In this document: positions 1 to 64,000 of the stretch, in pieces
Layout: every line of letters begins with the position of its first letter
Position numbering within the stretch: position 1 is the stretch's first letter
From: an uncultured Dokdonia sp.
GTDB taxonomy: Bacteria > Bacteroidota > Bacteroidia > Flavobacteriales > Flavobacteriaceae
Reading direction: 5' to 3'
DNA length: 64,000 bases
Assembly (NCBI RefSeq): GCF_947492535.1
Contig: NZ_CANLNH010000001.1
Location: 310,001-374,000 of the forward strand
Program-made: the position numbers and the translations under genes
Notes under the pieces: model-generated
Told to the model about the DNA's origin: nothing
Database searches by the model: none
What the model saw: the letters and a program-made list of their open reading frames with translations, nothing else

Positions 1-393
1 CTGACCCCATTGTTCGGGAGTGAAGTTGCCAAACATTGGATGCGGTTGCCATTCAGTTTGCTCTTTTTTAGCATGAAAAGCATCGATCATTGATGCTAAT
101 GCTTCGCGTTCTTTTGCGAATTCTCTTTGATCAGTAATCTTTGCAGGCTTAGCTGTAGGAAGCCCTTGTCTCCATGGTTTGTCATTATATAAAGACTTTT
201 TAAATAAAAAACCAATAAGATTCCATTTGTGTTTTCTGGGTTTACTACTCAACGCAATTTTTAAAGGAAACTGACAGTGTGTAACCATTTGGCTTACGTT
301 CATTTTACCCCATGTAGGTGTGCTTTCTTCATGCAATGCCTCAACGCGAGACTTAATTTCTGTATAGGCAGCAGGGTCAAATAGGGATTTCAT
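1..393 (-). CDS. DUF1569 (DinB-like) protein, 5' part only
   Basis: An open frame on the minus strand starts with ATG at 393 and runs off the left edge, giving 131 codons. The protein opens MKSLFDPAAYTEIKSRVEAL and contains WGKMNVSQMVTHCQFPLKIA, then near the edge HPMFGNFTPEQWGQ. This arrangement, with a Q-M-x-x-H-C helix and a late H-P-x-F-G-x-F/L-T-x-x-x-W motif, is typical of DUF1569 proteins, which share the DinB/YfiT four-helix fold with possible metal-binding histidines. The biochemical role of the family is unknown to me. It is divergent from radC, with about 140 bp between the start codons. The end of the gene lies outside the window. Confidence 0.8.
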   Translation of the reverse strand, partial: MKSLFDPAAYTEIKSRVEALHEESTPTWGKMNVSQMVTHCQFPLKIALSSKPRKHKWNLIGFLFKKSLYNDKPWRQGLPTAKPAKITDQREFAKEREALASMIDAFHAKKEQTEWQPHPMFGNFTPEQWGQ

Positions 394-536
394 AAACTAT
401 TATTTTTGATAAATTAAGTATTTATTTCTAGGAAATCTTCATTCTAAAATTACTGTAAATAATTCTGATTATAAAAAACGAAGCATTTTAAACTAACAAT
501 CTTTATTTTAGCAATGTCAGAAAAATAAGTTTTAAT

Positions 537-1235
537 ATGTCAGAAAAACAAACTTCGTTCTCGATCAAGAATTGGTCGGAGGATGATAGACCGCGTGAAA
601 AATTAGTAAATAAAGGTAGATTAGCACTCTCAGATGCAGAACTTATAGCCATTCTTATAGGCTCTGGAAATCGAGAAGAAAGTGCTGTAGGATTGAGTAA
701 ACGTATTCTCGCTTCGTCTTCAAATAATCTCTCAGAACTCGGCAAAAAATCGATTAAAGATCTCAAAAAATTTAAGGGAATTGGTGAGGCCAAAGCAGTC
801 ACTATTGCTGCAGCGCTAGAATTAGGAAGACGGCGAAATGATAGTAGTACGCTTTCGCGAAAGCGTATAACCTCATCTTCTTCCGTTTTTGAAGTATTGC
901 AACCTATTATTGGAGATTTATCTCATGAAGAGTTTTGGGTCGTATATCTCAATAACTCCAACCGAATTTTAGAAAAACAACAATTAAGCAAAGGCGGGAT
1001 TACAGGTACGCTAGTTGATGTGCGATTGGTACTTAAAATGGCATTAGAGTTAAATGCTGTCGGAATTATTTTAGCACACAATCACCCTTCAGGAACACTG
1101 AAGCCTAGTAAATCAGATATTCAGCTTACTCAAAAATTAAAGGTAGCTTCAGCGAGTCTAGATGTAAAAGTATTAGATCATATCATTGTAACCGAAAAGG
1201 CGTATTTTAGCTTTGCCGATGATGGCTTGCTCTAA
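537..1235 (+). CDS. radC: RadC family JAMM-domain protein
   Basis: This 232-residue protein has the usual RadC build: an N-terminal helix-hairpin-helix part (SDAELIAILIGSG, then KFKGIGEAKAVTIAAALELGRR) and a C-terminal MPN/JAMM domain. The metal motif H-x-H-x7-S-x2-D is complete in AHNHPSGTLKPSKSD, with H181 and H183. The name comes from a historical link to DNA repair, but the true role is unsettled, and the intact motif suggests a metal-dependent hydrolase. A full copy of the window's palindromic repeat lies inside the gene and encodes TLSRKR in the linker between the two domains. The next gene starts 12 bp downstream, suggesting cotranscription. Confidence 0.92.
   Translation: MSEKQTSFSIKNWSEDDRPREKLVNKGRLALSDAELIAILIGSGNREESAVGLSKRILASSSNNLSELGKKSIKDLKKFKGIGEAKAVTIAAALELGRRRNDSSTLSRKRITSSSSVFEVLQPIIGDLSHEEFWVVYLNNSNRILEKQQLSKGGITGTLVDVRLVLKMALELNAVGIILAHNHPSGTLKPSKSDIQLTQKLKVASASLDVKVLDHIIVTEKAYFSFADDGLL
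848..867. repeat. Palindrome TACGCTTTCGCGAAAGCGTA (copy 1)
   Basis: This is a perfect 20-bp palindrome inside radC, where it reads as codons for TLSRKR. It belongs to the dispersed GCTTTCGCGAAAGC family of this window. Confidence 0.95.
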
Positions 1236-1247
1236 TTTCTTTTTTAA

Positions 1248-2534
1248 ATGTTGCTCGTATATACCCATAAAATCACACCTAGAGTTACCTATATATTCAA
1301 ACATGTATGTACTAGAGTAATGGGGATTAAGGTGTCTTTTACTTCTAAAGTTGAAGACTTTATAGCGCATGATGGGCCTAAGTTATCATATACACAAAAG
1401 CAACTTGGGAACGAATTACATATTAGCGCTGTAGATCTTCTTTTTGAACAAGGAGTGATGGATGTAGACATCCAGTTACAAGATTGGGATGGAGTTCCTT
1501 GTTTTTTTGCATCTAAAAGTTCAGAAGCATTAGTACCCTATGATATCTTTGGAGCTGCTTTTTATATGTTGAGTAGATATGAAGAATATTTACCACATGT
1601 TAAAGATGCATTAGGGCGTTTTCCAGCAAGTGAAAGTATAGCGTATAAACATCATTTTTTAGATCGCCCCGTTGTAGATGAATGGATTAGTCGATTCAAA
1701 GAAGCTATAAGATCTTCTTTTCCTTCAGACAAAATAAAAGAATTGCAATTTGAAACCCAGGTTGTTGTAGATGTACCACAAGCGTATGCTTTTAGGAAAA
1801 TAGGATTTTTAAGAACAGTAGGAGGATATGGGCGTGATTTTATAAACTTTCGTTTAAAGCAAAATTTCATACGTACACAAGTATTATTAGGGTTACGGAA
1901 AGATCCTTTTGATATATTTAGTTGGTTAGTAAATGTACAAAAGCAATCATCATCACGATTTAAAGTATTCTTTGAGTTAGGCGATTATACAGAAGATAGT
2001 AAGAATATAAAATACAGTAAGCGTAGTTTTCAATCATTAATAAAAATGGTAGGAGATTATTCATGTGTGGGATTACTAGTCTCTAAAAAAGGGGCAAAAT
2101 CTATAACCGAATTAAAAGAAGAAAAGAGGCGTATAGAGTATATTACCAACAGACCTTTAAAACAAACTAGAATTACAGATTACAAAATAACACTACCTAC
2201 GAGTTATCGAAATCTTTTAGATCAAGAAATTCTAGAAGATTACACCATGGGATATCCAGATACACCTGGATTTAGAGCAAGTACAAGTACACCGTTTCTA
2301 TTTTATGATTTGGATTATGAAATACAAACTCCTTTAATGATATATCCATTTTGTATTCATGTAAATGCTATTATAGATGAAAATAAACATACTGTAGATA
2401 GTGTGAGTTTGACGAAGATTAAAAATGCTGTAAAGAATGTAAAAGGAGTATTTTTAATAGCTTTTTCAAATTCAGATTTTACAAATATATATAGTAAGAA
2501 AGTATTCAGAACATTATTAACAACAGATGAATAA
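1248..2534 (+). CDS. Polysaccharide deacetylase-like protein, possibly inactive
   Basis: This 428-residue protein starts MLLVYTHKITPRVTYIFKHV and carries QVLLGLRKDPFDIFSWL, FFELGDYTEDSKN and DYTMGYPDTPGFRAS. These match, from memory, a flavobacterial family annotated as polysaccharide deacetylase with an N-terminal DUF7033 region. No signal peptide is evident. The usual acidic pair of motif 1 (DxD) reads VVDVPQAYAF here. I see no H-P-S-like metal motif at GLLVSKKGAK, nor the S-R-Q motif near TRITDYKITLP. The protein may therefore have lost activity or use other residues. The C-terminus also seems short. It overlaps the following HAD gene by 8 bp, so translational coupling is likely. Confidence 0.6.
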   Translation: MLLVYTHKITPRVTYIFKHVCTRVMGIKVSFTSKVEDFIAHDGPKLSYTQKQLGNELHISAVDLLFEQGVMDVDIQLQDWDGVPCFFASKSSEALVPYDIFGAAFYMLSRYEEYLPHVKDALGRFPASESIAYKHHFLDRPVVDEWISRFKEAIRSSFPSDKIKELQFETQVVVDVPQAYAFRKIGFLRTVGGYGRDFINFRLKQNFIRTQVLLGLRKDPFDIFSWLVNVQKQSSSRFKVFFELGDYTEDSKNIKYSKRSFQSLIKMVGDYSCVGLLVSKKGAKSITELKEEKRRIEYITNRPLKQTRITDYKITLPTSYRNLLDQEILEDYTMGYPDTPGFRASTSTPFLFYDLDYEIQTPLMIYPFCIHVNAIIDENKHTVDSVSLTKIKNAVKNVKGVFLIAFSNSDFTNIYSKKVFRTLLTTDE

Positions 2535-3213
2535 AGAGATAAAGGATGTTTTTTTTGATCTTGACCATACCTTATGGGATTTTGATCGGAACTCAGGACT
2601 GGCATTTGCCACAATATTTGAAAAAAATAAGATTGATCTAGATTTAGAAGAGTTTTTAAAAGTATATGCTCCAATTAATTTCCAGTATTGGAAATGGTAT
2701 AGAGAAGAGCGAGTAACGAAGTCACAATTGCGATATGGAAGGTTTAAAAAAACCTTTGATGCGCTTCATATTAAAGTGACAGACGATACGATAGATAGAC
2801 TTTCCGAAGATTATATATTACATCTACCTGACCATAATTATTTATTTGATGGTGCAATAGAGCTTCTAGAGTATTTAAAAGAACATTACAAACTCCATAT
2901 CATTACAAATGGATTTGAAGAGGTGCAATCCAAAAAGCTGAAAAATTCAAAAATTGATGTTTATTTTGATACAGTGACCACTAGTGAAGCTGTTGGTGTA
3001 AAGAAACCTAATCCGCGTATATTTCATGTAGCTTTAGAGGCTGCCCAGGCTGTTCCTGAAAAAAGTATGATGATAGGAGATACCTATGAAGCTGATATAT
3101 TAGGCGCAGAAGGTGTGCATATGAAAACTATTTGTTATAATTACCATAATTTAAAAATGCCTGACAAGCAAGTAATTGTAAATGATTTGTTAGAGATACG
3201 TAATTATTTATAG
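2527..3213 (+). CDS. HAD-family noncanonical pyrimidine nucleotidase (YjjG-like)
   Basis: This 228-residue haloacid-dehalogenase hydrolase has all four motifs: motif I FFDLDHTLWDFD with nucleophile D11 and acid/base D13, motif II ITNGFEEVQ, the motif III lysine in VGVKKPNPRIF, and motif IV MIGDTYEADILGA. The LDHTLWDFD form and the helical cap match the YjjG group of 5'-nucleotidases, which remove phosphate from pyrimidine nucleotides, including damaged ones. It is cytoplasmic and is the last gene of the radC cluster. The substrate is inferred from the family only. Confidence 0.82.
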   Translation: MNKEIKDVFFDLDHTLWDFDRNSGLAFATIFEKNKIDLDLEEFLKVYAPINFQYWKWYREERVTKSQLRYGRFKKTFDALHIKVTDDTIDRLSEDYILHLPDHNYLFDGAIELLEYLKEHYKLHIITNGFEEVQSKKLKNSKIDVYFDTVTTSEAVGVKKPNPRIFHVALEAAQAVPEKSMMIGDTYEADILGAEGVHMKTICYNYHNLKMPDKQVIVNDLLEIRNYL

Positions 3214-3268
3214 CAATATACTTGGTAATTGAGCGTTTTTAACTAGACATAATCAATTCCTCCAAATT

Positions 3269-3829
3269 ATGAAATACTACCTGCTTTATATCAGAGTTAT
3301 GGTGCTTACTATTTCTTTGTTTCTATGCGTTTCTTGCGTAAGCGATGTAGATTTTGATCAAACTCAAGATATTGTTCTTAGTCCTACTGTAGATGCTTCT
3401 CTAATTTTCTTTACATTAGATACCTCAGACTTTGAAAGTGTAGATACTCAAGAAGCAGTAGTTACTGTTAGAGATACAACTCGTTTAGAATTTCTTGATG
3501 ATGACTTTATAAGAGAAAATTTAAGAGAAGTTACGTTAGATTTTCAAGTAGATAATACGTTTGGACAATCACTTGTAAATCGAGCGGCTTTTTTAAATGG
3601 AGATGGAGAAGAACAATTTGTTGTGATTTTTGAAATAATTTCTTCTACCGATGGCTCTGTGCAGAGAACTGAATTTACACAAGTTCTTAGTGAAGAAGAT
3701 ATTCAAGCCATAAGTAATGCAAATCAACTGGCAAACGAAGTCATTCTGACAACAAATGGTGCTTCTATAAATGGAGAACTTACACTTCAGAGTAAGGCTA
3801 TTTATGCTCTAGAATTTTCTGACTTATAA
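3269..3829 (+). CDS. Hypothetical lipoprotein
   Basis: The 186-residue product begins with a hydrophobic segment ending in a lipobox-like LCVSC, so the mature protein probably starts at Cys23 (CVSDVDFDQTQD). The rest is acidic and predicted to be mostly beta strand, with no motif I recognise. It lies 7 bp ahead of a DUF5723 outer-membrane-type gene and appears to open a four-gene envelope operon ending at 9406. The function is unknown. Acidic residues soon after the cysteine would fit export to the cell surface in Bacteroidota, but this is inference. Confidence 0.7.
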   Translation: MKYYLLYIRVMVLTISLFLCVSCVSDVDFDQTQDIVLSPTVDASLIFFTLDTSDFESVDTQEAVVTVRDTTRLEFLDDDFIRENLREVTLDFQVDNTFGQSLVNRAAFLNGDGEEQFVVIFEIISSTDGSVQRTEFTQVLSEEDIQAISNANQLANEVILTTNGASINGELTLQSKAIYALEFSDL

Positions 3830-3836
3830 TAATAGT

Positions 3837-5237
3837 ATGAGAACAGTTATTCTTGTATATATAAGTTTTGTGGTCACACAAGTGTGTGCTCAAAATAAGC
3901 AATTGCTCTATAATGTAGACGATTTGCCACAGACATTACTTAGCAATCCAGGAGCTGCTATCTCTTTTGAAAAACACATAGGAATTCCACTTTTATCAGG
4001 ATTTTCTGTGAGTGCAGGTTCTAGTGGTGTTAGTACCTATGATATTTTTCAAGAAGGAGGAGATATAAATGCGCGTATACGAGATGCTATTTTTAGATTA
4101 GATAATAAAGATTCGTTTGTAGTAAATCAACAATTAGAACTAGCCTCTTTTGGATGGAAAAGTAAGTTTACAAATAATTATTATTCGGCAGGACTGTATC
4201 AGGAAACAGATGTGATTGCTTATTTTCCAAAAGATATTGCAGTTCTTGCGTATGAAGGAAATGCAAATTTTATAGATGTTCCTTTTCAGTTTTCAGATTT
4301 ATCTGTTGCTGCAGAGGTGATTTCTGTCTATCATTTTGGGGTGAATAAAGAGATTTCTAAAAAACTTAGGGTAGGAGGTAGAGCAAAACTATATATGAGT
4401 ATTATTAATGTTAATAGTACAAATAATGAAGGCTCTTTTATAACTAGAAATACCCCAAATGGACCTAATTTTTTGCAACATCAAGTACAAGGTGCCGATG
4501 TAACGGCTAATACTTCAGGGTTAGAATCATTTATAGATGGAGAAGGAGGAGCCGGAAAAGTGGTAAGAAGAGCAATAGTGAGTAATAATCTTGGGGTAGG
4601 TTTTGATATAGGAGCTACGTATACTATTGATGATCATTGGACAGCAACAGCTAGTGTCATTGATGTAGGAGCTATTTTTCATAATAAAGATTTACGTAAT
4701 TATAGACTGTCTGGTAGTTATGAAACCAATGGAATAGAATTAGAATTTCCTGATGTATTAAATGGAGAAGATTTAACCGATTATTGGCAAAATTTACAAG
4801 ATGAGTTTGAAGAAAACCTTCCTTATGATGATTCTTTACAAACGTCCTATACTACTTGGCGCCCTACCAAGTTTAATGCATCTATAAATAGAGGCTTCGG
4901 TACAAACTTAAATGGCGACTGTGATTGTACCAATAGTGGTGTAGATCGATATGCCACAAATGTAGGAGCGCAACTATATGCTATAAAGCGCCCTAGAGGA
5001 TTTCAAGAAGCTGCTACTTTATATGTAGATAGAACCTGGAATCGATTTATAAGAACGAAAATGACTTATACCTATGATGCATTTTCTAATAGAAATATAG
5101 GGCTGTTACTTTCAACAAAAATTAACAAATTTAATGTTTATCTTGCAGCAGATAATATATTAGATTATTCCAATCTGGCAAAGGCGCAAAGCGCTTCGAT
5201 ACAGTTTGGTTTTCAGTTAATTTTTGATCCTGAATAA
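3837..5237 (+). CDS. DUF5723 family outer membrane protein
   Basis: The 466-residue protein has a cleavable signal peptide (MRTVILVYISFVVTQVCAQ). Its mature start, with LLYNVDDLPQTLLSNPGA, is typical of the DUF5723 family of Bacteroidota. Alternating strands and a final QFGFQLIFDPE point to a beta barrel in the outer membrane. A CDCTNSGVD stretch (about residues 361-369) may be a disulfide loop. Family members are not biochemically defined as far as I know. It sits between the lipoprotein gene and a small secreted-protein gene, each within 8 bp, so the three are probably one transcript. Confidence 0.8.
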   Translation: MRTVILVYISFVVTQVCAQNKQLLYNVDDLPQTLLSNPGAAISFEKHIGIPLLSGFSVSAGSSGVSTYDIFQEGGDINARIRDAIFRLDNKDSFVVNQQLELASFGWKSKFTNNYYSAGLYQETDVIAYFPKDIAVLAYEGNANFIDVPFQFSDLSVAAEVISVYHFGVNKEISKKLRVGGRAKLYMSIINVNSTNNEGSFITRNTPNGPNFLQHQVQGADVTANTSGLESFIDGEGGAGKVVRRAIVSNNLGVGFDIGATYTIDDHWTATASVIDVGAIFHNKDLRNYRLSGSYETNGIELEFPDVLNGEDLTDYWQNLQDEFEENLPYDDSLQTSYTTWRPTKFNASINRGFGTNLNGDCDCTNSGVDRYATNVGAQLYAIKRPRGFQEAATLYVDRTWNRFIRTKMTYTYDAFSNRNIGLLLSTKINKFNVYLAADNILDYSNLAKAQSASIQFGFQLIFDPE

Positions 5238-5240
5238 AAA

Positions 5241-6059
5241 ATGAAACACCTAGTAATTGCACTACTTTTACTGATACACTTTTCTTCTTTTTCTCAAAAC
5301 ATAAATGACTATCAATATGTCATAGTTCCAGAGAAATATGAATTTGCTAAAAGTATAGATGAATATCAATTAAATTCACTTACCCAGTTCCTATTTAATA
5401 AATATGGATTTGATTCCTATAGAGTAAGAGATGAAAAGCCCTTAGGACTTAAAAATGGAAGCTGTAATGCTTTGTATGTAGACGTAGAGAGTGACTCTAA
5501 CTTCATTATTGCTAGATTAAAAGTAATTTTAAAAGACTGTAATGGGAAGGTTGTCTTTATCACCGAACAAGGAAAAAGTAAAGAAAAAGATTTTAAAAGA
5601 GCCTACCATGAAGCTTTGCGTAAAGCGTTTGTTTCTATAGAAGAATTAAAATATGCTTATAATGGGAAGACTCATGAAGACACCACTACAGAGACGGTAG
5701 AAGCACCTGAGGTGACTGAGGTGAAAAAAGAGGTGGAAACACCTAAAGTAGAAACCACGACTACCCCTGTAGAAGTAGTAGAAAAGGAAACAGAAACGCA
5801 AGTTGTTGAAAATACAGCTAGTCTTGATGGGACTTATCAAAGTGCAGATGGTATTTATAAATTAGTTATTTCACAAGAAAATATAACCATTTATGAAGGC
5901 TCAAAAAAGATTGGTTCGGCGATAACAAATGACAATAAAAGTTACGAGGTATTAACGACTCAATTTAATGGTAAAGGTCGTTTTGAGAACAATACTTTTA
6001 TTGTAGATCGTGTTGTAAAAGGAATCGGTGTCGTACAAATGCTATTTTCTAAAAACTAA
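5241..6059 (+). CDS. Secreted protein with Thr/Glu/Val-rich linker
   Basis: The 272-residue protein has a signal peptide (MKHLVIALLLLIHFSSFSQ). An N-terminal domain of about 120 residues begins NINDYQYVIVPEKYEFAKS. A charged low-complexity linker (about 145-190) is built from repeated T/E/V/K/P residues, and a small C-terminal beta-rich domain starts at SLDGTYQSADGIYKLVI. N-terminal domains of this type occur widely in flavobacteria without known function. Its stop codon shares one base with the start of the FG-GAP gene, so the two are translationally coupled. Confidence 0.7.
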   Translation: MKHLVIALLLLIHFSSFSQNINDYQYVIVPEKYEFAKSIDEYQLNSLTQFLFNKYGFDSYRVRDEKPLGLKNGSCNALYVDVESDSNFIIARLKVILKDCNGKVVFITEQGKSKEKDFKRAYHEALRKAFVSIEELKYAYNGKTHEDTTTETVEAPEVTEVKKEVETPKVETTTTPVEVVEKETETQVVENTASLDGTYQSADGIYKLVISQENITIYEGSKKIGSAITNDNKSYEVLTTQFNGKGRFENNTFIVDRVVKGIGVVQMLFSKN

Positions 6060-9000
6060 TGAAATATTTTTTTACCATAAGTTTAGCGCTTCTTTTTTTA
6101 GGCTGTGGTCAAGAACAAAAGACCACCACCACAACGACCAAATCAGAAGAAAAAGTAGATAAAACTCAAAATCTTTTTGAACTCGTTCCTGGAGCAGAAA
6201 GTGGGATTACATTTTCAAATACACTGAAAGAAGATGTAGGGACTATAGAAAACCTATTTGACTTTGATTACTTCTATAACGGAGCTGGTGTAGGTGTGGC
6301 AGATATTAATAACGATGGTTTGCAGGATCTCTTTTTTGCTGGAAATCAAGTAGAGAATAAATTATACCTCAATAAAGGAAATCTGCAATTCGAAGATATT
6401 TCTGAGCAAGCTGGTATCAATACCGGTAAGCAATGGGCAAACGGAGTCACGTTTGCCGATGTTAATAATGACGGATGGATAGATATATACGTTTCCCAAG
6501 GAGGACCTAAGCAAGCAGAAGACCGTAAAAACCTCCTATACATAAATTTAAAAGATAACCGCTTTCGCGAAAGCGCACAAGACTATAATCTCGCAGATAC
6601 AGGAATTAGTACACAATCCGTGTTTTTCGATTACGATAATGACGGCGATCTTGACTGTGTGGTTTCCAATGAAAATGAATTCTATGGACTAGATCCCCAG
6701 CGTTTTTTTGCTACAATGAAATTAGGTAATAACCTAGAAAAAAGTAGCGTACAACTCTATGAAAATAAAGGAACATCCTATCGTAAAGTCACAAAGGAAG
6801 CAGGACTGCTCAAAGCAGCTTTTGGTTTAGGTATTACGGTTAGTGATATCAATAATGATGGGTGGTTAGATATCTATATTACAAATGATTACTATGTGCC
6901 AGATGCGATGTACATCAATAACAAAAATGGGACATTTTCAGACCGTATAAAAGAGTATACAAAACAAGTATCCTTCTTTGGGATGGGCGTAGATATTGCC
7001 GATATCAATAACGATAAGCTTCAAGATATTTTTGTGTTAGACATGGCAGCAAGTGATCATGTGCGCTCAAAAACATTAATGGCGAGCATGGATGTAGATC
7101 GGTTTTCGATGCTAGTTGATGATTTTGGTTTCCAACATCAATATATGTTTAATTCATTGCAATTAAATATGGGAGGAAATCATTTCAATAATGCAGTACA
7201 TCAAGCAAAGATGGCAAAAACCGACTGGAGTTGGGCAGGCCTTATTGCCGATCTAGATAATGATTCTCATCGTGATGTATATGTTACAAATGGATATAGA
7301 AGGTACGCTTTAGATAATGATATCCAGAATCAAGTACGGGATACTCAAAAAGCATTTGGTGGGAAAGTACCTCTGGATGTAAAGCAAAAGCTATATGATG
7401 CAATGCCTACAGAAAAGCTTAGTAATATCATGTTTCATAATGATGGAAATCTTCATTTTGAAAATAAAGGATATCAATGGGGACTCGCAGTAGCATCCTA
7501 TTCTAATGGAGGTGCTTATGCCGATTTAGATAACGATGGCGATTTAGAACTTGTGGTCAATAATATAGATGATGAAGCATTCCTGTTTAAAAATACAAGC
7601 GTAGAAAAAGAAACGGGAAATTATGCGCGTGTTTCTTTAAAAGGAAAGACATCAGAGACATTTGCCAAAGTGACTATTGCTTATGGAGATCAATCTCAAG
7701 TGTATGAATCTAAAAGAACTAAAGGATATCTTTCTGCAACAGAAAATAGTGCGCATTTTGGGTTAGGCGATGTCGCAGTAATAGATAAAGTAACGGTACA
7801 GTGGCTTTCGGGTAAAAGCGAAGAGCGTACTAATATAAAAGCAAATACAACACTTGTGTTTTCTGAAGAAGAAGCAACGATATCAACGGCGCCTATTTTT
7901 AAAGTTGATGATACTATTGAGTACGCTTTCGCGAAAGCGGAAACAACTTACGGACTCGATTTTATTCATAAAGAAAATACCTATGATGATTTTGCTAAAG
8001 AAGTCTTATTGCCGTATAAGCAATCCACTTTAGGTCCTCATATGACAAAAGGCGATGTCAATGGAGATGGCCTTGATGATATCTATGTAGGCGGTGCTTC
8101 TGGACAAGCAGGACAGCTATACATTCAAACAGCTAGTGGTTTTTCAAAATCTAAGCAACTAGCATTTACAGCTGACGCTATCCATGAAGATATGGAGTCT
8201 ATTCTTTTTGATGCCGATGGTGATCAGGATTTAGACCTTATTGTGGTAAGCGGTGGAAACGAATTTAATGCCAATGCTCTACAATACAAGAATCGATATT
8301 ATCAAAATGATGGTAAAGGTACATTTACACAAATCTCTTTTGATGAAGACACAACAACGGGATTCTTGTCTGGTAAATCAATCACCACTATTGATTATGA
8401 CTCTGACGGTGATTTTGATATTATTGTAGGAAATAGAATTGAGCCACAGCATTTCCCAACGAGTGCACCCTCTCAAGTGTATCAAAATAATGGTGGTTCT
8501 TTTACAAATGTAACGGCTCAAGTCGCTCCAGAATTAGCAAATTTTGGAATTGTAAATAAAGTGATCGCTACAGACTATGATTCGGATGGTGATGCTGATT
8601 TTATGGTAGTAGGAGAGTGGTCTCATATAGGTGTCTTTAAAAATAATGATGGCGTATTTACAGATGTTTCTAAGGAAATAGGATTGGATAAAGAAAAGGG
8701 GTGGTGGTTTACAATCACAGAAACAGATGTCAATAAAGATGGTTTTCCAGATTATATAGTTGGAAATATAGGTGATAATATAAAATATAAAGCAAGTGCA
8801 AAAACACCTTTTAAAGTCTTTGCTTCAGATTTTGATGATAATGGTACTTTTGACTTAGTATTGAGTAATAACTATAATGGTAATTACGTGCCGGCTAGAG
8901 GTAAAGAATGTTCTACACAACAAATGCCTTTTATCTCAGAAAAATTTGAAACCTATAATGCTTTTGCTAATGCAACATTGAAAGATATTTATGGAGAAAA

Positions 9001-9406
9001 ATTAGAAACCGCTTATCAAAAAGAAGTGACAACATTTTCTTCAAAATTATTACTCAATAAAGGAGATGGTTCTTTTGTGATTTCAGAGCTCCCATCAATA
9101 GCCCAAGCGGCACCTGTATTAAGTGTGATCTCTAGAGATATTAATAATGATGGTTTTGAAGATGCTATTGTGATAGGAAATATATACGAAACAGAAGTAG
9201 AGACTCCTCGATATGATGCGGGTAATGGTGTTGTGCTACTCTCTAATCAGAAAGATGGATATACTGCATTATCTGCTATAGCATCAGGATTATATGTAGA
9301 GGGTAATGCGAAAGCACTACTAGAAGTGTCTCATAAAGCATTAGATAAAGAAATAGTTGTTATAGGTGTAAATGATAGCCCTCTTAAAATATTGACGTTT
9401 AAATAG
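6059..9406 (+). CDS. FG-GAP/VCBS repeat lipoprotein with ASPIC/UnbV domain
   Basis: This very long protein (1115 residues) has a lipobox ending at Cys16 (LALLFLGC). It carries at least fourteen calcium-binding-type repeat motifs such as DINNDGLQD, DVNNDGWID, DYDNDGDLD, DVNGDGLDD, DYDSDGDFD and DINNDGFED. These are the signature of integrin-like beta-propeller FG-GAP repeats. Between the two repeat blocks lies an ASPIC/UnbV-type segment (about 525-600: KRTKGYLSATENSAHFGLG then VTVQWLSG). Such lipoproteins are common in Bacteroidota, often near SusC/SusD genes, and are thought to act in binding or adhesion at the surface. The gene contains two full palindrome copies, encoding RFRES and AFAKA. 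It ends 10 bp from the convergent rarA gene. Confidence 0.85.
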   Translation: MKYFFTISLALLFLGCGQEQKTTTTTTKSEEKVDKTQNLFELVPGAESGITFSNTLKEDVGTIENLFDFDYFYNGAGVGVADINNDGLQDLFFAGNQVENKLYLNKGNLQFEDISEQAGINTGKQWANGVTFADVNNDGWIDIYVSQGGPKQAEDRKNLLYINLKDNRFRESAQDYNLADTGISTQSVFFDYDNDGDLDCVVSNENEFYGLDPQRFFATMKLGNNLEKSSVQLYENKGTSYRKVTKEAGLLKAAFGLGITVSDINNDGWLDIYITNDYYVPDAMYINNKNGTFSDRIKEYTKQVSFFGMGVDIADINNDKLQDIFVLDMAASDHVRSKTLMASMDVDRFSMLVDDFGFQHQYMFNSLQLNMGGNHFNNAVHQAKMAKTDWSWAGLIADLDNDSHRDVYVTNGYRRYALDNDIQNQVRDTQKAFGGKVPLDVKQKLYDAMPTEKLSNIMFHNDGNLHFENKGYQWGLAVASYSNGGAYADLDNDGDLELVVNNIDDEAFLFKNTSVEKETGNYARVSLKGKTSETFAKVTIAYGDQSQVYESKRTKGYLSATENSAHFGLGDVAVIDKVTVQWLSGKSEERTNIKANTTLVFSEEEATISTAPIFKVDDTIEYAFAKAETTYGLDFIHKENTYDDFAKEVLLPYKQSTLGPHMTKGDVNGDGLDDIYVGGASGQAGQLYIQTASGFSKSKQLAFTADAIHEDMESILFDADGDQDLDLIVVSGGNEFNANALQYKNRYYQNDGKGTFTQISFDEDTTTGFLSGKSITTIDYDSDGDFDIIVGNRIEPQHFPTSAPSQVYQNNGGSFTNVTAQVAPELANFGIVNKVIATDYDSDGDADFMVVGEWSHIGVFKNNDGVFTDVSKEIGLDKEKGWWFTITETDVNKDGFPDYIVGNIGDNIKYKASAKTPFKVFASDFDDNGTFDLVLSNNYNGNYVPARGKECSTQQMPFISEKFETYNAFANATLKDIYGEKLETAYQKEVTTFSSKLLLNKGDGSFVISELPSIAQAAPVLSVISRDINNDGFEDAIVIGNIYETEVETPRYDAGNGVVLLSNQKDGYTALSAIASGLYVEGNAKALLEVSHKALDKEIVVIGVNDSPLKILTFK
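6560..6575. repeat. Palindrome CGCTTTCGCGAAAGCG (copy 2)
   Basis: A full 16-bp copy within the FG-GAP lipoprotein gene, read as R-F-R-E-S. The flanks are not self-complementary. Confidence 0.93.
7924..7939. repeat. Palindrome CGCTTTCGCGAAAGCG (copy 3)
   Basis: The second 16-bp copy in the same gene, in a different reading frame from copy 2: it encodes A-F-A-K-A, just after the ASPIC/UnbV segment. Confidence 0.93.
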
Positions 9407-9416
9407 GCAAGTGGTA

Positions 9417-10694
9417 TTAATATCCATATTTTTCATTCCAACGTACTTTAAGAAAATCTCGTAATCCTTTTTCTCTTGCAGAGGTCCCTGGATCATATAG
9501 TTTTGTATTTGCTATTTCTTCAGGTAAAAATTCTTGATGTACAAAATTACCAGGATAATCATGAGAATATTTATAATCATCTCCGTATCCTAGATCTTTC
9601 ATAAGCTTTGTAGGTGCATTGCGTAAGTGTAAAGGAATACTAAGATCACCAGTTTCTCTAACAAGTTGTTGCGCTTTTTTAATGGCCATGTATGAAGCAT
9701 TACTTTTGGGAGAGCTTGCAAGATAGGTAACACATTGACTTAAAATAATTCTCGCTTCAGGATATCCTATCGTATTTACTGCTTGAAAGCAATTTGTGGC
9801 AACAACTAAAGCTGTAGGGTTTGCATTTCCTATATCTTCAGAGGCCGCAATAATGAGTCTACGTGCTATAAACTTAACGTCTTCTCCTCCTTCAATCATT
9901 CTTGCAAGCCAGTATACTGCGGCATTAGGATCACTACCGCGTATCGATTTTATAAAAGCCGAAATGATGTCGTAATGCTGTTCTCCTGTTTTATCATACA
10001 AAACAGTATTCTTTTGAATTTTAGACATTACAAGATCGTTAGTAATTGTAACATCTTTTGTAGACTCTGTTGTCACAACAAGCTCAAAAATATTGAGTAG
10101 TTTTCGTGCATCGCCACCACTTAAGCGTAATAAAGCTTCCGTTTCTTTAAGGTGTATGTTTTTATTTTTTATAACACTATCTTCTGCTATAGCCCGTTTT
10201 AATAAAGCTTCTAAGTCTTCTTTTCCAAAAGGCTTTAGAATATATACTTGGCAACGCGACAAAAGGGCAGGAATTACTTCAAAACTTGGATTTTCTGTTG
10301 TAGCACCTATCAGAGTTACCCATCCTTTTTCTACAGCACCTAGTAAAGAATCTTGTTGTGATTTGCTAAAGCGATGTATCTCATCGATAAAAAGAATCGG
10401 GTTCTTTTGGGTAAATAAACCCCCACTTTGTTTTGCTTTTTCAATGACTTCCCTTACGTCTTTTACACCACTATTAATAGCACTTAACGTATAAAATGGA
10501 CGTTTAGATTCATTAGAAATGATGGTGGCTAAGGTTGTTTTGCCTATGCCTGGTGGCCCCCAAAGAATAAGTGACGGAATAACACCTGCATTCAATGCTT
10601 GACGTAATGAACCCTGTTCTCCCACTAGATGTAATTGACTTAAGTAGTCCTCAAGTTTTTTAGGGCGTAAACGTTCTGCAAGTGGTGTGTTCAT
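9417..10694 (-). CDS. rarA: Replication-associated recombination protein A (MgsA/RarA)
   Basis: This 425-residue AAA+ ATPase opens MNTPLAERLRPKKLEDYLSQ and has Walker A GPPGIGKTT, Walker B ILFIDEIHRF, sensor 1 IGATTENPSF and a C-terminal tetramerisation region with ENIGNA-like SEDIGNANPTAL. The length and order match bacterial RarA/MgsA, homologous to eukaryotic WRNIP1, which acts at stalled replication forks with RecA and SSB in the cytoplasm. It is convergent with the FG-GAP lipoprotein gene and divergent from the rhomboid gene. The arginine finger is expected in LLSRCQVYIL. Nothing looks truncated. Confidence 0.95.
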   Translation of the reverse strand: MNTPLAERLRPKKLEDYLSQLHLVGEQGSLRQALNAGVIPSLILWGPPGIGKTTLATIISNESKRPFYTLSAINSGVKDVREVIEKAKQSGGLFTQKNPILFIDEIHRFSKSQQDSLLGAVEKGWVTLIGATTENPSFEVIPALLSRCQVYILKPFGKEDLEALLKRAIAEDSVIKNKNIHLKETEALLRLSGGDARKLLNIFELVVTTESTKDVTITNDLVMSKIQKNTVLYDKTGEQHYDIISAFIKSIRGSDPNAAVYWLARMIEGGEDVKFIARRLIIAASEDIGNANPTALVVATNCFQAVNTIGYPEARIILSQCVTYLASSPKSNASYMAIKKAQQLVRETGDLSIPLHLRNAPTKLMKDLGYGDDYKYSHDYPGNFVHQEFLPEEIANTKLYDPGTSAREKGLRDFLKVRWNEKYGY

Positions 10695-10747
10695 AACATA
10701 AAAATAGGTATTTTATAAGTCATAGAATGACAATATTACTGTAATAT

Positions 10748-10755
10748 TATATTTG
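10748..10755 (+). promoter_or_regulatory. Candidate -7 element for the rhomboid gene
   Basis: TATATTTG matches the Bacteroidota -7 consensus TAnnTTTG, 26 bp before the rhomboid start codon. No TTG is seen at the usual -33 position, so support is partial. Confidence 0.4.
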
Positions 10756-10780
10756 GCTAATTCTTTGCTTTTAGATCTGT

Positions 10781-11533
10781 ATGGAATCAAAACCTTCTTC
10801 TTTTCAGTTTTATAATGGGGTTGTATTATACCCTGTTGGTTTTGTTTTGCTTATTTGGGTAGTATATTGGTTAGAAATACGTTTTGGATTGAATTTTACA
10901 CCGTATGGCGTAAAGCCACAAACATTTTCTGGGTTAAGAGGTGTTTTGTTTTCTCCGTTTATACATGGAAGTTTATCACATTTATGGCATAATACAGTGC
11001 CACTATTTGTGCTAAGTACAGCATTGTTTTATTTCTATAATAGAATAGCTTGGCGTGTATTTTTTCTCATTATACTTTTAAGTGGTGTAGGTACTTGGTG
11101 TATTGGTCGTTCTGCCTATCATATTGGAATGAGTGGTGTTATTTATGGGCTGGTTTCCTTTTTATTTTTTAAAGGCATAAGAGCAAAGCATTTTAGACTT
11201 GTGGCACTTTCATTACTTGTGGTCTTTTTGTATGGTAGCTTGGTGTGGGGAACATTACCTATGGACGAGAAAGTTTCTTGGGAAGGACATTTGGCAGGAT
11301 TTATCTCTGGGGCTATATTAGGTTTTTGCTTTCGCGAAAGCGTAGCCAAGCCACCCAAATATGTTTGGGAAGCAGAAGATTATAATGAAGAGGATGATCC
11401 ATTCATGCGCCAATTTGATGAGAATGGAAACTTTATAGAGATAGAAGAGGAGGAAGAGGATATTGTAAATACTCCTACTGTAAATTATATATATAAAGAA
11501 AAGGATACTAATTCAGAATCTGAGATTGATTAA
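10781..11533 (+). CDS. Rhomboid family intramembrane serine protease
   Basis: The 250-residue polytopic membrane protein has about six hydrophobic segments. It shows rhomboid marks: HGSLSHLWHNTVPLF early, the catalytic serine in IGMSGVIYG (S118), and the catalytic histidine in WEGHLAGFISGA (H170). Rhomboids cleave transmembrane helices inside the membrane. The substrate here is unknown. The C-terminus is a long acidic cytoplasmic tail with runs of Glu/Asp after the last helix. A palindrome copy encodes CFRES at the end of that helix. The last four bases overlap the convergent methyltransferase gene, the two stop codons sharing TTAA. Confidence 0.9.
   Translation: MESKPSSFQFYNGVVLYPVGFVLLIWVVYWLEIRFGLNFTPYGVKPQTFSGLRGVLFSPFIHGSLSHLWHNTVPLFVLSTALFYFYNRIAWRVFFLIILLSGVGTWCIGRSAYHIGMSGVIYGLVSFLFFKGIRAKHFRLVALSLLVVFLYGSLVWGTLPMDEKVSWEGHLAGFISGAILGFCFRESVAKPPKYVWEAEDYNEEDDPFMRQFDENGNFIEIEEEEEDIVNTPTVNYIYKEKDTNSESEID
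11328..11342. repeat. Palindrome GCTTTCGCGAAAGCG (copy 4)
   Basis: A full core copy inside the rhomboid gene, read as C-F-R-E-S-V at the junction between the last membrane helix and the cytoplasmic tail. Confidence 0.92.
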
Positions 11534-12264
11534 AGCCTTTGTCTTACAATTTCATATAAGAAAGCACCACAAGCTACAGATACATTTAAAGATGCAATAG
11601 ATCCCATTAAAGGCAGTTTTGCTTTTTCGTCTACAATTTTAAGAACACCAGATGAGACTCCGCTATCTTCTCGACCCATTACAATAGCTGTAGGTTGTTT
11701 GAAATCGATAGTATATAAATTATTTTCTGTTTTTTCTGTAGCAGCAACAACGTTTACTCCTGATCCTTGTAAGTAATAAATAGCATCTTTCAGATGGTCT
11801 ACTTTTGCAATAGGAATATTAAATGCAGCTCCTGCAGATGTTTTTATAGCTACGGCATTCAGTGGAGCGCCTCCTTTTTTTTGAATAATGATGCCATGAG
11901 CTCCAGTACATTCTGCGGTACGTATAATAGCACCAAAATTTCGAACGTCAGATAGTTGATCTAATAAAATAAATAAAGGGCTGACATCAGATGCGACAGT
12001 TCTATTTACAAGATCTTCAAAATTGTGAAATCCAATGACAGCTATAGTTGCTATAGCTCCTTGATGATTTTGTTGTGTAAGCTTGTTTAATTTTTGGATA
12101 GGTACATACGAAGTTTGTATACCTTTCTTTTTTATGAGTGTATTTAATTCGCTAGTAAGGTTATTTTTTAGCCCTGTCTGTAAATAAACTTTGTCAATTT
12201 CCTTTCCAGCTTCAATAGCTTCTATGATAGCTCTAGTCCCAAATATTTGAAGTGAATTTTTCAT
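11530..12264 (-). CDS. rlmB: 23S rRNA 2'-O-ribose methyltransferase, TrmH/RlmB type
   Basis: The 244-residue SpoU/TrmH (SPOUT) methyltransferase has an N-terminal substrate-binding domain (IFGTRAIIEAIEAGKEIDKVYLQ) followed by the catalytic knot. Motif 1 is SDVRNFGAIIRTAECTGA, motif 2 is AIVMGREDSGVS and motif 3 is IASLNVSVACGAFLYEIVRQR. Length and order fit RlmB, which methylates G2251 in the ribosomal P-loop of 23S rRNA using S-adenosylmethionine. Other TrmH-family substrates cannot be excluded from sequence alone. It is convergent with the rhomboid gene, with a 4-bp overlap. Confidence 0.9.
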   Translation of the reverse strand: MKNSLQIFGTRAIIEAIEAGKEIDKVYLQTGLKNNLTSELNTLIKKKGIQTSYVPIQKLNKLTQQNHQGAIATIAVIGFHNFEDLVNRTVASDVSPLFILLDQLSDVRNFGAIIRTAECTGAHGIIIQKKGGAPLNAVAIKTSAGAAFNIPIAKVDHLKDAIYYLQGSGVNVVAATEKTENNLYTIDFKQPTAIVMGREDSGVSSGVLKIVDEKAKLPLMGSIASLNVSVACGAFLYEIVRQRL

Positions 12265-12282
12265 ATTTATATTTATAAATAT

Positions 12283-12309
12283 AATAAGGCCACATATAGT
12301 GGCCTTATT
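12283..12309 (-). terminator. Terminator hairpin after the first Sus locus
   Basis: A perfect 11-bp stem (AATAAGGCCAC with GTGGCCTTATT) and a 5-base loop lie 25 bp after the end of the lipoprotein gene. Read on the minus strand, an AT-rich, moderately T-rich tail follows, so it probably ends the Sus transcript before rlmB. Confidence 0.75.
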
Positions 12310-12333
12310 GAATAATTTAATTTAATTGTTAAA

Positions 12334-13782
12334 TTAAATTCTTGTAAATGTAAGTGTAGAAGTGTAAGGAACACTTGGACACGTTCCAACAGGAGCAAAA
12401 ATAGTGAAGCTTAATGTGAACGTAGTATCATCTAAAGAATCAAATTCGCCAAAAACAGTATCAGTAGATTCTCCAGTTATATCAAAATTTTCTCCATCAC
12501 AACCTAACCCTCCAGCAAGAAAGTGTGTAGGTACAAGAGTTCTATCACAACTAAATGAGAATGGAATGGTAGTAGGGAACCCTCCATTATTAAATTCAGG
12601 TAAAAATGGAACGTTAGCTATTTCTCTGTTTAAACCATTTGTACTTACTATTTCATAAGGACCTTCCATAAAGTCAACAGTTACACCAAAATCTGGAAAT
12701 ACACCAGAAGTAATTTCTAAGTTATACATACCTACACCAAAAGTATCAGCATCAGCTATAGGAGCTATAGGACAACTTACAACAGGAATAATAACTGAGA
12801 AAGGTTCTTCTAGTGAAGAAATTTCACGTCCAGCGAAATTACGTACAGAAAATCTAATAATTACTTCATCATCTTCAAATAATTCATCTAGACCTAGTCC
12901 AATTCCAGTTAAAATACTTTCAAGTGAGATGTTTACGGCACCTCCAATAGCCATTTCTATAGGCTCATCATCATTGTCTTGATCTAAAGCTGGTAATGTG
13001 AAATCTGCTCTTGGAATAATGCCTAAAGATGTATCTTGTGTACTATTGTCAGTACCATCATCATTATTATCAACATAGCGAACAAATATTTCCGTTTGAT
13101 CCCATAGGTCTTCTACAGCTTCTTGAACTTGTAAAATAGTCTGATAACCATCATTTGGCTGACCTTCTGCAATATTAATTTCATTTAAACCACTTTCGCG
13201 AAAAGATAGATTAATACCTCCAGTGACAGTCTGAACATGTTGAAAAGGTGAGTTAAAAAAACCAGCAGTAATAATACCACCTGCGTTATTTACGCTAAAA
13301 ACACGACCATCAGTAAGAATTAATTCTTCTCTAAATGTGAACGTATCATCTACATATATATCGTCAAAAGTGCCTCCTATAGCAGCTAATGTTTCACTTA
13401 AAGGAGCAATAATTTCAGCTCTAGGTAAACCAAAAGGTCCAGGAAAAAACTCTGATGCAGGAATATTTCTCAATAACACTTCTTCAGTATTTATGGAAGA
13501 ACTATTACCAGCAATCGCTGAGTTATCTGCATAGGTGACAAATAAATTAACACTTTCAAGAAGTTCTCCTTCAAATTCATCTTGTTCTTCTATTTCAAGT
13601 ACAAATTGTGGTGGATTATCAACATCTAATAAAAGCTCATCTGTAAAACTAATAGTTCTTAGTACAGCACCAGTTTCAACAGTGTCTTGAACGCCTATTG
13701 TTGTATTTTCTTCATCGTCATCACAAGATCCTAAACCTAATGCTAGAATTCCCATAAAGACATATTTATATAAATTTTTCAT
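12334..13782 (-). CDS. Surface lipoprotein of the first Sus locus
   Basis: The 482-residue product has a lipoprotein signal ending at Cys20, followed at once by acidic residues (CDDDEEN). This matches the Bacteroidota lipoprotein export signal for surface display. The rest is rich in predicted beta strands with many Asp/Glu/Gly turns and four or more cysteines in the C-terminal half. I find no catalytic motif. Third in a SusC-SusD-lipoprotein row, it occupies the place of SusE/SusF-like glycan-binding proteins. The C-terminal region shares FGV, NNGGxPT and a late Cys-strand pattern with the 288-residue lipoprotein of the second locus. A decayed palindrome copy encodes FRESG. Confidence 0.75.
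   Translation of the reverse strand: MKNLYKYVFMGILALGLGSCDDDEENTTIGVQDTVETGAVLRTISFTDELLLDVDNPPQFVLEIEEQDEFEGELLESVNLFVTYADNSAIAGNSSSINTEEVLLRNIPASEFFPGPFGLPRAEIIAPLSETLAAIGGTFDDIYVDDTFTFREELILTDGRVFSVNNAGGIITAGFFNSPFQHVQTVTGGINLSFRESGLNEINIAEGQPNDGYQTILQVQEAVEDLWDQTEIFVRYVDNNDDGTDNSTQDTSLGIIPRADFTLPALDQDNDDEPIEMAIGGAVNISLESILTGIGLGLDELFEDDEVIIRFSVRNFAGREISSLEEPFSVIIPVVSCPIAPIADADTFGVGMYNLEITSGVFPDFGVTVDFMEGPYEIVSTNGLNREIANVPFLPEFNNGGFPTTIPFSFSCDRTLVPTHFLAGGLGCDGENFDITGESTDTVFGEFDSLDDTTFTLSFTIFAPVGTCPSVPYTSTLTFTRI
13193..13205. repeat. Decayed palindrome copy
   Basis: CTTTCGCGAAAAG retains the central TTTCGCGAAA of the family, with one arm altered, inside the lipoprotein gene. Confidence 0.55.
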
Positions 13783-13809
13783 GTTTAATTTTTACTTTAT
13801 ATTAAATTA

Positions 13810-15477
13810 TTAGTTTGCAGCAGGGAATCCGCCACCACCAGCTGAAGATGGAGGGTTAGTATCCCAGAATACTTGAACGCTCTGATCTGCTTTTTGACTA
13901 ATGTTTGGATTAGCAACAACTTCAGACGTAGCATAAGGGAATGATCTTACAAATCCTCCAGGGTTTAATTCTAAGTTTGGAGGAAGCGTTGTTGGGAAAC
14001 CTGTTCTTCTGTAGAAGTTGTAAGCTTCTGCCCCAGCTCCAAATTGAGAAATCCAATATTGCTCTGCAAGTATATTCATACGATCATCATTAGTTAAAGC
14101 GTCATTAAATGCCATAACTTGCGCGTCAATAAATGTAGTAATATCGTCAGACGAAGCTTCGAAAGAGGCGTCCCTAGATGCATCTAGAGCACCAAATGAT
14201 ACAACTTTATTTACAGATTTTGTAATCGCATTTTGAAGATGTGTTGCTGCAGCATCAGGGTTATTCTGAGCCATTGCAACTTCAGCACGCATAAAATCTA
14301 CTTGAGATGCAAGTAAGAAAGGTTCTATACCTGCTCCACCTCCACCTAGACCTAAGCCTACGTTAGCAAAACGATCATCATCAAATAATCCACCTGCGGG
14401 ATATACACCAGCAGCAGTTCTTAAGAAGTTATCTGGCGGTGCACCTTCATCATTTCCATGCAAACGACCCCAGTAACCATCTTCAACAAAACAAGCGATA
14501 TCACCAAAACCAGCATTAACAATATGCTGAGGTGGGTTTTGAAGAGAGCAAGATAATGTTTCGCCATTACCATTAGGGTTACAAGTAGCACCTGGAGTAC
14601 AATCTGTTTGTCTAAAGTAGTAGTAACGTATTCTTGGATCATTAGAATTTAACATATAATCCATAGTCCAATTTGACTTGTAAAAACCAGCTCCAGATGG
14701 AGTGTAATCTGCAATATAATCAGGATGGCGTTCATCTGGGTTAACTTCGTTTGTTCCAAATGTAAATGTGAAATCTTGATCGTTTGATTCAATAAAGTTA
14801 CCTCCTGCAATAATAGCATCGAAAGTAGTGTAGTCCTGAATCGTTAAAGAAGCTTTTAAACGAATTGTATTAATTGCTCTAATCCATAATTCAGAATCAC
14901 CATCATAAAATAAATCAGCACCACTTGTCCCATTTAATATACCTTCAGCTTCATCAAGTAGAGCCAATGCAGCAGTATATACTGACTGACCTGGATCTAC
15001 ATTAGGAGCAGGGAATTCATCTGGATTCACTGCTTCAGAGAAAGGAACATCTCCTATAAAGTCAACTAATAGCATAAGACTATGCGCTAACATTACTTTA
15101 GAAGTACCTTCTTGGAAGTTAAGAGAACCATCTCCTGCTTCCGCGTTTAGAGCTGTAATCGTATTGATATTTGGAATCATTGAAGTAGAATAGATTCTAT
15201 TCCAGTTAGCATTTAATGCATTCCCAGTAATACCTGCAAAATAATCTCTAGAGCCAAAAGTATTAATTCTAACTAATCCTGCTGCATTTCCATTGAAACT
15301 AGACATATTAGCTAAGTACCCTATTTGTATACTATTTGCCAATAAGTTTGGATCGGCTTGACTAGGGTTAAGTCCATTGGGATTTTCAATTTGCTCAAGT
15401 TCTATTGTTTCACAAGAGTAAAACATAGCAGAACTAGCAACTGCAATCGCCATTATGAATTTAATTATTTTTTTCAT
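13810..15477 (-). CDS. SusD/RagB-like outer membrane lipoprotein (SusD-like 2 group)
   Basis: The 555-residue lipoprotein has a lipobox ending at Cys22 (CETIELEQ). It shows the SusD-like build of N-terminal helices (NLLANSIQIGYLANMSSF, MLAHSLMLLVDFIGDVPFSEA) and TPR-type helices (ALALLDEAEGIL, SELWIRAINTIRLKASL), and ends with the region YWISQFGAGAEAYNFYRRTGFP. The I/V-G-D-V-P-F-S-E-A motif is typical of the SusD-and-RagB-like 2 group. SusD proteins form a lid on SusC and capture substrate at the cell surface. It sits 25 bp after the SusC gene. The substrate is unknown, as no degrading enzyme is encoded nearby. Confidence 0.9.
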   Translation of the reverse strand: MKKIIKFIMAIAVASSAMFYSCETIELEQIENPNGLNPSQADPNLLANSIQIGYLANMSSFNGNAAGLVRINTFGSRDYFAGITGNALNANWNRIYSTSMIPNINTITALNAEAGDGSLNFQEGTSKVMLAHSLMLLVDFIGDVPFSEAVNPDEFPAPNVDPGQSVYTAALALLDEAEGILNGTSGADLFYDGDSELWIRAINTIRLKASLTIQDYTTFDAIIAGGNFIESNDQDFTFTFGTNEVNPDERHPDYIADYTPSGAGFYKSNWTMDYMLNSNDPRIRYYYFRQTDCTPGATCNPNGNGETLSCSLQNPPQHIVNAGFGDIACFVEDGYWGRLHGNDEGAPPDNFLRTAAGVYPAGGLFDDDRFANVGLGLGGGGAGIEPFLLASQVDFMRAEVAMAQNNPDAAATHLQNAITKSVNKVVSFGALDASRDASFEASSDDITTFIDAQVMAFNDALTNDDRMNILAEQYWISQFGAGAEAYNFYRRTGFPTTLPPNLELNPGGFVRSFPYATSEVVANPNISQKADQSVQVFWDTNPPSSAGGGGFPAAN

Positions 15478-15502
15478 AATTATAATTTTATAAATTTTTT
15501 AA

Positions 15503-18500
15503 TTAAAATGATGCTTTAACACTTACACCGTAACGCTTAGATGATGGTCCATTAAGGAAATCAAATCCACGTCCGTTACCTACACCTACACCTGCTACGT
15601 TAGGATCAAAATTTGCTCCTGCTGGCGTGTTGTAAGCATCATACCATAGGTTAAATCCGCTAGCCGTAATGCTGAAAGAACCAAATGGTGTTTTCTCTAA
15701 GTATTTCTTAGGTACATTGTATCCAAAAGAAATCTCTTGAAGTCTAACTACAGAACCATCATATACTTGTAATTCAGATGGTCCGAACAGTATGTTTGAG
15801 AAGTAATACTGTGAGTTGTTAATCTGTGTTTCGTTAGGAGTTGAATTTCCGTTAGCGTCAACATTCACACCAGGAAGGATGAACGTGTTTTCTCTATCTT
15901 CTGTCTCTACAATTAATCCACGTCCAAGAAGTACAGAAATAGTTGATGCATAAATGTCACCTCCTTTAGTATGGTTAATTTGGAATCCTAAGTTAAAGTT
16001 TTTATATGATAATGTATTGATAAAGTTCATTACATAATCTGGCTGTGGGTTACCAATGATAGGCTGAATGTTACGTCCATCATCTAAAGTAATATTTGGC
16101 TCAGATACATAGTTACCAGCACCATTCACAACAAAGTTACCGTTAGCATCTCTTAAGATACGATCTCCAACGATTACCCCTAATTGCTCTCCTCGAATTG
16201 CAGCATTACCTAAGTTGCCAAATCCAGCATATACAATGATATCTTCAGCTTGCTCAGTTACAATTTGCTCAGATTGAGTAAAATTAAGTCTTGAGTTCCA
16301 ATTGAATCCGTTGTTTTCACTTTTGAAGATGTCAACACCTAAATCAACTTCCCAACCATCACCTTCTACTTTACCAATGTTATCTTGTGTAACAGTAAAA
16401 CCTGTTGAAGGTGCTAAGTTTCTATTTACAATTAAGTCTTCAGTTTGACGATCAAAATAAGATACATCTAAACTAATTCTATTTTTCCATAAACGAGCAT
16501 CGAAACCTACTTCGAATTCGCTAATAAGCTCAGGCTGTAAATCTGGATTTGCTCTAAAGCTACTAAGTGCATTTGTTGTTAAACCAACTTGTTGTTGATT
16601 AATTCCTTGGTTTACAATTTGAGATACTGGGAACCCTTGTGGGAATCCTGCAGATGTTCCTAAACCAGCTCTTACTTTTAAGTAATTTAATGCATCACTC
16701 TTTAAGCCATCAAATGCAGCTGTTGGTAAGAAAGAGATACTTGCACTTGGGTAAAACTGAGAGTTGTTCTCAGTAGGAAGGTTAGAAACCCAGTCATTAC
16801 GAGCAGAAAGTGTAACGAAAGCAAAATTGTCATAATCAAAATCAGCTTGTCCTAATACCCCTACAATGTTTCTGAATGTAGTAAACTGTCTAGCAACTTG
16901 CTGTCTGAAGTTAAAGTGTCTTTGAACACCAAATACAATCTGATCTGTACTATTTACTCCTTGTCCATCAACTTCTCTAGATCTAGAAGTTGCACCAGCG
17001 ATAAATGTTAAACCAATTTTATCACTTAGGTCATAATCTCCGCTTACAGCTGCGTAGTGATCCCAAATTCTTGTATTAATATCAAATGTATTATACTCTC
17101 CACGAATATCATCTCTTGCAGCTCCTAATACACCACCCCTATTAATATAACTCTCATTTCTTTGGTTGAAGAAATCAACCCCAGCTCTATACTGAAGGCT
17201 TAAGTTATCAGTTAATTGGTATGATAAAGTACTAGTACCGAATACACGGTTAGTTAACTGAGAGTCTTGTGCGTTAGCAACAATCCAGTTAGGGTTGTTA
17301 ATGTCATTTCCATCACGGTAATAAATACTACCTCCTGTTTCAGGAATGGTAAATGGAAGATTTACTAAATCTACGTTACGTGGTGTAAAGAATACGTTTG
17401 CAAATACAGAGAAACCTGTAGTACCATTTCCTAAAGAAGCAGCAACTGGAGGAATAGCAAAATTAGTTCTAGCATAGTTTAAAGATCCAGAGATCGTAAA
17501 CTTGTTAGATAATTGAGCTCTACCACCAATAGATAAGTTATTTCTTCTTAATCTGTTTCCAGGGATAAATCCTTGATCATCTAAATGACCGTAGTTTACA
17601 TTGTAAGCTACTTTACCATCTTCTGAACTTCCATTAATGTTTATAGAAGTGTTAGAAACTGCACCAGTTCTAAAAAATGCATCTACGTTATTATATGGTC
17701 TCCACTCATAACGTTGGTCTTGGAATTCCTCTTGAAGAATGTTATTCCCGTCTAAGAATCCATCTAAGAAAGCAGATGAAGAGTATGGGTGCTCAACAGT
17801 TCCGTCAGCAGCAATTAGCTGCGCAGGATCATTTAAATAACCATCAACTCCATCAGGGTTGAAAGCTGGTCCCCAGTTAGAGAAGAACCATCCAAATGAT
17901 TGGTCAAATCCTCCACCGTATGTATTTTGATAATCTGGTAATGAAGCAATTTCATTAGCAAAGTAAGATTGGTTAATCGTAATCTCTGTTTTCTTAGGAC
18001 CTTGTCCACGAGAAGTTGCAGATTTTGTAGTAATTACGATTACCCCGTTACGTCCAGCAGTACCATAAAGTGTAGCAGCTGCTAAACCTTTAAGTACGTT
18101 AACGCTTTCAATATTGTTAGGATCAAGATCTAAGAAACGAGAAGATCCATTGTTACCGTTTGCGAAGTTTCCATCAGTATTAGTATCACTACTAAAAGGA
18201 ACACCATCTACGATGAAAAGTGCTTGGTTACTTCCATTAATAGAGTTGTAACCACGAATTACAACGTTCGTTGCAGATCCCGATGCACCACTCTGAGAAG
18301 TAATAGCTACCCCAGACGCTTTACCTGAAAGTATACGTCCAACATCACCTTCTGTACGGTTTTCTATCTCTTCAGAAGAAACCTCACTTACAGCATATCC
18401 TAACGCTTTCTTTTCACGCTTTATACCCTGAGCAGTTACAATTACTTCGTCAAGTTGATTGTCTGAAGCAAGAGTAACATTAATTGTAGTTTGATTACCT

Positions 18501-18748
18501 ACAGTAACCTCTTGAGTTGAGTAACCAACATAACTAAAGACAAGTACATCACCTGAACTTGCTTGAATAGTATAGTTACCATCAAAATCGGTTTGAGCTC
18601 CAGTCTGAGTTCCTTTAATTAGGACACTTGCTCCAGGCAATGGTCCGTTTTCTTCAGAAACTGTTCCGGAAACTGTTGTTTGTGCAAATGAAACTTGCAC
18701 GACAAACGCTAACAAAAGCGTTAAAATTCCACTAAACTTTGTTTTCAT
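15503..18748 (-). CDS. SusC/RagA family TonB-linked outer membrane transporter
   Basis: The 1081-residue transporter has, in order, a signal peptide (to about residue 22), a carboxypeptidase-regulatory-like domain (TVSGTVSEENGPLPGASVLI to about 95), a TonB-box/plug region (LDEVIVTAQGIKREKK; GRNGVIVITTKSA ends the plug near 240) and a 22-strand barrel ending with Phe (SVKASF). The plug domain motif VRGYNSINGSNQALFIVDGVPF is standard. SusC proteins import oligosaccharides, peptides or other large nutrients using TonB-ExbBD energy. It is the first gene of the C-D-lipoprotein operon, preceded by a promoter-like block (18778-18815) that is repeated ahead of the second SusC gene. Confidence 0.95.
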   Translation of the reverse strand: MKTKFSGILTLLLAFVVQVSFAQTTVSGTVSEENGPLPGASVLIKGTQTGAQTDFDGNYTIQASSGDVLVFSYVGYSTQEVTVGNQTTINVTLASDNQLDEVIVTAQGIKREKKALGYAVSEVSSEEIENRTEGDVGRILSGKASGVAITSQSGASGSATNVVIRGYNSINGSNQALFIVDGVPFSSDTNTDGNFANGNNGSSRFLDLDPNNIESVNVLKGLAAATLYGTAGRNGVIVITTKSATSRGQGPKKTEITINQSYFANEIASLPDYQNTYGGGFDQSFGWFFSNWGPAFNPDGVDGYLNDPAQLIAADGTVEHPYSSSAFLDGFLDGNNILQEEFQDQRYEWRPYNNVDAFFRTGAVSNTSININGSSEDGKVAYNVNYGHLDDQGFIPGNRLRRNNLSIGGRAQLSNKFTISGSLNYARTNFAIPPVAASLGNGTTGFSVFANVFFTPRNVDLVNLPFTIPETGGSIYYRDGNDINNPNWIVANAQDSQLTNRVFGTSTLSYQLTDNLSLQYRAGVDFFNQRNESYINRGGVLGAARDDIRGEYNTFDINTRIWDHYAAVSGDYDLSDKIGLTFIAGATSRSREVDGQGVNSTDQIVFGVQRHFNFRQQVARQFTTFRNIVGVLGQADFDYDNFAFVTLSARNDWVSNLPTENNSQFYPSASISFLPTAAFDGLKSDALNYLKVRAGLGTSAGFPQGFPVSQIVNQGINQQQVGLTTNALSSFRANPDLQPELISEFEVGFDARLWKNRISLDVSYFDRQTEDLIVNRNLAPSTGFTVTQDNIGKVEGDGWEVDLGVDIFKSENNGFNWNSRLNFTQSEQIVTEQAEDIIVYAGFGNLGNAAIRGEQLGVIVGDRILRDANGNFVVNGAGNYVSEPNITLDDGRNIQPIIGNPQPDYVMNFINTLSYKNFNLGFQINHTKGGDIYASTISVLLGRGLIVETEDRENTFILPGVNVDANGNSTPNETQINNSQYYFSNILFGPSELQVYDGSVVRLQEISFGYNVPKKYLEKTPFGSFSITASGFNLWYDAYNTPAGANFDPNVAGVGVGNGRGFDFLNGPSSKRYGVSVKASF

Positions 18749-19059
18749 TTTTATAAATTATTTGAATTAGCCAATGTCAAAAATCACAATAAAAAGTTAA
18801 TTACACAACTATTTACTCCTAAAATTAAAGAATTTGTTAGCCATCAATATTTATTTTTGATTTAATAGTTAGTTGTTGGGTAATGGAATTTTGAGTTTTT
18901 TTTAAAAATAAATCATAGCGATTGAGTTTTTAAATATTAAACATAAAGTATAGATTAATTAAAAAAGTGCTGTGTTATAGCTAGATAGACGCATAAACGT
19001 GTAGTGAATTTTTAAATAATATGATTGTGGAATATTAGAAGTTTTTAATATTCTAACCT
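18749..19059. other. 311-bp intergenic region upstream of the first SusC gene
   Basis: This AT-rich gap contains the shared SusC promoter block at 18778-18815. In the rest I see no ORF with coding character, no strong hairpin with a T-run and no RNA gene. Confidence 0.6.
18778..18815 (-). promoter_or_regulatory. Promoter-like block of the first SusC gene
   Basis: On the minus strand, TTG (18806-18808) is followed after exactly 19 bp by TGATTTTTG (18778-18786), about 30 bp before the SusC start. The -7 part departs from TAnnTTTG. The whole block (AACTATTTA end, AATAAAAAGT middle) is nearly identical to that at 25295-25332 before the second SusC gene. Confidence 0.6.
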
Positions 19060-19821
19060 TTAAAACAATAATGAATTGTAGTAGGTAAAGATTTGGTTTA
19101 AGTCCTTATCTTTTTTGAAAGATAATTTTTCCTTATTGGCAAAGGCTAAAATTTTGGAAGATTTTTGGCCAAATAATTGTAGAATTTCAGATTTTTTTAA
19201 CTTAATCTCTTTAAAGTCTTTATTCGAAGTGTAGTAATATCTTGATTTTTTCGAATATTTATTTTTACTTACAATATAACCGCCAGCATTTTCAGTTTCT
19301 TTTATTATTAAAGTATAGTCTCTAAGTAATTTGATGTTTTCAGAAGCATAAATAACTTCTAAATATCGTCGAGATTTGTTTATAGGATTATAAGTGCTAA
19401 TAAATACTTTATTTTTAAAAAGTATTTCTTTATAGTTTATAACATCTAATAAGTAAATGGTTTCCTCTGTTGCCAAGGCAAAAGTACCTTTTTCAAGATT
19501 GTAATTAGCGTTATTTAAGGTTTGGTCTTTTCCTTGTTTTCTTTTTATAACTATTGGATTTTCCCAATTTTTAAACATAAACTTACTTCCTTCAATTTCC
19601 TTTTTTTTTAAAATTACAGTAAAAGGTGTATTGCTTCCTGGAGTGCCTTCATTTGTGAATTCAGAAAATGCTTGGTTGGAAATTAAAGAATTGTTTTTTC
19701 TTCTTACGTCTTCTTTGTTAAAATTCTTTTTATCCTCTTTTGAAGGTGTGTTTTTTTTCTCTTGGGCTTGTATTGATATGCCAAGTGTTAGAATTACTAG
19801 TAATATGAACCTTTTTTTCAT
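19060..19821 (-). CDS. Secreted hypothetical protein, paralogue of the 44703 gene
   Basis: The 253-residue protein has a signal peptide (MKKRFILLVILTLGISIQAQ), then a Lys/Asn-rich stretch and a basic C-terminal domain. Its C-terminus aligns by eye with the protein encoded at 44703-45407: GQKSSKILAFANKEKLSFKK against GSKSSVVEQYAKDNNLNFKN, followed in both by a D-L-x-x-I-x-x-Y-Y pattern. An I/L-x-L-K-K-S-D/E-I-L motif precedes it in both. Function is unknown. It stands alone between the two Sus loci, with a terminator from the upstream lipoprotein gene at 19852-19890. Confidence 0.7.
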   Translation of the reverse strand: MKKRFILLVILTLGISIQAQEKKNTPSKEDKKNFNKEDVRRKNNSLISNQAFSEFTNEGTPGSNTPFTVILKKKEIEGSKFMFKNWENPIVIKRKQGKDQTLNNANYNLEKGTFALATEETIYLLDVINYKEILFKNKVFISTYNPINKSRRYLEVIYASENIKLLRDYTLIIKETENAGGYIVSKNKYSKKSRYYYTSNKDFKEIKLKKSEILQLFGQKSSKILAFANKEKLSFKKDKDLNQIFTYYNSLLF

Positions 19822-19851
19822 GATCTTTTTTTTAAGGATATTAATTATTTC

Positions 19852-19890
19852 AAAAAAAAAGCTGGACTTATATATATTGTAAGTCCAGCT
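19852..19890 (-). terminator. Rho-independent terminator of the second Sus locus
   Basis: A GCTGGACTT / AAGTCCAGC stem flanked by A and T runs lies just after the 288-residue lipoprotein gene. Read on the minus strand, the hairpin is followed by nine T. The A-run on the other side means it could also work in the opposite direction. Confidence 0.88.
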
Positions 19891-19911
19891 TTTTTATTTC
19901 ATATGTTATTT

Positions 19912-20778
19912 TTAAAATTCTAAAACAACAGTATTAGAATTAAAAGGAGGAGCGAAAGTTCCATTATCTAAGGTGAAAGAAATCTGACCTATACAAGATA
20001 ATATTTGCCCAGTAATAAGGGTTGTTCGTGTCGGAACACCTCCATTATTAAATGAATTTCCTAGTGGAAGATCTTCTGTAGTTTCTTCTGGTGTTGCAGT
20101 TCCTGTAGCTAATCCAGTTTCTAAGTCTACTGTCAATATGATATCACTACTTCCTATATCTGGTGATAAACCACCTATAATAGTGATTTGATCACTTCCA
20201 GGTCCCATGACAACGGTTCTTGGATCTGAAAAAGTAGCATCTACTCCAAAAGCCTCTAGTAAAGGATTTGATGTAGTGACACCTTCCCCTACAACTAATT
20301 CAAGTTCTACTGTTGGGCATGCAACGGTAATTCCTAATTCTTCCGAAAGATTACTAGTTTCTAATAGTTGGGCTCCTTCTACAGATTCCAACACTAAAGT
20401 TAAAACAGCATCAGTTTCAGGGAAACTACTAGGAATAGGTGTGTTAATCACTAATTCTCCTATAAAACTACCAGCAGGTATCACTCCTGTTAAAGATGGT
20501 ATATTGTAAAATGAAGATTCTAGAGTAGTGTTATCCATGTCGATAGAAACAGTATAAGATCTGTCAGAATCAGAAAGTGTTGAAACACCAATGTTAACGA
20601 TATTAACTACATCTTCTACAGGGTTGAAGGTAAGCACAGTCCCACCATTAATTTGAGCGATGGAATTAGCAGGGTCATTTACATCTAAAACTATAGAGTC
20701 GTCTTCATTACAACTAACGACAAGTAATAGTGTTAGTATGAAGCTTATTTTATATAAATATTTCATTTTCATTTTCAT
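19912..20778 (-). CDS. Surface lipoprotein of the second Sus locus
   Basis: The 288-residue lipoprotein starts MKMKMKYLYKISF. The repeated Met codons leave the exact start uncertain by up to four codons. The lipobox ends at Cys23, followed by NEDDS, an acidic patch fitting surface export. The body is beta-rich and acidic. A late NSFNNGGVPTRTTLITG and one Cys near SCIGQISFTL parallel the larger lipoprotein of the first Sus locus. No enzyme motif is seen. It is third in the operon, 10 bp after the SusD gene, where an accessory substrate-binding lipoprotein would be expected. Confidence 0.75.
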   Translation of the reverse strand: MKMKMKYLYKISFILTLLLVVSCNEDDSIVLDVNDPANSIAQINGGTVLTFNPVEDVVNIVNIGVSTLSDSDRSYTVSIDMDNTTLESSFYNIPSLTGVIPAGSFIGELVINTPIPSSFPETDAVLTLVLESVEGAQLLETSNLSEELGITVACPTVELELVVGEGVTTSNPLLEAFGVDATFSDPRTVVMGPGSDQITIIGGLSPDIGSSDIILTVDLETGLATGTATPEETTEDLPLGNSFNNGGVPTRTTLITGQILSCIGQISFTLDNGTFAPPFNSNTVVLEF

Positions 20779-20788
20779 TTTTTCTTAA

Positions 20789-22249
20789 TTAATAACCAGG
20801 GTTTTGATCTGCATCTGAAATGCCATCATTTGCGAAGATTTCAGCTTGCGGAATTGGAAAAGTAAACCTGAAACTTCCGGCTTCTAAATTACAAGAAGTA
20901 GCTGGCCTGTCTACTCCTGAACAATCATCATCAATTCGATTAATGGCTCTGTTATAGCGCTTGAGATCTAATAAACGATGTCCTTCAAATGCTAATTCGA
21001 CTCTTCTTTCATTAAGGATTTCATCGATAGCTTGATCTAAGTTTGTATAATTTGCCGGAGTTGTTATATTGCTACCTCTTGTTGTGCGTAATTGATCAAT
21101 ATCATTACGGGCATCAGATAGATTCCCTAAAAGTGCATTAGCTTCTGCTCTTATAAGTAGCATTTCTGAAGATCTAAATACTTTTATGTTGTTAAGTGAT
21201 AGTAATTCTGTAGAACCTAAATATTTTCCTACAATTTGATCATCTCCATCAGCTATACGCTCTGTTATTTCTGTTTCATTATCAATATTAGTGTTGAATC
21301 TATCTTGACCTGCTAAGGATAGTTGATTGAATAAATCAACAGAAGTTGAGAAAAATACATCTTGATTAACATCGCTAAAAATTGTTCCAATTCTACCATC
21401 AAATTGATCTCTTTCTATTTGGAAAATTGTCTCAGTAGGAGTGGTAGGAATGTCTTGATCTACTCTAAACATATTGATATAATCATTTCCAGATACTAAA
21501 GGAACTTCAGTTAGTATTTGAGTAGTAAGATTTACGGCATTCGTTAAGTTGTCATTACCACCACTATAAATAGCAACTCTTGCTTGTAAAGCACGAACAG
21601 CATTTATGTTAAATCTATTTACATTTAAATTACTTCCAGATAATAAATCTGCAGCCATAGTTAAATCTTCATTTATTTGTTGCAAAACTTCCCCTACTGA
21701 ACTTCTAGGGATGTTTAGATCATCTACGCCCACTTCTTGTACTGAAGTTACAAGAGGTACCCCTGGAGATGAAGGATCAAATGATGGTGCAAACATGCGT
21801 AATAAATCAAAATATTGCCAAGCTCTTAATGCTAAGGCTTCTCCCATTATTTGTGTGGTTGAAATTTCACTACCAGGGCTTGTTGTAACATCATCAATAG
21901 CTCGCAATACTCTGTTAGCATTATCAATGGCGTCATAGGCAGAATTCCAAATTCCAAGAGGCTCTCCAGAGCCATTGGTAAGTGTGAATGAATGCGCTTG
22001 AAGTCCTTGTCCTCTGTTTCCTTGACCTATACGAACTTCATCGGCTCCTAGACTATTTATAGATATGATTCCATTGTAAGATCCGATAGAATTGTAGGCT
22101 CCTAACAGGAAGCGTTGTAAGTCTTCGGTAGTTTCTATAGATCCATTTTCGGAAAGAATGAAATCTCTGTCAAATTCTGTAAAATCATCGCAAGATATAA
22201 AGCAGGTAACTGCCATAACTGCAATAATTATTTTATTAAATAGTTTCAT
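20789..22249 (-). CDS. RagB/SusD family nutrient uptake outer membrane protein
   Basis: The 486-residue lipoprotein (Cys20, CDDFTEFDRD) has the classic SusD pattern: FLLGAYNSI near the N-terminus, helical TPR segments with GEALALRAWQYFDLLRMFA, and the C-terminal signature ILNERRVELAFEGHRLLDLKR followed by FRFTFPIPQAEI and DQNPGY. It caps the SusC pore and binds substrate. It belongs to the main RagB/SusD family, unlike the SusD of the first locus, so the two loci are not simple copies. The gap to SusC is 18 bp. Confidence 0.94.
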   Translation of the reverse strand: MKLFNKIIIAVMAVTCFISCDDFTEFDRDFILSENGSIETTEDLQRFLLGAYNSIGSYNGIISINSLGADEVRIGQGNRGQGLQAHSFTLTNGSGEPLGIWNSAYDAIDNANRVLRAIDDVTTSPGSEISTTQIMGEALALRAWQYFDLLRMFAPSFDPSSPGVPLVTSVQEVGVDDLNIPRSSVGEVLQQINEDLTMAADLLSGSNLNVNRFNINAVRALQARVAIYSGGNDNLTNAVNLTTQILTEVPLVSGNDYINMFRVDQDIPTTPTETIFQIERDQFDGRIGTIFSDVNQDVFFSTSVDLFNQLSLAGQDRFNTNIDNETEITERIADGDDQIVGKYLGSTELLSLNNIKVFRSSEMLLIRAEANALLGNLSDARNDIDQLRTTRGSNITTPANYTNLDQAIDEILNERRVELAFEGHRLLDLKRYNRAINRIDDDCSGVDRPATSCNLEAGSFRFTFPIPQAEIFANDGISDADQNPGY

Positions 22250-22267
22250 TATTTTTTATTTTTTGTA

Positions 22268-25200
22268 TTAGAAATTTAAGTCAAGTCCAATGGTATATTG
22301 TTTTGCATTTGGAAACTCAAATTGAGAAATGTTATTGTTGTCTTCAGGGTCTAAGCCGCCAAAGTTTGTAAATGTCAAAACGTTTACACCTCTAGCATAT
22401 ATTCTAGCACTTTGTAAAAATGTGTTTTTCAATAAATCTGGTGATAACGAATAAGCTAATGTGATGTCTCTTAGTCGTATAAAAGATGCGTCTTCTAGAT
22501 CTTGATTTGTAAATTGACGTTGGGTAGCCACACCATTTACACTAGGTGCAGGTATTTCTGTGATGTCCCCTGGATTTTGGAAGTAATCTAAAATGGTGAC
22601 AGACTGATTTAATCCAGATCCTAGGAAATTGAAATTCTCTAAGAAGAATGATGTATTGTTAAATCGTGTAACTTCTGCTTGGAATGAGAATAATGTAGAC
22701 AGCGAGAATCCTTTGTAGCTAGAAGAAAAACCAAATCCTCCAGTGTATAGGGGTTCTGAGCTTCCAAAACCTGTCCTAGCATCATCTGCACTAAATACAT
22801 TGGTGATATTTCCATTAATATCTCGATAAAGAGGTTCTCCGTTAGAAGGATTCACTCCAGCAAATTCGTTAATAAAATGTGATCCTAACTGTTCGCCAAC
22901 ACGTACGATACTAGTTCCGTTAACAAATTGATCAATTTGTGGACCTAAGTCAGTTACACGTCCGAAATTATAAGATGCATTTCCGTAAATATCAAAATTC
23001 CAATTTTGGTCATTATAAATATTATAATCTAATTTTAACTCAAGTCCTTGATTTTTTATAGATCCAATGTTGGTATTTACATTAGTGTCTCCAAAAGCTG
23101 CTGGTAATGTAAGGTTAACAGCTAAATCTTCTGTATTAGAGACATAGTAATCAAAGGTTCCGCTTAATTTACCTTTCCATAGGCCAAAATCTAATCCAAC
23201 ATTAAATTGTTCTGTAAATTCCCAACGAGAAGTAGTATTAGCTAATCCAGCAGTTACTAGTGTTGGTACTCCTTGAAAAATAGGATTTGCTAATTGCTGT
23301 ATGAAAGCATTGGCTCCAGCACTTGCGTCATTCCCTGTTGTTCCAAAGCTGGCTCTTAATTTTAATTGGTCGATCCAAGTTACATTTTCTAAGAACCTTT
23401 CATTGTCAATGCTCCATCTTCCAGATACAGAATAAAATAAGATGTTGCTGAATTCTGGATCAATACGTGAAGATCTATCGCTTCTAATAGAAGCTGCAAA
23501 CCCATAACGATTGTCATAACTATATCCTCCAGTTGCAAAATAAGAATTTAAACTATTTCTAGATCGTATACCATTAGTTGTAGGGATGATTCCATTATCA
23601 ACGGTTCCTTGCGTAATAGCAGCTTGAAATCCGAAAAGAGCAGGCTCTAATCCGAAGCCAGTAAACCCGCTAGTTCTTAGGTCTCTATTGTTAAGTTCCC
23701 AAAATATACTGAAGTTTACATCGTGTTTTTCATTAAAAGTATCAGCATAATTCAACTGAAGTGTAGATGTGAAATTGAGATCTCTAACAGATATTTCTTG
23801 TTGACTACCAAATAAGTTAGAATCTGCGTCAGTAATTGCAGGGATAGTCTGTCCTCTGAATGTGTTTGGATTGAAGGCGTTTACGTTAAAATCATCCTCA
23901 AAATCAATCCCTACATTATATCCTATATTTAACCAATCGGTAAATTTGTAATTAAAACGTGCAGAAGTTATTAATTTCAATTGTTCATTTTCACGTATTC
24001 CATTTTGAAGATCTTCTAAAACATTAGGAGCTAATCTAGAAAGCGTTGGATTTCCAGTATTAAAAGTTCCATCATCGTTAAATACAGGTACTGTTGGATT
24101 TCCTAAAAATGGAATTAGAAACGGATTTGCAAGATTTACACCTCCATTACTAGGTACATTATTAGTTCTTGAAAAACCTAATGATGTATTGATGTCAAAT
24201 TTAAATCTTTCATTTAATTGATGCGTAAGATTTAATCTTGTTGTAATACGTTGTAAATCTGAATTTGGGACAGTTCCTTCTTGTTCAAAATAGGATAGAG
24301 ATGTAAAGAATCCTGTTTTTTCAGACCCACCAGTTGCTGATACTTCATGGGAAAATGTTCTACCCGTTCTTAGTAAAGCATCTTCAGGGCTAAACCCGTT
24401 TAAATCGCTTACTTGTTGACTTATTTGTTCATCAGTAAGATTCCCTGCGCCATTTAAGCCTAAATCTCTACTTAACTCCAAGAACTGTCTAGCATTTAAT
24501 ACATCTACATTTAATGAAGGTGCTTCAGAAACTCCTGTAAAAGTTCTTACTGCTATTTGAGTTTTACTAGATCCGATTCTCCCTTTCTTGGTTTCTATAA
24601 GAATTACTCCTGCAGCACCTCTAGCTCCATATAAACTTGTAGCTTGTGCATCTTTTAGTACAGTAACACTTTCGAAATCATTTGCATTCAGTGAGGCAAA
24701 ACTATTTGGATCAATAGTAATACCATCTACAAGAAATAAAGGCTGTGAATTCCCAAGAATAGAAGAGGTACCTCGTATTCTGATACGTGCAGCAGTTCCT
24801 GGTTGACCAGAACCTGAAGAAATTTCAATACCAGTTGCTCTACCTTGAAGAATTTGTTCAAAAGATGCTAAAGGTACTTGAGCCAAGTCTTCAGCTTTTA
24901 CAGTTGATGTTGCTGCAGTAACAGTAGATTTTTTTTGCGAACCATAAGCAACTACAACGACCTCGTCTAGCGCATTATCTTTCTCTAAAAGAATACTGAT
25001 TAGTGATTTGTTGCCAACTTGAACTTCCTGGTCTTTAAAACCGACGTAACTTATGACGAGAACGTCAGTTGAAGCTACATTTTTGAGAGTAAAATTACCA
25101 TCAAAATCAGTTTGAGTTCCTCTGTCAGAGCCTTTAACAATAACGTTAGCGCCTGGTAAAGGGCCGTTTTCTTCGAGAACAGTTCCTGATACTGTTCGTT

Positions 25201-25270
25201 GTTGTGCAAACGCAGTTTGCACTGCCAGTACTAAGAATAGTACTAGCATTGAGCATAGTTTCTTTTTCAT
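22268..25270 (-). CDS. SusC/RagA family TonB-linked outer membrane transporter
   Basis: The 1000-residue transporter begins with a signal peptide (ending at AFA-Q), a carboxypeptidase-regulatory-like domain (TVSGTVLEENGPLPGANVIV), the TonB-box region LDEVVVVAYGSQKKSTVTAA and a plug with IRIRGTSSILGNSQPLFLVD and GARGAAGVILIETKKG. A long barrel follows, ending QYTIGLDLNF with terminal Phe. This is the canonical SusC signature. It imports an unknown substrate with the SusD encoded downstream. Its N-terminal 100 residues are much more like the other SusC than the barrel is, as expected. The promoter-like block at 25295-25332 matches that of the first locus. Confidence 0.95.
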   Translation of the reverse strand: MKKKLCSMLVLFLVLAVQTAFAQQRTVSGTVLEENGPLPGANVIVKGSDRGTQTDFDGNFTLKNVASTDVLVISYVGFKDQEVQVGNKSLISILLEKDNALDEVVVVAYGSQKKSTVTAATSTVKAEDLAQVPLASFEQILQGRATGIEISSGSGQPGTAARIRIRGTSSILGNSQPLFLVDGITIDPNSFASLNANDFESVTVLKDAQATSLYGARGAAGVILIETKKGRIGSSKTQIAVRTFTGVSEAPSLNVDVLNARQFLELSRDLGLNGAGNLTDEQISQQVSDLNGFSPEDALLRTGRTFSHEVSATGGSEKTGFFTSLSYFEQEGTVPNSDLQRITTRLNLTHQLNERFKFDINTSLGFSRTNNVPSNGGVNLANPFLIPFLGNPTVPVFNDDGTFNTGNPTLSRLAPNVLEDLQNGIRENEQLKLITSARFNYKFTDWLNIGYNVGIDFEDDFNVNAFNPNTFRGQTIPAITDADSNLFGSQQEISVRDLNFTSTLQLNYADTFNEKHDVNFSIFWELNNRDLRTSGFTGFGLEPALFGFQAAITQGTVDNGIIPTTNGIRSRNSLNSYFATGGYSYDNRYGFAASIRSDRSSRIDPEFSNILFYSVSGRWSIDNERFLENVTWIDQLKLRASFGTTGNDASAGANAFIQQLANPIFQGVPTLVTAGLANTTSRWEFTEQFNVGLDFGLWKGKLSGTFDYYVSNTEDLAVNLTLPAAFGDTNVNTNIGSIKNQGLELKLDYNIYNDQNWNFDIYGNASYNFGRVTDLGPQIDQFVNGTSIVRVGEQLGSHFINEFAGVNPSNGEPLYRDINGNITNVFSADDARTGFGSSEPLYTGGFGFSSSYKGFSLSTLFSFQAEVTRFNNTSFFLENFNFLGSGLNQSVTILDYFQNPGDITEIPAPSVNGVATQRQFTNQDLEDASFIRLRDITLAYSLSPDLLKNTFLQSARIYARGVNVLTFTNFGGLDPEDNNNISQFEFPNAKQYTIGLDLNF

Positions 25271-25687
25271 TTTTCTTAAATTACAATTTTTCGATAAAAA
25301 TCACAATAAAAAGTGATTTATCCAACTATTTATTGATAAATATTGACTTTTTTCGTGTTTTTAATGAGTTATCTACAAAAATATAGAGATTTTCAGAGTG
25401 TAATTATGAGCTTAAGTGTTGGTTTACTGCTTGTTTGGTCAGGAACACCTTGTCTGTAGGCATAATCTTTACAATGTTTCAATATTTAAAGTCGATTTAC
25501 ACAATTTTTTAAAAACACGTTTTAAGTCATTGTTTGTTGTTCGAGATGAACATGAAATAGGAAAGTGGTGCTTTCTCGAGATTTTTCTATTTCATTATAA
25601 ATTTTGTGGTTTTTTGACGGTTTGTAGATAACGCCGATAAAGCTTTACTTTTATCTTAATTTTAACTTAAAATAGGGGTAATTATAT
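25271..25687. other. 417-bp intergenic region
   Basis: This AT-rich gap lies between the second SusC gene and the end of the Omp85 gene. Apart from the SusC promoter block I see nothing convincing. An open frame at 25416-25631 has no coding character or homology I can recognise. Confidence 0.6.
25295..25332 (-). promoter_or_regulatory. Promoter-like block of the second SusC gene
   Basis: On the minus strand, TTG (25323-25325) is followed after 19 bp by TGATTTTTA (25295-25303), placed about 25 bp before the start codon as in the first SusC gene. AACTATTTA, AATAAAAAGT and AAAAATCACAAT are shared by both blocks. Confidence 0.6.
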
Positions 25688-27385
25688 TTAAAAACGTATC
25701 GCTAATTGAAAATGAAGCTTTGTGTTAGAAAATCTAAAAGTTTGATTTTCAGTTTTTCCATTAGCAATATTAATCTTAAAAATGCCAGCTTTGGTTCTAA
25801 GTCCAGCTCCAAAGCCAAAACTTATTAGTTTTTCTTTTTGATCAGAGATATCATTTTCAAAGTAGGCTAGGTCAATAATACTGTGTACATATATGCTAGA
25901 GTTTAACACATATCTATATTCTGTATTTAAAGTACTAACCAGATTTGCAAAAATGCTGTTTTCTTCAAATCCTCGTATGCTGGTGATTCCTCCAAAACGA
26001 TAAAGTTCATTGGTAAGGTATGTGTCTGAAAGAAGTACTTGTGTTTTGTTGTTTAGGTAGATTTGGTTGGTTTCGTTCAGCTTAAATATATGACTCGTTA
26101 GTGAGTTGAAGCTAATTTGTTCTTCTTTTTTTTCTGTAGAAGATCTGTTTCCGACTTCACCTTCTAATGTAAAGTGTGTTTTAACAGGATAGAAAAAGTC
26201 TGATTGTAGTTTTGAAAATGAAAAACTACCAAGAACTCTTTGTTGTGTGTAGTCTTCTATGATTTCGTTATCGGTGTTGGTAGACTCGATAAGATCTTCA
26301 GATTGTTTTGATTTGTAGCCTAAAGAAATGGTGCTGTTTGGGTTAACTTGGTAAAATAAACTCACCTCTTGGCTGTTTTCAGAAAATGTGCTGTCTTTTC
26401 TAAATAATGATAATTGTGTTTCAACTCCTAGTGGACTTCTAAATAAATAAGGCAATGAGGCCTTTACATTTAGTTGTGTTTGGTCATCGCCATCACTCTT
26501 ATAATTTAATAGTAATGTTTCTCCGTAGTTAAGGTTGTTTGTTAAGATAAGGTCTATATACCCGTCTAGTTGCAATCTGTTAGTCTCTTCATTCGTAGCA
26601 AAACCTAGAAAGCCATCAAATCGGTTGTTCACTTTACGCTCTAGGTAAAAGTAAATGGTAGTGCTGTCTTTTGTAAATAAAACTTGAGGATCTTTTTTTG
26701 AAGTGATAAAACTAAGATTGTTTAATCGTTCATTTTGTTCAAGTAATTCTTTTTGGTTGAAAACTTTTCCTTCTCTTATTCTTGCGTAATATTTTATATA
26801 ACCTCTTGGGGCTTTTTTGTATCCATTAATAATAATGCGATTTGCATAGCGATTTACGTCTTGATTTATAGAAAGTTTTCCTGAAAGTGTGTTTATGTTG
26901 TCTTTGGATATTGATGTGATTTGAAAACTAGTAAAAGGATTTCCGCTATTTGCAGCTATAGAGGTTAAATTTTCTAAAACCGCTTTCGCGAAAGCGGTCT
27001 CAATAAGAATACTGTCGTTCTTAATAGAGAGGTTGGCTTCCTTAAGGTATGTTTTAGTAGATGTGTCTTTTCCTACGTAGATTCTCACATATTTATATCG
27101 CTTACCTAAATGCATTGCTGATGCATACAAGGAGTCGTTAATTTTAACTCTTTCTTCAGTGATGTCTATGTAGCCTATTTTTGAAAGAGAGCTTTTTAAG
27201 CTATCTATTGTTTTAAATAAAGGAATAAGTTCCTTGAATGTTTTTTGATATCCTATGCTGTCAATTATTTCTGTCTCAGCAAGCGTTTTACCTTTAATAC
27301 TAAGCAGTAGTTTTCCTTCTTGAGATTGGCAATAGGAAATACTGAAAATATATAGAGTAAAAAAGATGTAGATAATGCGTCTCAA
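25688..27385 (-). CDS. Omp85-superfamily (POTRA plus barrel) outer membrane protein
   Basis: The 565-residue protein has a signal peptide (MRRIIYIFFTLYIFSISYCQ). An N-terminal periplasmic part includes a POTRA-like stretch (IINGYKKAPRGYIKYY, then REGKVFNQKELLEQNERLNN). A beta barrel follows with the Omp85 loop-6 motif FGGITSIRGFEENS and a final strand ending in Phe (LHFQLAIRF). BamA, TamA and two-partner secretion transporters share this build; this one is short and seems to have one clear POTRA. Assembly or export of outer membrane proteins is the likely role, with partner unknown. A palindrome copy encodes TAFAKAV in the periplasmic part. The gene is divergent from rpsL. Confidence 0.78.
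   Translation of the reverse strand: MRRIIYIFFTLYIFSISYCQSQEGKLLLSIKGKTLAETEIIDSIGYQKTFKELIPLFKTIDSLKSSLSKIGYIDITEERVKINDSLYASAMHLGKRYKYVRIYVGKDTSTKTYLKEANLSIKNDSILIETAFAKAVLENLTSIAANSGNPFTSFQITSISKDNINTLSGKLSINQDVNRYANRIIINGYKKAPRGYIKYYARIREGKVFNQKELLEQNERLNNLSFITSKKDPQVLFTKDSTTIYFYLERKVNNRFDGFLGFATNEETNRLQLDGYIDLILTNNLNYGETLLLNYKSDGDDQTQLNVKASLPYLFRSPLGVETQLSLFRKDSTFSENSQEVSLFYQVNPNSTISLGYKSKQSEDLIESTNTDNEIIEDYTQQRVLGSFSFSKLQSDFFYPVKTHFTLEGEVGNRSSTEKKEEQISFNSLTSHIFKLNETNQIYLNNKTQVLLSDTYLTNELYRFGGITSIRGFEENSIFANLVSTLNTEYRYVLNSSIYVHSIIDLAYFENDISDQKEKLISFGFGAGLRTKAGIFKINIANGKTENQTFRFSNTKLHFQLAIRF
26979..26998. repeat. Palindrome ACCGCTTTCGCGAAAGCGGT (copy 5)
   Basis: A perfect 20-bp palindrome inside the Omp85-type gene. 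The outer bases AC/GT differ from the TA/TA of copies 1 and 10 but remain self-complementary. Confidence 0.95.
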
Positions 27386-27485
27386 ATAGATTTGATTTTT
27401 AATGTAAAGCTAACGGTTTTTGTAGGTAAAAAGTGTTTTTAGATTTAATTTATGGGAAACCATTATAAAATAAGTGAGTTATTAT

Positions 27486-27515
27486 TTGATTAATCTCAAA
27501 ATAATTGTACTTTTG
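27486..27515 (+). promoter_or_regulatory. Promoter of the str/S10 superoperon
   Basis: TTG (27486-27488), a 19-bp spacer and TACTTTTG (27508-27515) match the Bacteroidota consensus TTG-N19-TAnnTTTG exactly. It lies 56 bp ahead of rpsL. Confidence 0.85.
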
Positions 27516-27517
27516 CA

Positions 27518-27535
27518 AGCCCTTAGAGAAGGGTT
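27518..27535 (+). promoter_or_regulatory. Hairpin in the rpsL leader
   Basis: A small stem (AGCCCTT with AAGGGTT, one G-T wobble) and an AGAG loop stand at the very start of the expected transcript. It may stabilise the RNA or bind a ribosomal protein. That role is inference. Confidence 0.45.
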
Positions 27536-27571
27536 AGTTAATTTTTAACAAAATTTAGGTAGAAAGAAATT

Positions 27572-27946
27572 ATGCCAACAATTTCACAATTAGTACGAAA
27601 AGGAAGAGCCAAAATAACCAAGAAGAGTAAATCGGCTGCTTTAGATTCGTGCCCACAACGCCGCGGCGTATGTACTCGTGTTTACACGACTACACCTAAG
27701 AAACCAAACTCGGCTATGCGTAAAGTTGCGCGTGTTCGTTTAACAAATGGTAAAGAGGTGAATGCATACATCGGAGGTGAAGGACACAATCTTCAGGAGC
27801 ACTCGATAGTATTGGTTAGAGGTGGAAGGGTAAAAGATTTGCCAGGAGTTAGATATCACATTGTACGTGGAGCTTTGGATACCGCAGGTGTTCAAGGAAG
27901 ACTACAGTCAAGATCTAAATATGGTGCAAAACGCCCTAAAAAGTAA
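27572..27946 (+). CDS. rpsL: 30S ribosomal protein S12
   Basis: The 124-residue S12 of the decoding centre starts [14 protein letters not shown]. It contains the conserved loop [18 protein letters not shown], with lysine at the position (K43) where substitutions give streptomycin resistance, and [18 protein letters not shown]. It is therefore the sensitive-type sequence. First gene of the superoperon, behind a strong promoter, with rpsG 26 bp downstream. Confidence 0.98.
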
Positions 27947-27972
27947 ATCATCAACACTTTTAAAGAGAAGAA

Positions 27973-28449
27973 ATGAGAAAAAGACAGGCCAAGAAGAGAC
28001 CACTTTTACCAGATCCACGCTTTAACGATCAGTTAGTGACTAGATTCGTTAATATGATGATGTGGGATGGGAAAAAATCGGTAGCTTTTAAAGTTTTTTA
28101 CGATGCAATTGATATCGTAGAAGAAAAGAAAACAGACGAAGAGAAAACTGCACTTGAAATGTGGAAAGATGCATTATCTAATGTAATGCCACACGTTGAA
28201 GTTCGTAGTCGTCGAGTAGGAGGGGCAACTTTCCAAATTCCAATGCAAATCCGTCCAGATCGTAAGATCTCAACTGCAATGAAGTGGTTAATTGGATATG
28301 CAAGAAAAAGAAACGAAAAATCTATGGCTTCTAAGCTTGCTGCAGAAATATTAGCTGCTGCAAAAGAGGAAGGTGCTGCTGTAAAAAAGCGTGTTGATAC
28401 ACATAAAATGGCAGAAGCAAACAAAGCATTCTCACACTTTAGATTCTAA
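27973..28449 (+). CDS. rpsG: 30S ribosomal protein S7
   Basis: The 158-residue protein starts [20 protein letters not shown] and ends NKAFSHFRF, a normal S7. It nucleates assembly of the 30S head on 16S rRNA and contacts the E-site tRNA. The motif [19 protein letters not shown] is the usual RNA-binding stretch. It is followed after 3 bp by fusA. Confidence 0.98.
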
Positions 28450-28452
28450 GAA

Positions 28453-30576
28453 ATGGCAAGAGATTTAAAATTCACTAGAAATATTGGTATTGCTGCGCAC
28501 ATTGATGCAGGAAAAACTACTACTACTGAGCGTATTCTTTATTATACAGGTGTAAGTCATAAAATTGGAGAAGTACATGATGGTGCTGCGACAATGGACT
28601 GGATGGAGCAAGAGCAAGAGCGTGGGATCACGATTACTTCTGCTGCAACTACTTGTGAGTGGAATTTCCCACTTGAGAATGGACAAAAAACTCCAGATAC
28701 TAAAGGATATCATTTTAATATTATTGATACTCCAGGTCACGTTGATTTTACGGTTGAAGTAAATCGTTCATTACGTGTTCTTGATGGGTTAGTATTCTTA
28801 TTTAGTGCGGTTGATGGTGTTGAGCCTCAGTCAGAGACTAACTGGAGACTAGCTGATAATTACAAAGTGCCACGTATTGGTTTTGTAAATAAAATGGACC
28901 GTCAAGGGTCTAATTTTCTTGCTGTTTGTCAGCAGGTGAAAGATATGTTGAAGTCTAATGCAGTGCCAATTGTATTGAATATTGGTGATGAGGCAGACTT
29001 TAAAGGAGTTGTCGATCTTGTAAAGAACCGTGCTATTGTATGGCATGATGAAACACAAGGATCTACTTTTGATATCATCGATATTCCTGATGATATGAAA
29101 GAAGAGGCTCGTAAGTATCGTGCTATGCTTATTGAAGAGGTGGCAACGTATGATGAAAATCTTCTTGAGAAATTCATGGAAGACGAAGATTCAATTACAG
29201 AAGAAGAAGTGCATGCTGCACTTCGTGCTGCTGTAATGGATATGGCAATAATCCCAATGATTTGTGGTTCTGCATTTAAGAATAAAGGAGTTCAGTTCCT
29301 TCTTGATGCGGTATGTCGTTACCTGCCTTCTCCTACTGATAAGGAGGGTATTGTAGGGATGAACCCAGATACAGAGGAGGAAGAAGTGCGTAAGCCAGAT
29401 GTAAAAGAGCCATTTGCTGCTCTTGCATTTAAAATTGCTACAGATCCTTTTGTAGGGCGTTTAGCATTTTTCCGTGCATATTCAGGTCGTTTAGACGCTG
29501 GGTCTTATATCTTAAATAACCGTTCAGGTAAAAAAGAACGTATTTCTCGTATATATCAAATGCACTCTAATAAACAAAATGCTATCGATTATATCGAGGC
29601 TGGAGATATTGGAGCGGCAGTTGGATTTAAAGATATTAAAACTGGAGACACAATGTCTTCTGAGAAGCATCCTATTGTTCTTGAATCAATGGACTTCCCA
29701 GATCCAGTAATTGGTATCGCAGTAGAGCCTAAGACAAAAGCTGACGTAGATAAACTAGGTATGGCGCTTGCTAAGCTTTCTGAAGAAGATCCAACATTCC
29801 AAGTAAAAACAGATGAAGCTTCAGGACAGACTATTATTTCTGGAATGGGTGAACTTCACTTAGATATTATTGTAGATCGTCTTAAGCGTGAGTTTAAGGT
29901 GGAAGTGAATCAGGGTCAACCACAAGTTGAGTATAAAGAAGCGATTACTGCAAAAGCAGATCACCGTGAAGTATACAAAAAGCAGTCTGGAGGTCGTGGT
30001 AAATTTGCAGATATCGTATTTACTATTGAGCCAGCAGAAGAAGGTAAAGTAGGTCTTGATTTTATTTCTACAATTAAAGGTGGTAACGTTCCTAAGGAAT
30101 TTATCCCTTCTATTGAAAAAGGATTTAAAACAGCAATGATCAATGGTCCTTTAGCTGGATACGAAGTAGATGCTATGAAAGTAACATTGACTGATGGATC
30201 TTACCATGATGTAGATTCTGATCAGTTATCTTTCGAACTTGCTGCAAAATTAGGATTTAAGAACGCTGCAAAAGCTGCTAAGGCAGTAATTATGGAGCCT
30301 ATTATGAAACTTGAGGTGATTACTCCTGAAGAAAATATGGGTGATATTGTAGGGGATCTTAACCGTCGTCGCGGTCAAGTAAGTGATATGGGAGATCGTG
30401 CTGGAGCAAAAACTGTAAAAGCGACTGTGCCACTTTCAGAAATGTTTGGATATGTTACTACATTGAGAACATTATCTTCTGGACGTGCGACTTCTACAAT
30501 GGAATTTTCTCACTATGCAGAAACTCCTTCTAATATATCAGAAGAAGTAATTGCAGCATCTAAAGGAACAAATTAA
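28453..30576 (+). CDS. fusA: Elongation factor G
   Basis: The 707-residue translational GTPase moves tRNA and mRNA through the ribosome. It has the P-loop [12 protein letters not shown] (about 15-26), switch I with [20 protein letters not shown] (G3), NKMD (G4) and domains II-V, including GMGELHLDI and the domain IV/V region ending [11 protein letters not shown]. Its place after rpsL-rpsG and before rpsJ is the Bacteroidota version of the str operon, in which tuf is absent. This is the full-length housekeeping type, not a tetracycline-resistance relative. Confidence 0.98.
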
Positions 30577-30588
30577 TTTACTAAGGAT

Positions 30589-30894
30589 ATGAGTCAAAAA
30601 ATAAGAATCAAATTAAAGTCTTACGACCACAACTTAGTAGATAAGTCTGCTGAGAAAATCGTAAAGACAGTAAAAACGACAGGTGCTGTAGTAACTGGTC
30701 CAATTCCACTTCCTACGCATAAGAAAATTTTTACGGTACTACGTTCGCCACACGTAAACAAAAAATCTCGTGAACAATTTGAGCTAAGCTCTTACAAGCG
30801 TTTACTAGATATTTATAGTTCTTCTTCAAAAACGATTGATGCGTTAATGAAGTTAGAGTTGCCTAGTGGAGTTGAAGTAGAGATAAAAGTGTGA
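30589..30894 (+). CDS. rpsJ: 30S ribosomal protein S10
   Basis: The 101-residue S10 starts [20 protein letters not shown] and has [20 protein letters not shown]. In Escherichia coli it heads the S10 operon. Here it is the last gene of the str part and is separated from rplC by a 149-bp leader with an attenuator-like structure, so it may escape control that acts on the genes behind it. Confidence 0.98.
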
Positions 30895-30899
30895 TAGAT

Positions 30900-30927
30900 T
30901 GAGTACGCTTTCGCGAAAGCGTACTCA
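30900..30927. repeat. 28-bp perfect palindrome (copy 6)
   Basis: The core CGCTTTCGCGAAAGCG is extended on both sides by TGAGTA / TACTCA, giving the longest perfect copy in the window, 6 bp after rpsJ. No T-run follows, so it is not a simple terminator. Confidence 0.96.
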
Positions 30928-30940
30928 TCACTATAAAATG

Positions 30941-31011
30941 TCCTGAGCTGCGTGCGAAGGAAAAACGGAGAAAATACATTCAGGGTTGAAGGTATTTGAC
31001 CCTGTTTTTTT
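30941..31011 (+). promoter_or_regulatory. Attenuator-like leader before rplC
   Basis: A terminator-type hairpin (CAGGGT 30981-30986 with ACCCTG 30999-31004, extendable by wobble pairs to nine) is followed by seven T. Upstream, TCCTGA (30941-30946) can pair with TCAGGG (30980-30985) and so break the terminator stem. Two exclusive folds between rpsJ and rplC suggest regulated readthrough into the r-protein genes. Confidence 0.65.
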
Positions 31012-31043
31012 GAATAGAATTTTAATAATTAATATAAATAAAT

Positions 31044-31655
31044 ATGTCTGGGTTAATCGGAAAAAAAATAGGTATGACCAGCATCTTTGACGAAAATGGG
31101 AAAAATATTCCTTGTACAGTCTTAGAAGTAGGTCCCTGTGTAGTTACCCAAGTCAGAACCAAAGAAACTGACGGGTATGAGGCCCTTCAACTTGGTTTCG
31201 ATGACGCAAAAAAGGCAAACAAAGCTGCTAGCGGTCACGCTAAAAAAGCAGGTACGGTTGCAAAGCGTAAAGTTGTCGAATTTCAAGGATTTGAAGGAGA
31301 GTTTAAATTAGGAGATGCAATCACTGTAGATCACTTTGAAGAAGGTGAGTTTGTAGATGTGGCTGGTACTTCAAAAGGTAAAGGTTTTCAGGGAGTTGTT
31401 AAACGTCACGGCTTTGCTGGGGTTGGACAAGCAACTCACGGTCAACATAACCGTTTGAGAGCTCCAGGTTCTATTGGTGCGGCTTCTTATCCTGCACGTG
31501 TATTCAAGGGAATGCGTATGGCAGGACGTATGGGAGGTGATCAAGTGAAAGTTCAAAATTTAAGAGTTTTAAAAGTAGTTACTGATAAGAATCTACTTGT
31601 TGTAAAAGGATGTGTTCCTGGTCACAAAAACGCTTATGTAACCATTCAGAAATAA
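31044..31655 (+). CDS. rplC: 50S ribosomal protein L3
   Basis: The 203-residue L3 starts [20 protein letters not shown]. The central loop reaching the peptidyl transferase centre is present ([20 protein letters not shown]), as is [18 protein letters not shown]3 starts 50S assembly. It is the first gene behind the attenuator-like leader. Its stop overlaps the rplD start by one base. Confidence 0.98.
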
Positions 31656-32284
31656 TGAAAGTAGCAGTTGTAGATATTAAAGGAAAAGAAACAGGGAGAA
31701 AGGCAGACCTTTCTGATGCTGTTTTTGCTATTGAGCCTAATAATCATGCTGTGTACTTAGACGTAAAGCAATATCTTGCTAATCAGCGTCAAGGAACTCA
31801 TAAGGCTAAAGAGAGAGCTGAGATTTCAGGTTCTACTCGTAAGATTAAAAAACAAAAAGGAACTGGTACTGCTCGTGCGGGAAGTATTAAGTCTGGTGTT
31901 TTTAAAGGAGGAGGAAGAATGTTTGGTCCTAGACCAAGAAATTATTCCTTCAAACTTAATAAAGGTATGAAAAGATTAGCACGTCGTTCTGCACTTTCTT
32001 TGAAGGCAAATGATAAGGCTATTACAGTCGTAGAAGACTTTAATTTTGAAACTCCAAAGACAAAAGATTTTATTAATGTACTTAAGGCTTTAGGTCTTGA
32101 GAATAAAAAATCTTTGATAGTGTTGGGAGAGTCAAATAATAATGTATATTTGTCGTCACGCAATTTAAAGAGCTCTGAAGTTATAACAAGTTCAGAATTA
32201 AGTACTTACAAAATTATGAATGCAAATAATGTTGTATTGCTTGAAGGTTCTTTAGAAGGTATTGAGACTAATTTAGCTAAATAA
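31655..32284 (+). CDS. rplD: 50S ribosomal protein L4
   Basis: L4 of 209 residues. The ATG at 31655, overlapping the rplC stop, gives the expected N-terminus [20 protein letters not shown]; an in-frame ATG at 31610 would add residues that read from inside rplC and is rejected. The exit-tunnel loop [17 protein letters not shown] is present. In gamma-proteobacteria L4 represses its own operon through a leader, so L4 is a candidate ligand for the leader before rplC, though nothing here proves it. Confidence 0.97.
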
Positions 32285-32290
32285 GACGTC

Positions 32291-32581
32291 ATGAGTATTT
32301 TAATAAAACCTGTTATTACAGAAAAAGCTACGATGGATAGTGAGGTAAATAACCGCTATACTTTCGAAGTAAGTATGAGAACAAATAAGGTTGAAATTAA
32401 GAAAGCAGTTGAATCTGCTTATGGTGTTTCAGTTGAAAAAGTTCGAACAATGAATATCCGTCCAGATCGCAAATCTCGTTATACGAAATCTGGGATGATA
32501 ACTGGTAAAACAAATGCAATTAAAAAAGCAATTGTACAGTTGGCGGAAGGTGATACAATAGATTTTTATAACAACATTTAA
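32291..32581 (+). CDS. rplW: 50S ribosomal protein L23
   Basis: The 96-residue L23 starts MSILIKPVITEKATMDSEVN, with KKAVESAYGVSVEKVRTMN typical of the family. It lines the tunnel exit and docks trigger factor and SRP. It lies between rplD and rplB, with gaps of 6 and 9 bp. Confidence 0.97.
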   Translation: MSILIKPVITEKATMDSEVNNRYTFEVSMRTNKVEIKKAVESAYGVSVEKVRTMNIRPDRKSRYTKSGMITGKTNAIKKAIVQLAEGDTIDFYNNI

Positions 32582-32590
32582 TTTCTTAAA

Positions 32591-33415
32591 ATGTCAGTAA
32601 GAAAACTAAAACCTATCACTCCAGGGCAGCGATTTAGAGTTGTAAATGGTTTCGACCAAATTACAACTGACAAGCCGGAAAAGAGCCTTTTGGCTCCGAG
32701 AAAACGCTCAGGGGGTAGAAACAACACGGGAAAAATGACAGTGCGCCAATTAGGTGGTGGTCATAAAAGAAGGTATCGTATAATTGATTTTAAGCGTAAC
32801 AAGGAAGGAATTCCTGCTACGGTTGCTTCAATTCAATACGATCCAAACAGAACGGCATTTATTGCATTGCTTAATTACCAAGATGGTGAAAAGCGTTATG
32901 TAATTGCTCAAAACGGTCTTCAAGTAGGTCAAAACATTGTTTCTGGTGCAAATGTTGCTCCAGAAATCGGTAATGCTATGCCACTTTCTGGTATTCCATT
33001 AGGTACAATCATTTCTTGTATAGAGTTGCGTCCAGGACAAGGGGCTGTTATGGCTCGTAGTGCGGGTGCTTTTGCACAGTTAATGGCGCGTGATGGTAAA
33101 TTTGCTACTGTTAAATTACCATCAGGAGAAACAAGATTAATTCTTGTTACTTGTATGGCAACTATTGGAGCTGTGTCAAACAGTGATCACCAATTGTTAG
33201 TGTCTGGTAAAGCAGGTAGAAGCCGTTGGTTAGGAAGAAGACCTCGTGTACGTCCAGTAGTAATGAACCCTGTTGATCACCCAATGGGAGGTGGTGAAGG
33301 TAAATCATCTGGAGGTCACCCTCGTAATAGAAACGGAGTTCCTGCTAAAGGATACAGAACACGTTCTAAGACGAAAGCGAGTAATAAGTATATTGTAGAA
33401 CGTAGAAAGAAATAA
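32591..33415 (+). CDS. rplB: 50S ribosomal protein L2
   Basis: The 274-residue L2 starts [20 protein letters not shown]. The OB and SH3-like regions and the C-terminal motif [19 protein letters not shown], with the conserved histidine near the peptidyl transferase centre, are intact. L2 is required for subunit joining. It is normal in length and place. Confidence 0.98.
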
Positions 33416-33421
33416 TAAGAT

Positions 33422-33700
33422 ATGGCACGTTCATTAAAAAAAGGACCTTACGTTCACTATAAATTAGAAAAGAAAGTTGCTGCAAACGTTGAAAGCAATA
33501 AAAAGACTGTTATTAAAACATGGTCTAGAGCTTCAATGATTACTCCAGATTTTGTGGGGCAAACAATAGCAGTACATAATGGTCGCCAATTTGTTCCTGT
33601 ATATGTTACAGAGAATATGGTAGGTCATAAATTAGGAGAATTTTCACCTACACGTTCTTATAGAGGGCATGCTGGTGCAAAAAATAAAGGTAAAAAATAA
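33422..33700 (+). CDS. rpsS: 30S ribosomal protein S19
   Basis: The 92-residue S19 starts [18 protein letters not shown] and contains [20 protein letters not shown] and [14 protein letters not shown]. It forms a head complex with S13 and contacts the A-site region. Confidence 0.98.
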
Positions 33701-33708
33701 TTGAAGTC

Positions 33709-34119
33709 ATGGGAGTTCGTAAAAGAGAATCAGCAGAGGCACGTAAAGCTGCAAATAAGCAAGTAGCTTTCGCTAAATTGAATAACTGCCCGACTTCACC
33801 TAGAAAAATGCGCCTTGTAGCAGATATGGTACGTGGAGCAAAGGTGGAGAGAGCACTTCAGTTGTTGAAATTTAGTAATAAAGAGGCGTCTCGTAAGGTT
33901 GAGAAATTAGTTCTTTCTGCAATTGCAAATTGGGAAGCAAAGAACGAAGATGCAAGTATCGAAGATGCAGATCTTTTTATTAAAGAGATTAAAGTGGATA
34001 GTGGAGCAATGTTAAAAAGATTGCGTCCAGCACCACAAGGTCGTGCACACAGAATAAGAAAACGCAGCAATCACGTTACAGTTGTGCTTGGTGCAAACGA
34101 TAACACACAAAGCAATTAA
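33709..34119 (+). CDS. rplV: 50S ribosomal protein L22
   Basis: The 136-residue L22 has [17 protein letters not shown] and the tunnel hairpin region with [19 protein letters not shown]. It lines the peptide exit tunnel at the macrolide site. It has a slightly longer N-terminus than E. coli L22, with an acidic, Asn-rich tail. Confidence 0.97.
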
Positions 34120-34123
34120 TTAG

Positions 34124-34840
34124 ATGGGACAGAAGACAAATCCAATCGGAAATCGCCTAGGAATTATCAGAGGATGGGAATCTAACTGGTATGGAGGTAA
34201 CGACTACGGTGACAAACTTGCCGAAGACGATAAGATTAGACGTTATATTCACGCTCGTTTAAGTAAGGCTAGTGTGTCACGTGTAATTATTGAGCGTACG
34301 CTTAAACTTGTAACCGTTACTATCACTACTGCTAGACCTGGTATAATTATCGGAAAAGGTGGTCAAGAGGTAGACAAGTTAAAAGAAGAGCTTAAGAAAA
34401 TCACAGAGAAAGAAGTACAAATTAATATCCATGAGATCAAACGTCCAGAACTTGATGCGTTCTTGGTTGGGTCTAGTGTTGCTCGTCAGATTGAAAATCG
34501 TATTTCTTTCCGTCGTGCAATAAAGATGGCAATTGCGGCTGCAATGCGTATGAATGCAGAGGGTATTAAAATCCAGATTTCTGGACGTTTGAATGGTGCT
34601 GAAATGGCACGTTCTGAGTCTTACAAGGATGGACGTATTCCTTTATCAACATTTAGAGCCGATATTGATTATGCTTTGGTAGAAGCTCATACTACATATG
34701 GTAGATTGGGTATTAAAGTATGGATCATGAAAGGTGAAGTATATGGCAAAAGAGAACTTTCTCCATTAGTTGGTTTACAGAAGAAATCAGGTAAAGGTGG
34801 TTCGGGTAAAGATAATCGCGGATCTCGCCGTAGAAAGTAA
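34124..34840 (+). CDS. rpsC: 30S ribosomal protein S3
   Basis: The 238-residue S3 starts [20 protein letters not shown]. The KH domain motif is [18 protein letters not shown], and the C-terminal domain has [13 protein letters not shown]3 forms part of the mRNA entry channel and helicase. The basic, Gly/Ser-rich tail is usual in this phylum. Confidence 0.98.
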
Positions 34841-34860
34841 TTTTTTAAAAGAACAAGAAA

Positions 34861-35283
34861 ATGTTACAGCCTAAAAAAACAAAATTTCGTAAGCAGCAGA
34901 AGGGTCGCATGAAAGGTCTCTCTCAAAGAGGGCATACACTTTCAAACGGAACTTTTGGAATTAAGTCAACAGACTCTAATTTTATTACTGCTAGACAAAT
35001 AGAAGCAGCTCGTATTGCAGCAACACGTTACATGAAAAGGGAAGGTCAATTATGGATCAAAATATTCCCAGATAAGCCTATTACAAAAAAGCCTCTTGAG
35101 GTACGTATGGGTAAAGGTAAAGGTGCTGTTGAGTATTGGGCAGCTGTGGTAAAACCAGGACGTATATTATTTGAAGTAGGTGGAGTGCCTGAGCCAGTGG
35201 CTAAAGAAGCTCTTAGACTTGCTGCTCAAAAACTTCCTGTGAGAACAAAGTATATTGTAGCTAGAGACTTTTCAGCTGAATAA
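34861..35283 (+). CDS. rplP: 50S ribosomal protein L16
   Basis: The 140-residue L16 starts [20 protein letters not shown] and has [20 protein letters not shown]. It binds 5S and 23S rRNA near the A site. It is normal in length. Confidence 0.97.
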
Positions 35284-35294
35284 ATTATAAGATA

Positions 35295-35483
35295 ATGAAA
35301 CAATCAGAAGTAAAAGGATTATCTGTAGCGGAATTACAAGAAGAACTTGGAAAAGCTAAAAGATCTTATGCAGATCTAAAAATGGCACATACAATTTCTC
35401 CATTAGACAATCCTATTCAATTGCGTGCTTTAAGACGTACTGTCGCAAGAATAGCAACTGAATTAACTAAAAGAGAACAATAA
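35295..35483 (+). CDS. rpmC: 50S ribosomal protein L29
   Basis: The 62-residue two-helix L29 has [20 protein letters not shown] and the family ending [16 protein letters not shown]. It sits at the tunnel exit beside L23. Confidence 0.95.
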
Positions 35484-35494
35484 CGCTGCTTAAG

Positions 35495-35752
35495 ATGGAA
35501 AAAAGAAATTTAAGAAAAGAGCGTATAGGTGTTGTAACCAGTAATAAGATGCAAAAATCAATTGTTGTGTCTGAGGTTAAAAAAGTAAAACACCCTATGT
35601 ATGGAAAATTCGTTTTGAAAACGAAGAAATACGTAGCACACGACGAAACAAATGACTGCAACGAAGGAGATACTGTTAGGATTATGGAAACTCGTCCTAT
35701 GAGTAAATCAAAATGTTGGAGATTAGTAGAAATCATTGAAAGAGCTAAGTAA
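35495..35752 (+). CDS. rpsQ: 30S ribosomal protein S17
   Basis: The 85-residue OB-fold S17 starts [20 protein letters not shown], with [19 protein letters not shown] and [20 protein letters not shown]. Its last base is the first base of the rplN start codon (TAATG), so the pair is coupled. Confidence 0.97.
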
Positions 35753-36120
35753 TGTTACAGCAAGAATCAAGATTAAAAGTAGCAGATAACACAGGTGCAA
35801 AAGAAGTTTTGACTATCCGTGTGTTGGGAGGTACTAAAAGAAGATATGCTTCTGTAGGAGATAAAATTGTTGTGTCTGTAAAAGATGCAACTCCTAACGG
35901 TCAAGTTAAAAAAGGAGCCGTTTCTACAGCAGTAGTTGTGCGTACTAAGAAAGAAGTGCGTCGTCCAGATGGATCATACATTCGTTTTGACGATAATGCT
36001 TGTGTTCTTTTAAACGCTCAAGGCGAAATGCGAGGAACTCGTGTTTTTGGACCAGTAGCGAGAGAACTTCGTGATAAACAATTCATGAAGATTGTATCAT
36101 TAGCACCAGAAGTGCTTTAA
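35752..36120 (+). CDS. rplN: 50S ribosomal protein L14
   Basis: The 122-residue L14 starts [20 protein letters not shown] and ends with [20 protein letters not shown]. It forms an intersubunit bridge. Sequence and length are standard. Confidence 0.98.
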
Positions 36121-36131
36121 TACATAAGAAG

Positions 36132-36443
36132 ATGACAAAACTTAAAATAAAATCAGGAGATACCGTTCGTGTCATTGCTGGAGCCCAAAAAGGCAAAGAA
36201 GGTAAGGTGATGAAGGTGTTTGTAGATAAAAACAAAGTTATCGTTGAGGGTGTAAACATGGTTAAAAAGCATGAGAAGCCTAGTGCAGCAAATCCTCAAG
36301 GTGGTATTAAAGAAAAAGAAGCACCTCTTCAAATTTCAAATGTATCTTTAATAGATGCTAATGGTAAAGCTACTCGTGTAGGTTACCGTATGGAAGGAGA
36401 TAAGAAGGTTCGTTTCGCAAAAACAACAAACGAAATCATATAG
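36132..36443 (+). CDS. rplX: 50S ribosomal protein L24
   Basis: The 103-residue L24 has the KOW motif [20 protein letters not shown] followed by [14 protein letters not shown]. It is an assembly initiator near the tunnel exit. Confidence 0.97.
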
Positions 36444-36445
36444 TC

Positions 36446-36997
36446 ATGGGATACGTACCAAGATTAAAACAAGAGTTTAAAGACCGTGTAACGGCTTCTC
36501 TTACAGAAGAATTTGGCTATAAGAATGTAATGCAAGTTCCTAAACTTAATAAGATCGTTGTGTCTAGAGGTATAGGTGCTGCTGTTGCAGATAAGAAATT
36601 GGTTGAGAATGCAGTAGAAGAGCTTACCTTAATTACAGGACAAAGAGCTATATCTACGATTTCTAAAAAAGACGTTGCTTCATTTAAGTTGCGTAAAGGA
36701 ATGCCAATTGGAGCAAAAGTAACTTTACGTGGTGAGCGTATGTATGAATTTCTTGATAGATTGATTACATCTGCATTACCTCGAGTAAGAGACTTTGGAG
36801 GAATCAATGCTACAGGATTTGATGGTAGAGGTAATTACAGTATGGGAATTACTGAACAAATTATCTTTCCAGAAATTAATATCGATAGAATTAAGAAAAT
36901 AGAAGGTATGAATATTACCTTTGAAACTTCTGCTGCTACTGATAAAGAAGCAAAATCATTGTTAACAGAACTAGGTCTACCTTTCAAAAAGAATTAA
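36446..36997 (+). CDS. rplE: 50S ribosomal protein L5
   Basis: The 183-residue L5 starts [20 protein letters not shown] and has [20 protein letters not shown]. It brings 5S rRNA into the large subunit and contacts the P-site tRNA. Standard length. Confidence 0.98.
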
Positions 36998-36999
36998 TT

Positions 37000-37269
37000 A
37001 TGGCTAAAGAATCAATGAAAGCCCGTGAGGTGAAAAGAGCAAAAACAGTTGCTAAGTATGCTGAAAAACGTAAGGCTTTAAAAGAAGCTGGAGATTACGA
37101 AGCATTACAAAAGCTTCCTAAGAATGCATCACCTATACGTATGCATAACCGTTGTAAGTTAACAGGTCGTCCAAAAGGATATATGAGACAATTTGGTATT
37201 TCTCGTGTTACATTTAGAGAAATGGCAAACCAAGGTCTAATCCCAGGAGTTAAAAAGGCTAGTTGGTAA
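37000..37269 (+). CDS. rpsN: 30S ribosomal protein S14
   Basis: The 89-residue S14 ends [20 protein letters not shown]...VKKASW. It is the zinc-free type: only one cysteine remains, so no zinc ribbon can form. It binds the 30S head near S10 and S19. It starts 3 bases after rplE. Confidence 0.97.
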
Positions 37270-37290
37270 TAAATTATTAATAAATAGAAG

Positions 37291-37304
37291 GTTTCGCGAA
37301 AGCG
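37291..37304. repeat. Decayed palindrome copy between rpsN and rpsH
   Basis: GTTTCGCGAAAGCG keeps most of the palindrome. As RNA it can instead fold as TTTCGC / GCGAAA closed by a GAAA tetraloop, with GG/CC pairs outside a small bulge. Confidence 0.6.
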
Positions 37305-37331
37305 AAAAACCACTATTGTAAATTCATATAA

Positions 37332-37730
37332 ATGAACACAGATCCAATTGCAGATTTTCTAACTAGAATTAGAAATGCTGCAGCAGCAAATCATAGAGTC
37401 GTTGAGATTCCAGCATCAAACCTTAAAAAGGAGATGACAAAGATCTTATTCGATCAAGGTTACATATTAAGTTACAAATTTGAGAAAGGTAAATCTCAAG
37501 ATACTATCAAGATCGCTTTGAAGTATGATGGTTTTACAAAAGAATCTGTAATTAGAGATATACAAAGAATAAGTAAACCTGGTTTACGTAAATACGCTTC
37601 ATCTTCAGATATACCTCGTGTATTGAATGGTTTAGGTATTGCTATTGTTTCTACTTCGAGAGGAGTAATGACAGGAAAGCAAGCTCAGCAAGCTAACGTA
37701 GGTGGCGAAGTACTTTGTTACGTTTACTAA
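37332..37730 (+). CDS. rpsH: 30S ribosomal protein S8
   Basis: The 132-residue S8 starts [20 protein letters not shown] and ends with the motif [20 protein letters not shown]. It binds helix 21 of 16S rRNA. In E. coli S8 represses the spc operon. Here a 62-bp spacer with a hairpin precedes the gene. Confidence 0.98.
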
Positions 37731-37751
37731 CCCAGTTAAAAAGACAAAGAA

Positions 37752-38294
37752 ATGTCAAGAATAGGTAAAAGTCCAATTACAATTCCAGATGGTGTTACTG
37801 TAAATGTAGCTGATGGTTTTGTAACCGTAAAAGGAAAATTAGGTGAACTTAAACAAGAGTTTTCAGGAATTGCTATTAAGGTAGAAGATGGAACAATAAC
37901 TCTTGAAAGATCTTCTGATAAGAAAGATGTTAGAGCTAAGCACGGTTTATATCGTTCTCTTATTTTTAATATGATCGAAGGTGTGTCAAAAGGATGGACC
38001 AAAGAATTAGAGCTTATAGGAGTAGGATATCGTGCAAGTAATCAAGGGCAAAAATTAGATTTAGCTGTTGGTTTCTCTCATAATATAGTTTTAGAAATCG
38101 CTCCAGAAGTGAAGGTGGAAACTGTATCTGAAAAAGGTAAAAACCCAATTGTAAAATTAACATCTCACGATAAACAATTAGTAGGGCAAGTAGCGGCGAA
38201 AATACGTGCTTTCCGTAAGCCAGAGCCATATAAAGGTAAAGGTATTAAGTTTGTTGGTGAGATCATTAGAAGAAAAGCAGGTAAATCTGCATAA
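37752..38294 (+). CDS. rplF: 50S ribosomal protein L6
   Basis: The 180-residue L6 starts MSRIGKSPITIPDGVTVNVA and ends with the RNA-binding motif KPEPYKGKGIKFVGEIIRRK. It lies near the factor-binding site. Standard length. Confidence 0.98.
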   Translation: MSRIGKSPITIPDGVTVNVADGFVTVKGKLGELKQEFSGIAIKVEDGTITLERSSDKKDVRAKHGLYRSLIFNMIEGVSKGWTKELELIGVGYRASNQGQKLDLAVGFSHNIVLEIAPEVKVETVSEKGKNPIVKLTSHDKQLVGQVAAKIRAFRKPEPYKGKGIKFVGEIIRRKAGKSA

Positions 38295-38304
38295 TACATA
38301 GATT

Positions 38305-38658
38305 ATGGCATTATCAAAAAGTGAAAAAAGAAATAGAATTCATTTGAGAATTCGTAAGACTATTTCTGGAACTGCAGAGCGCCCTAGACTCTGTGTATTT
38401 AGAAGTAATAAAGAGATTTATGCTCAGATAATAGATGATTTATCTGGTAAAACTTTAGGTGCTGCTTCTTCTAGAGATAAGGGAATTACTGCAGGATCTA
38501 ATAAATCTGAAACAGCAAAACTTGTAGGAAAAGCTATTGCTGAAAAAGCTGTAAAATCAGGTGTTGAATCTGTTATATTTGACAGAGGAGGATATCTATA
38601 TCATGGAAGAGTAAAACAACTAGCAGAAGGCGCTCGTGAAGGCGGACTTAAATTCTAA
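38305..38658 (+). CDS. rplR: 50S ribosomal protein L18
   Basis: The 117-residue L18 has the N-terminal basic stretch, [20 protein letters not shown] and [20 protein letters not shown]. It binds 5S rRNA together with L5. Confidence 0.97.
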
Positions 38659-38665
38659 ATAAATT

Positions 38666-39190
38666 ATGTACCAGAATTATAAAAACGTAGAGTTAGTTAA
38701 ACCTAGTGGTTTAGAACTTAAAGATCGCTTAGTAGGAGTACAACGTGTTACTAAAGTGACAAAAGGAGGTAGAGCCTTTGGTTTTTCAGCAATTGTTGTA
38801 GTTGGTGATGAAAATGGAGTTGTAGGTCAAGGTTTAGGGAAGTCTAAGGAAGTTGCATCTGCAATTGCAAAAGCAGTAGAAGACGCAAAGAAAAACTTAG
38901 TTCGTATTCCTTTGAATAAAAAGACAATTCCTCATGAGCAAAAAGGTAAATATGGTGGAGCAAGAGTGTTATTAATGCCTGCCGCTGCCGGTACAGGAGT
39001 AATAGCAGGTGGTGCAATTAGAGCTGTATTAGAATCTGTAGGAATTCATGATGTATTATCTAAGAACCAAGGATCATCAAATCCTCATAATGTTGTTAAA
39101 GCTACTTTTGATGCGTTACTTCAATTAAGAAGTGCAGAAACTGTTGCAAAACAAAGAGGAATTTCGTTAGACAAAGTTTTTAAAGGATAA
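38666..39190 (+). CDS. rpsE: 30S ribosomal protein S5
   Basis: The 174-residue S5 has the dsRBD-like N-terminal domain ([20 protein letters not shown]) and the C-terminal motif [20 protein letters not shown]. It affects decoding accuracy and sits at the mRNA entry channel. It is followed by the short rpmD gene. Confidence 0.98.
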
Positions 39191-39201
39191 ACCAAGTAGT
39201 T

Positions 39202-39381
39202 ATGGCAAAGATTAAAGTAACAAAGATTCGTAGTGCGATTAATCGCCCTGTTGATCAAAAAAGAACCCTAGAGGCTCTTGGATTAAGAAAGATGGGCCAA
39301 GTAAAGGAGCATGAGAATACTCCTAATATACTTGGTATGATAAATAAAGTAAGTCATTTGGTTTCTGTAGAAGAGGCATAA
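39202..39381 (+). CDS. rpmD: 50S ribosomal protein L30
   Basis: A 59-residue frame from ATG 39202 to TAA 39379-39381 reads MAKIKVTKIRSAINRPVDQK and then RTLEALGLRKMGQ, with NILGMINKVSHLVSVEE at the end. This is L30 in its usual place between rpsE and rplO. Confidence 0.97.
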   Translation: MAKIKVTKIRSAINRPVDQKRTLEALGLRKMGQVKEHENTPNILGMINKVSHLVSVEEA

Positions 39382-39393
39382 ATATTAGTATAG

Positions 39394-39846
39394 ATGAATT
39401 TAAGTAACTTAAAGCCTGCAAAAGGTTCAGTTAAGAAAAACGATAGCCGTAAAGGACGTGGTCAGGCAACTGGTAACGGTGGTACAGCTGGTCGTGGTCA
39501 TAAAGGAGCAAAGTCTCGTTCTGGTTATTCTAAGAAACTCGGTTTTGAAGGAGGTCAAATGCCATTACAAAGACGTGTTCCTAAGTTCGGTTTTAAAAAT
39601 GTTAATCGTAAAGAGTATGCTGGTGTTAATATAGATACGCTTCAAGAATATGTTGATGCAGGTCGTATTAAAGACGAAGTAACTCTAGATGTGTTAATAG
39701 AAAATCGCCTTGTTGGTAAAAATGACTTAGTAAAAATATTAGGTAGAGGAGAACTTAAAGCGAAGCTTAAAGTAACTGCTCACAAATTTACAGCATCAGC
39801 AAAACAAGCTGTCGAAGCTGCTGGAGGTGAAGCTGTAACTTTATAA
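39394..39846 (+). CDS. rplO: 50S ribosomal protein L15
   Basis: The 150-residue L15 starts MNLSNLKPAKGSVKKNDSRK, with the Gly-rich stretch GTAGRGHKGAKSRSG and GGQMPLQRRVPKFGF. It is a late-assembly 50S protein, directly upstream of secY. Confidence 0.97.
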   Translation: MNLSNLKPAKGSVKKNDSRKGRGQATGNGGTAGRGHKGAKSRSGYSKKLGFEGGQMPLQRRVPKFGFKNVNRKEYAGVNIDTLQEYVDAGRIKDEVTLDVLIENRLVGKNDLVKILGRGELKAKLKVTAHKFTASAKQAVEAAGGEAVTL

Positions 39847-39859
39847 TCGATATAAGAGG

Positions 39860-41212
39860 ATGAAATTTATAGATACAATAAAAAATATTTGGAAGATTGA
39901 CGAGCTTAAGAATCGCATTCTGCTTACGTTAACTCTTCTCCTCGTTTATCGTTTTGGTGCCCAGGTAGTATTGCCTGGAATTGATGCTTCACAGTTAGGT
40001 GGTTTTGCTGCTAATTTTGATGGAGGTTTAGGAGGTTTACTTAATGCATTTACTGGAGGTGCTTTTTCTAATGCATCTGTATTTGCACTTGGTATTATGC
40101 CATATATCTCAGCATCGATTGTTGTGCAATTAATGGGAATTGCTATTCCTTATTTGCAGAAACTACAAAAAGAAGGAGAGAGCGGTCGTCGTAAGATTAA
40201 TCAAATAACAAGATGGCTTACCATAGGAATTTGTTTATTACAAGCTCCTGGTTATCTTGCTGCTCTTGGAACATTAGGAGTTCCTGAATCTGCTTTTGTT
40301 TTAGGTAAGACACCTGTATTCTATATTTCATCAGTAATGATACTTGTAACTGGATGTATATTTGCAATGTGGTTAGGAGAAAAAATTACAGATAAAGGTA
40401 TAGGTAATGGTATATCACTATTAATTATGGTTGGTATTATCGCAACAATGCCTATTTCATTTGTTCAAGAATGGGTAGCACGTGTTACTGAGTCTAATGG
40501 TGGAATTATTATGATTCTAATAGAATTAGTAATATGGTTTGTAATTATATTATTATCTGTTCTTCTTGTGATGGCTGTAAGGCAAATTCCAGTCTCCTAT
40601 GCAAGAAGAACTGCTAGTGGAGCTTATGAAAAAAATGTTTTTGGAAGTCGTCAGTATATTCCTTTAAAACTTAATGCTTCAGGAGTAATGCCAATTATAT
40701 TTGCTCAGGCAATTATGTTTGTTCCAGGTTTAATAGGAGGAGCAAGTTTTCTAGAAAACACAAGTACAGGACAATGGTTACAACAAGAATTTGGAGGAAA
40801 TATATTTGGATTTTGGTATAATTTAGTATTTGGATTATTGATTATCATATTTACATATTTTTATACTGCAATTACAGTTCCTACAAATAAAATGGCTGAT
40901 GATCTAAAACGTAGTGGTGGGTTTATTGCTGGAATTCGTCCAGGAAGTGAAACTGCAGAATACTTAGATAAAATCATGTCACAAATTACATTGCCAGGAT
41001 CTATATTTTTGGCACTTATAGCAATATTCCCAGCTATAGCATTTAATGTTATAGGAATACAGCAAGGGTGGGCTCTATTCTATGGAGGTACTTCTTTGTT
41101 GATTATGGTAGGTGTAGCTATAGACACGATGCAACAAGTAAATTCATACCTGCTTAATAGACATTATGATGGTCTTATGAAATCAGGTAAAAACCGTAAA
41201 GCAGTAGCATAA
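39860..41212 (+). CDS. secY: Preprotein translocase subunit SecY
   Basis: The 450-residue membrane protein has ten hydrophobic segments and forms the SecYEG channel in the inner membrane. It shows [17 protein letters not shown] (helix 2), cytoplasmic loop residues [20 protein letters not shown], and [21 protein letters not shown]. Its stop overlaps the infA start by one base. The map gene often found between secY and infA in other phyla is absent. Confidence 0.98.
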
Positions 41213-41427
41213 TGGCAAAACAAGCAGCTATAGAACAAGACGGGTCAATTATAGAAGCATTGTCTAATGCAATGTTTAGAGTTGAATTAGAAAATGGCCA
41301 CGTAGTGACTGCGCACATATCAGGTAAGATGCGTATGCACTATATTAAATTATTACCTGGAGATAAAGTAAAATTAGAAATGAGTCCTTATGATTTATCA
41401 AAGGCTCGTATAACATACCGTTACTAA
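41212..41427 (+). CDS. infA: Translation initiation factor IF-1
   Basis: The 71-residue OB-fold protein starts [20 protein letters not shown] and has [20 protein letters not shown] and [20 protein letters not shown]. It occupies the 30S A site during initiation. Coupled to secY by a one-base overlap. Confidence 0.98.
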
Positions 41428-41445
41428 CGGGAAAACAAGCTTGAT

Positions 41446-41562
41446 ATGAAAGTAAGAGCGTCTATTAAAAAAAGAAGTGCCGATTGCAAGATTGTACGTC
41501 GCAAGGGCAGATTATACGTAATTAATAAAAAGAACCCTAGGTTTAAACAAAGACAAGGTTAA
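41446..41562 (+). CDS. rpmJ: 50S ribosomal protein L36
   Basis: A 38-residue frame reads [20 protein letters not shown] and ends with [12 protein letters not shown]. Only one of the four zinc ligands (Cys14) of the zinc-binding L36 type is present, so this is a zinc-free form. It sits between infA and rpsM as usual. Confidence 0.97.
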
Positions 41563-41567
41563 GAATT

Positions 41568-41942
41568 ATGGCTAGAATTGCAGGGATAGATATCCCAAAA
41601 CATAAGAGAGGTGTAATTGCACTAACATACATCTTTGGAATTGGTAGAAGTAGAGCTCAAGAAATTTTAGCTACTGCTAATGTATCAGAAGATAAAAAGG
41701 TATCTGATTGGGATGATGACGAGATTGGTCGAATTCGTGATGCAGTAGGTAGCTATACTATCGAAGGAGAATTACGTAGCGAAGTTTCATTAAACATCAA
41801 GCGTTTAATGGATATCGGATGTTACAGAGGTATTCGTCATCGTACAGGACTTCCTTTAAGAGGTCAGCGTACTAAGAATAACTCTCGTACAAGAAAAGGT
41901 AAGCGTAAAACTGTTGCAAACAAGAAAAAAGCAACTAAATAA
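41568..41942 (+). CDS. rpsM: 30S ribosomal protein S13
   Basis: The 124-residue S13 starts [20 protein letters not shown] and has [20 protein letters not shown] before a Lys-rich tail that reaches the P-site tRNA. First gene of the alpha-operon part. Confidence 0.98.
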
Positions 41943-41954
41943 TAACTTGTAGTA

Positions 41955-42338
41955 ATGGCAAAGCAAAGTACAAAAAAACGTAAAGTTGTTGTAGAGTCTG
42001 TAGGTGAAGCACACATCTCAGCTTCTTTTAATAATTTGATTATTTCATTAACAAATAAAAAAGGAGATGTGATATCTTGGTCATCTGCTGGTAAAATGGG
42101 TTTTAGAGGTTCTAAGAAGAATACTCCATATGCGGCTCAAACGGCGGCAGAAGACTGCGCAAAAGTTGCTCACGAAGCAGGTTTACGTAAAGTAAAAGTA
42201 TATGTGAAAGGACCAGGTAATGGACGTGAGTCTGCTATCAGATCTATTCATAATAGTGGTATTGAAGTTACAGAAATTATAGATGTAACTCCAGCACCAC
42301 ATAATGGGTGTCGTCCTCCTAAAAGACGTCGCGTTTAA
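41955..42338 (+). CDS. rpsK: 30S ribosomal protein S11
   Basis: The 127-residue S11 has [34 protein letters not shown] and the ending [13 protein letters not shown]-like (here [14 protein letters not shown]). It forms the 30S platform with S18 and S6. An 81-bp spacer with a structured leader follows. Confidence 0.98.
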
Positions 42339-42355
42339 TTTTAATTTAATATCTA

Positions 42356-42403
42356 GAGGGATATATGGTTTGCGAAGGATTGACCTTAATTCCTAACCCC
42401 CTC
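42356..42403 (+). promoter_or_regulatory. Structured leader before rpsD
   Basis: Three stacked helices can form: GAGGG (42356-42360) with CCCTC (42399-42403), GGTT (42367-42370) with AACC (42395-42398), and AGGA (42376-42379) with TCCT (42391-42394). All bulges are on the 5' side (ATATAT, TGCGA). It ends 16 bp before the rpsD start, where an S4 autoregulatory site would be expected. Confidence 0.55.
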
Positions 42404-42419
42404 AAAAAACAAATTTTTA

Positions 42420-43025
42420 ATGGCAAGATATACTGGTCCTAAGACTAAAATTGCTCGTAAGTTTAGTGAAGCAATTTATGGAGAAGATAAATCTTTTGAA
42501 AAAAGAAATTATCCTCCTGGACAGCACGGAAACAACAGAAGAAGAGGAAAGAAATCTGAGTACGCTGTTCAATTACAAGAAAAACAAAAAGCTAAGTATA
42601 CGTATGGTATATTAGAGCGCCAATTTAGAAACCTATATGCAAAAGCAAATAGATCTAACGGAATCACAGGTGAAGTTTTACTTCAACTTTGTGAGCAACG
42701 TTTAGATAATGTTGTTTTTAGAATGGGGGTTTCTCCATCTAGAAATGGAGCTCGTCAATTAGTTTCTCACCGTCACATTACAGTAAATGGTAGTATCGTA
42801 AATATACCATCTTACCAAGTAAAGCCTGGTGATGTTATCGCTGTTCGCGAAAAATCAAAATCATTAGAAGTTATCACAAACTCATTGTCTAATGCAAGTC
42901 ATGTGTATGAGTGGATATCATGGAATAATGATAAAAAAGAAGGTACTTTTGTAGCTGTTCCTCAGCGTCTTCAAATACCTGAAAATATCAATGAACAATT
43001 CATCGTCGAATTGTACTCTAAGTAA
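42420..43025 (+). CDS. rpsD: 30S ribosomal protein S4
   Basis: The 201-residue S4 starts [20 protein letters not shown] and has the S4 RNA-binding domain [20 protein letters not shown]. It has no zinc-binding cysteine cluster at the N-terminus. S4 starts 30S assembly and in several bacteria represses its own mRNA. The leader just upstream is a candidate target. Confidence 0.98.
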
Positions 43026-43051
43026 AATTAACTAAAGCTAGAAAACACGAT

Positions 43052-44044
43052 ATGGCAATATTAAATTTCCAAAAGCCTGATAAAGTCATTATGATTGACT
43101 CTACTGATTTTGAAGGTAAGTTTGAGTTTAGACCTCTAGAACCTGGTTATGGTTTAACCGTAGGAAACGCTTTAAGACGTGTATTACTTTCTTCTTTAGA
43201 AGGTTTTGCAATCACTTCTGTACGTATAGAAGGCGTAGATCATGAGTTTTCTACAATCGCTGGAGTAGTTGAAGATGTTACTGAGATTATTCTTAATTTA
43301 AAACAAGTACGTTTTAAAAGACAAATTGAAGAAATAGATAATGAGACTGTTACTATTTCTCTTTCTGGAATTGATCAGCTTACTGCTGGAGATTTTCAGA
43401 AGTTTATTTCAGGTTTTCAGGTACTTAATCCAGACCTTGTTATTGCAAATATGGATAAGAAAGTCTCTATCAATATGGAAATTACCATAGAGAAAGGTAG
43501 AGGATATGTTCCGGCAGAAGAAAACAAAAAATCAAATGCACCTTTAGGTACAATATTTACAGATTCTATTTATACACCAATTAGAAATGTAAAGTATAGT
43601 ATAGAAAATTACCGTGTAGAACAAAAAACAGATTATGAGAAATTAATCTTTGAAATTATTACAGACGGTTCTATTCATCCAAAAGAAGCACTTACTGAAG
43701 CTGCAAAAACACTTATACATCATTTCATGTTATTCTCTGATGAGCGTATCACTCTTGAAGCAGATGAGATTGCTCAAACAGAAACATATGATGAAGAGTC
43801 GCTTCACATGAGACAGTTATTAAAGACTAAACTTATAGATATGGACCTTTCGGTACGTGCTCTAAACTGTCTTAAAGCTGCAGAAGTTGATACATTAGGT
43901 GATCTTGTTTCTTTCAATAAAAATGACCTTATGAAGTTTAGAAACTTTGGGAAAAAGTCATTGACAGAACTTGAAGAACTTGTTAATGTAAAGGGACTTA
44001 ATTTTGGTATGGATTTATCAAAATATAAATTAGATAAAGATTAA
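43052..44044 (+). CDS. rpoA: RNA polymerase alpha subunit
   Basis: The 330-residue alpha subunit has the N-terminal dimerisation domain ([40 protein letters not shown]) and a C-terminal DNA- and activator-binding domain ([36 protein letters not shown]). Length is normal. It is followed after 45 bp by rplQ, the gap containing a palindrome copy. Confidence 0.98.
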
Positions 44045-44056
44045 TTACGATTTGTA

Positions 44057-44072
44057 CGCTTTCGCGAAAGCG
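44057..44072. repeat. Palindrome CGCTTTCGCGAAAGCG (copy 7)
   Basis: A full copy in the 45-bp gap between rpoA and rplQ, inside an operon of essential genes, so it cannot be a strong terminator here. Immediate flanks are not complementary. Confidence 0.94.
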
Positions 44073-44089
44073 AATAAAGATTAACAACA

Positions 44090-44560
44090 ATGAGACACGG
44101 AAAGAAATTTAATCACTTAGGAAGAAAAACAGCGCATAGAAAAGCAATGCTTGCAAATATGGCTTGTTCCCTGATTGAACATAAAAGAATAAATACAACA
44201 GTTGCTAAAGCAAAAGCGCTTAAGCAATTTGTAGAGCCTTTAGTAACAAAATCAAAAGAAGATACAACACACAACAGACGTATTGTATTTGCTCGTTTAC
44301 GCCAAAAAGAAGCTGTAACTGAACTTTTCAGAGAGGTAGCAGTAAAAGTTGGTGATCGTCCAGGAGGATATACTCGTATTATTAAATTAGGTAATCGTTT
44401 AGGGGATAACGCTGATATGGCAATGATAGAGCTAGTTGATTATAATGAGCTCTACAATGCTGGTAAACCTGCTAAAAAGAAATCTACTCGTCGTGGTAGA
44501 ACTAAGAAAACTGAGACAACTCCACCAGTTGTAGAAGCTACTTCTAACGAGGAAGAATAG
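44090..44560 (+). CDS. rplQ: 50S ribosomal protein L17
   Basis: The 156-residue L17 starts [20 protein letters not shown] and has the core [21 protein letters not shown] charged C-terminal extension (Lys-rich, then Glu/Thr-rich) is longer than in E. coli and common in Bacteroidota. Last gene of the superoperon, followed by a strong terminator. Confidence 0.98.
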
Positions 44561-44596
44561 ATCGGTAAACCTGTTACAAAAAGGTTAAATAGTATC

Positions 44597-44627
44597 GGGA
44601 TTTACCGCAAGGTGAATCCCTTTTTTT
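44597..44627 (+). terminator. Terminator of the ribosomal superoperon
   Basis: GGGATTTACC and GGTGAATCCC form a 10-bp stem with one wobble pair, closed by a GCAA (GNRA) tetraloop and followed by seven T. Confidence 0.95.
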
Positions 44628-44645
44628 ATTTTTACACCGTTAAGT

Positions 44646-44653
44646 TAAATTTG
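44646..44653 (+). promoter_or_regulatory. Candidate -7 element for the 44703 gene
   Basis: TAAATTTG fits TAnnTTTG and lies just after the rplQ terminator, 49 bp before the gene. No clear TTG is found at -33. Confidence 0.4.
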
Positions 44654-44702
44654 GCAGACTATTTGACTGAGATAAAATATAATTTAGAAATATAATAAAA
44701 CT

Positions 44703-45407
44703 ATGAAAAAATTAATGATTGTTTTAGTATCCTTTACACTTACAATGGGATACGGATATGCGCAAGCAGTCGATGCAAATAATAATGCATTAAATGCGCT
44801 TGCCACATATGGACCTGATGGTGCTAATATAGGAGCATCTAGTATTGTACGTAATCCACCAAGACCTATAGACGGAACTGTATATCTATTTGATACATGG
44901 AATAACAATGCTATTGCTGTTACTACTGATGAAAAACCAATTAGAATTAATAGTACTATTAATTTTAATGCAAAGCGTAATGCATTTGAAGCTAAAACTG
45001 AAGATAAAGAAGTTATTTTTACTTTTGACTTTACAAATATTGATAGGTTTGTAGTTAATAACAGAATCTTTAAGAATATTTATTCTCCAGTAGATGGAAG
45101 TTATAGAGTATTTGAAGTTATTGCAGAAACTAATGACTTTGAAATTTATAAAGATTATAAGATTGATATAAGAGAAGGTAATCCAAATCCATTACTAGCT
45201 CGTGCAAATGATAAGTATATCATGAAAGATAGTTATTATGTTAAAAAAGGGAAGTCTTTTAAAAAGCTTAGACTTAAAAAATCTGATATTCTTAAAGCAG
45301 CAGGATCTAAATCTTCAGTAGTTGAACAATATGCTAAGGATAACAACCTCAACTTTAAAAATGAAAGGGATTTACGAAAGATCGTTAGTTATTACACAAC
45401 TTTATAA
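44703..45407 (+). CDS. Secreted hypothetical protein, paralogue of the 19060 gene
   Basis: The 234-residue protein has a signal peptide (MKKLMIVLVSFTLTMGYGYAQA). A DGTVYLFDTWNNNAIAVTTD stretch is followed by a domain with FKNIYSPVDGSYRVFEVIAE and KKLRLKKSDILKAAGSKSSV. The last 130 residues align by eye with the secreted protein at 19060-19821. No catalytic motif is apparent. It is transcribed alone between two terminators, with its own promoter-like element. Function unknown; periplasmic or surface location is likely. Confidence 0.72.
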   Translation: MKKLMIVLVSFTLTMGYGYAQAVDANNNALNALATYGPDGANIGASSIVRNPPRPIDGTVYLFDTWNNNAIAVTTDEKPIRINSTINFNAKRNAFEAKTEDKEVIFTFDFTNIDRFVVNNRIFKNIYSPVDGSYRVFEVIAETNDFEIYKDYKIDIREGNPNPLLARANDKYIMKDSYYVKKGKSFKKLRLKKSDILKAAGSKSSVVEQYAKDNNLNFKNERDLRKIVSYYTTL

Positions 45408-45428
45408 TAGATATTAACATTTTAAAAG

Positions 45429-45457
45429 AGAGCTTTGATAAAAAGCTCTTTTTTTTT
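45429..45457 (+). terminator. Terminator of the 44703 gene
   Basis: An AGAGCTTT / AAAGCTCT stem with a 5-base loop is followed by a long T-run, 21 bp after the stop codon. Confidence 0.9.
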
Positions 45458-45481
45458 GCCTTAGTATTTTAAGCTATATAA

Positions 45482-45489
45482 TATATTTG
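45482..45489 (+). promoter_or_regulatory. Candidate -7 element for carA
   Basis: TATATTTG matches TAnnTTTG, 16 bp before the start codon. The nearest TTG (45456-45458) is 23 bp upstream, longer than the usual 19. Confidence 0.45.
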
Positions 45490-45505
45490 CACAAATTATA
45501 ATCAT

Positions 45506-46618
45506 ATGAAATATCAGTCTCGACGTCCAGCACTTATTTTACTTGCAGATGGAACCATTTTTCACGGAAAATCTGTTGGTGATGTAGAAGGTACATCTTT
45601 TGGGGAAGTTTGCTTTAATACTGGAATGACAGGGTATCAAGAGATTTTTACCGATCCTTCTTATTTTGGCCAGCTTATGGTAACTACAAATGCGCATATA
45701 GGAAACTATGGAGCTACTAATGAAGAAACAGAATCTGACGGCGTTAAAATATCTGGTCTTATATGTAGAAACTTTAGTTACACATATTCGAGACAAGATG
45801 CGCAAGAATCACTTGAAGAGTTCTTGTCCTCAAATAATCTTTTTGCAATATCTGATGTAGATACAAGAGCATTGGTAGCATATATAAGAGATAATGGGGC
45901 TATGAATGCAGTGATATCTACAGATGTAGATAATATAGATGCATTAAAAGTTAAACTTTCCGAAGTGCCAAGTATGAATGGATTGGAACTAGCTTCCAAA
46001 GTTTCTACAAAAGAACCATACTATTTTGGAGATGAAAAATCTGAAATTAAAATAGCAGCGTTAGATATAGGAATTAAGCGTAACATTTTACGTAATTTTT
46101 CAAAAAGAGGGGCTTATATAAAAGTATTTCCATACAACACTTCGTATGAAGAGATGAAAGAGTGGAATGCAGATGGTTATTTTTTATCCAATGGGCCAGG
46201 AGATCCAGAACCATTAGATAATGCGATTCAAGTTGCAAAAGATATTATTGAAAAAGATCAACCATTATTTGGAATATGTTTAGGTCATCAAGTAATTGCA
46301 CTTGCAAATGGTATTTCTACGTATAAAATGCACAATGGACATAGAGGTATAAATCACCCGATTAAAAACTTACTTACGGGTAAAGGGGAGATTACGTCTC
46401 AAAACCATGGGTTTGCGATCAATAGAGAAGAAACAGAAGCAAATAAGAATGTAGAAATTACACACGTACATCTTAATGATCATACTGTTGCAGGAATTAG
46501 AATTAAAGATAAAAACTGTTTCTCTGTACAATATCATCCAGAAGCTAGTCCTGGACCTAATGATGCTACTTATCTTTTTGATCAGTTTATAGAGAATATT
46601 AAAGGAGTTAAGGCGTAA
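45506..46618 (+). CDS. carA: Carbamoyl-phosphate synthase small subunit
   Basis: The 370-residue glutaminase subunit releases ammonia from glutamine for CarB to make carbamoyl phosphate for pyrimidine and arginine synthesis. It has the N-terminal CPSase domain (ALILLADGTIFHGKSVGDVE, FNTGMTGYQEIFTDPSYFGQ) and a class I amidotransferase domain with the nucleophile in FGICLGHQVIALANG and the His/Glu in VQYHPEASPGP. The region SNGPGDPEPLDNAI is standard. carB is not next to it in this window. It may be cotranscribed with eno, 124 bp downstream. Confidence 0.97.
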   Translation: MKYQSRRPALILLADGTIFHGKSVGDVEGTSFGEVCFNTGMTGYQEIFTDPSYFGQLMVTTNAHIGNYGATNEETESDGVKISGLICRNFSYTYSRQDAQESLEEFLSSNNLFAISDVDTRALVAYIRDNGAMNAVISTDVDNIDALKVKLSEVPSMNGLELASKVSTKEPYYFGDEKSEIKIAALDIGIKRNILRNFSKRGAYIKVFPYNTSYEEMKEWNADGYFLSNGPGDPEPLDNAIQVAKDIIEKDQPLFGICLGHQVIALANGISTYKMHNGHRGINHPIKNLLTGKGEITSQNHGFAINREETEANKNVEITHVHLNDHTVAGIRIKDKNCFSVQYHPEASPGPNDATYLFDQFIENIKGVKA

Positions 46619-46653
46619 AATTATAGAAATATAAATTAAGTTTTTAGATGCTA

Positions 46654-46666
46654 GTTTTGCGAAAAC
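46654..46666. repeat. Possible decayed palindrome copy
   Basis: GTTTTGCGAAAAC in the carA-eno gap resembles the family. The GT/AC ends stay complementary in place of GC/GC. Weak support. Confidence 0.35.
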
Positions 46667-46696
46667 GTTATCGCGACTATTTATCAATTTTTCAGG

Positions 46697-46723
46697 TTGT
46701 GAAGATGACAAATTGTATCTTTC
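46697..46723 (+). promoter_or_regulatory. Weak candidate promoter for eno
   Basis: TTG (46697-46699), a 16-bp spacer and TATCTTTC, a 7-of-8 match to TAnnTTTG, lie 20 bp before eno. The short spacer makes this uncertain. Confidence 0.3.
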
Positions 46724-46736
46724 AACCATCAAATAA

Positions 46737-48032
<1,296 letters not shown>

Positions 48033-48058
48033 TAGCTTCTGTATAAGAATGTAATATA

Positions 48059-48081
48059 GCCTCCTTTCTGGAGGCTTTTTT
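48059..48081 (+). terminator. Terminator of eno
   Basis: GCCTCC / GGAGGC stem with a TTTCT loop, followed by a T-run, 27 bp after the eno stop codon. Confidence 0.93.
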
Positions 48082-48354
48082 ATGTAAAAATATCGACAAA
48101 AAACATATTTAATAGATAAAATACTGAGTTTTTGATTGCTTGATTTGCCTAATTGTGTTTTATTTTATAACAAATTGAAAATAAAATAATAATTAATTGA
48201 CTGATTATTAGTAATTTGATTTTAAAATTAACACATGTAAGAATTATCTTTCTTTTTATTTTTGCTGCTTATTTACTTTTTATATACTTTTAACATCCAA
48301 ATCTATTAGAACTTAAAAGATATCCTACTTAATTTGATGTAACTATCGATTATT

Positions 48355-48386
48355 TTGAAGTTATAACAAACCTAACTTTATCTTTT
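48355..48386 (+). promoter_or_regulatory. Candidate promoter for a small RNA
   Basis: TTG (48355-48357), a 21-bp spacer and TATCTTTT lie just ahead of the first tandem hairpin. If used, transcription would start near 48393. Confidence 0.3.
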
Positions 48387-48392
48387 AAATTC

Positions 48393-48498
48393 TTAGCCCA
48401 ATGATTGTGTTGCACGTTAGTGAATAAACAAGCAAAATGATTTTAAGTTGGGTAAAGAGCGGGAGATGAAGCTTCAATGCTGAGTAACTCGCTCTTTT
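48393..48498 (+). ncRNA. Candidate small RNA ending in hairpin 1
   Basis: The stretch ends with AAAGAGCG (48454-48461) pairing with CGCTCTTT (48490-48497), followed by T. Inside the loop lies a GAAGCTTC palindrome (48468-48475). The 5' end is inferred from a weak promoter match, and no family is recognised. Confidence 0.3.
48445..48460 (+). repeat. Motif AAGTTGGGTAAAGAGC, first copy
   Basis: A 16-base motif that forms the left arm of the first hairpin. It recurs exactly at 48544-48559, 99 bp away. Confidence 0.85.
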
Positions 48499-48543
48499 TA
48501 AGAATTATTTTTTGGTATATAAAAACACCAAAATTTAGGTTTG

Positions 48544-48559
48544 AAGTTGGGTAAAGAGC
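48544..48559 (+). repeat. Motif AAGTTGGGTAAAGAGC, second copy
   Basis: An exact repeat of 48445-48460, again forming the left arm of a hairpin. Confidence 0.85.
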
Positions 48560-48587
48560 TTATGCTATGGTATAAGCTCTTTTTTAT
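48553..48587 (+). terminator. Terminator-like hairpin 2 of the tandem pair
   Basis: AAAGAGCTTAT (48553-48563) and ATAAGCTCTTT (48572-48582) form a perfect 11-bp stem with an 8-base loop, followed by more T. Confidence 0.75.
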
Positions 48588-48671
48588 TTGATACACTTGC
48601 CGAGTCTATAGGGAAAAATTGGTGGTAAAATGCGTGTATTATTTACCTTACTTTACATAGGGATAGATGTT

Positions 48672-48697
48672 GAGTATGCTTTCGCGAAAGCGTATTT
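48672..48697. repeat. Palindrome copy 8 with wobble-extended arms
   Basis: The core GCTTTCGCGAAAGC (48678-48691) is flanked by GAGTAT and GTATTT. As plus-strand RNA these pair completely if G-U pairs are allowed, giving an 11-pair stem around CGCG. Confidence 0.9.
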
Positions 48698-48930
48698 AAA
48701 ACTACACCATCTTTAGACTATTTGCGTAAGAACTGTTCTTCATCTATTGATATTATTGGGCTGGATACTAGTTTTTAGTGTAAATATTACATAAGATTTG
48801 GATTAAATTTTAATTTAAGTTTTTTTTAAGTGCTTTACTGTATGGAAATATGAAAAAAACCGACTGTTTTTTTGTAAATTAGCAATCCTTCTAAAAAAAG
48901 GAATAATCACCTTAAATTTTTCAAAAAAGC

Positions 48931-50217
48931 ATGGCAGATAAAGCAACGCTAACCATAGGCGATCAATCATATGATTTTCCTATTATAACAGGCACAGAAA
49001 ACGAAAAAGCAATTGATATAAAAACGCTTAGAGGAGCAACTGGCGGTGTCACTACAATAGATCCGGGGTATAAAAATACAGGCTCTTGTGAAAGTGGCAT
49101 TACTTTTTTAGATGGAGAAAAAGGTATTTTGCGCTACAGAGGGTACTCTATAGAGTCTTTAGCAGAGAAAGCAGATTTCTTAGAAGTAGCTTATTTGTTA
49201 ATTTTTGGAGATCTTCCTTCAAAAGAACAATTAGATAAATTTCATACTGATATAAAAGCAGAATCTCATGTAGATGAGGATATGAAGAAAATCTTAGATG
49301 GTTTTCCTAAGTCTGCGCATCCTATGGGTGTGTTAAGTGCTTTAACATCGGCTCTTATAGCTTTTAATCCTACTTCTGTAAATGTAGATTCAGAAGAAGA
49401 GATGTATACTACCATTGTAAAGTTATTGGCAAAATTTCCAGTACTAGCATCATGGGCGTTGCGCAAAAAGAAAAGTCAACCATTAGATTATGGAGATAAT
49501 AGTTTAGGCTATGTTGCAAATCTTCATAAAATGATGTTCTCAAAGGCTAATGAAGAATATAAAGCCGATCAATCTGTTATAGATGCGCTTGATAAATTAT
49601 TGATATTACATGCAGATCATGAGCAAAACTGTTCTACTTCAACAGTACGTATCGTAGGCTCTGCTCATGCAGGGTTATTTGCATCTATATCTGCAGGTAT
49701 TTCAGCATTATGGGGTCCACTTCATGGAGGAGCTAACCAAGCAGTAATAGAAATGCTTGAGGCGATTAAAGAAGACGGAGGTGATACTAAAAAATATATG
49801 GCAAAGGCAAAAGATAAGCAGGATCCTTTCCGCTTAATGGGCTTTGGTCATAGAGTATATAAAAACTTTGATCCACGTGCAAAGATTATCAAAGTTGCAG
49901 CAGATGACGTTTTAAATATGTTAGGTATAGAAGACCCTGTATTAGATATTGCTAAAGGACTAGAAAAAGAAGCATTAGAAGATCAATATTTTGTAGATCG
50001 TAAATTATATCCTAATGTAGATTTTTATTCAGGAATTATATACAGAGCCTTAGGAATTCCAGTAGAGATGTTTACGGTGATGTTTGCTCTTGGGCGTTTG
50101 CCAGGATGGATTGCACAATGGAAAGAAATGCGCGAACGTAAAGAACCTATTGGACGTCCACGTCAAATATATACAGGCGAAAACTTTAGAGAGTTTACTC
50201 CTGTATCTGAAAGATAA
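48931..50217 (+). CDS. gltA: Citrate synthase
   Basis: The 428-residue citrate synthase condenses oxaloacetate and acetyl-CoA at the entry of the TCA cycle. The N-terminal beta region (ATLTIGDQSYDFPIITGTEN) marks the bacterial hexameric type. Catalytic histidines lie in ILHADHEQNCSTSTVR and GPLHGGANQAVIEML, with FGHRVYKNFDPRAKI following, and the substrate-binding end is GRPRQIYTGENFREF. It stands alone, with a terminator downstream. Confidence 0.98.
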   Translation: MADKATLTIGDQSYDFPIITGTENEKAIDIKTLRGATGGVTTIDPGYKNTGSCESGITFLDGEKGILRYRGYSIESLAEKADFLEVAYLLIFGDLPSKEQLDKFHTDIKAESHVDEDMKKILDGFPKSAHPMGVLSALTSALIAFNPTSVNVDSEEEMYTTIVKLLAKFPVLASWALRKKKSQPLDYGDNSLGYVANLHKMMFSKANEEYKADQSVIDALDKLLILHADHEQNCSTSTVRIVGSAHAGLFASISAGISALWGPLHGGANQAVIEMLEAIKEDGGDTKKYMAKAKDKQDPFRLMGFGHRVYKNFDPRAKIIKVAADDVLNMLGIEDPVLDIAKGLEKEALEDQYFVDRKLYPNVDFYSGIIYRALGIPVEMFTVMFALGRLPGWIAQWKEMRERKEPIGRPRQIYTGENFREFTPVSER

Positions 50218-50240
50218 AATGATAGTATATTGAATTTGAA

Positions 50241-50274
50241 AATAGCAAGCTAGTTTAGCTTGCTATTTTTTTTT
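50241..50274 (+). terminator. Terminator of gltA
   Basis: AATAGCAAGC / GCTTGCTATT stem with a 7-base loop and a long T-run, 23 bp after gltA. Confidence 0.95.
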
Positions 50275-50290
50275 GAACTGTTCTAATTTT

Positions 50291-50302
50291 GCTTTCGCGA
50301 AA
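50291..50302. repeat. Decayed palindrome copy
   Basis: GCTTTCGCGAAA keeps one full arm; the other arm ends AAAT. It lies between the gltA terminator and the amidinotransferase gene. Confidence 0.6.
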
Positions 50303-50428
50303 AATTACTTTAAGAGACTTCCTAGTTATTTTAGAATTAGATATAACCAACGATCACTCATTTAAATTATCTATAGGTGTTTGCTCTTATTTTTTGTGTT
50401 CAAACATGGAGATTAGTATCTTAGTCCT

Positions 50429-51343
50429 ATGCTTAAATTACACGTTAATGATGAGACTTCACGATTGCGTGCGGTTATCTTAGGAACTGCCGAGAGTTGC
50501 GGGCCTACCCCAAGAATTGAAGATGCTTATGATCCCAAAAGTGCACAACACATTAAGGCGGGAACATATCCAGTAGAAGAGGATATGGTAAAAGAAATGG
50601 AAGCTGTAGCTTCTGTTTTTGAAAAATATGATGTTCAAGTTTTTAGACCACAAGTACTAAAAGATTACAATCAAATTTTCTCTAGAGATATAGGTTTTGT
50701 CATTGATAATAAATTTATAAAAGCAAATATTCTTCCAGATAGAGAACGAGAAATAGAAGCTATACAATATGTTATAGATCAAATACCATCAACACATGTA
50801 TTTCGTTTGCCAGAAGATGCTCACGTAGAGGGAGGTGATGTTATGCCGTGGGGAGATTTTATTTTTGTTGGAACGTATACAGGAGACGATTATCCTGATT
50901 TTATTACAGCAAGAACTAATAAAGAAGCGGTACAGTACCTCGCTGAATTATTCCCTAAGAAAAAAGTGGTTTCTTTTGAGTTGAGAAAACACAATACAGA
51001 TCCAAAAGAGAATGCACTTCATTTAGATTGTTGTTTTCAGCCTGTAGGCAAGGATAAAGCAATTATTCATAAAAATGGTTTCCTTAAAGAAGAGGAGTAT
51101 GAATGGTTGGTGAATTTATTTGGAAAAGAAAACGTTTTTGAAATCTCTAAGGATGAAATGTACAATATGAATAGTAATGTTTTTAGTATTGCTCCTAATG
51201 TTGTGATTTCAGAAAAGAATTTTACGAGATTAAATACGTGGTTAAGATCTCATGATATTACGGTAGAAGAAGTACCATATGCAGAGATCGCAAAACAAGA
51301 AGGCTTGCTGCGATGTAGTACATTACCCTTAGTGAGAGATTAA
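50429..51343 (+). CDS. Amidinotransferase / dimethylarginine dimethylaminohydrolase-type enzyme
   Basis: The 304-residue protein has the guanidino-group-modifying fold: FSRDIGFVIDNKFIKANI, the E-x-G-D motif in EDAHVEGGDVMPWG, the catalytic histidine in ALHLDCCFQPVG, and a C-terminal nucleophilic cysteine in LLRCSTLPLVRD (about C296). This set fits DDAH or arginine-deiminase-like hydrolases and amidinotransferases, which act on arginine derivatives. The exact substrate cannot be told from sequence alone. It shares its last four bases with the convergent lipoprotein gene. Confidence 0.82.
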   Translation: MLKLHVNDETSRLRAVILGTAESCGPTPRIEDAYDPKSAQHIKAGTYPVEEDMVKEMEAVASVFEKYDVQVFRPQVLKDYNQIFSRDIGFVIDNKFIKANILPDREREIEAIQYVIDQIPSTHVFRLPEDAHVEGGDVMPWGDFIFVGTYTGDDYPDFITARTNKEAVQYLAELFPKKKVVSFELRKHNTDPKENALHLDCCFQPVGKDKAIIHKNGFLKEEEYEWLVNLFGKENVFEISKDEMYNMNSNVFSIAPNVVISEKNFTRLNTWLRSHDITVEEVPYAEIAKQEGLLRCSTLPLVRD

Positions 51344-52065
51344 GGCATTACAAAAGATACTGAAGTTGATGTATTTGGGTTTAAGTTTGGAAATATAAAA
51401 GCTCCATTGTTTGGATCGTTATATTCATTACTTATCAGTGACTCTCCGTATGCTTTTATGTATATAGTTGCTCCAGAAATAAACCCTAATTCTTCAAACT
51501 CTTCAAAGGTGTATTGCCTTATAAATGGAGTAAATTCAGCTTGTAATACAGGAGTGAAATATTCAAAAATTTGATTGCTGGCTTCACTACCTATGTTAAA
51601 AAAAAGACGCACATAACGTATGTTTGTAGTATGAGCAAGTGGAGAAGTTGTTACTAATAATGTAATACCAGTCTCTGTTTCGAAGAGTTGTAGCTGACTA
51701 ATTTCTGTAGTAGATTTTTTACCTAATATTTCAAATGCTTCTATCGTAGTCTCTTCATTTTGATGTATAATATCAGCTCTCTTAAATGTTCCAAAACCTT
51801 CTTTTTCAAATCGTAAGTCATAACGACCGTGAGGTAGATCATTAAACCTATAATTGCCAATAGTATCTGTGAGAACAGAAATAACGGGATCAGACCCTTC
51901 TATACTTACGCTCATATTTTCATCTGGAGCATAGCCACCTCTAGATTCAAATAGTTTAACCGTACCTGTTATTACCCCAGTCTCAATGACTTCTATTTCC
52001 TCTTCCTTATTATTACTACAGGATACTAATAAAATAATAATAGCGTAGTGTATATATGCTTTCAT
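51340..52065 (-). CDS. Lipoprotein with carboxypeptidase-regulatory-like domain
   Basis: The 241-residue product has a lipobox ending at Cys16 (CSNNKEEEIEV). An Ig-like carboxypeptidase-regulatory domain follows (GTVKLFESRGGYAPDENMSV, TDTIGNYRFNDLPHGRYDLR, EKEGFGTF), then a beta-rich C-terminal half without motifs I know. Such domains are common in surface proteins of this phylum and have no catalytic role. It is convergent with the amidinotransferase gene and 80 bp upstream of the end of purT on the same strand. Confidence 0.75.
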   Translation of the reverse strand: MKAYIHYAIIILLVSCSNNKEEEIEVIETGVITGTVKLFESRGGYAPDENMSVSIEGSDPVISVLTDTIGNYRFNDLPHGRYDLRFEKEGFGTFKRADIIHQNEETTIEAFEILGKKSTTEISQLQLFETETGITLLVTTSPLAHTTNIRYVRLFFNIGSEASNQIFEYFTPVLQAEFTPFIRQYTFEEFEELGFISGATIYIKAYGESLISNEYNDPNNGAFIFPNLNPNTSTSVSFVMP

Positions 52066-52145
52066 AAACGTTGCATGTACTTAAAGATACAAAAAATGAT
52101 ATACCTTTTTAGTATGCGTGAATTATGTATATACTTCCTAATTTA

Positions 52146-53306
52146 TTATACTACTTGAACTTTAGCAGCTAATTCTTTTGCTCTTTCAGTAACTTTTATG
52201 ATATCACCATCTTTTGAATCATACGTAACGACAACACCCATACGTCTATAAGGTCTGGAAGTTGGTTTGCCAAATAATCTGAAATCAGACTTTTTTGCAT
52301 TGGCTATTGTTTCAATACCTTTAAAACTTGGATTGTCAGAATGGTCACTAGCAAGAATAACAGCGCTAGCACCGATACGTTCTTGTGTAATTTCAGCGAT
52401 AGGAAGTCCTAAAACAGCACGGAGGTGTAATTCAAATTCATTGAAGTTTTGCGTATTTCCTAAAGTAACCATTCCTGTATCGTGAGGTCTTGGCGAAAGC
52501 TCAGAAAAATAAACCCCATCATCTGCTATGAAAAATTCAACTCCCCAAATACCAGCACCTCCTAAAGCATCTGTTACTTTTTCTGCCATTTCTTGTGCTG
52601 TCTGTAGGTGTTCAGATAACATGATAGCTGGTTGCCAACTTTCTTGATAATCTCCTCTCTCTTGCCTATGTCCTATAGGTGGACAGAATAGTGTTGTACC
52701 TTCTCTTTGCGTAACTGTAAGTAATGTAATTTCATAATTAAAATTTACAAACCCTTCTACGATAACTTCAGCAACATCTCCACGAGATCCTTCTTGGGAG
52801 TAATCCCAAGCTTTTTGGATGTCATTTTCAGTTTTGATAGTAGATTGCCCTTTCCCACTTGAAGACATAAGTGGTTTTACTACGCAAGGCATTCCTATTT
52901 CTTTAACAGCTTCAGATAACTCTTTCGCGGAAGCGGCGTATTTATACTTAGCCGTTTTTAGTCCTAGTTCTTTAGCAGCAAGATCGCGTATAGATTTACG
53001 ATTCATGGTGTAATTTGCAGCTTTTGCACTAGGGATTACGGTATATCCTTGTTTTTCATATTCGTAAAAACGTTCTGTGCGTATAGCTTCAATTTCTGGT
53101 ACAATATAATCAGGTTGGTATTTTTCAACAAGGCTATCTAGAGCATCTCCATTTAGCATGTTAATTACTTCTGCCGTATGAGCGACTTGCATGGCAGGTG
53201 CATTTTCGTAACTATCTACTGCGATAACGGTTTGCCCCAAGCGTTGTGCTGCAATTACAAATTCTTTACCAAGTTCTCCAGAACCTAAAAGGAGGATTTT
53301 AGCCAT
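52146..53306 (-). CDS. purT: Formate-dependent GAR transformylase (PurT)
   Basis: The 386-residue ATP-grasp enzyme formylates glycinamide ribonucleotide with formate and ATP in purine synthesis. It starts [20 protein letters not shown] and has the ATP-grasp core [20 protein letters not shown], the metal region [28 protein letters not shown], and the C-terminal [18 protein letters not shown]. Length and motifs are typical. A decayed palindrome copy encodes part of [10 protein letters not shown]. Confidence 0.96.
52922..52935. repeat. Decayed palindrome copy in purT
   Basis: CTTTCGCGGAAGCG differs from the family at the centre and one arm, and is read as ASAKE on the minus strand. Confidence 0.45.
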
Positions 53307-53341
53307 ATTATTGTATATTTAACTAATTGATATTTAATCCT

Positions 53342-55108
53342 ATGAAATTAAAACTACTAGTACTATTCATTAGTTGTATCCAACTAGGATATAGTCAGAC
53401 CGCTAAAATACAATTTATCCACAATGCTCCTGATATTTCTATAGAAGAAGTTGATGTATATATAGATGGAAATCTAATAATAGATAATCTGAATTTTAAA
53501 ACAGGATCTGCTTTTTTAGATATCCCATTTAATGGAGATCAAACACAGATTGTAATTACAAGATCTACAGATGAAAACGATGTTTTAGTATCTCGTGAAC
53601 ATATGTTAATAGATCAAGAGAATTATTATGTGGTTATTGATGGTATTTATGATGCTGGGGGTTATGAAGATGCAGAACCTTTTGATATGTATATATATGA
53701 AGGGGCTCGACTTGAATCTATAAATCCAGAACCTTATTTTGATTTAGATGTAATGGTTCATAATGGAAGTCTAGGTTTTGATACGACATTAATAGTTGAA
53801 GGATGTCAGATTCTAGCAGCTCCAGTTGGGTTTGGTAGTCCAGTATCTTTTTCTGAATACTCAGGATACTCAACTTGGGCGAGTAATGAAGATATTGCTT
53901 GTGTTGCACGAACATCTTATTCTGTGCCAGACTTTTTTTATTTTCCATATAGCTTTCCTTTGGCTAGTGAGAATTTAGGATTGGAAAATCAAGCAATTAT
54001 TATGTTATTATCTGGGTTCAGAGATCCAGAGAGCAATAATGATGGAGAACCTTTTAATGCTTGGTACCTAACGCCAGAAGGAGGTGATTTTGTATTACTA
54101 AGTGAGCAAAGATCAGCAAACATCCAATTTGTGCATAATTCTCCAGATGCATCTGTGTCAGAAGTAATTGTTTATGTAGATGAAATGATCGTTGCTGATA
54201 ATCTAAGTTATAAAAATGGAACATCTTTTTTAAATGTCCCATTTGGACCAGATAATATTGTAAATATTTATATAGTAGATAGTAATACTGGAGATCTATT
54301 AATCAACACATTTGTTGACTTGATAGATCAAGAAAACTATTATATGGTCATCGATGGTATTTTTGATACTGATACATATACTGATGTAGAACCTTTTGGA
54401 TTACATACATATATAGGTGCGCAACTAGAAGCGTCAGCTCCAGAATCTGATTTGGATTTAGATATTTTAGTGCATCATGGCGCTATTGGGCTTGATCATA
54501 CGCTAGACGTTCAAGGAACACAAGTGCTAACCTCTCCATTAGAAATAGGAAGATTACTATCGTTTTCAGACTATTCAGAAGAGGTTGATGGATATCCGTA
54601 TTCTAGATGGGCGAGTCAATCAGATATTGCTATTGAAATTGGTGATTATGGTGGGAATATAGGAGGTGATTTACTTTCAGAGTTTAGTTTTAATTTTAAT
54701 TTTGGTCTTTATTCTGAAGATTTAGGATTAGAAAATCAAGCAATTCTTATGTTACTTTCTGGTTTTGAAGATCCAACGGTTAATAATGATGGGCAACCTT
54801 TTGATGTCTTTTATTTGACACCAGAAGGAGGAGCTTTTAAGTCTGCAACATTAGGTGTAGATGATCTTGTATTACAAGAGGTGTCTATATATCCAAACCC
54901 GACCAGAGATATACTTACAGTACAAGCTTATTCTACGCAAGCTATAGGCGTTTTATATGATGTGACAGGAAGGGTGATTCATGAAAATATAGTACTTCAA
55001 GATGAAACAGCAATCGATATGAGTATACTTACATCAGGTGTTTATTTTCTTAAGATAATAGACCAAAATAATAATGCGTCTACAGTGAGACGCATTATTA
55101 AAAAGTAA
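53342..55108 (+). CDS. DUF4397 tandem-repeat protein with T9SS sorting domain
   Basis: The 588-residue protein starts at ATG 53342, giving MKLKLLVLFISCIQLGYSQ as signal peptide; an upstream in-frame ATG at 53327 would add five residues before it. Two homologous halves follow, opening AKIQFIHNAPDISIEEVDVY and ANIQFVHNSPDASVSEVIVY, each with DQENYYMVIDGI-like and LENQAIIMLLSGF-like motifs. The C-terminus is a type A sorting domain (VSIYPNPTRDILTV ... GVYFLKI ... RRIIKK), which directs export by the type IX secretion system. The ligand is unknown. A palindrome copy follows the gene. Confidence 0.85.
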   Translation: MKLKLLVLFISCIQLGYSQTAKIQFIHNAPDISIEEVDVYIDGNLIIDNLNFKTGSAFLDIPFNGDQTQIVITRSTDENDVLVSREHMLIDQENYYVVIDGIYDAGGYEDAEPFDMYIYEGARLESINPEPYFDLDVMVHNGSLGFDTTLIVEGCQILAAPVGFGSPVSFSEYSGYSTWASNEDIACVARTSYSVPDFFYFPYSFPLASENLGLENQAIIMLLSGFRDPESNNDGEPFNAWYLTPEGGDFVLLSEQRSANIQFVHNSPDASVSEVIVYVDEMIVADNLSYKNGTSFLNVPFGPDNIVNIYIVDSNTGDLLINTFVDLIDQENYYMVIDGIFDTDTYTDVEPFGLHTYIGAQLEASAPESDLDLDILVHHGAIGLDHTLDVQGTQVLTSPLEIGRLLSFSDYSEEVDGYPYSRWASQSDIAIEIGDYGGNIGGDLLSEFSFNFNFGLYSEDLGLENQAILMLLSGFEDPTVNNDGQPFDVFYLTPEGGAFKSATLGVDDLVLQEVSIYPNPTRDILTVQAYSTQAIGVLYDVTGRVIHENIVLQDETAIDMSILTSGVYFLKIIDQNNNASTVRRIIKK

Positions 55109-55124
55109 TTAAGAATGTTGTATG

Positions 55125-55140
55125 CGCTTTCGCGAAAGCG
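55125..55140. repeat. Palindrome CGCTTTCGCGAAAGCG (copy 9)
   Basis: A full copy in the 37-bp gap between the convergent DUF4397 and DUF885 genes, where a shared terminator would be expected. No other hairpin is seen there. Confidence 0.94.
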
Positions 55141-55145
55141 TACTC

Positions 55146-56930
55146 TTATTTCTTACTAGCTATCCAAGTATTGATCTTTTTTTCTAGAAGCGCTAGCGGA
55201 ATACATCCTGTTTCTAATACTTCTTTGTGGAATTCTCTAATGTTAAATGCATCACCTAAAGCTTCTGTGGCTTTAGCTCTGAGTTCGCGTATTTTTAACT
55301 GACCAATTTTATAGGATAGTGCTTGCCCTGGATTTGCCATATAGCGTTCAATTTCTGAAGTGATTCCCGCTTCACTTTCTGCTTCATTATCTAAGCAATA
55401 TGTAATTGCTTTTTCTCTACTCCATCCTTTGGTATGAATTCCAGTATCTACAACAAGTCGTACAGCACGATGCATCTCGGCACCTAGCATCCCAAAAAGT
55501 TGATAAGGATCTGTGTAAAGACCTAGTTCTGTTCCTAATGACTCTGTATATAAGGCCCAGCCTTCACCATAGGCACTATACCATAATGTTTTTCTAAACT
55601 GAGGAAGCTCAGTACTCTCTTGTGTCAACGAAATTTGAAAATGATGACCCGGAATTGCTTCGTGTAAGAACAAAGACTCATCCGAATATACATTATACTT
55701 AGAAGCATCAGGAATAGGAGTGTAAAATATCCCCGGACGTGTGCCATCTAATGAACCAGGATTGTACTCTGCACTGGCAGATTTTTCTCTAAAAGCTTCT
55801 GTACGTCTAACCTCAAAAGGTGTTTTAGGTTGAAGGCTAAATAACTCGTCTACTTTAGGCTTCATCGTGGCGTGCATTTTATTAAAGTTTGCTATTACTT
55901 CTTCTGGAGTAGAAAAAGGCATTAACTCTTTGCTTGTACGTACATAGTCAAAAAAGGCTTTGAGATCTCCTTTAAAACCTACTTGCTCTTTAATTTTTTC
56001 CATCTCTGATCGAATGCGGGCTACTTCACTTAATCCTAAGTTATGAATCTCATCAGCACTCATTGTGGTGGTGGTAAAGTATTTTATTGCAAAATCATAA
56101 TAGTTAGACCCATTAGGAAGATCACTAAATCCAGAAGATTCACGCCCGGCCTCCATGTATTCATTTGCCATGAATTTTGCCATGTTTGCATATGCAGGAA
56201 CAACTTTATCTTGAATCATTGTAGTATACTCTGCTGTAATCGCTTTTTTATCTTCTTCAGAAATACCTTCAGGGAAATTTGTAATAGGTTTATAGAATAA
56301 ATGTGAAGTGACATCAGACGTTGCAAGAGATTCCATCTGTGGGATCACTTTCTTGATCAATGATTTTGGAAGTACATATCCTTCTTTCATTCCTTGGCGC
56401 ATGTTCTTTTCAGCACTGTCTAGCCAAACAAGATATTGATCTACTCTTTTTTGCCAGTTTCTATAATCTTCTACAGTTTTAAAAGGTTGTGCCCCTGCAC
56501 CACTAGCTAATTGACCAAACATTAAATTCGGCGACCACATTTGATCAATAGGCATTAAATCTTTTTTGTAACCTAATAATTCAAGATTGACATCACAATC
56601 CCATTCTAATACAGCTTTGCTTAAAAGTTCTGTAGGAGTTAAACCTTCATCAGGATACTTAGATAGTTGTGATTTATAAGAAGTGTAATATTCTTTTATT
56701 TTGGCTTTATACTCAGAAGATAATACGTCAGGAAATTGATCATTATACCTGTTGTCTCCAGTCATGGTAGCGCTTAAAGGGTTTAATTTAAGGCCTTCTT
56801 CATAATAAGTATCAAGAAAATCTCCAAAGGCTACTCTTGTTGTTTCTGTTGAAGTTTCTGATGTTGTTGTCTCATTTTTACAGCTAATAAATGATAAGAT
56901 CATACAGCTCGCAAGAACTAATTTTTTCAT
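55146..56930 (-). CDS. DUF885 family peptidase-like lipoprotein
   Basis: The 594-residue protein has a lipobox ending at Cys17 (CKNETTTSE). The DUF885 core shows SLFLHEAIPGHHFQISLTQE (zinc-site H-E...H), with the downstream glutamate expected in WYSAYGEGWALYTESLG. Further DUF885 marks are LDGTRPGIFYTPIPDAS and VDTGIHTKGWSREKAITYCL. The family is related to M32-like metallocarboxypeptidases, and some members cleave peptides. It is probably periplasmic and lipid-anchored. It stands alone, after the aminotransferase terminator. Confidence 0.87.
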   Translation of the reverse strand: MKKLVLASCMILSFISCKNETTTSETSTETTRVAFGDFLDTYYEEGLKLNPLSATMTGDNRYNDQFPDVLSSEYKAKIKEYYTSYKSQLSKYPDEGLTPTELLSKAVLEWDCDVNLELLGYKKDLMPIDQMWSPNLMFGQLASGAGAQPFKTVEDYRNWQKRVDQYLVWLDSAEKNMRQGMKEGYVLPKSLIKKVIPQMESLATSDVTSHLFYKPITNFPEGISEEDKKAITAEYTTMIQDKVVPAYANMAKFMANEYMEAGRESSGFSDLPNGSNYYDFAIKYFTTTTMSADEIHNLGLSEVARIRSEMEKIKEQVGFKGDLKAFFDYVRTSKELMPFSTPEEVIANFNKMHATMKPKVDELFSLQPKTPFEVRRTEAFREKSASAEYNPGSLDGTRPGIFYTPIPDASKYNVYSDESLFLHEAIPGHHFQISLTQESTELPQFRKTLWYSAYGEGWALYTESLGTELGLYTDPYQLFGMLGAEMHRAVRLVVDTGIHTKGWSREKAITYCLDNEAESEAGITSEIERYMANPGQALSYKIGQLKIRELRAKATEALGDAFNIREFHKEVLETGCIPLALLEKKINTWIASKK

Positions 56931-57026
56931 AATGTTTAGGGTATCAATTAAAACAACGAGTTAGATTGTTTTAGCGATTAAGTGTTTATTTAATTACTCA
57001 ATAAAGATATGCATATTAGCCAATAA

Positions 57027-57057
57027 AAAAGCCTCCTTTAGTACAAAGAAGGCTTTT
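57027..57057 (-). terminator. Terminator of the aminotransferase gene
   Basis: AAAAGCCTCCTTT and AAAGAAGGCTTTT form a 13-bp stem with one mismatch. Read on the minus strand the hairpin ends in six T. It lies about 48 bp after the gene. Confidence 0.87.
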
Positions 57058-57075
57058 AATATATGTGTTTCATTA

Positions 57076-57095
57076 TACGCTTTCGCGAAAGCGTA
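57076..57095. repeat. Palindrome TACGCTTTCGCGAAAGCGTA (copy 10)
   Basis: A perfect 20-bp palindrome 9 bp after the aminotransferase stop, just before its T-run terminator. It is identical to copy 1 in radC. Confidence 0.95.
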
Positions 57096-57104
57096 CTAAG
57101 ATAT

Positions 57105-58289
57105 TTAAGCAACAGCTTCCTTAATACGTTTAATAGCTTCTTTTATTTGGTCTGAACTTGCAGCATAGGAAATTCTAATAGAATTTGGATTACCAAATGC
57201 TTCTCCTGTTACGGTTGCAACATTTGCATGTTCTAATAGATACATCGCAAAATCGGATGCATTTTGGATAGTAACCCCATTGAATGTTTTTCCAAAAAAT
57301 GCAGTAACATCTGGGAAGACATAAAAAGCACCATCTGGTTCATTGCATGTAAAACCATCAATATCATTAAGAAGGTCTAGAATAAGTGAACGCCTATTCT
57401 TAAACTCATCAATCATGTATTGTACTTTACTTGGATCTGCTTCTAATGCGGTAATCACAGCGCGTTGAGCGATGCAATTGGCACCACTTGTAATTTGACC
57501 TTGCATTTTATTACAAGCTCTAGCTATTTTTGCAGGAGCTCCAATATATCCAATACGCCATCCCGTCATGGCAAAAGCTTTGGATACGCCATTTACAGTA
57601 ACTGTACGGTCATACATATCTGGAAATTGAGCCATGCTTGCATGTCCACCTACGTAGTTGATATGCTCATATATTTCATCGCTTACCACCGTTATTTGTG
57701 GATACTTTACAAGTACATCAGCAAGGGCGCGTAATTCTTCTTTACTATATACAGATCCAGAAGGGTTACAAGGAGAGCTATACCACAACATCTTTGTTTT
57801 TGGAGTGATTGCAGCTTCCAGTTGTTCTGGAGTCATTTTAAAATCAGTTTCAATAGATGTTTTAACTTCTACAGGAACACCTTCTGCTATCTTTACAATG
57901 TCACTATAACTTACCCAGTATGGACATGGTAAAATGACCTCATCGCCAGGATTTAATACAACAAGAGCAACATTTGCTAAAGACTGTTTTGCGCCTGTAG
58001 ATACTACTATTTGAGTTGGGTCATAGGTAAGGTGATTATCACGTTTAAACTTTGTGATAATGGCACTTTTAAGTTCTCCGTATCCGTCAACAGGGGTGTA
58101 TGAATTATAATTGTCATTAATTGCCTGTATCGCAGCGTCTTTGATAAAATCAGGAGTGTTAAAGTCAGGTTCTCCAAGACTTAATCCTATAATGTCTTTT
58201 CCTTCGCTGCGAAGTTCTCTTGCTTTGGCAGCCATGGCAAGCGTGGCAGATGTTGCCATGCTGATAACGCGATTAGAAAGTATGCTCAT
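57105..58289 (-). CDS. PLP-dependent aminotransferase (aspartate aminotransferase type)
   Basis: The 394-residue class I aminotransferase has IIGLSLGEPDFNTPDFIKDA, the PLP-contacting VVSTGAKQSLANVA, SPCNPSGSVYSKEELRAL, SDEIYEHINY and the Schiff-base lysine in VNGVSKAFAMTGWRIGYIGA, with RISYAAS near the C-terminus for the substrate carboxylate. This is the AspC/aminotransferase Ib group, which interconverts aspartate and oxaloacetate or related amino acids. Exact specificity is not decided by sequence. It lies 44 bp after the desaturase gene on the same strand, so the two may be cotranscribed. Confidence 0.92.
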   Translation of the reverse strand: MSILSNRVISMATSATLAMAAKARELRSEGKDIIGLSLGEPDFNTPDFIKDAAIQAINDNYNSYTPVDGYGELKSAIITKFKRDNHLTYDPTQIVVSTGAKQSLANVALVVLNPGDEVILPCPYWVSYSDIVKIAEGVPVEVKTSIETDFKMTPEQLEAAITPKTKMLWYSSPCNPSGSVYSKEELRALADVLVKYPQITVVSDEIYEHINYVGGHASMAQFPDMYDRTVTVNGVSKAFAMTGWRIGYIGAPAKIARACNKMQGQITSGANCIAQRAVITALEADPSKVQYMIDEFKNRRSLILDLLNDIDGFTCNEPDGAFYVFPDVTAFFGKTFNGVTIQNASDFAMYLLEHANVATVTGEAFGNPNSIRISYAASSDQIKEAIKRIKEAVA

Positions 58290-58333
58290 TCTATGAAAAT
58301 ATGATGGATTGGATACTAATTATAAACTTTTAG

Positions 58334-59434
58334 CTATGCAGTCACTTTTACAGGTTGCATTCCCATTTCACGTAAATGACGGAAATGTGCCATAATAGCT
58401 TTGCGTGTAGTCTCATACTCAAAATACGGTAAGTTGAACTCTTTTGCAGTTTCTTTTACAATCTTACTAATTTTAGTATAATGTACGTGACTTACATGTG
58501 GGAATATATGATGTTCTACTTGGTGATTTAAACCTCCAGAAAACCAATTCATAATACGGTTTTTAGTAGAGAAGTTTACAGTAGTGAATAACTGGTGTAT
58601 AGCCCACGTGTTTTTCATGGTACCTGTTTCATCTGGTAAAGGCATATGTGCTTCTTCTACCATATGTGCTAATTGAAATATCAAACTTAGAATTACCCCA
58701 GCAGTGTAATGCATGATAAAGAATCCTAATAATACTTTCCACCATACGATATCAGAAACAACCAAAGGAATTACAATCCACATACTGATATAGATGAGTT
58801 TTGTAATAACAAGTGTACTCCATTGTTTAGTAGGGCTCTGTAATTTCCCATATGATAATTTACGCTTCAGGTATCTTTTCATTTGTGTGATATCTGCAGT
58901 AATTACCCAGTTTATTGTAAGAAGTCCGTACAAAATAAATGAATAGTAATGCTGGAATTTGTGGTGTTTATGCCATTTTCCGTGCTTTGAAAAACGCAAT
59001 ACTCGTCCAGCTTCCATGTCTTCATCATGACCGTGTATATTTGTGTATGTGTGATGTAAGACATTGTGTTGTACTTGCCAATTGTATACATTACCTGCAA
59101 GAATGTAAATGCTACTTCCCATGAGTTTATTTACCCACTTTTTACTTGAGAATGAACCGTGATTTCCATCATGCATCACGTTCATTCCTACACCAGCCAT
59201 TCCTATACCCATAACTACGGTTAAGAGTAATTGGACCCATCCAGGCATATCGAGTGTTAAGAATAAGAAATAAGGAGTTAAATACATTGCAAACATAACA
59301 ATAGCTTTGCCGTATAATTTCCAGTTTCCTGTGCGTTTTATATTATTATCTTTAAAGTAAGTGTTTACACGCTTATTTAATGTTCTGAAGAATTTAGCAG
59401 AATCTACGCGTGAAAATTTAATAGTGGTTTCCAT
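58334..59434 (-). CDS. Membrane fatty acid (acyl-CoA) desaturase
   Basis: The 366-residue membrane di-iron enzyme has all three histidine boxes: HDGNHGS, HNVLHHTYTNIHGHD and, near the C-terminus, NHQVEHHIFPHVSHVHY. The Q-V-E-H-H form of the third box resembles front-end and linoleoyl-CoA-type desaturases. Four hydrophobic segments are visible (such as AIVMFAMYLTPYFLFLTL and LLLTVVMGIGMAGVGMNVMH). It introduces double bonds into acyl chains, probably adjusting membrane fluidity. There is no fused cytochrome b5 domain. It is divergent from rsmG, with a gap of about 190 bp. Confidence 0.92.
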   Translation of the reverse strand: METTIKFSRVDSAKFFRTLNKRVNTYFKDNNIKRTGNWKLYGKAIVMFAMYLTPYFLFLTLDMPGWVQLLLTVVMGIGMAGVGMNVMHDGNHGSFSSKKWVNKLMGSSIYILAGNVYNWQVQHNVLHHTYTNIHGHDEDMEAGRVLRFSKHGKWHKHHKFQHYYSFILYGLLTINWVITADITQMKRYLKRKLSYGKLQSPTKQWSTLVITKLIYISMWIVIPLVVSDIVWWKVLLGFFIMHYTAGVILSLIFQLAHMVEEAHMPLPDETGTMKNTWAIHQLFTTVNFSTKNRIMNWFSGGLNHQVEHHIFPHVSHVHYTKISKIVKETAKEFNLPYFEYETTRKAIMAHFRHLREMGMQPVKVTA

Positions 59435-59601
59435 ATAATAGTAAATAGTACCTTTTAGTTTAATACTTTCTCAAGGCATAATTATAATTGTTTTAAGGGG
59501 GTAGCTTTATGAAAAGCGGAAACTCAAAACGTATACTACAAAAATAACGATATATTCCAGAATCATACCTGTCTTCTGTGAAAATTAACGTGTAATTTAG
59601 G

Positions 59602-59609
59602 TACTTTTG
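59602..59609 (+). promoter_or_regulatory. Candidate -7 element for rsmG
   Basis: TACTTTTG is identical to the rpsL -7 element. A start about 7 bases later would begin the transcript after the GTG at 59609, supporting ATG 59627 as the start codon. No TTG is found at the usual spacing. Confidence 0.45.
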
Positions 59610-59626
59610 TGAAAGAATTTTACCTT

Positions 59627-60256
59627 ATGGATATCATTACAAAATACTTTCCAAATCTCACGGAAGAGCAAATAGCACAATTTTCAAAATTAAAGGACTT
59701 ATATAAAGACTGGAATTTGAAGATAAATGTTGTAAGTCGTAAGGATATAGATGAAATCTATTTGCGTCATGTACTTCACTCTTTAGGTATTGCAAAAGTG
59801 ATGAAATTTCAAGAAGGGGCTCACGTTTTAGATGTAGGAACTGGAGGGGGATTTCCTGGTATCCCATTAGCAATATTGTTTCCTGAAACTCAATTTCATC
59901 TTGTAGATAGTATTGGTAAGAAAATCAAAGTAGTAGATGAGGTAGTTCTGGGATTGGGACTTACGAATGTAAAAACTACAAATGATCGTGTAGAAAATGT
60001 ACCAGGGCAATATGACTTTATAGTAAGTAGAGCGGTAGCGCAAATGGAAACGTTTGTTCGTTGGGTACGAAGCCACATTAAAAAGAAAAGTACACACGAA
60101 CTTAAAAATGGATTATTATACTTAAAAGGAGGGGATTTGACAGAAGAGCTTGCAAAGTTCTCAAGTGCACAAATTTATAACCTTACATCATATTACGAAG
60201 AAGACTTTTTTGAAACAAAAAAAGTAGTATATCTTCCTATGAAATATAAAGGTTAA
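59627..60256 (+). CDS. rsmG: 16S rRNA (guanine-527-N7)-methyltransferase
   Basis: The 209-residue GidB/RsmG methyltransferase starts MDIITKYFPNLTEEQIAQFS at ATG 59627; an in-frame GTG at 59609 is less likely given the -7 element overlapping it. The SAM-binding motif HVLDVGTGGGFPGIPLAILF is clear, with LVDSIGKKIKVVDEV and VSRAVAQMETFVRW following. It methylates G527 in the decoding region of 16S rRNA, and loss gives low-level streptomycin resistance in other bacteria. It is a single gene here. Confidence 0.95.
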   Translation: MDIITKYFPNLTEEQIAQFSKLKDLYKDWNLKINVVSRKDIDEIYLRHVLHSLGIAKVMKFQEGAHVLDVGTGGGFPGIPLAILFPETQFHLVDSIGKKIKVVDEVVLGLGLTNVKTTNDRVENVPGQYDFIVSRAVAQMETFVRWVRSHIKKKSTHELKNGLLYLKGGDLTEELAKFSSAQIYNLTSYYEEDFFETKKVVYLPMKYKG

Positions 60257-60349
60257 TTTTTTTCTATTTTTCTTCTGAATCTAAAATATTGATAACCATT
60301 AGTTTAAATATTTAAATAAAATATTTTTTACTTTTTTTTTACACATTGG

Positions 60350-60377
60350 GCAACCTTTTTTAAAAACGTTGCGTCTA
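60350..60377 (+). promoter_or_regulatory. ECF-type self-promoter of the sigma factor gene
   Basis: GCAACC (60350-60355), a 16-bp spacer and CGTCTA (60372-60377) resemble the -35 AAC motif and -10 CGTC motif of ECF sigma promoters, not the housekeeping TTG/TAnnTTTG type. This suggests autoregulation. Confidence 0.6.
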
Positions 60378-60405
60378 TGTAAATAGAAACCATCTTATAG
60401 AATTG

Positions 60406-60966
60406 ATGAAAGTCATACAATTTACAAACGAGAAACAACTCATTAAAAAAGCGATTAAGCAAGATCGATCTGCGCAGCGTCGTTTGTATGAGTTACATTC
60501 ACCTAAAATGCTTAGTGTTTGTAGATACTATATAAAGGATATTCATCAAGCGGAAGAAGCAATGTGTAATGGGTTTTTAAAAGTATTTACATATTTACAT
60601 AGTTTTAAACAAGAAGGAAGTTTTGAAGGATGGATTCGAAGAATAATGGTAAGAGAGAGTATTTCTTATTTGCGAACTGTTAAAAAATTATATTTCTCTG
60701 AAGATGGGGATTTTGAAACAGGTGATAGTGTAAATAATATAAAGAGTGAGTTGGATGTATCTCATATACAACAACTTATAGATGAATTGCCAGAAGGATA
60801 TCGTGTTGTTTTTGTGATGTATGCAATAGAAGGGTATAAACATAAGGAAATAGCAAAATCATTAGGGATATCTGAGAGTACTTCAAAATCACAATTATTT
60901 AAAGCACGTAAGTTATTACAGTCTAAGTTAAACGCACAAAATAAATTAAGTTATGGCACCGATTAA
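60406..60966 (+). CDS. ECF-type RNA polymerase sigma-70 factor
   Basis: This 186-residue sigma factor has region 2 (RRLYELHSPKMLSVCRYYIK, EAMCNGFLKVFTYLHSF, FEGWIRRIMVRESISYLR) and region 4 with a helix-turn-helix (LPEGYRVVFVMYAIEGYKHK, EIAKSLGISESTSKSQLFKA). ATG 60406 is chosen; a TTG one codon earlier is unlikely. An ECF-like promoter lies just upstream. Its gene overlaps the next, a membrane protein gene, by 14 bp, the usual setting for a sigma and anti-sigma pair. Confidence 0.92.
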   Translation: MKVIQFTNEKQLIKKAIKQDRSAQRRLYELHSPKMLSVCRYYIKDIHQAEEAMCNGFLKVFTYLHSFKQEGSFEGWIRRIMVRESISYLRTVKKLYFSEDGDFETGDSVNNIKSELDVSHIQQLIDELPEGYRVVFVMYAIEGYKHKEIAKSLGISESTSKSQLFKARKLLQSKLNAQNKLSYGTD

Positions 60967-61795
60967 GCTAGAAGATAATATGAAGGAGCGTTTAGAAGAG
61001 CGTACGATAGAGCCAACAATGGCTGCTTGGGATAAAATTTCCTCACAACTTGACATTGAGCAAGGAGCAAAAAAAAATAGACGCGTATTATGGATGTCTA
61101 TTGCTGCTAGTTTTGTAGGAGGAGCTCTGATTGCATTGTTTGTATTTCAAAATATGGATACAATGGATACATCACCAGAATTAGTAAATACTGATAACGA
61201 GTCATTATTCTTAGATCCAACAAAAGAAACGGTAAAAGATCAAGGGATTAAAAATCAAAAGACGCAACAAATTGAAGAAGCAGTTGTACAAGAAACAACG
61301 ACTTCAACTCAAGAATTAGAAGCTGAAAAGCAGAAAGATAAAACGAAGAGTGTAACTAAGAAAAACATAAAAACAGCTTCCTTAGGAATCAATAAGGATA
61401 CTGTAATTGCACAAAATACTAAAGAGGCAACTAGTGTAAAACAAGAAACTGTAGTTGTATCTGTTCAAAAACAAGAGATTCAGAATACTACTACTATAGA
61501 AGATCCAAAAGATATTGAGAAAATAATAACTCAAAATACAGGAGAAGCAGTTGCTCAGGTAGGAAATAAAGAATCTGTTACAGATGTAGAAATTGAAGCG
61601 CTTCTTAAAGATGCGCAAAGAGAGATTGTAAGTAAACAAATATTCAATCAAAATACGAACACAGTAGATGCAAATGCCTTACTTCTAGACGTAGAAGCAG
61701 AGGTAGCACCAACATCTTTTAGGAACAAAATATTCGAAGTGATAGCCGAAGGATATGAAAAAGCAAAAGATGCAGTCGTTAATAGAAACAATTAG
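60953..61795 (+). CDS. Putative anti-sigma-like membrane protein
   Basis: The 280-residue protein has an N-terminal part of about 40 residues (LEERTIEPTMAAWDKISSQL), one transmembrane helix (WMSIAASFVGGALIALFVF, about residues 45-65), and a long, low-complexity Gln/Thr/Lys/Glu-rich periplasmic region. It overlaps the sigma gene and starts at ATG 60953 or possibly 60980. The short cytoplasmic segment, single helix and position suggest an anti-sigma role, but no recognised zinc anti-sigma motif is present. The extended region could span toward the outer membrane protein encoded next. Confidence 0.6.
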   Translation: MAPIKLEDNMKERLEERTIEPTMAAWDKISSQLDIEQGAKKNRRVLWMSIAASFVGGALIALFVFQNMDTMDTSPELVNTDNESLFLDPTKETVKDQGIKNQKTQQIEEAVVQETTTSTQELEAEKQKDKTKSVTKKNIKTASLGINKDTVIAQNTKEATSVKQETVVVSVQKQEIQNTTTIEDPKDIEKIITQNTGEAVAQVGNKESVTDVEIEALLKDAQREIVSKQIFNQNTNTVDANALLLDVEAEVAPTSFRNKIFEVIAEGYEKAKDAVVNRNN

Positions 61796-61870
61796 AAAAA
61801 TAATTCATCAACAAGTTTTTTAAAATGCCTTAATCACGCATAATTTTAAGAAACATAATTCACTACCATT

Positions 61871-62914
61871 ATGAAAAAAATAATAGTATTCGTCTTAGTG
61901 ACGACCATGGGATTCTTTGCCCAAAATGTACAAGCTCAGAAAGTAAAAATGGAAACTTCTGAGGAGAAAATAGAAGTCTTAAAAGCGAGAAAAGACGAAG
62001 TTGTTGAACTTGAGAAAAAAGCGCTGAAACGTGAAGTGAGAGCTATCATGAATCGTCTGGATAAAGGGGAGATAACTGAGGAAAAAGCAGAAGAGCTTAA
62101 AAAAGAAGTTGCAGAAAAACGCGCTTTAAATATAGAAAACCGAATGGCAGTTATCGATAATCAAATTGCTTTATTAGAACGCAATGGAGTTTGGAGTAGT
62201 AATGTTGTTTGGGATGGTGAAGTTTTAAAAGATATTGTTAATAGAAGAAAAAATAGAAAACCAGAGCATTATAGACGTACACGTTCTGATTTTGTTTTTG
62301 CTTTTGGATTAAATAATACACTTGCAGACGGAAGATCTTTAGATGATTCTCCATATAGAATTGGAGGGAGTCGTTTTGCAGAATTAGGATGGGCTTGGAC
62401 TACTCGTGTTTTTGAAAATAGTGGTTGGCTACGCGTTAAATATGGATTTTCATTCCAATTTAATGGGCTGAAACCTGAAGATGATCAATTTTTTGTAAGA
62501 GACGGAGATATGGTTGCATTGCAAGAATTTGATAGAAGCCTAGATAAGAGTAAATTAAGATTTGATAACCTAGTATTTCCAGTTCATTTTGAATTTGGTC
62601 CTTCAAGACGAAAAGAAAAAGGTGATGATGTAAGTTTTTCAACGCATAATAAATTTAAAATTGGAGTTGGAGGGTATGCTGGTTTCAATATTGGAACAGT
62701 ACAAAAATTAAAATTTGATAATGATGAAGGTGATAAAGTGAAGCAGAAAAGCCGTGGAGGTTTGAATACAAATAACCTTGTATATGGTTTGAGTGGTTAT
62801 TTAGGATATGATAATATAGGAATATATGTAAAATATGATCTTAATCCGGTCTTTAAAGACAATCTAGTAGATGAGCGAAATATATCATTAGGTCTTCGAT
62901 TTGATTTGGATTAA
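61871..62914 (+). CDS. Outer membrane beta-barrel protein with N-terminal coiled coil
   Basis: The 347-residue protein has a signal peptide (MKKIIVFVLVTTMGFFAQ, cut near VQAQ). A charged helical region of about 90 residues (KIEVLKARKDEVVELEKKAL and onwards) probably forms a coiled coil. A beta-barrel domain then runs from DFVFAFGLNNTLADG to the end (NISLGLRFDLD). It follows the sigma and anti-sigma-like genes after 75 bp and could be their target or sensor in an envelope stress circuit. I know no named family. A palindrome-type terminator follows. Confidence 0.7.
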   Translation: MKKIIVFVLVTTMGFFAQNVQAQKVKMETSEEKIEVLKARKDEVVELEKKALKREVRAIMNRLDKGEITEEKAEELKKEVAEKRALNIENRMAVIDNQIALLERNGVWSSNVVWDGEVLKDIVNRRKNRKPEHYRRTRSDFVFAFGLNNTLADGRSLDDSPYRIGGSRFAELGWAWTTRVFENSGWLRVKYGFSFQFNGLKPEDDQFFVRDGDMVALQEFDRSLDKSKLRFDNLVFPVHFEFGPSRRKEKGDDVSFSTHNKFKIGVGGYAGFNIGTVQKLKFDNDEGDKVKQKSRGGLNTNNLVYGLSGYLGYDNIGIYVKYDLNPVFKDNLVDERNISLGLRFDLD

Positions 62915-62962
62915 GCAATAAGAAGCTACTTTGTTTCGATAAATTCCGTTTTTGTGAAGGTG

Positions 62963-62990
62963 TTCCGCTTTCGCGAAAGCGGAATTTTTT
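62963..62990 (+). terminator. Palindrome copy 11 acting as a terminator
   Basis: TTCCGCTTTCGC and GCGAAAGCGGAA form a 22-bp palindrome directly followed by TTTTTT, a typical rho-independent terminator, 48 bp after the beta-barrel gene. This copy shows that the repeat can serve as a terminator stem. Confidence 0.85.
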
Positions 62991-63088
62991 AATTAATTAA
63001 AAGGAGTTGTTTATTTCTTATTGATAGGGAAAGTTGTATAATGATCAATTATGCGATATGAAGTATCTTTGAGTAGCAACCAAATGTT

Positions 63089-64000
63089 ATGAAGAAATTA
63101 ATTGATAAGATACTAGCGTTAGAGAATATATCAAAAGAATTAGAACCTACTAAAAAAGAGAGAAACCTTCTCAATCAAGAAGTTCAGTCGTATGCAAATA
63201 CGTTTATTGAAACGCTCAAAACAAAACCAGCTTTTAGCGAAGGGCAAGTGGATAGTGCTAAGCTAAAGATGAGTGCTAATAAACAGTCATTGACTACATT
63301 ATTAACATCGTACGCTAGTGAAGTTGCAGATCAGGGCATTAAGCCAGCCTCCGGTGGACATCTTGGGTATATTCCTGGAGGCGGAATTTATACAGCAGCG
63401 CTGGCAGATTTTTTAGCAGCATTTACAAACGAATATGCAGGGATGTATTTTGGTTCGCCAGGTGCGGTCACAATAGAAAATGAATTGCTCGATTGGATGA
63501 AGAGTGTCTTTGGTTTCCCTAAAGAAGCCATCGGTAATTTAACGTCAGGAGGATCTATCGCAAACTTAATTGCATTAACTGCTGCTCGAGATAAACACCA
63601 AGTTAAAAACGAGAGAATACCCAAGAGTGTTATCTATATGAGTCCTCAGGTACATCATTGTATTCATAAAGCAATTCGGATTATAGGGATGGAAGATATT
63701 CAGGTTCGTTTGTTAAAACTTGATACCTCATCAAAAATAGATTCGAAAACATTAAGTGAGGCAATCGAGCAAGATCTTCAAGATGGATTACACCCTTTTA
63801 TGATCATCGCCTCTGCAGGAACAACAGATACAGGAGCTATAGATCCTTTAGAGGAAATAGGAAATATCGCAAAACAGCATAATCTGTGGTATCATATAGA
63901 TGGAGCATATGGAGGGTTTTTTATACTCTGTGATGAGAAAAAAGAACTCTTTAAAGGAATTGAAATGGCCGATTCCCTAGTGATAGACCCTCATAAAAGT
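63089..64000 (+). CDS. PLP-dependent decarboxylase (group II), 3' end missing
   Basis: The 304 codons from ATG 63089 run off the right edge. The protein starts MKKLIDKILALENISKELEP and has GHLGYIPGGGIYTAALADFL, the PLP-binding NLTSGGSIANLIALTAARDK, SPQVHHCIHKAIRIIGM, ASAGTTDTGAIDPL, WYHIDGAYGGFF and the Schiff-base lysine in VIDPHKS, the last residues visible. This is the aromatic-L-amino-acid / glutamate decarboxylase group (pyridoxal_deC). Substrate cannot be given. A slightly earlier ATG at 63084 is closed by a stop after one codon. Confidence 0.92.
   Translation, partial: MKKLIDKILALENISKELEPTKKERNLLNQEVQSYANTFIETLKTKPAFSEGQVDSAKLKMSANKQSLTTLLTSYASEVADQGIKPASGGHLGYIPGGGIYTAALADFLAAFTNEYAGMYFGSPGAVTIENELLDWMKSVFGFPKEAIGNLTSGGSIANLIALTAARDKHQVKNERIPKSVIYMSPQVHHCIHKAIRIIGMEDIQVRLLKLDTSSKIDSKTLSEAIEQDLQDGLHPFMIIASAGTTDTGAIDPLEEIGNIAKQHNLWYHIDGAYGGFFILCDEKKELFKGIEMADSLVIDPHKS

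Follow-up and report, generated by a model that had tools for sequence, protein, structure and literature searches.

A 14-bp palindrome iterated chromosome-wide in Dokdonia and two other genera of Flavobacteriaceae, possibly a self-DNA exchange signal

The 14-bp perfect palindrome GCTTTCGCGAAAGC occurs in 11 exact copies in the window, the 64-kb stretch of DNA analysed here, and in 827 copies throughout the 4.86-Mb genome to which the window belongs, where its reversed-letter control occurs 0 times. Our preferred reading, to which we give a probability of about 0.4, is that the palindrome is a chromosome-wide recognition signal through which a reader protein would flag self DNA for homologous exchange, by uptake or recombination. 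The palindrome remains letter-perfect while nearby DNA changes, which suggests that some protein reads it, and we infer that this protein has two-fold symmetry and reads the palindrome as double-stranded DNA. The initial annotation of the window had offered four candidates; the hairpin unit and the mobile palindrome were not supported by the analysis, whereas the chromosome-organisation or repair site and the uptake-type signal became the two leading explanations.

All 11 full copies described at the outset are present as exact words, although the starts originally given lay 0-7 bases off. Inside genes, the exact core lies at 851..864 in radC (537..1235, + strand), where it translates to LSRK; at 6561..6574 and 7925..7938 in an FG-GAP/UnbV_ASPIC gene (6059..9406, +), translating to FRES and AFAKA, respectively; at 11328..11341 in a rhomboid-family gene (10781..11533, +), again as FRES; and at 26982..26995 in an open frame (25688..27385, -) that has no Pfam match at E<=1e-5, again as AFAKA. 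In gaps, it is found at 30907..30920 after the EF-G gene, at 44058..44071 between two genes that we take, from their protein sequences, to be rpoA and rplQ, at 48678..48691 between the enolase and citrate synthase genes, at 55126..55139 in a short convergent gap, at 57079..57092 right past the stop codon of an aminotransferase gene (57105..58289, -), and at 62967..62980 after 61871..62914. All these cores are intact in the syntenic relative G011 except the last, whose place has no alignment there. The core at 44058..44071 is also intact in another relative, G016, and occupies the same place with identical gap lengths in Dokdonia L008, while the aligned place in G230 has no intact copy.

Words with at most two mismatches to the palindrome number 14 in the window against a mean of 0.12 in dinucleotide-preserving shuffles. 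Among five decayed relatives previously listed, GGTTTCGCGAAAGC at 37290..37303 differs by one mismatch and is exact at the aligned place in G011 (52826), and the words at 50291..50304 and 52921..52934 differ by two, one change in the latter (T5>C, in one arm) being the commonest one-off change in G016. The words at 13192 and 46653 need not be relatives, because they carry three and four mismatches and such words are common (31 and 130, respectively, in 464 kb of G000 and G011).

The genome-wide count proposed as a check is not near expectation, nor is the palindrome confined to the window, since hundreds of copies (369-905 per genome) are present in all 17 congeners searched. In a survey of 397 genomes of the family, hundreds of copies were found in only 3 of 237 genera, namely Dokdonia, a second that is probably Nonlabens, and a third. 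No genome outside the family contained more than one copy (phylum sample, 395 genomes). The carriers include single-contig genomes of marine bacteria, cultured members among them. In 80 named citrate synthase loci, a scan for other repeated palindromes (perfect, 10, 12 or 14 bp long and containing four or more G/C letters) found none with at least three copies besides GTTGCGCAAC in locus L053; the palindrome under study itself appeared in L008 and L011. A viral scan carries little weight, because many of the matches listed resemble chance or near-identical phages. The literature searched yielded no mention of the 14-mer: matches to TTTCGCGAAA, judged by title or start of abstract, were apparently unrelated, titles on palindromes or repeats in Dokdonia or Nonlabens contained nothing visibly about it, nothing was found on highly iterated palindromes in Flavobacteri-, and DNA uptake sequence, Bacteroidetes and palindrome combined returned Neisseria papers only.

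The core sequence is all-or-none. In 860 kb of G016, 236 exact core words stand against 19 with one mismatch (about 12:1), and in the 464 kb of G000 and G011 there are 65 against 10. When the arms are folded, the changes in the 19 one-offs of G016 fall at position 1 in six cases, at position 5 in five (T>C) and at position 2 in three. The core sits within about 50 bp of symmetric sequence context, with a keto-rich (C-poor) stretch of about 18 nt 5' of the core on both strands and a 3' flank that is A/C-rich and devoid of a T-run. Over 235 sites, pairing between the flanks was close to the expectation from composition at nearly all 45 flank positions, the exceptions being -5 (z -3.5) and -29 (z 2.1), and the two halves of the site vary independently. 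This independence makes the palindrome look like a double-stranded site for a symmetric protein, not a hairpin; with neither pairing covariation nor a T-run, the hairpin unit is not supported.

Sites often keep their positions across long evolutionary distances, many positions being common to species pairs and to genus pairs. Between G000 and G011, which are 0.86 identical in coding and 0.85 in intergenic DNA, 22 of the 25 alignable sites are intact, the corresponding fractions of identical control 14-mers being 0.195 and 0.278; the 5-26 bp adjoining intergenic cores are 0.82 identical, a little under the intergenic mean. From G230 to G016, different genera at 71% identity, five of seven sites are exact against 0.012 of control 14-mers, and two of six are exact in other distant pairs. 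Two sites absent from G011 (A 105945 and A 218601) match sequence of the same length there, with one or two substitutions. A few places differ between G000 and G011 by inserts beside or within the motif, one site in G011 being split by a 45-bp insert, and we read these inserts as other elements striking the motif. Counting the split site as intact would bring the total to 23 of 25.

Sites follow one another at regular intervals along the chromosome and avoid close neighbours, with 2 of 207 intervals shorter than 1 kb against 37 expected and an interval coefficient of variation of 0.53-0.72 in four genomes. The frequency of about one per 6 kb noted in the window holds for its whole genome, and rises to one per 3.5 kb in G016. 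Copies do occur both in genes (about one third to one half overall) and in gaps, as had been described, their density in G016 being 7-12 times higher in gaps than in genes, which hold 0.144 sites per kb. Sites occupy every class of gap, at 1.02 per kb in divergent, 1.24 in codirectional and 1.79 in convergent ones, and 42 of the 81 sites in codirectional gaps lie 0-30 bp past a stop codon. Intragenic sites, in all three frames, make up 109 of the 233 placed. Four sites of G230 were not used for gene context, the gene calls there having a coding fraction of 0.355. Mapping relative to ori and ter, which the initial annotation had proposed, revealed no significant gradient in G016 (the half around ori averages 5.87 sites per 20 kb, the half around ter 5.05; p 0.18); site density there climbs with GC (rho 0.45).

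Near-matches to the palindrome are enriched in genus g164, with 86 and 74 words within two mismatches against 20 and 10 for controls. The g164 one-offs have keto-rich flanks, with a fraction of 0.56 (n=17) vs 0.49 at random. Of the 17 fetched, three align with DNA of carriers, and only one of these falls on an exact site there, where the encoded AFAKA is a further constraint on the sequence. These data are supportive, though not proof, of the g164 words being relics of a lost system, and natural losers probably exist for comparison with the carriers. In a tree of citrate synthase, a single gene, Dokdonia, g210 and g164 stand apart from Nonlabens, and a one-clade topology is not rejected by the same gene (p-AU 0.124).

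In a self-DNA exchange system, a putative reader protein would mark DNA as self for uptake or recombination, so that uptake or recombination would favour fragments bearing an intact site; a single site on each fragment would suffice, and incoming intact copies would repeatedly correct damaged ones. Such a mechanism would account for exactness, avoidance of close neighbours, permissive placement and decay after loss of the system. Another member of the family, Riemerella columbina, prefers its own DNA, and the authors of that study list only AT-rich k-mers as its possible uptake signals (PMC7965970). Several observations count against an exchange system. Sites seem only weakly depleted in DNA of foreign origin, with 11 in the 86 kb that lack an alignment to G011 vs 25 in the 158 kb that have one, and prophage-like contigs and metal-efflux islands also bear copies. 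Known DUS and USS systems use type IV pilus-type machinery, and the PilB/T2SSE ATPase (PF00437) exceeded the Pfam cut-off in just two of eight carrier genomes and in five of 23 others. No uptake signal is known to be a perfect palindrome, and the three protein families compared yielded no reader. No report of competence in Dokdonia or Nonlabens came up in searches of the literature on the motif and on natural transformation in flavobacteria. Still more tentative is a fuller proposal, in which a symmetric site of about 50 bp is read by a putative dimeric protein that drives DNA exchange independently of pili; the system would have arisen a single time among marine Flavobacteriaceae and disappeared from sister genera, where relics would persist. 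It would be the first self-DNA signal that is palindromic, and in Bacteroidota the first of this kind to span the chromosome.

A close rival to the exchange signal, and a real possibility, is that the palindrome serves as the site of a chromosome-organising protein, either a ParB-, Noc- or MatP-like dimer or a sequence-specific nucleoid protein, needed every few kb and with selection holding each copy exact. As a perfect palindrome of 14 bp it matches parS and Noc sites in length, and the symmetric context with independent halves, the even coverage of the chromosome, the avoidance of close neighbours and the strongly conserved positions would all fit such a role. However, matS and Noc sites show an ori/ter gradient, which was not significant in G016, strong selection on each of hundreds of alike sites is difficult to account for, and the abundance is limited to three genera of the family sampled. 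Each of eight carriers had a single ParB_N match with no extra one, and no ParB column held disjoint residues between these and 17 others; a single unchanged ParB may still read a second site as well. One parS word was looked for and occurred in none of 30 ParB loci (about 3.3 kb each), so parS itself cannot be judged from them. A single co-occurring protein had been suggested as a lead, and among the PilB-type ATPase, ParB and C5 methyltransferase, none tracks the palindrome.

It is improbable that the palindrome is made and maintained by an orphan methyltransferase together with biased mismatch repair, even though an iterated genome-wide palindrome with symmetric extensions recalls HIP1 (PMC4390886). 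In a profile search of the C5 class, methyltransferases (PF00145, E<=1e-10) were absent from six of ten carriers, being found in four of them and in 11 of 17 others. Away from the exact copies, TCGCGA, the inner hexamer, occurs only 1.4 times as often as expected (88 vs 64), thus giving no sign of a short methylation core, and 14 bp is a long recognition site for a methyltransferase. A role as intrinsic terminator or regulator operator appears less probable again: the clustering of codirectional-gap sites just after stop codons would favour it, but nearly half of the placed sites are intragenic, all gap classes are populated, and the 3' flank has no T-run and the stems do not covary. Least credible is that a Y1 (RAYT) transposase disperses the palindrome in the manner of REP elements; this would explain multicopy, gap-biased palindromes but not the intragenic copies in all three frames, the same-length sequence at two places lacking a site, the positions common to different species and genera, or the absence of stem covariation.

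Few genome-wide iterated words are this strong, among them DUS, USS, HIP1, Chi and KOPS, and the function of the palindromic class is an open question. We know of none as sharp as the palindrome described here, given its ratio of exact to one-off words in G016 and its retention between genera at 71% identity. The sites of parS and Noc are likewise 14-bp palindromes with TTTC/GAAA arms, but here the arms lie two bp closer, the copies number hundreds rather than tens, no significant ori/ter pattern appears and the carrier ParB is not distinct. REP and BIME elements are also multicopy palindromes in gaps, yet neither hairpin covariation nor anatomy of mobility was seen here, and a third to half of the copies are intragenic. 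Like HIP1 and the alternate HIPs of cyanobacteria, the palindrome is iterated genome-wide in genes and gaps, its function is unsettled and its flank extensions preserve the palindrome (PMC4390886); it differs in length (14 bp vs 6-10), in its unrelated sequence, its phylum, its strong gap bias and its lack of a common C5 methyltransferase. With the DUS of Neisseriaceae and USS of Pasteurellaceae it shares exact copies in the hundreds, much better conserved than the sequence beside them, restriction to a lineage, concentration in gaps and permissive places, and kb-scale spacing. Neisseria DUS are 97% identical against about 85% around them, are mostly intergenic, lie in permissive parts of the core genome and have a spacing matched to conversion tracts, though they are frequently arranged as tight inverted pairs (PMC2397512), unlike the sites here, which avoid close neighbours. 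Our site differs further in being a perfect palindrome, with a 14-bp core in about 50 bp of symmetric context, in another phylum and in carriers without a common type IV pilus ATPase, and its role in uptake is putative. Whether it proves to be an uptake signal that needs no pilus or an architectural site spread over the whole chromosome, it would be new.

The 14-bp perfect palindrome GCTTTCGCGAAAGC, which the initial annotation had reported as 11 exact copies in the window (310001–374000 of contig 1), was confirmed in all 11 copies, and the 4.86 Mb genome holds 827, against 0 for the same letters reversed. All 17 of the other congeneric genomes searched carry 369–905 copies, with 570–905 in those at least 99% complete despite genome sizes of 2.9–5.5 Mb. 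Within the family, 80 of 397 genomes surveyed hold at least one copy, and only six hold hundreds (genus g1, 827 and 857; g11, 578, 664 and 609; g210, 408), the remaining 74 having 1–19 each. A genome titled Nonlabens contains 478 copies and Dokdonia MAG-87 contains 685. The motif was matched in 22 genomes of a phylum sample of 395, where beyond the family eight genomes had a single copy and none had more than one. The genus of the window is taken to be Dokdonia, because its citrate synthase is 90% identical to that of Dokdonia MAG-87 and a tree of this enzyme unites MAG-87 with the window's genome and two congeners; g11 is probably Nonlabens, since Nonlabens groups with it in the same tree.

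Words with 0, 1, 2 and 3 mismatches to the core numbered 236, 19, 40 and 39 in 860 kb of the motif-bearing relative G016, 65, 10, 17 and 31 in 464 kb of the window's genome (G000) plus its syntenic relative of another species (G011), and 71, 8, 30 and 36 in 440 kb of G230, a carrier from another genus than G016; the core is therefore nearly all-or-none. The flanks in G016 hold symmetric information, weaker than that of the core, with preferences for C at −1 (87%), A at −2 (61%), T at −3 (79%) and T or G at −4 (90%), beyond which the strand is keto-rich and C-poor to about −18, with the mirror image on the opposite side; this context is weaker in G230. Across 235 sites, left–right matching of the flanks showed no excess over the prediction from their separate compositions, except that matching is lower at −5 (z −3.5) and a little higher at −29 (z 2.1). 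A hairpin under selection would couple the two halves, and it is not supported because they vary independently, a behaviour that points to a symmetric protein recognising the site as double-stranded DNA. A near-match, GCTTTCGCGAAAAG, is conserved between Dokdonia and genus g164 (L447:4575; joined-stretch offsets 218069 in G000 and 203000 in G011) and occurs four times in 440 kb of G230. GGATCC is strongly avoided in the 860 kb sample of G016 (23 observed, 61 expected).

In each of the four genomes tested the sites are spaced much more evenly than chance would produce, with interval coefficients of variation of 0.62 (G016), 0.53 (Nonlabens G437), 0.72 (G230) and 0.66 (G000) against 0.98–0.99 under the null, the positions for three of the four being those of the first stretch among the matches listed. 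Intervals shorter than 1 kb numbered 2 of 207, where 37 were expected, and the outcome for G000 was the same under a null retaining the gap bias (p 0.0017). In G016, 43 windows of 20 kb held 1–9 sites each (variance/mean 0.63), site density increased with GC (rho 0.45), and no significant trend was found across these windows from ori to ter, both located from GC skew.

Placement was examined at 236 sites in G016, using our own gene predictions from a simple hexamer score: 109 fell within predicted genes, and among those in gaps 81 lay between codirectional, 21 between convergent and 22 between divergent genes; three at stretch ends were unplaced. The resulting densities are 1.02–1.79 sites per kb in gaps versus 0.144 in genes. 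A stop codon lies 0–30 bp upstream of 42 of the 81 codirectional-gap sites. The in-gene sites are read predominantly in the AFAKA frame (61/109) and are biased towards the 5′ end, the first fifth of the gene holding 37 of 108; some lie at apparent signal-peptide ends, as judged by eye, where AFAKA would presumably supply an A-x-A cleavage site. Within the window, the second longest interval lacking the motif (30921–44057, 13.1 kb) is occupied by what we take, from its open frames, to be ribosomal protein operons. Sites look as if they were placed wherever the sequence is tolerable.

When 244 kb of G000 was aligned with 220 kb of G011, the aligned DNA (0.86 identical in coding and 0.85 in intergenic parts) covered 25 of 36 G000 sites. 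In G011, 22 of these are unchanged, another differs by a single mismatch, one carries two synonymous changes inside AFAKA and one is interrupted by a 45-bp insert; in the reverse comparison 22 of 25 aligned sites are likewise intact, whereas control 14-mers were identical at only 19.5% of coding and 27.8% of intergenic positions. Between genera, intact sites amounted to 5/7 from G230 to G016 (control 1.2%), 1/2 from G000 to G016, 0/1 from G000 to G230, 1/1 from Nonlabens/g11 to G016 and 0/2 from Nonlabens/g11 to G230 and G000, which indicates that at least some sites are older than the genera. The sites intact across genera include one in a gap adjoining a tRNA-like sequence and, presumably, one in a gap before rpoC, as well as some within what we take to be rimO-like, photolyase-relative and ffh-like genes. 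Short hairpin-like inserts of the CCTGCC...GGCAGG type, one of them degenerate, occur within or adjoining the motif (GCT^TTCGCGAAAGC) at offsets 26343, 183830 and 232942 of the joined G000:C1 stretch 270001–514000, and at the latter two the G011 motif is uninterrupted; they may represent a small element targeting the motif site.

Among low-count genomes with places listed, copies are often clustered, and five (G118, G127, G141, G254, G200) have a pair exactly 933 bp apart. Motif-bearing stretches in five genomes of non-carrier genera (G118, G127, G254, G376, G029; L258–L264) resemble metal-efflux clusters or islands. Eight proteins scanned from the loci of four of these and from G016 matched the RND pump (ACR_tran), outer membrane efflux protein, heavy-metal P-type ATPase and Fur-type regulator families, with 82% identity between a P-type ATPase of G016 and the one in G376. 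Among five versions of the efflux gene, both sites are exact in G118, G127 and G254 (77–78% identity of the first to the other two), while G376 keeps one, with two mismatches in the other, and in G029 one is kept and the second is absent. We infer that this DNA once resided in a carrier, and it looks exported from the carrier genera. Prophages apparently can hold the motif as well, since three and two copies, among the viral matches listed, lie on the IMG/VR contigs L161 and L192, Mu-like prophages that both encode transposase phrog_310; the DNA transposition protein phrog_296 was tested on L161.

In genus g164, a neighbour of g210 on the single-gene citrate synthase tree, two genomes have only 9 and 6 exact copies, together with 86 and 74 words that differ from the motif at no more than two positions, versus 20 and 10 for controls, and copies one mismatch away retain the keto-rich flank. 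This pattern would fit decay following loss of the reader.

Candidate readers were sought among the carriers, the genomes with hundreds of copies. A PilB-type ATPase scored above the cut-off in only two of eight carriers versus five of 23 others, and a C5 methyltransferase was found in four of ten versus 11 of 17; both were rejected. ParB was set aside too, being single-copy in all eight carriers, with no carrier-specific extra, and its alignment contained no column separating these from 17 others. TCGCGA outside exact sites was counted 88 times against 64 expected in the 860 kb of G016, and thus gave no hint that a short core is methylated.

We prefer to read the motif as a self-DNA exchange signal maintained by biased recombination, a function that we infer because its behaviour best matches that of the DNA uptake sequences (DUS) of Neisseria. 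An architectural site bound by a dimer is nearly as likely. Two features count against a standard uptake system: the motif is palindromic, and the pilus ATPase is missing. The motif is exact, conserved site by site, evenly spaced and permissively placed, and it has probably decayed in a sister genus; taken together, these traits fit what has been published on neisserial DUS (PMC2397512) better than any other system compared.
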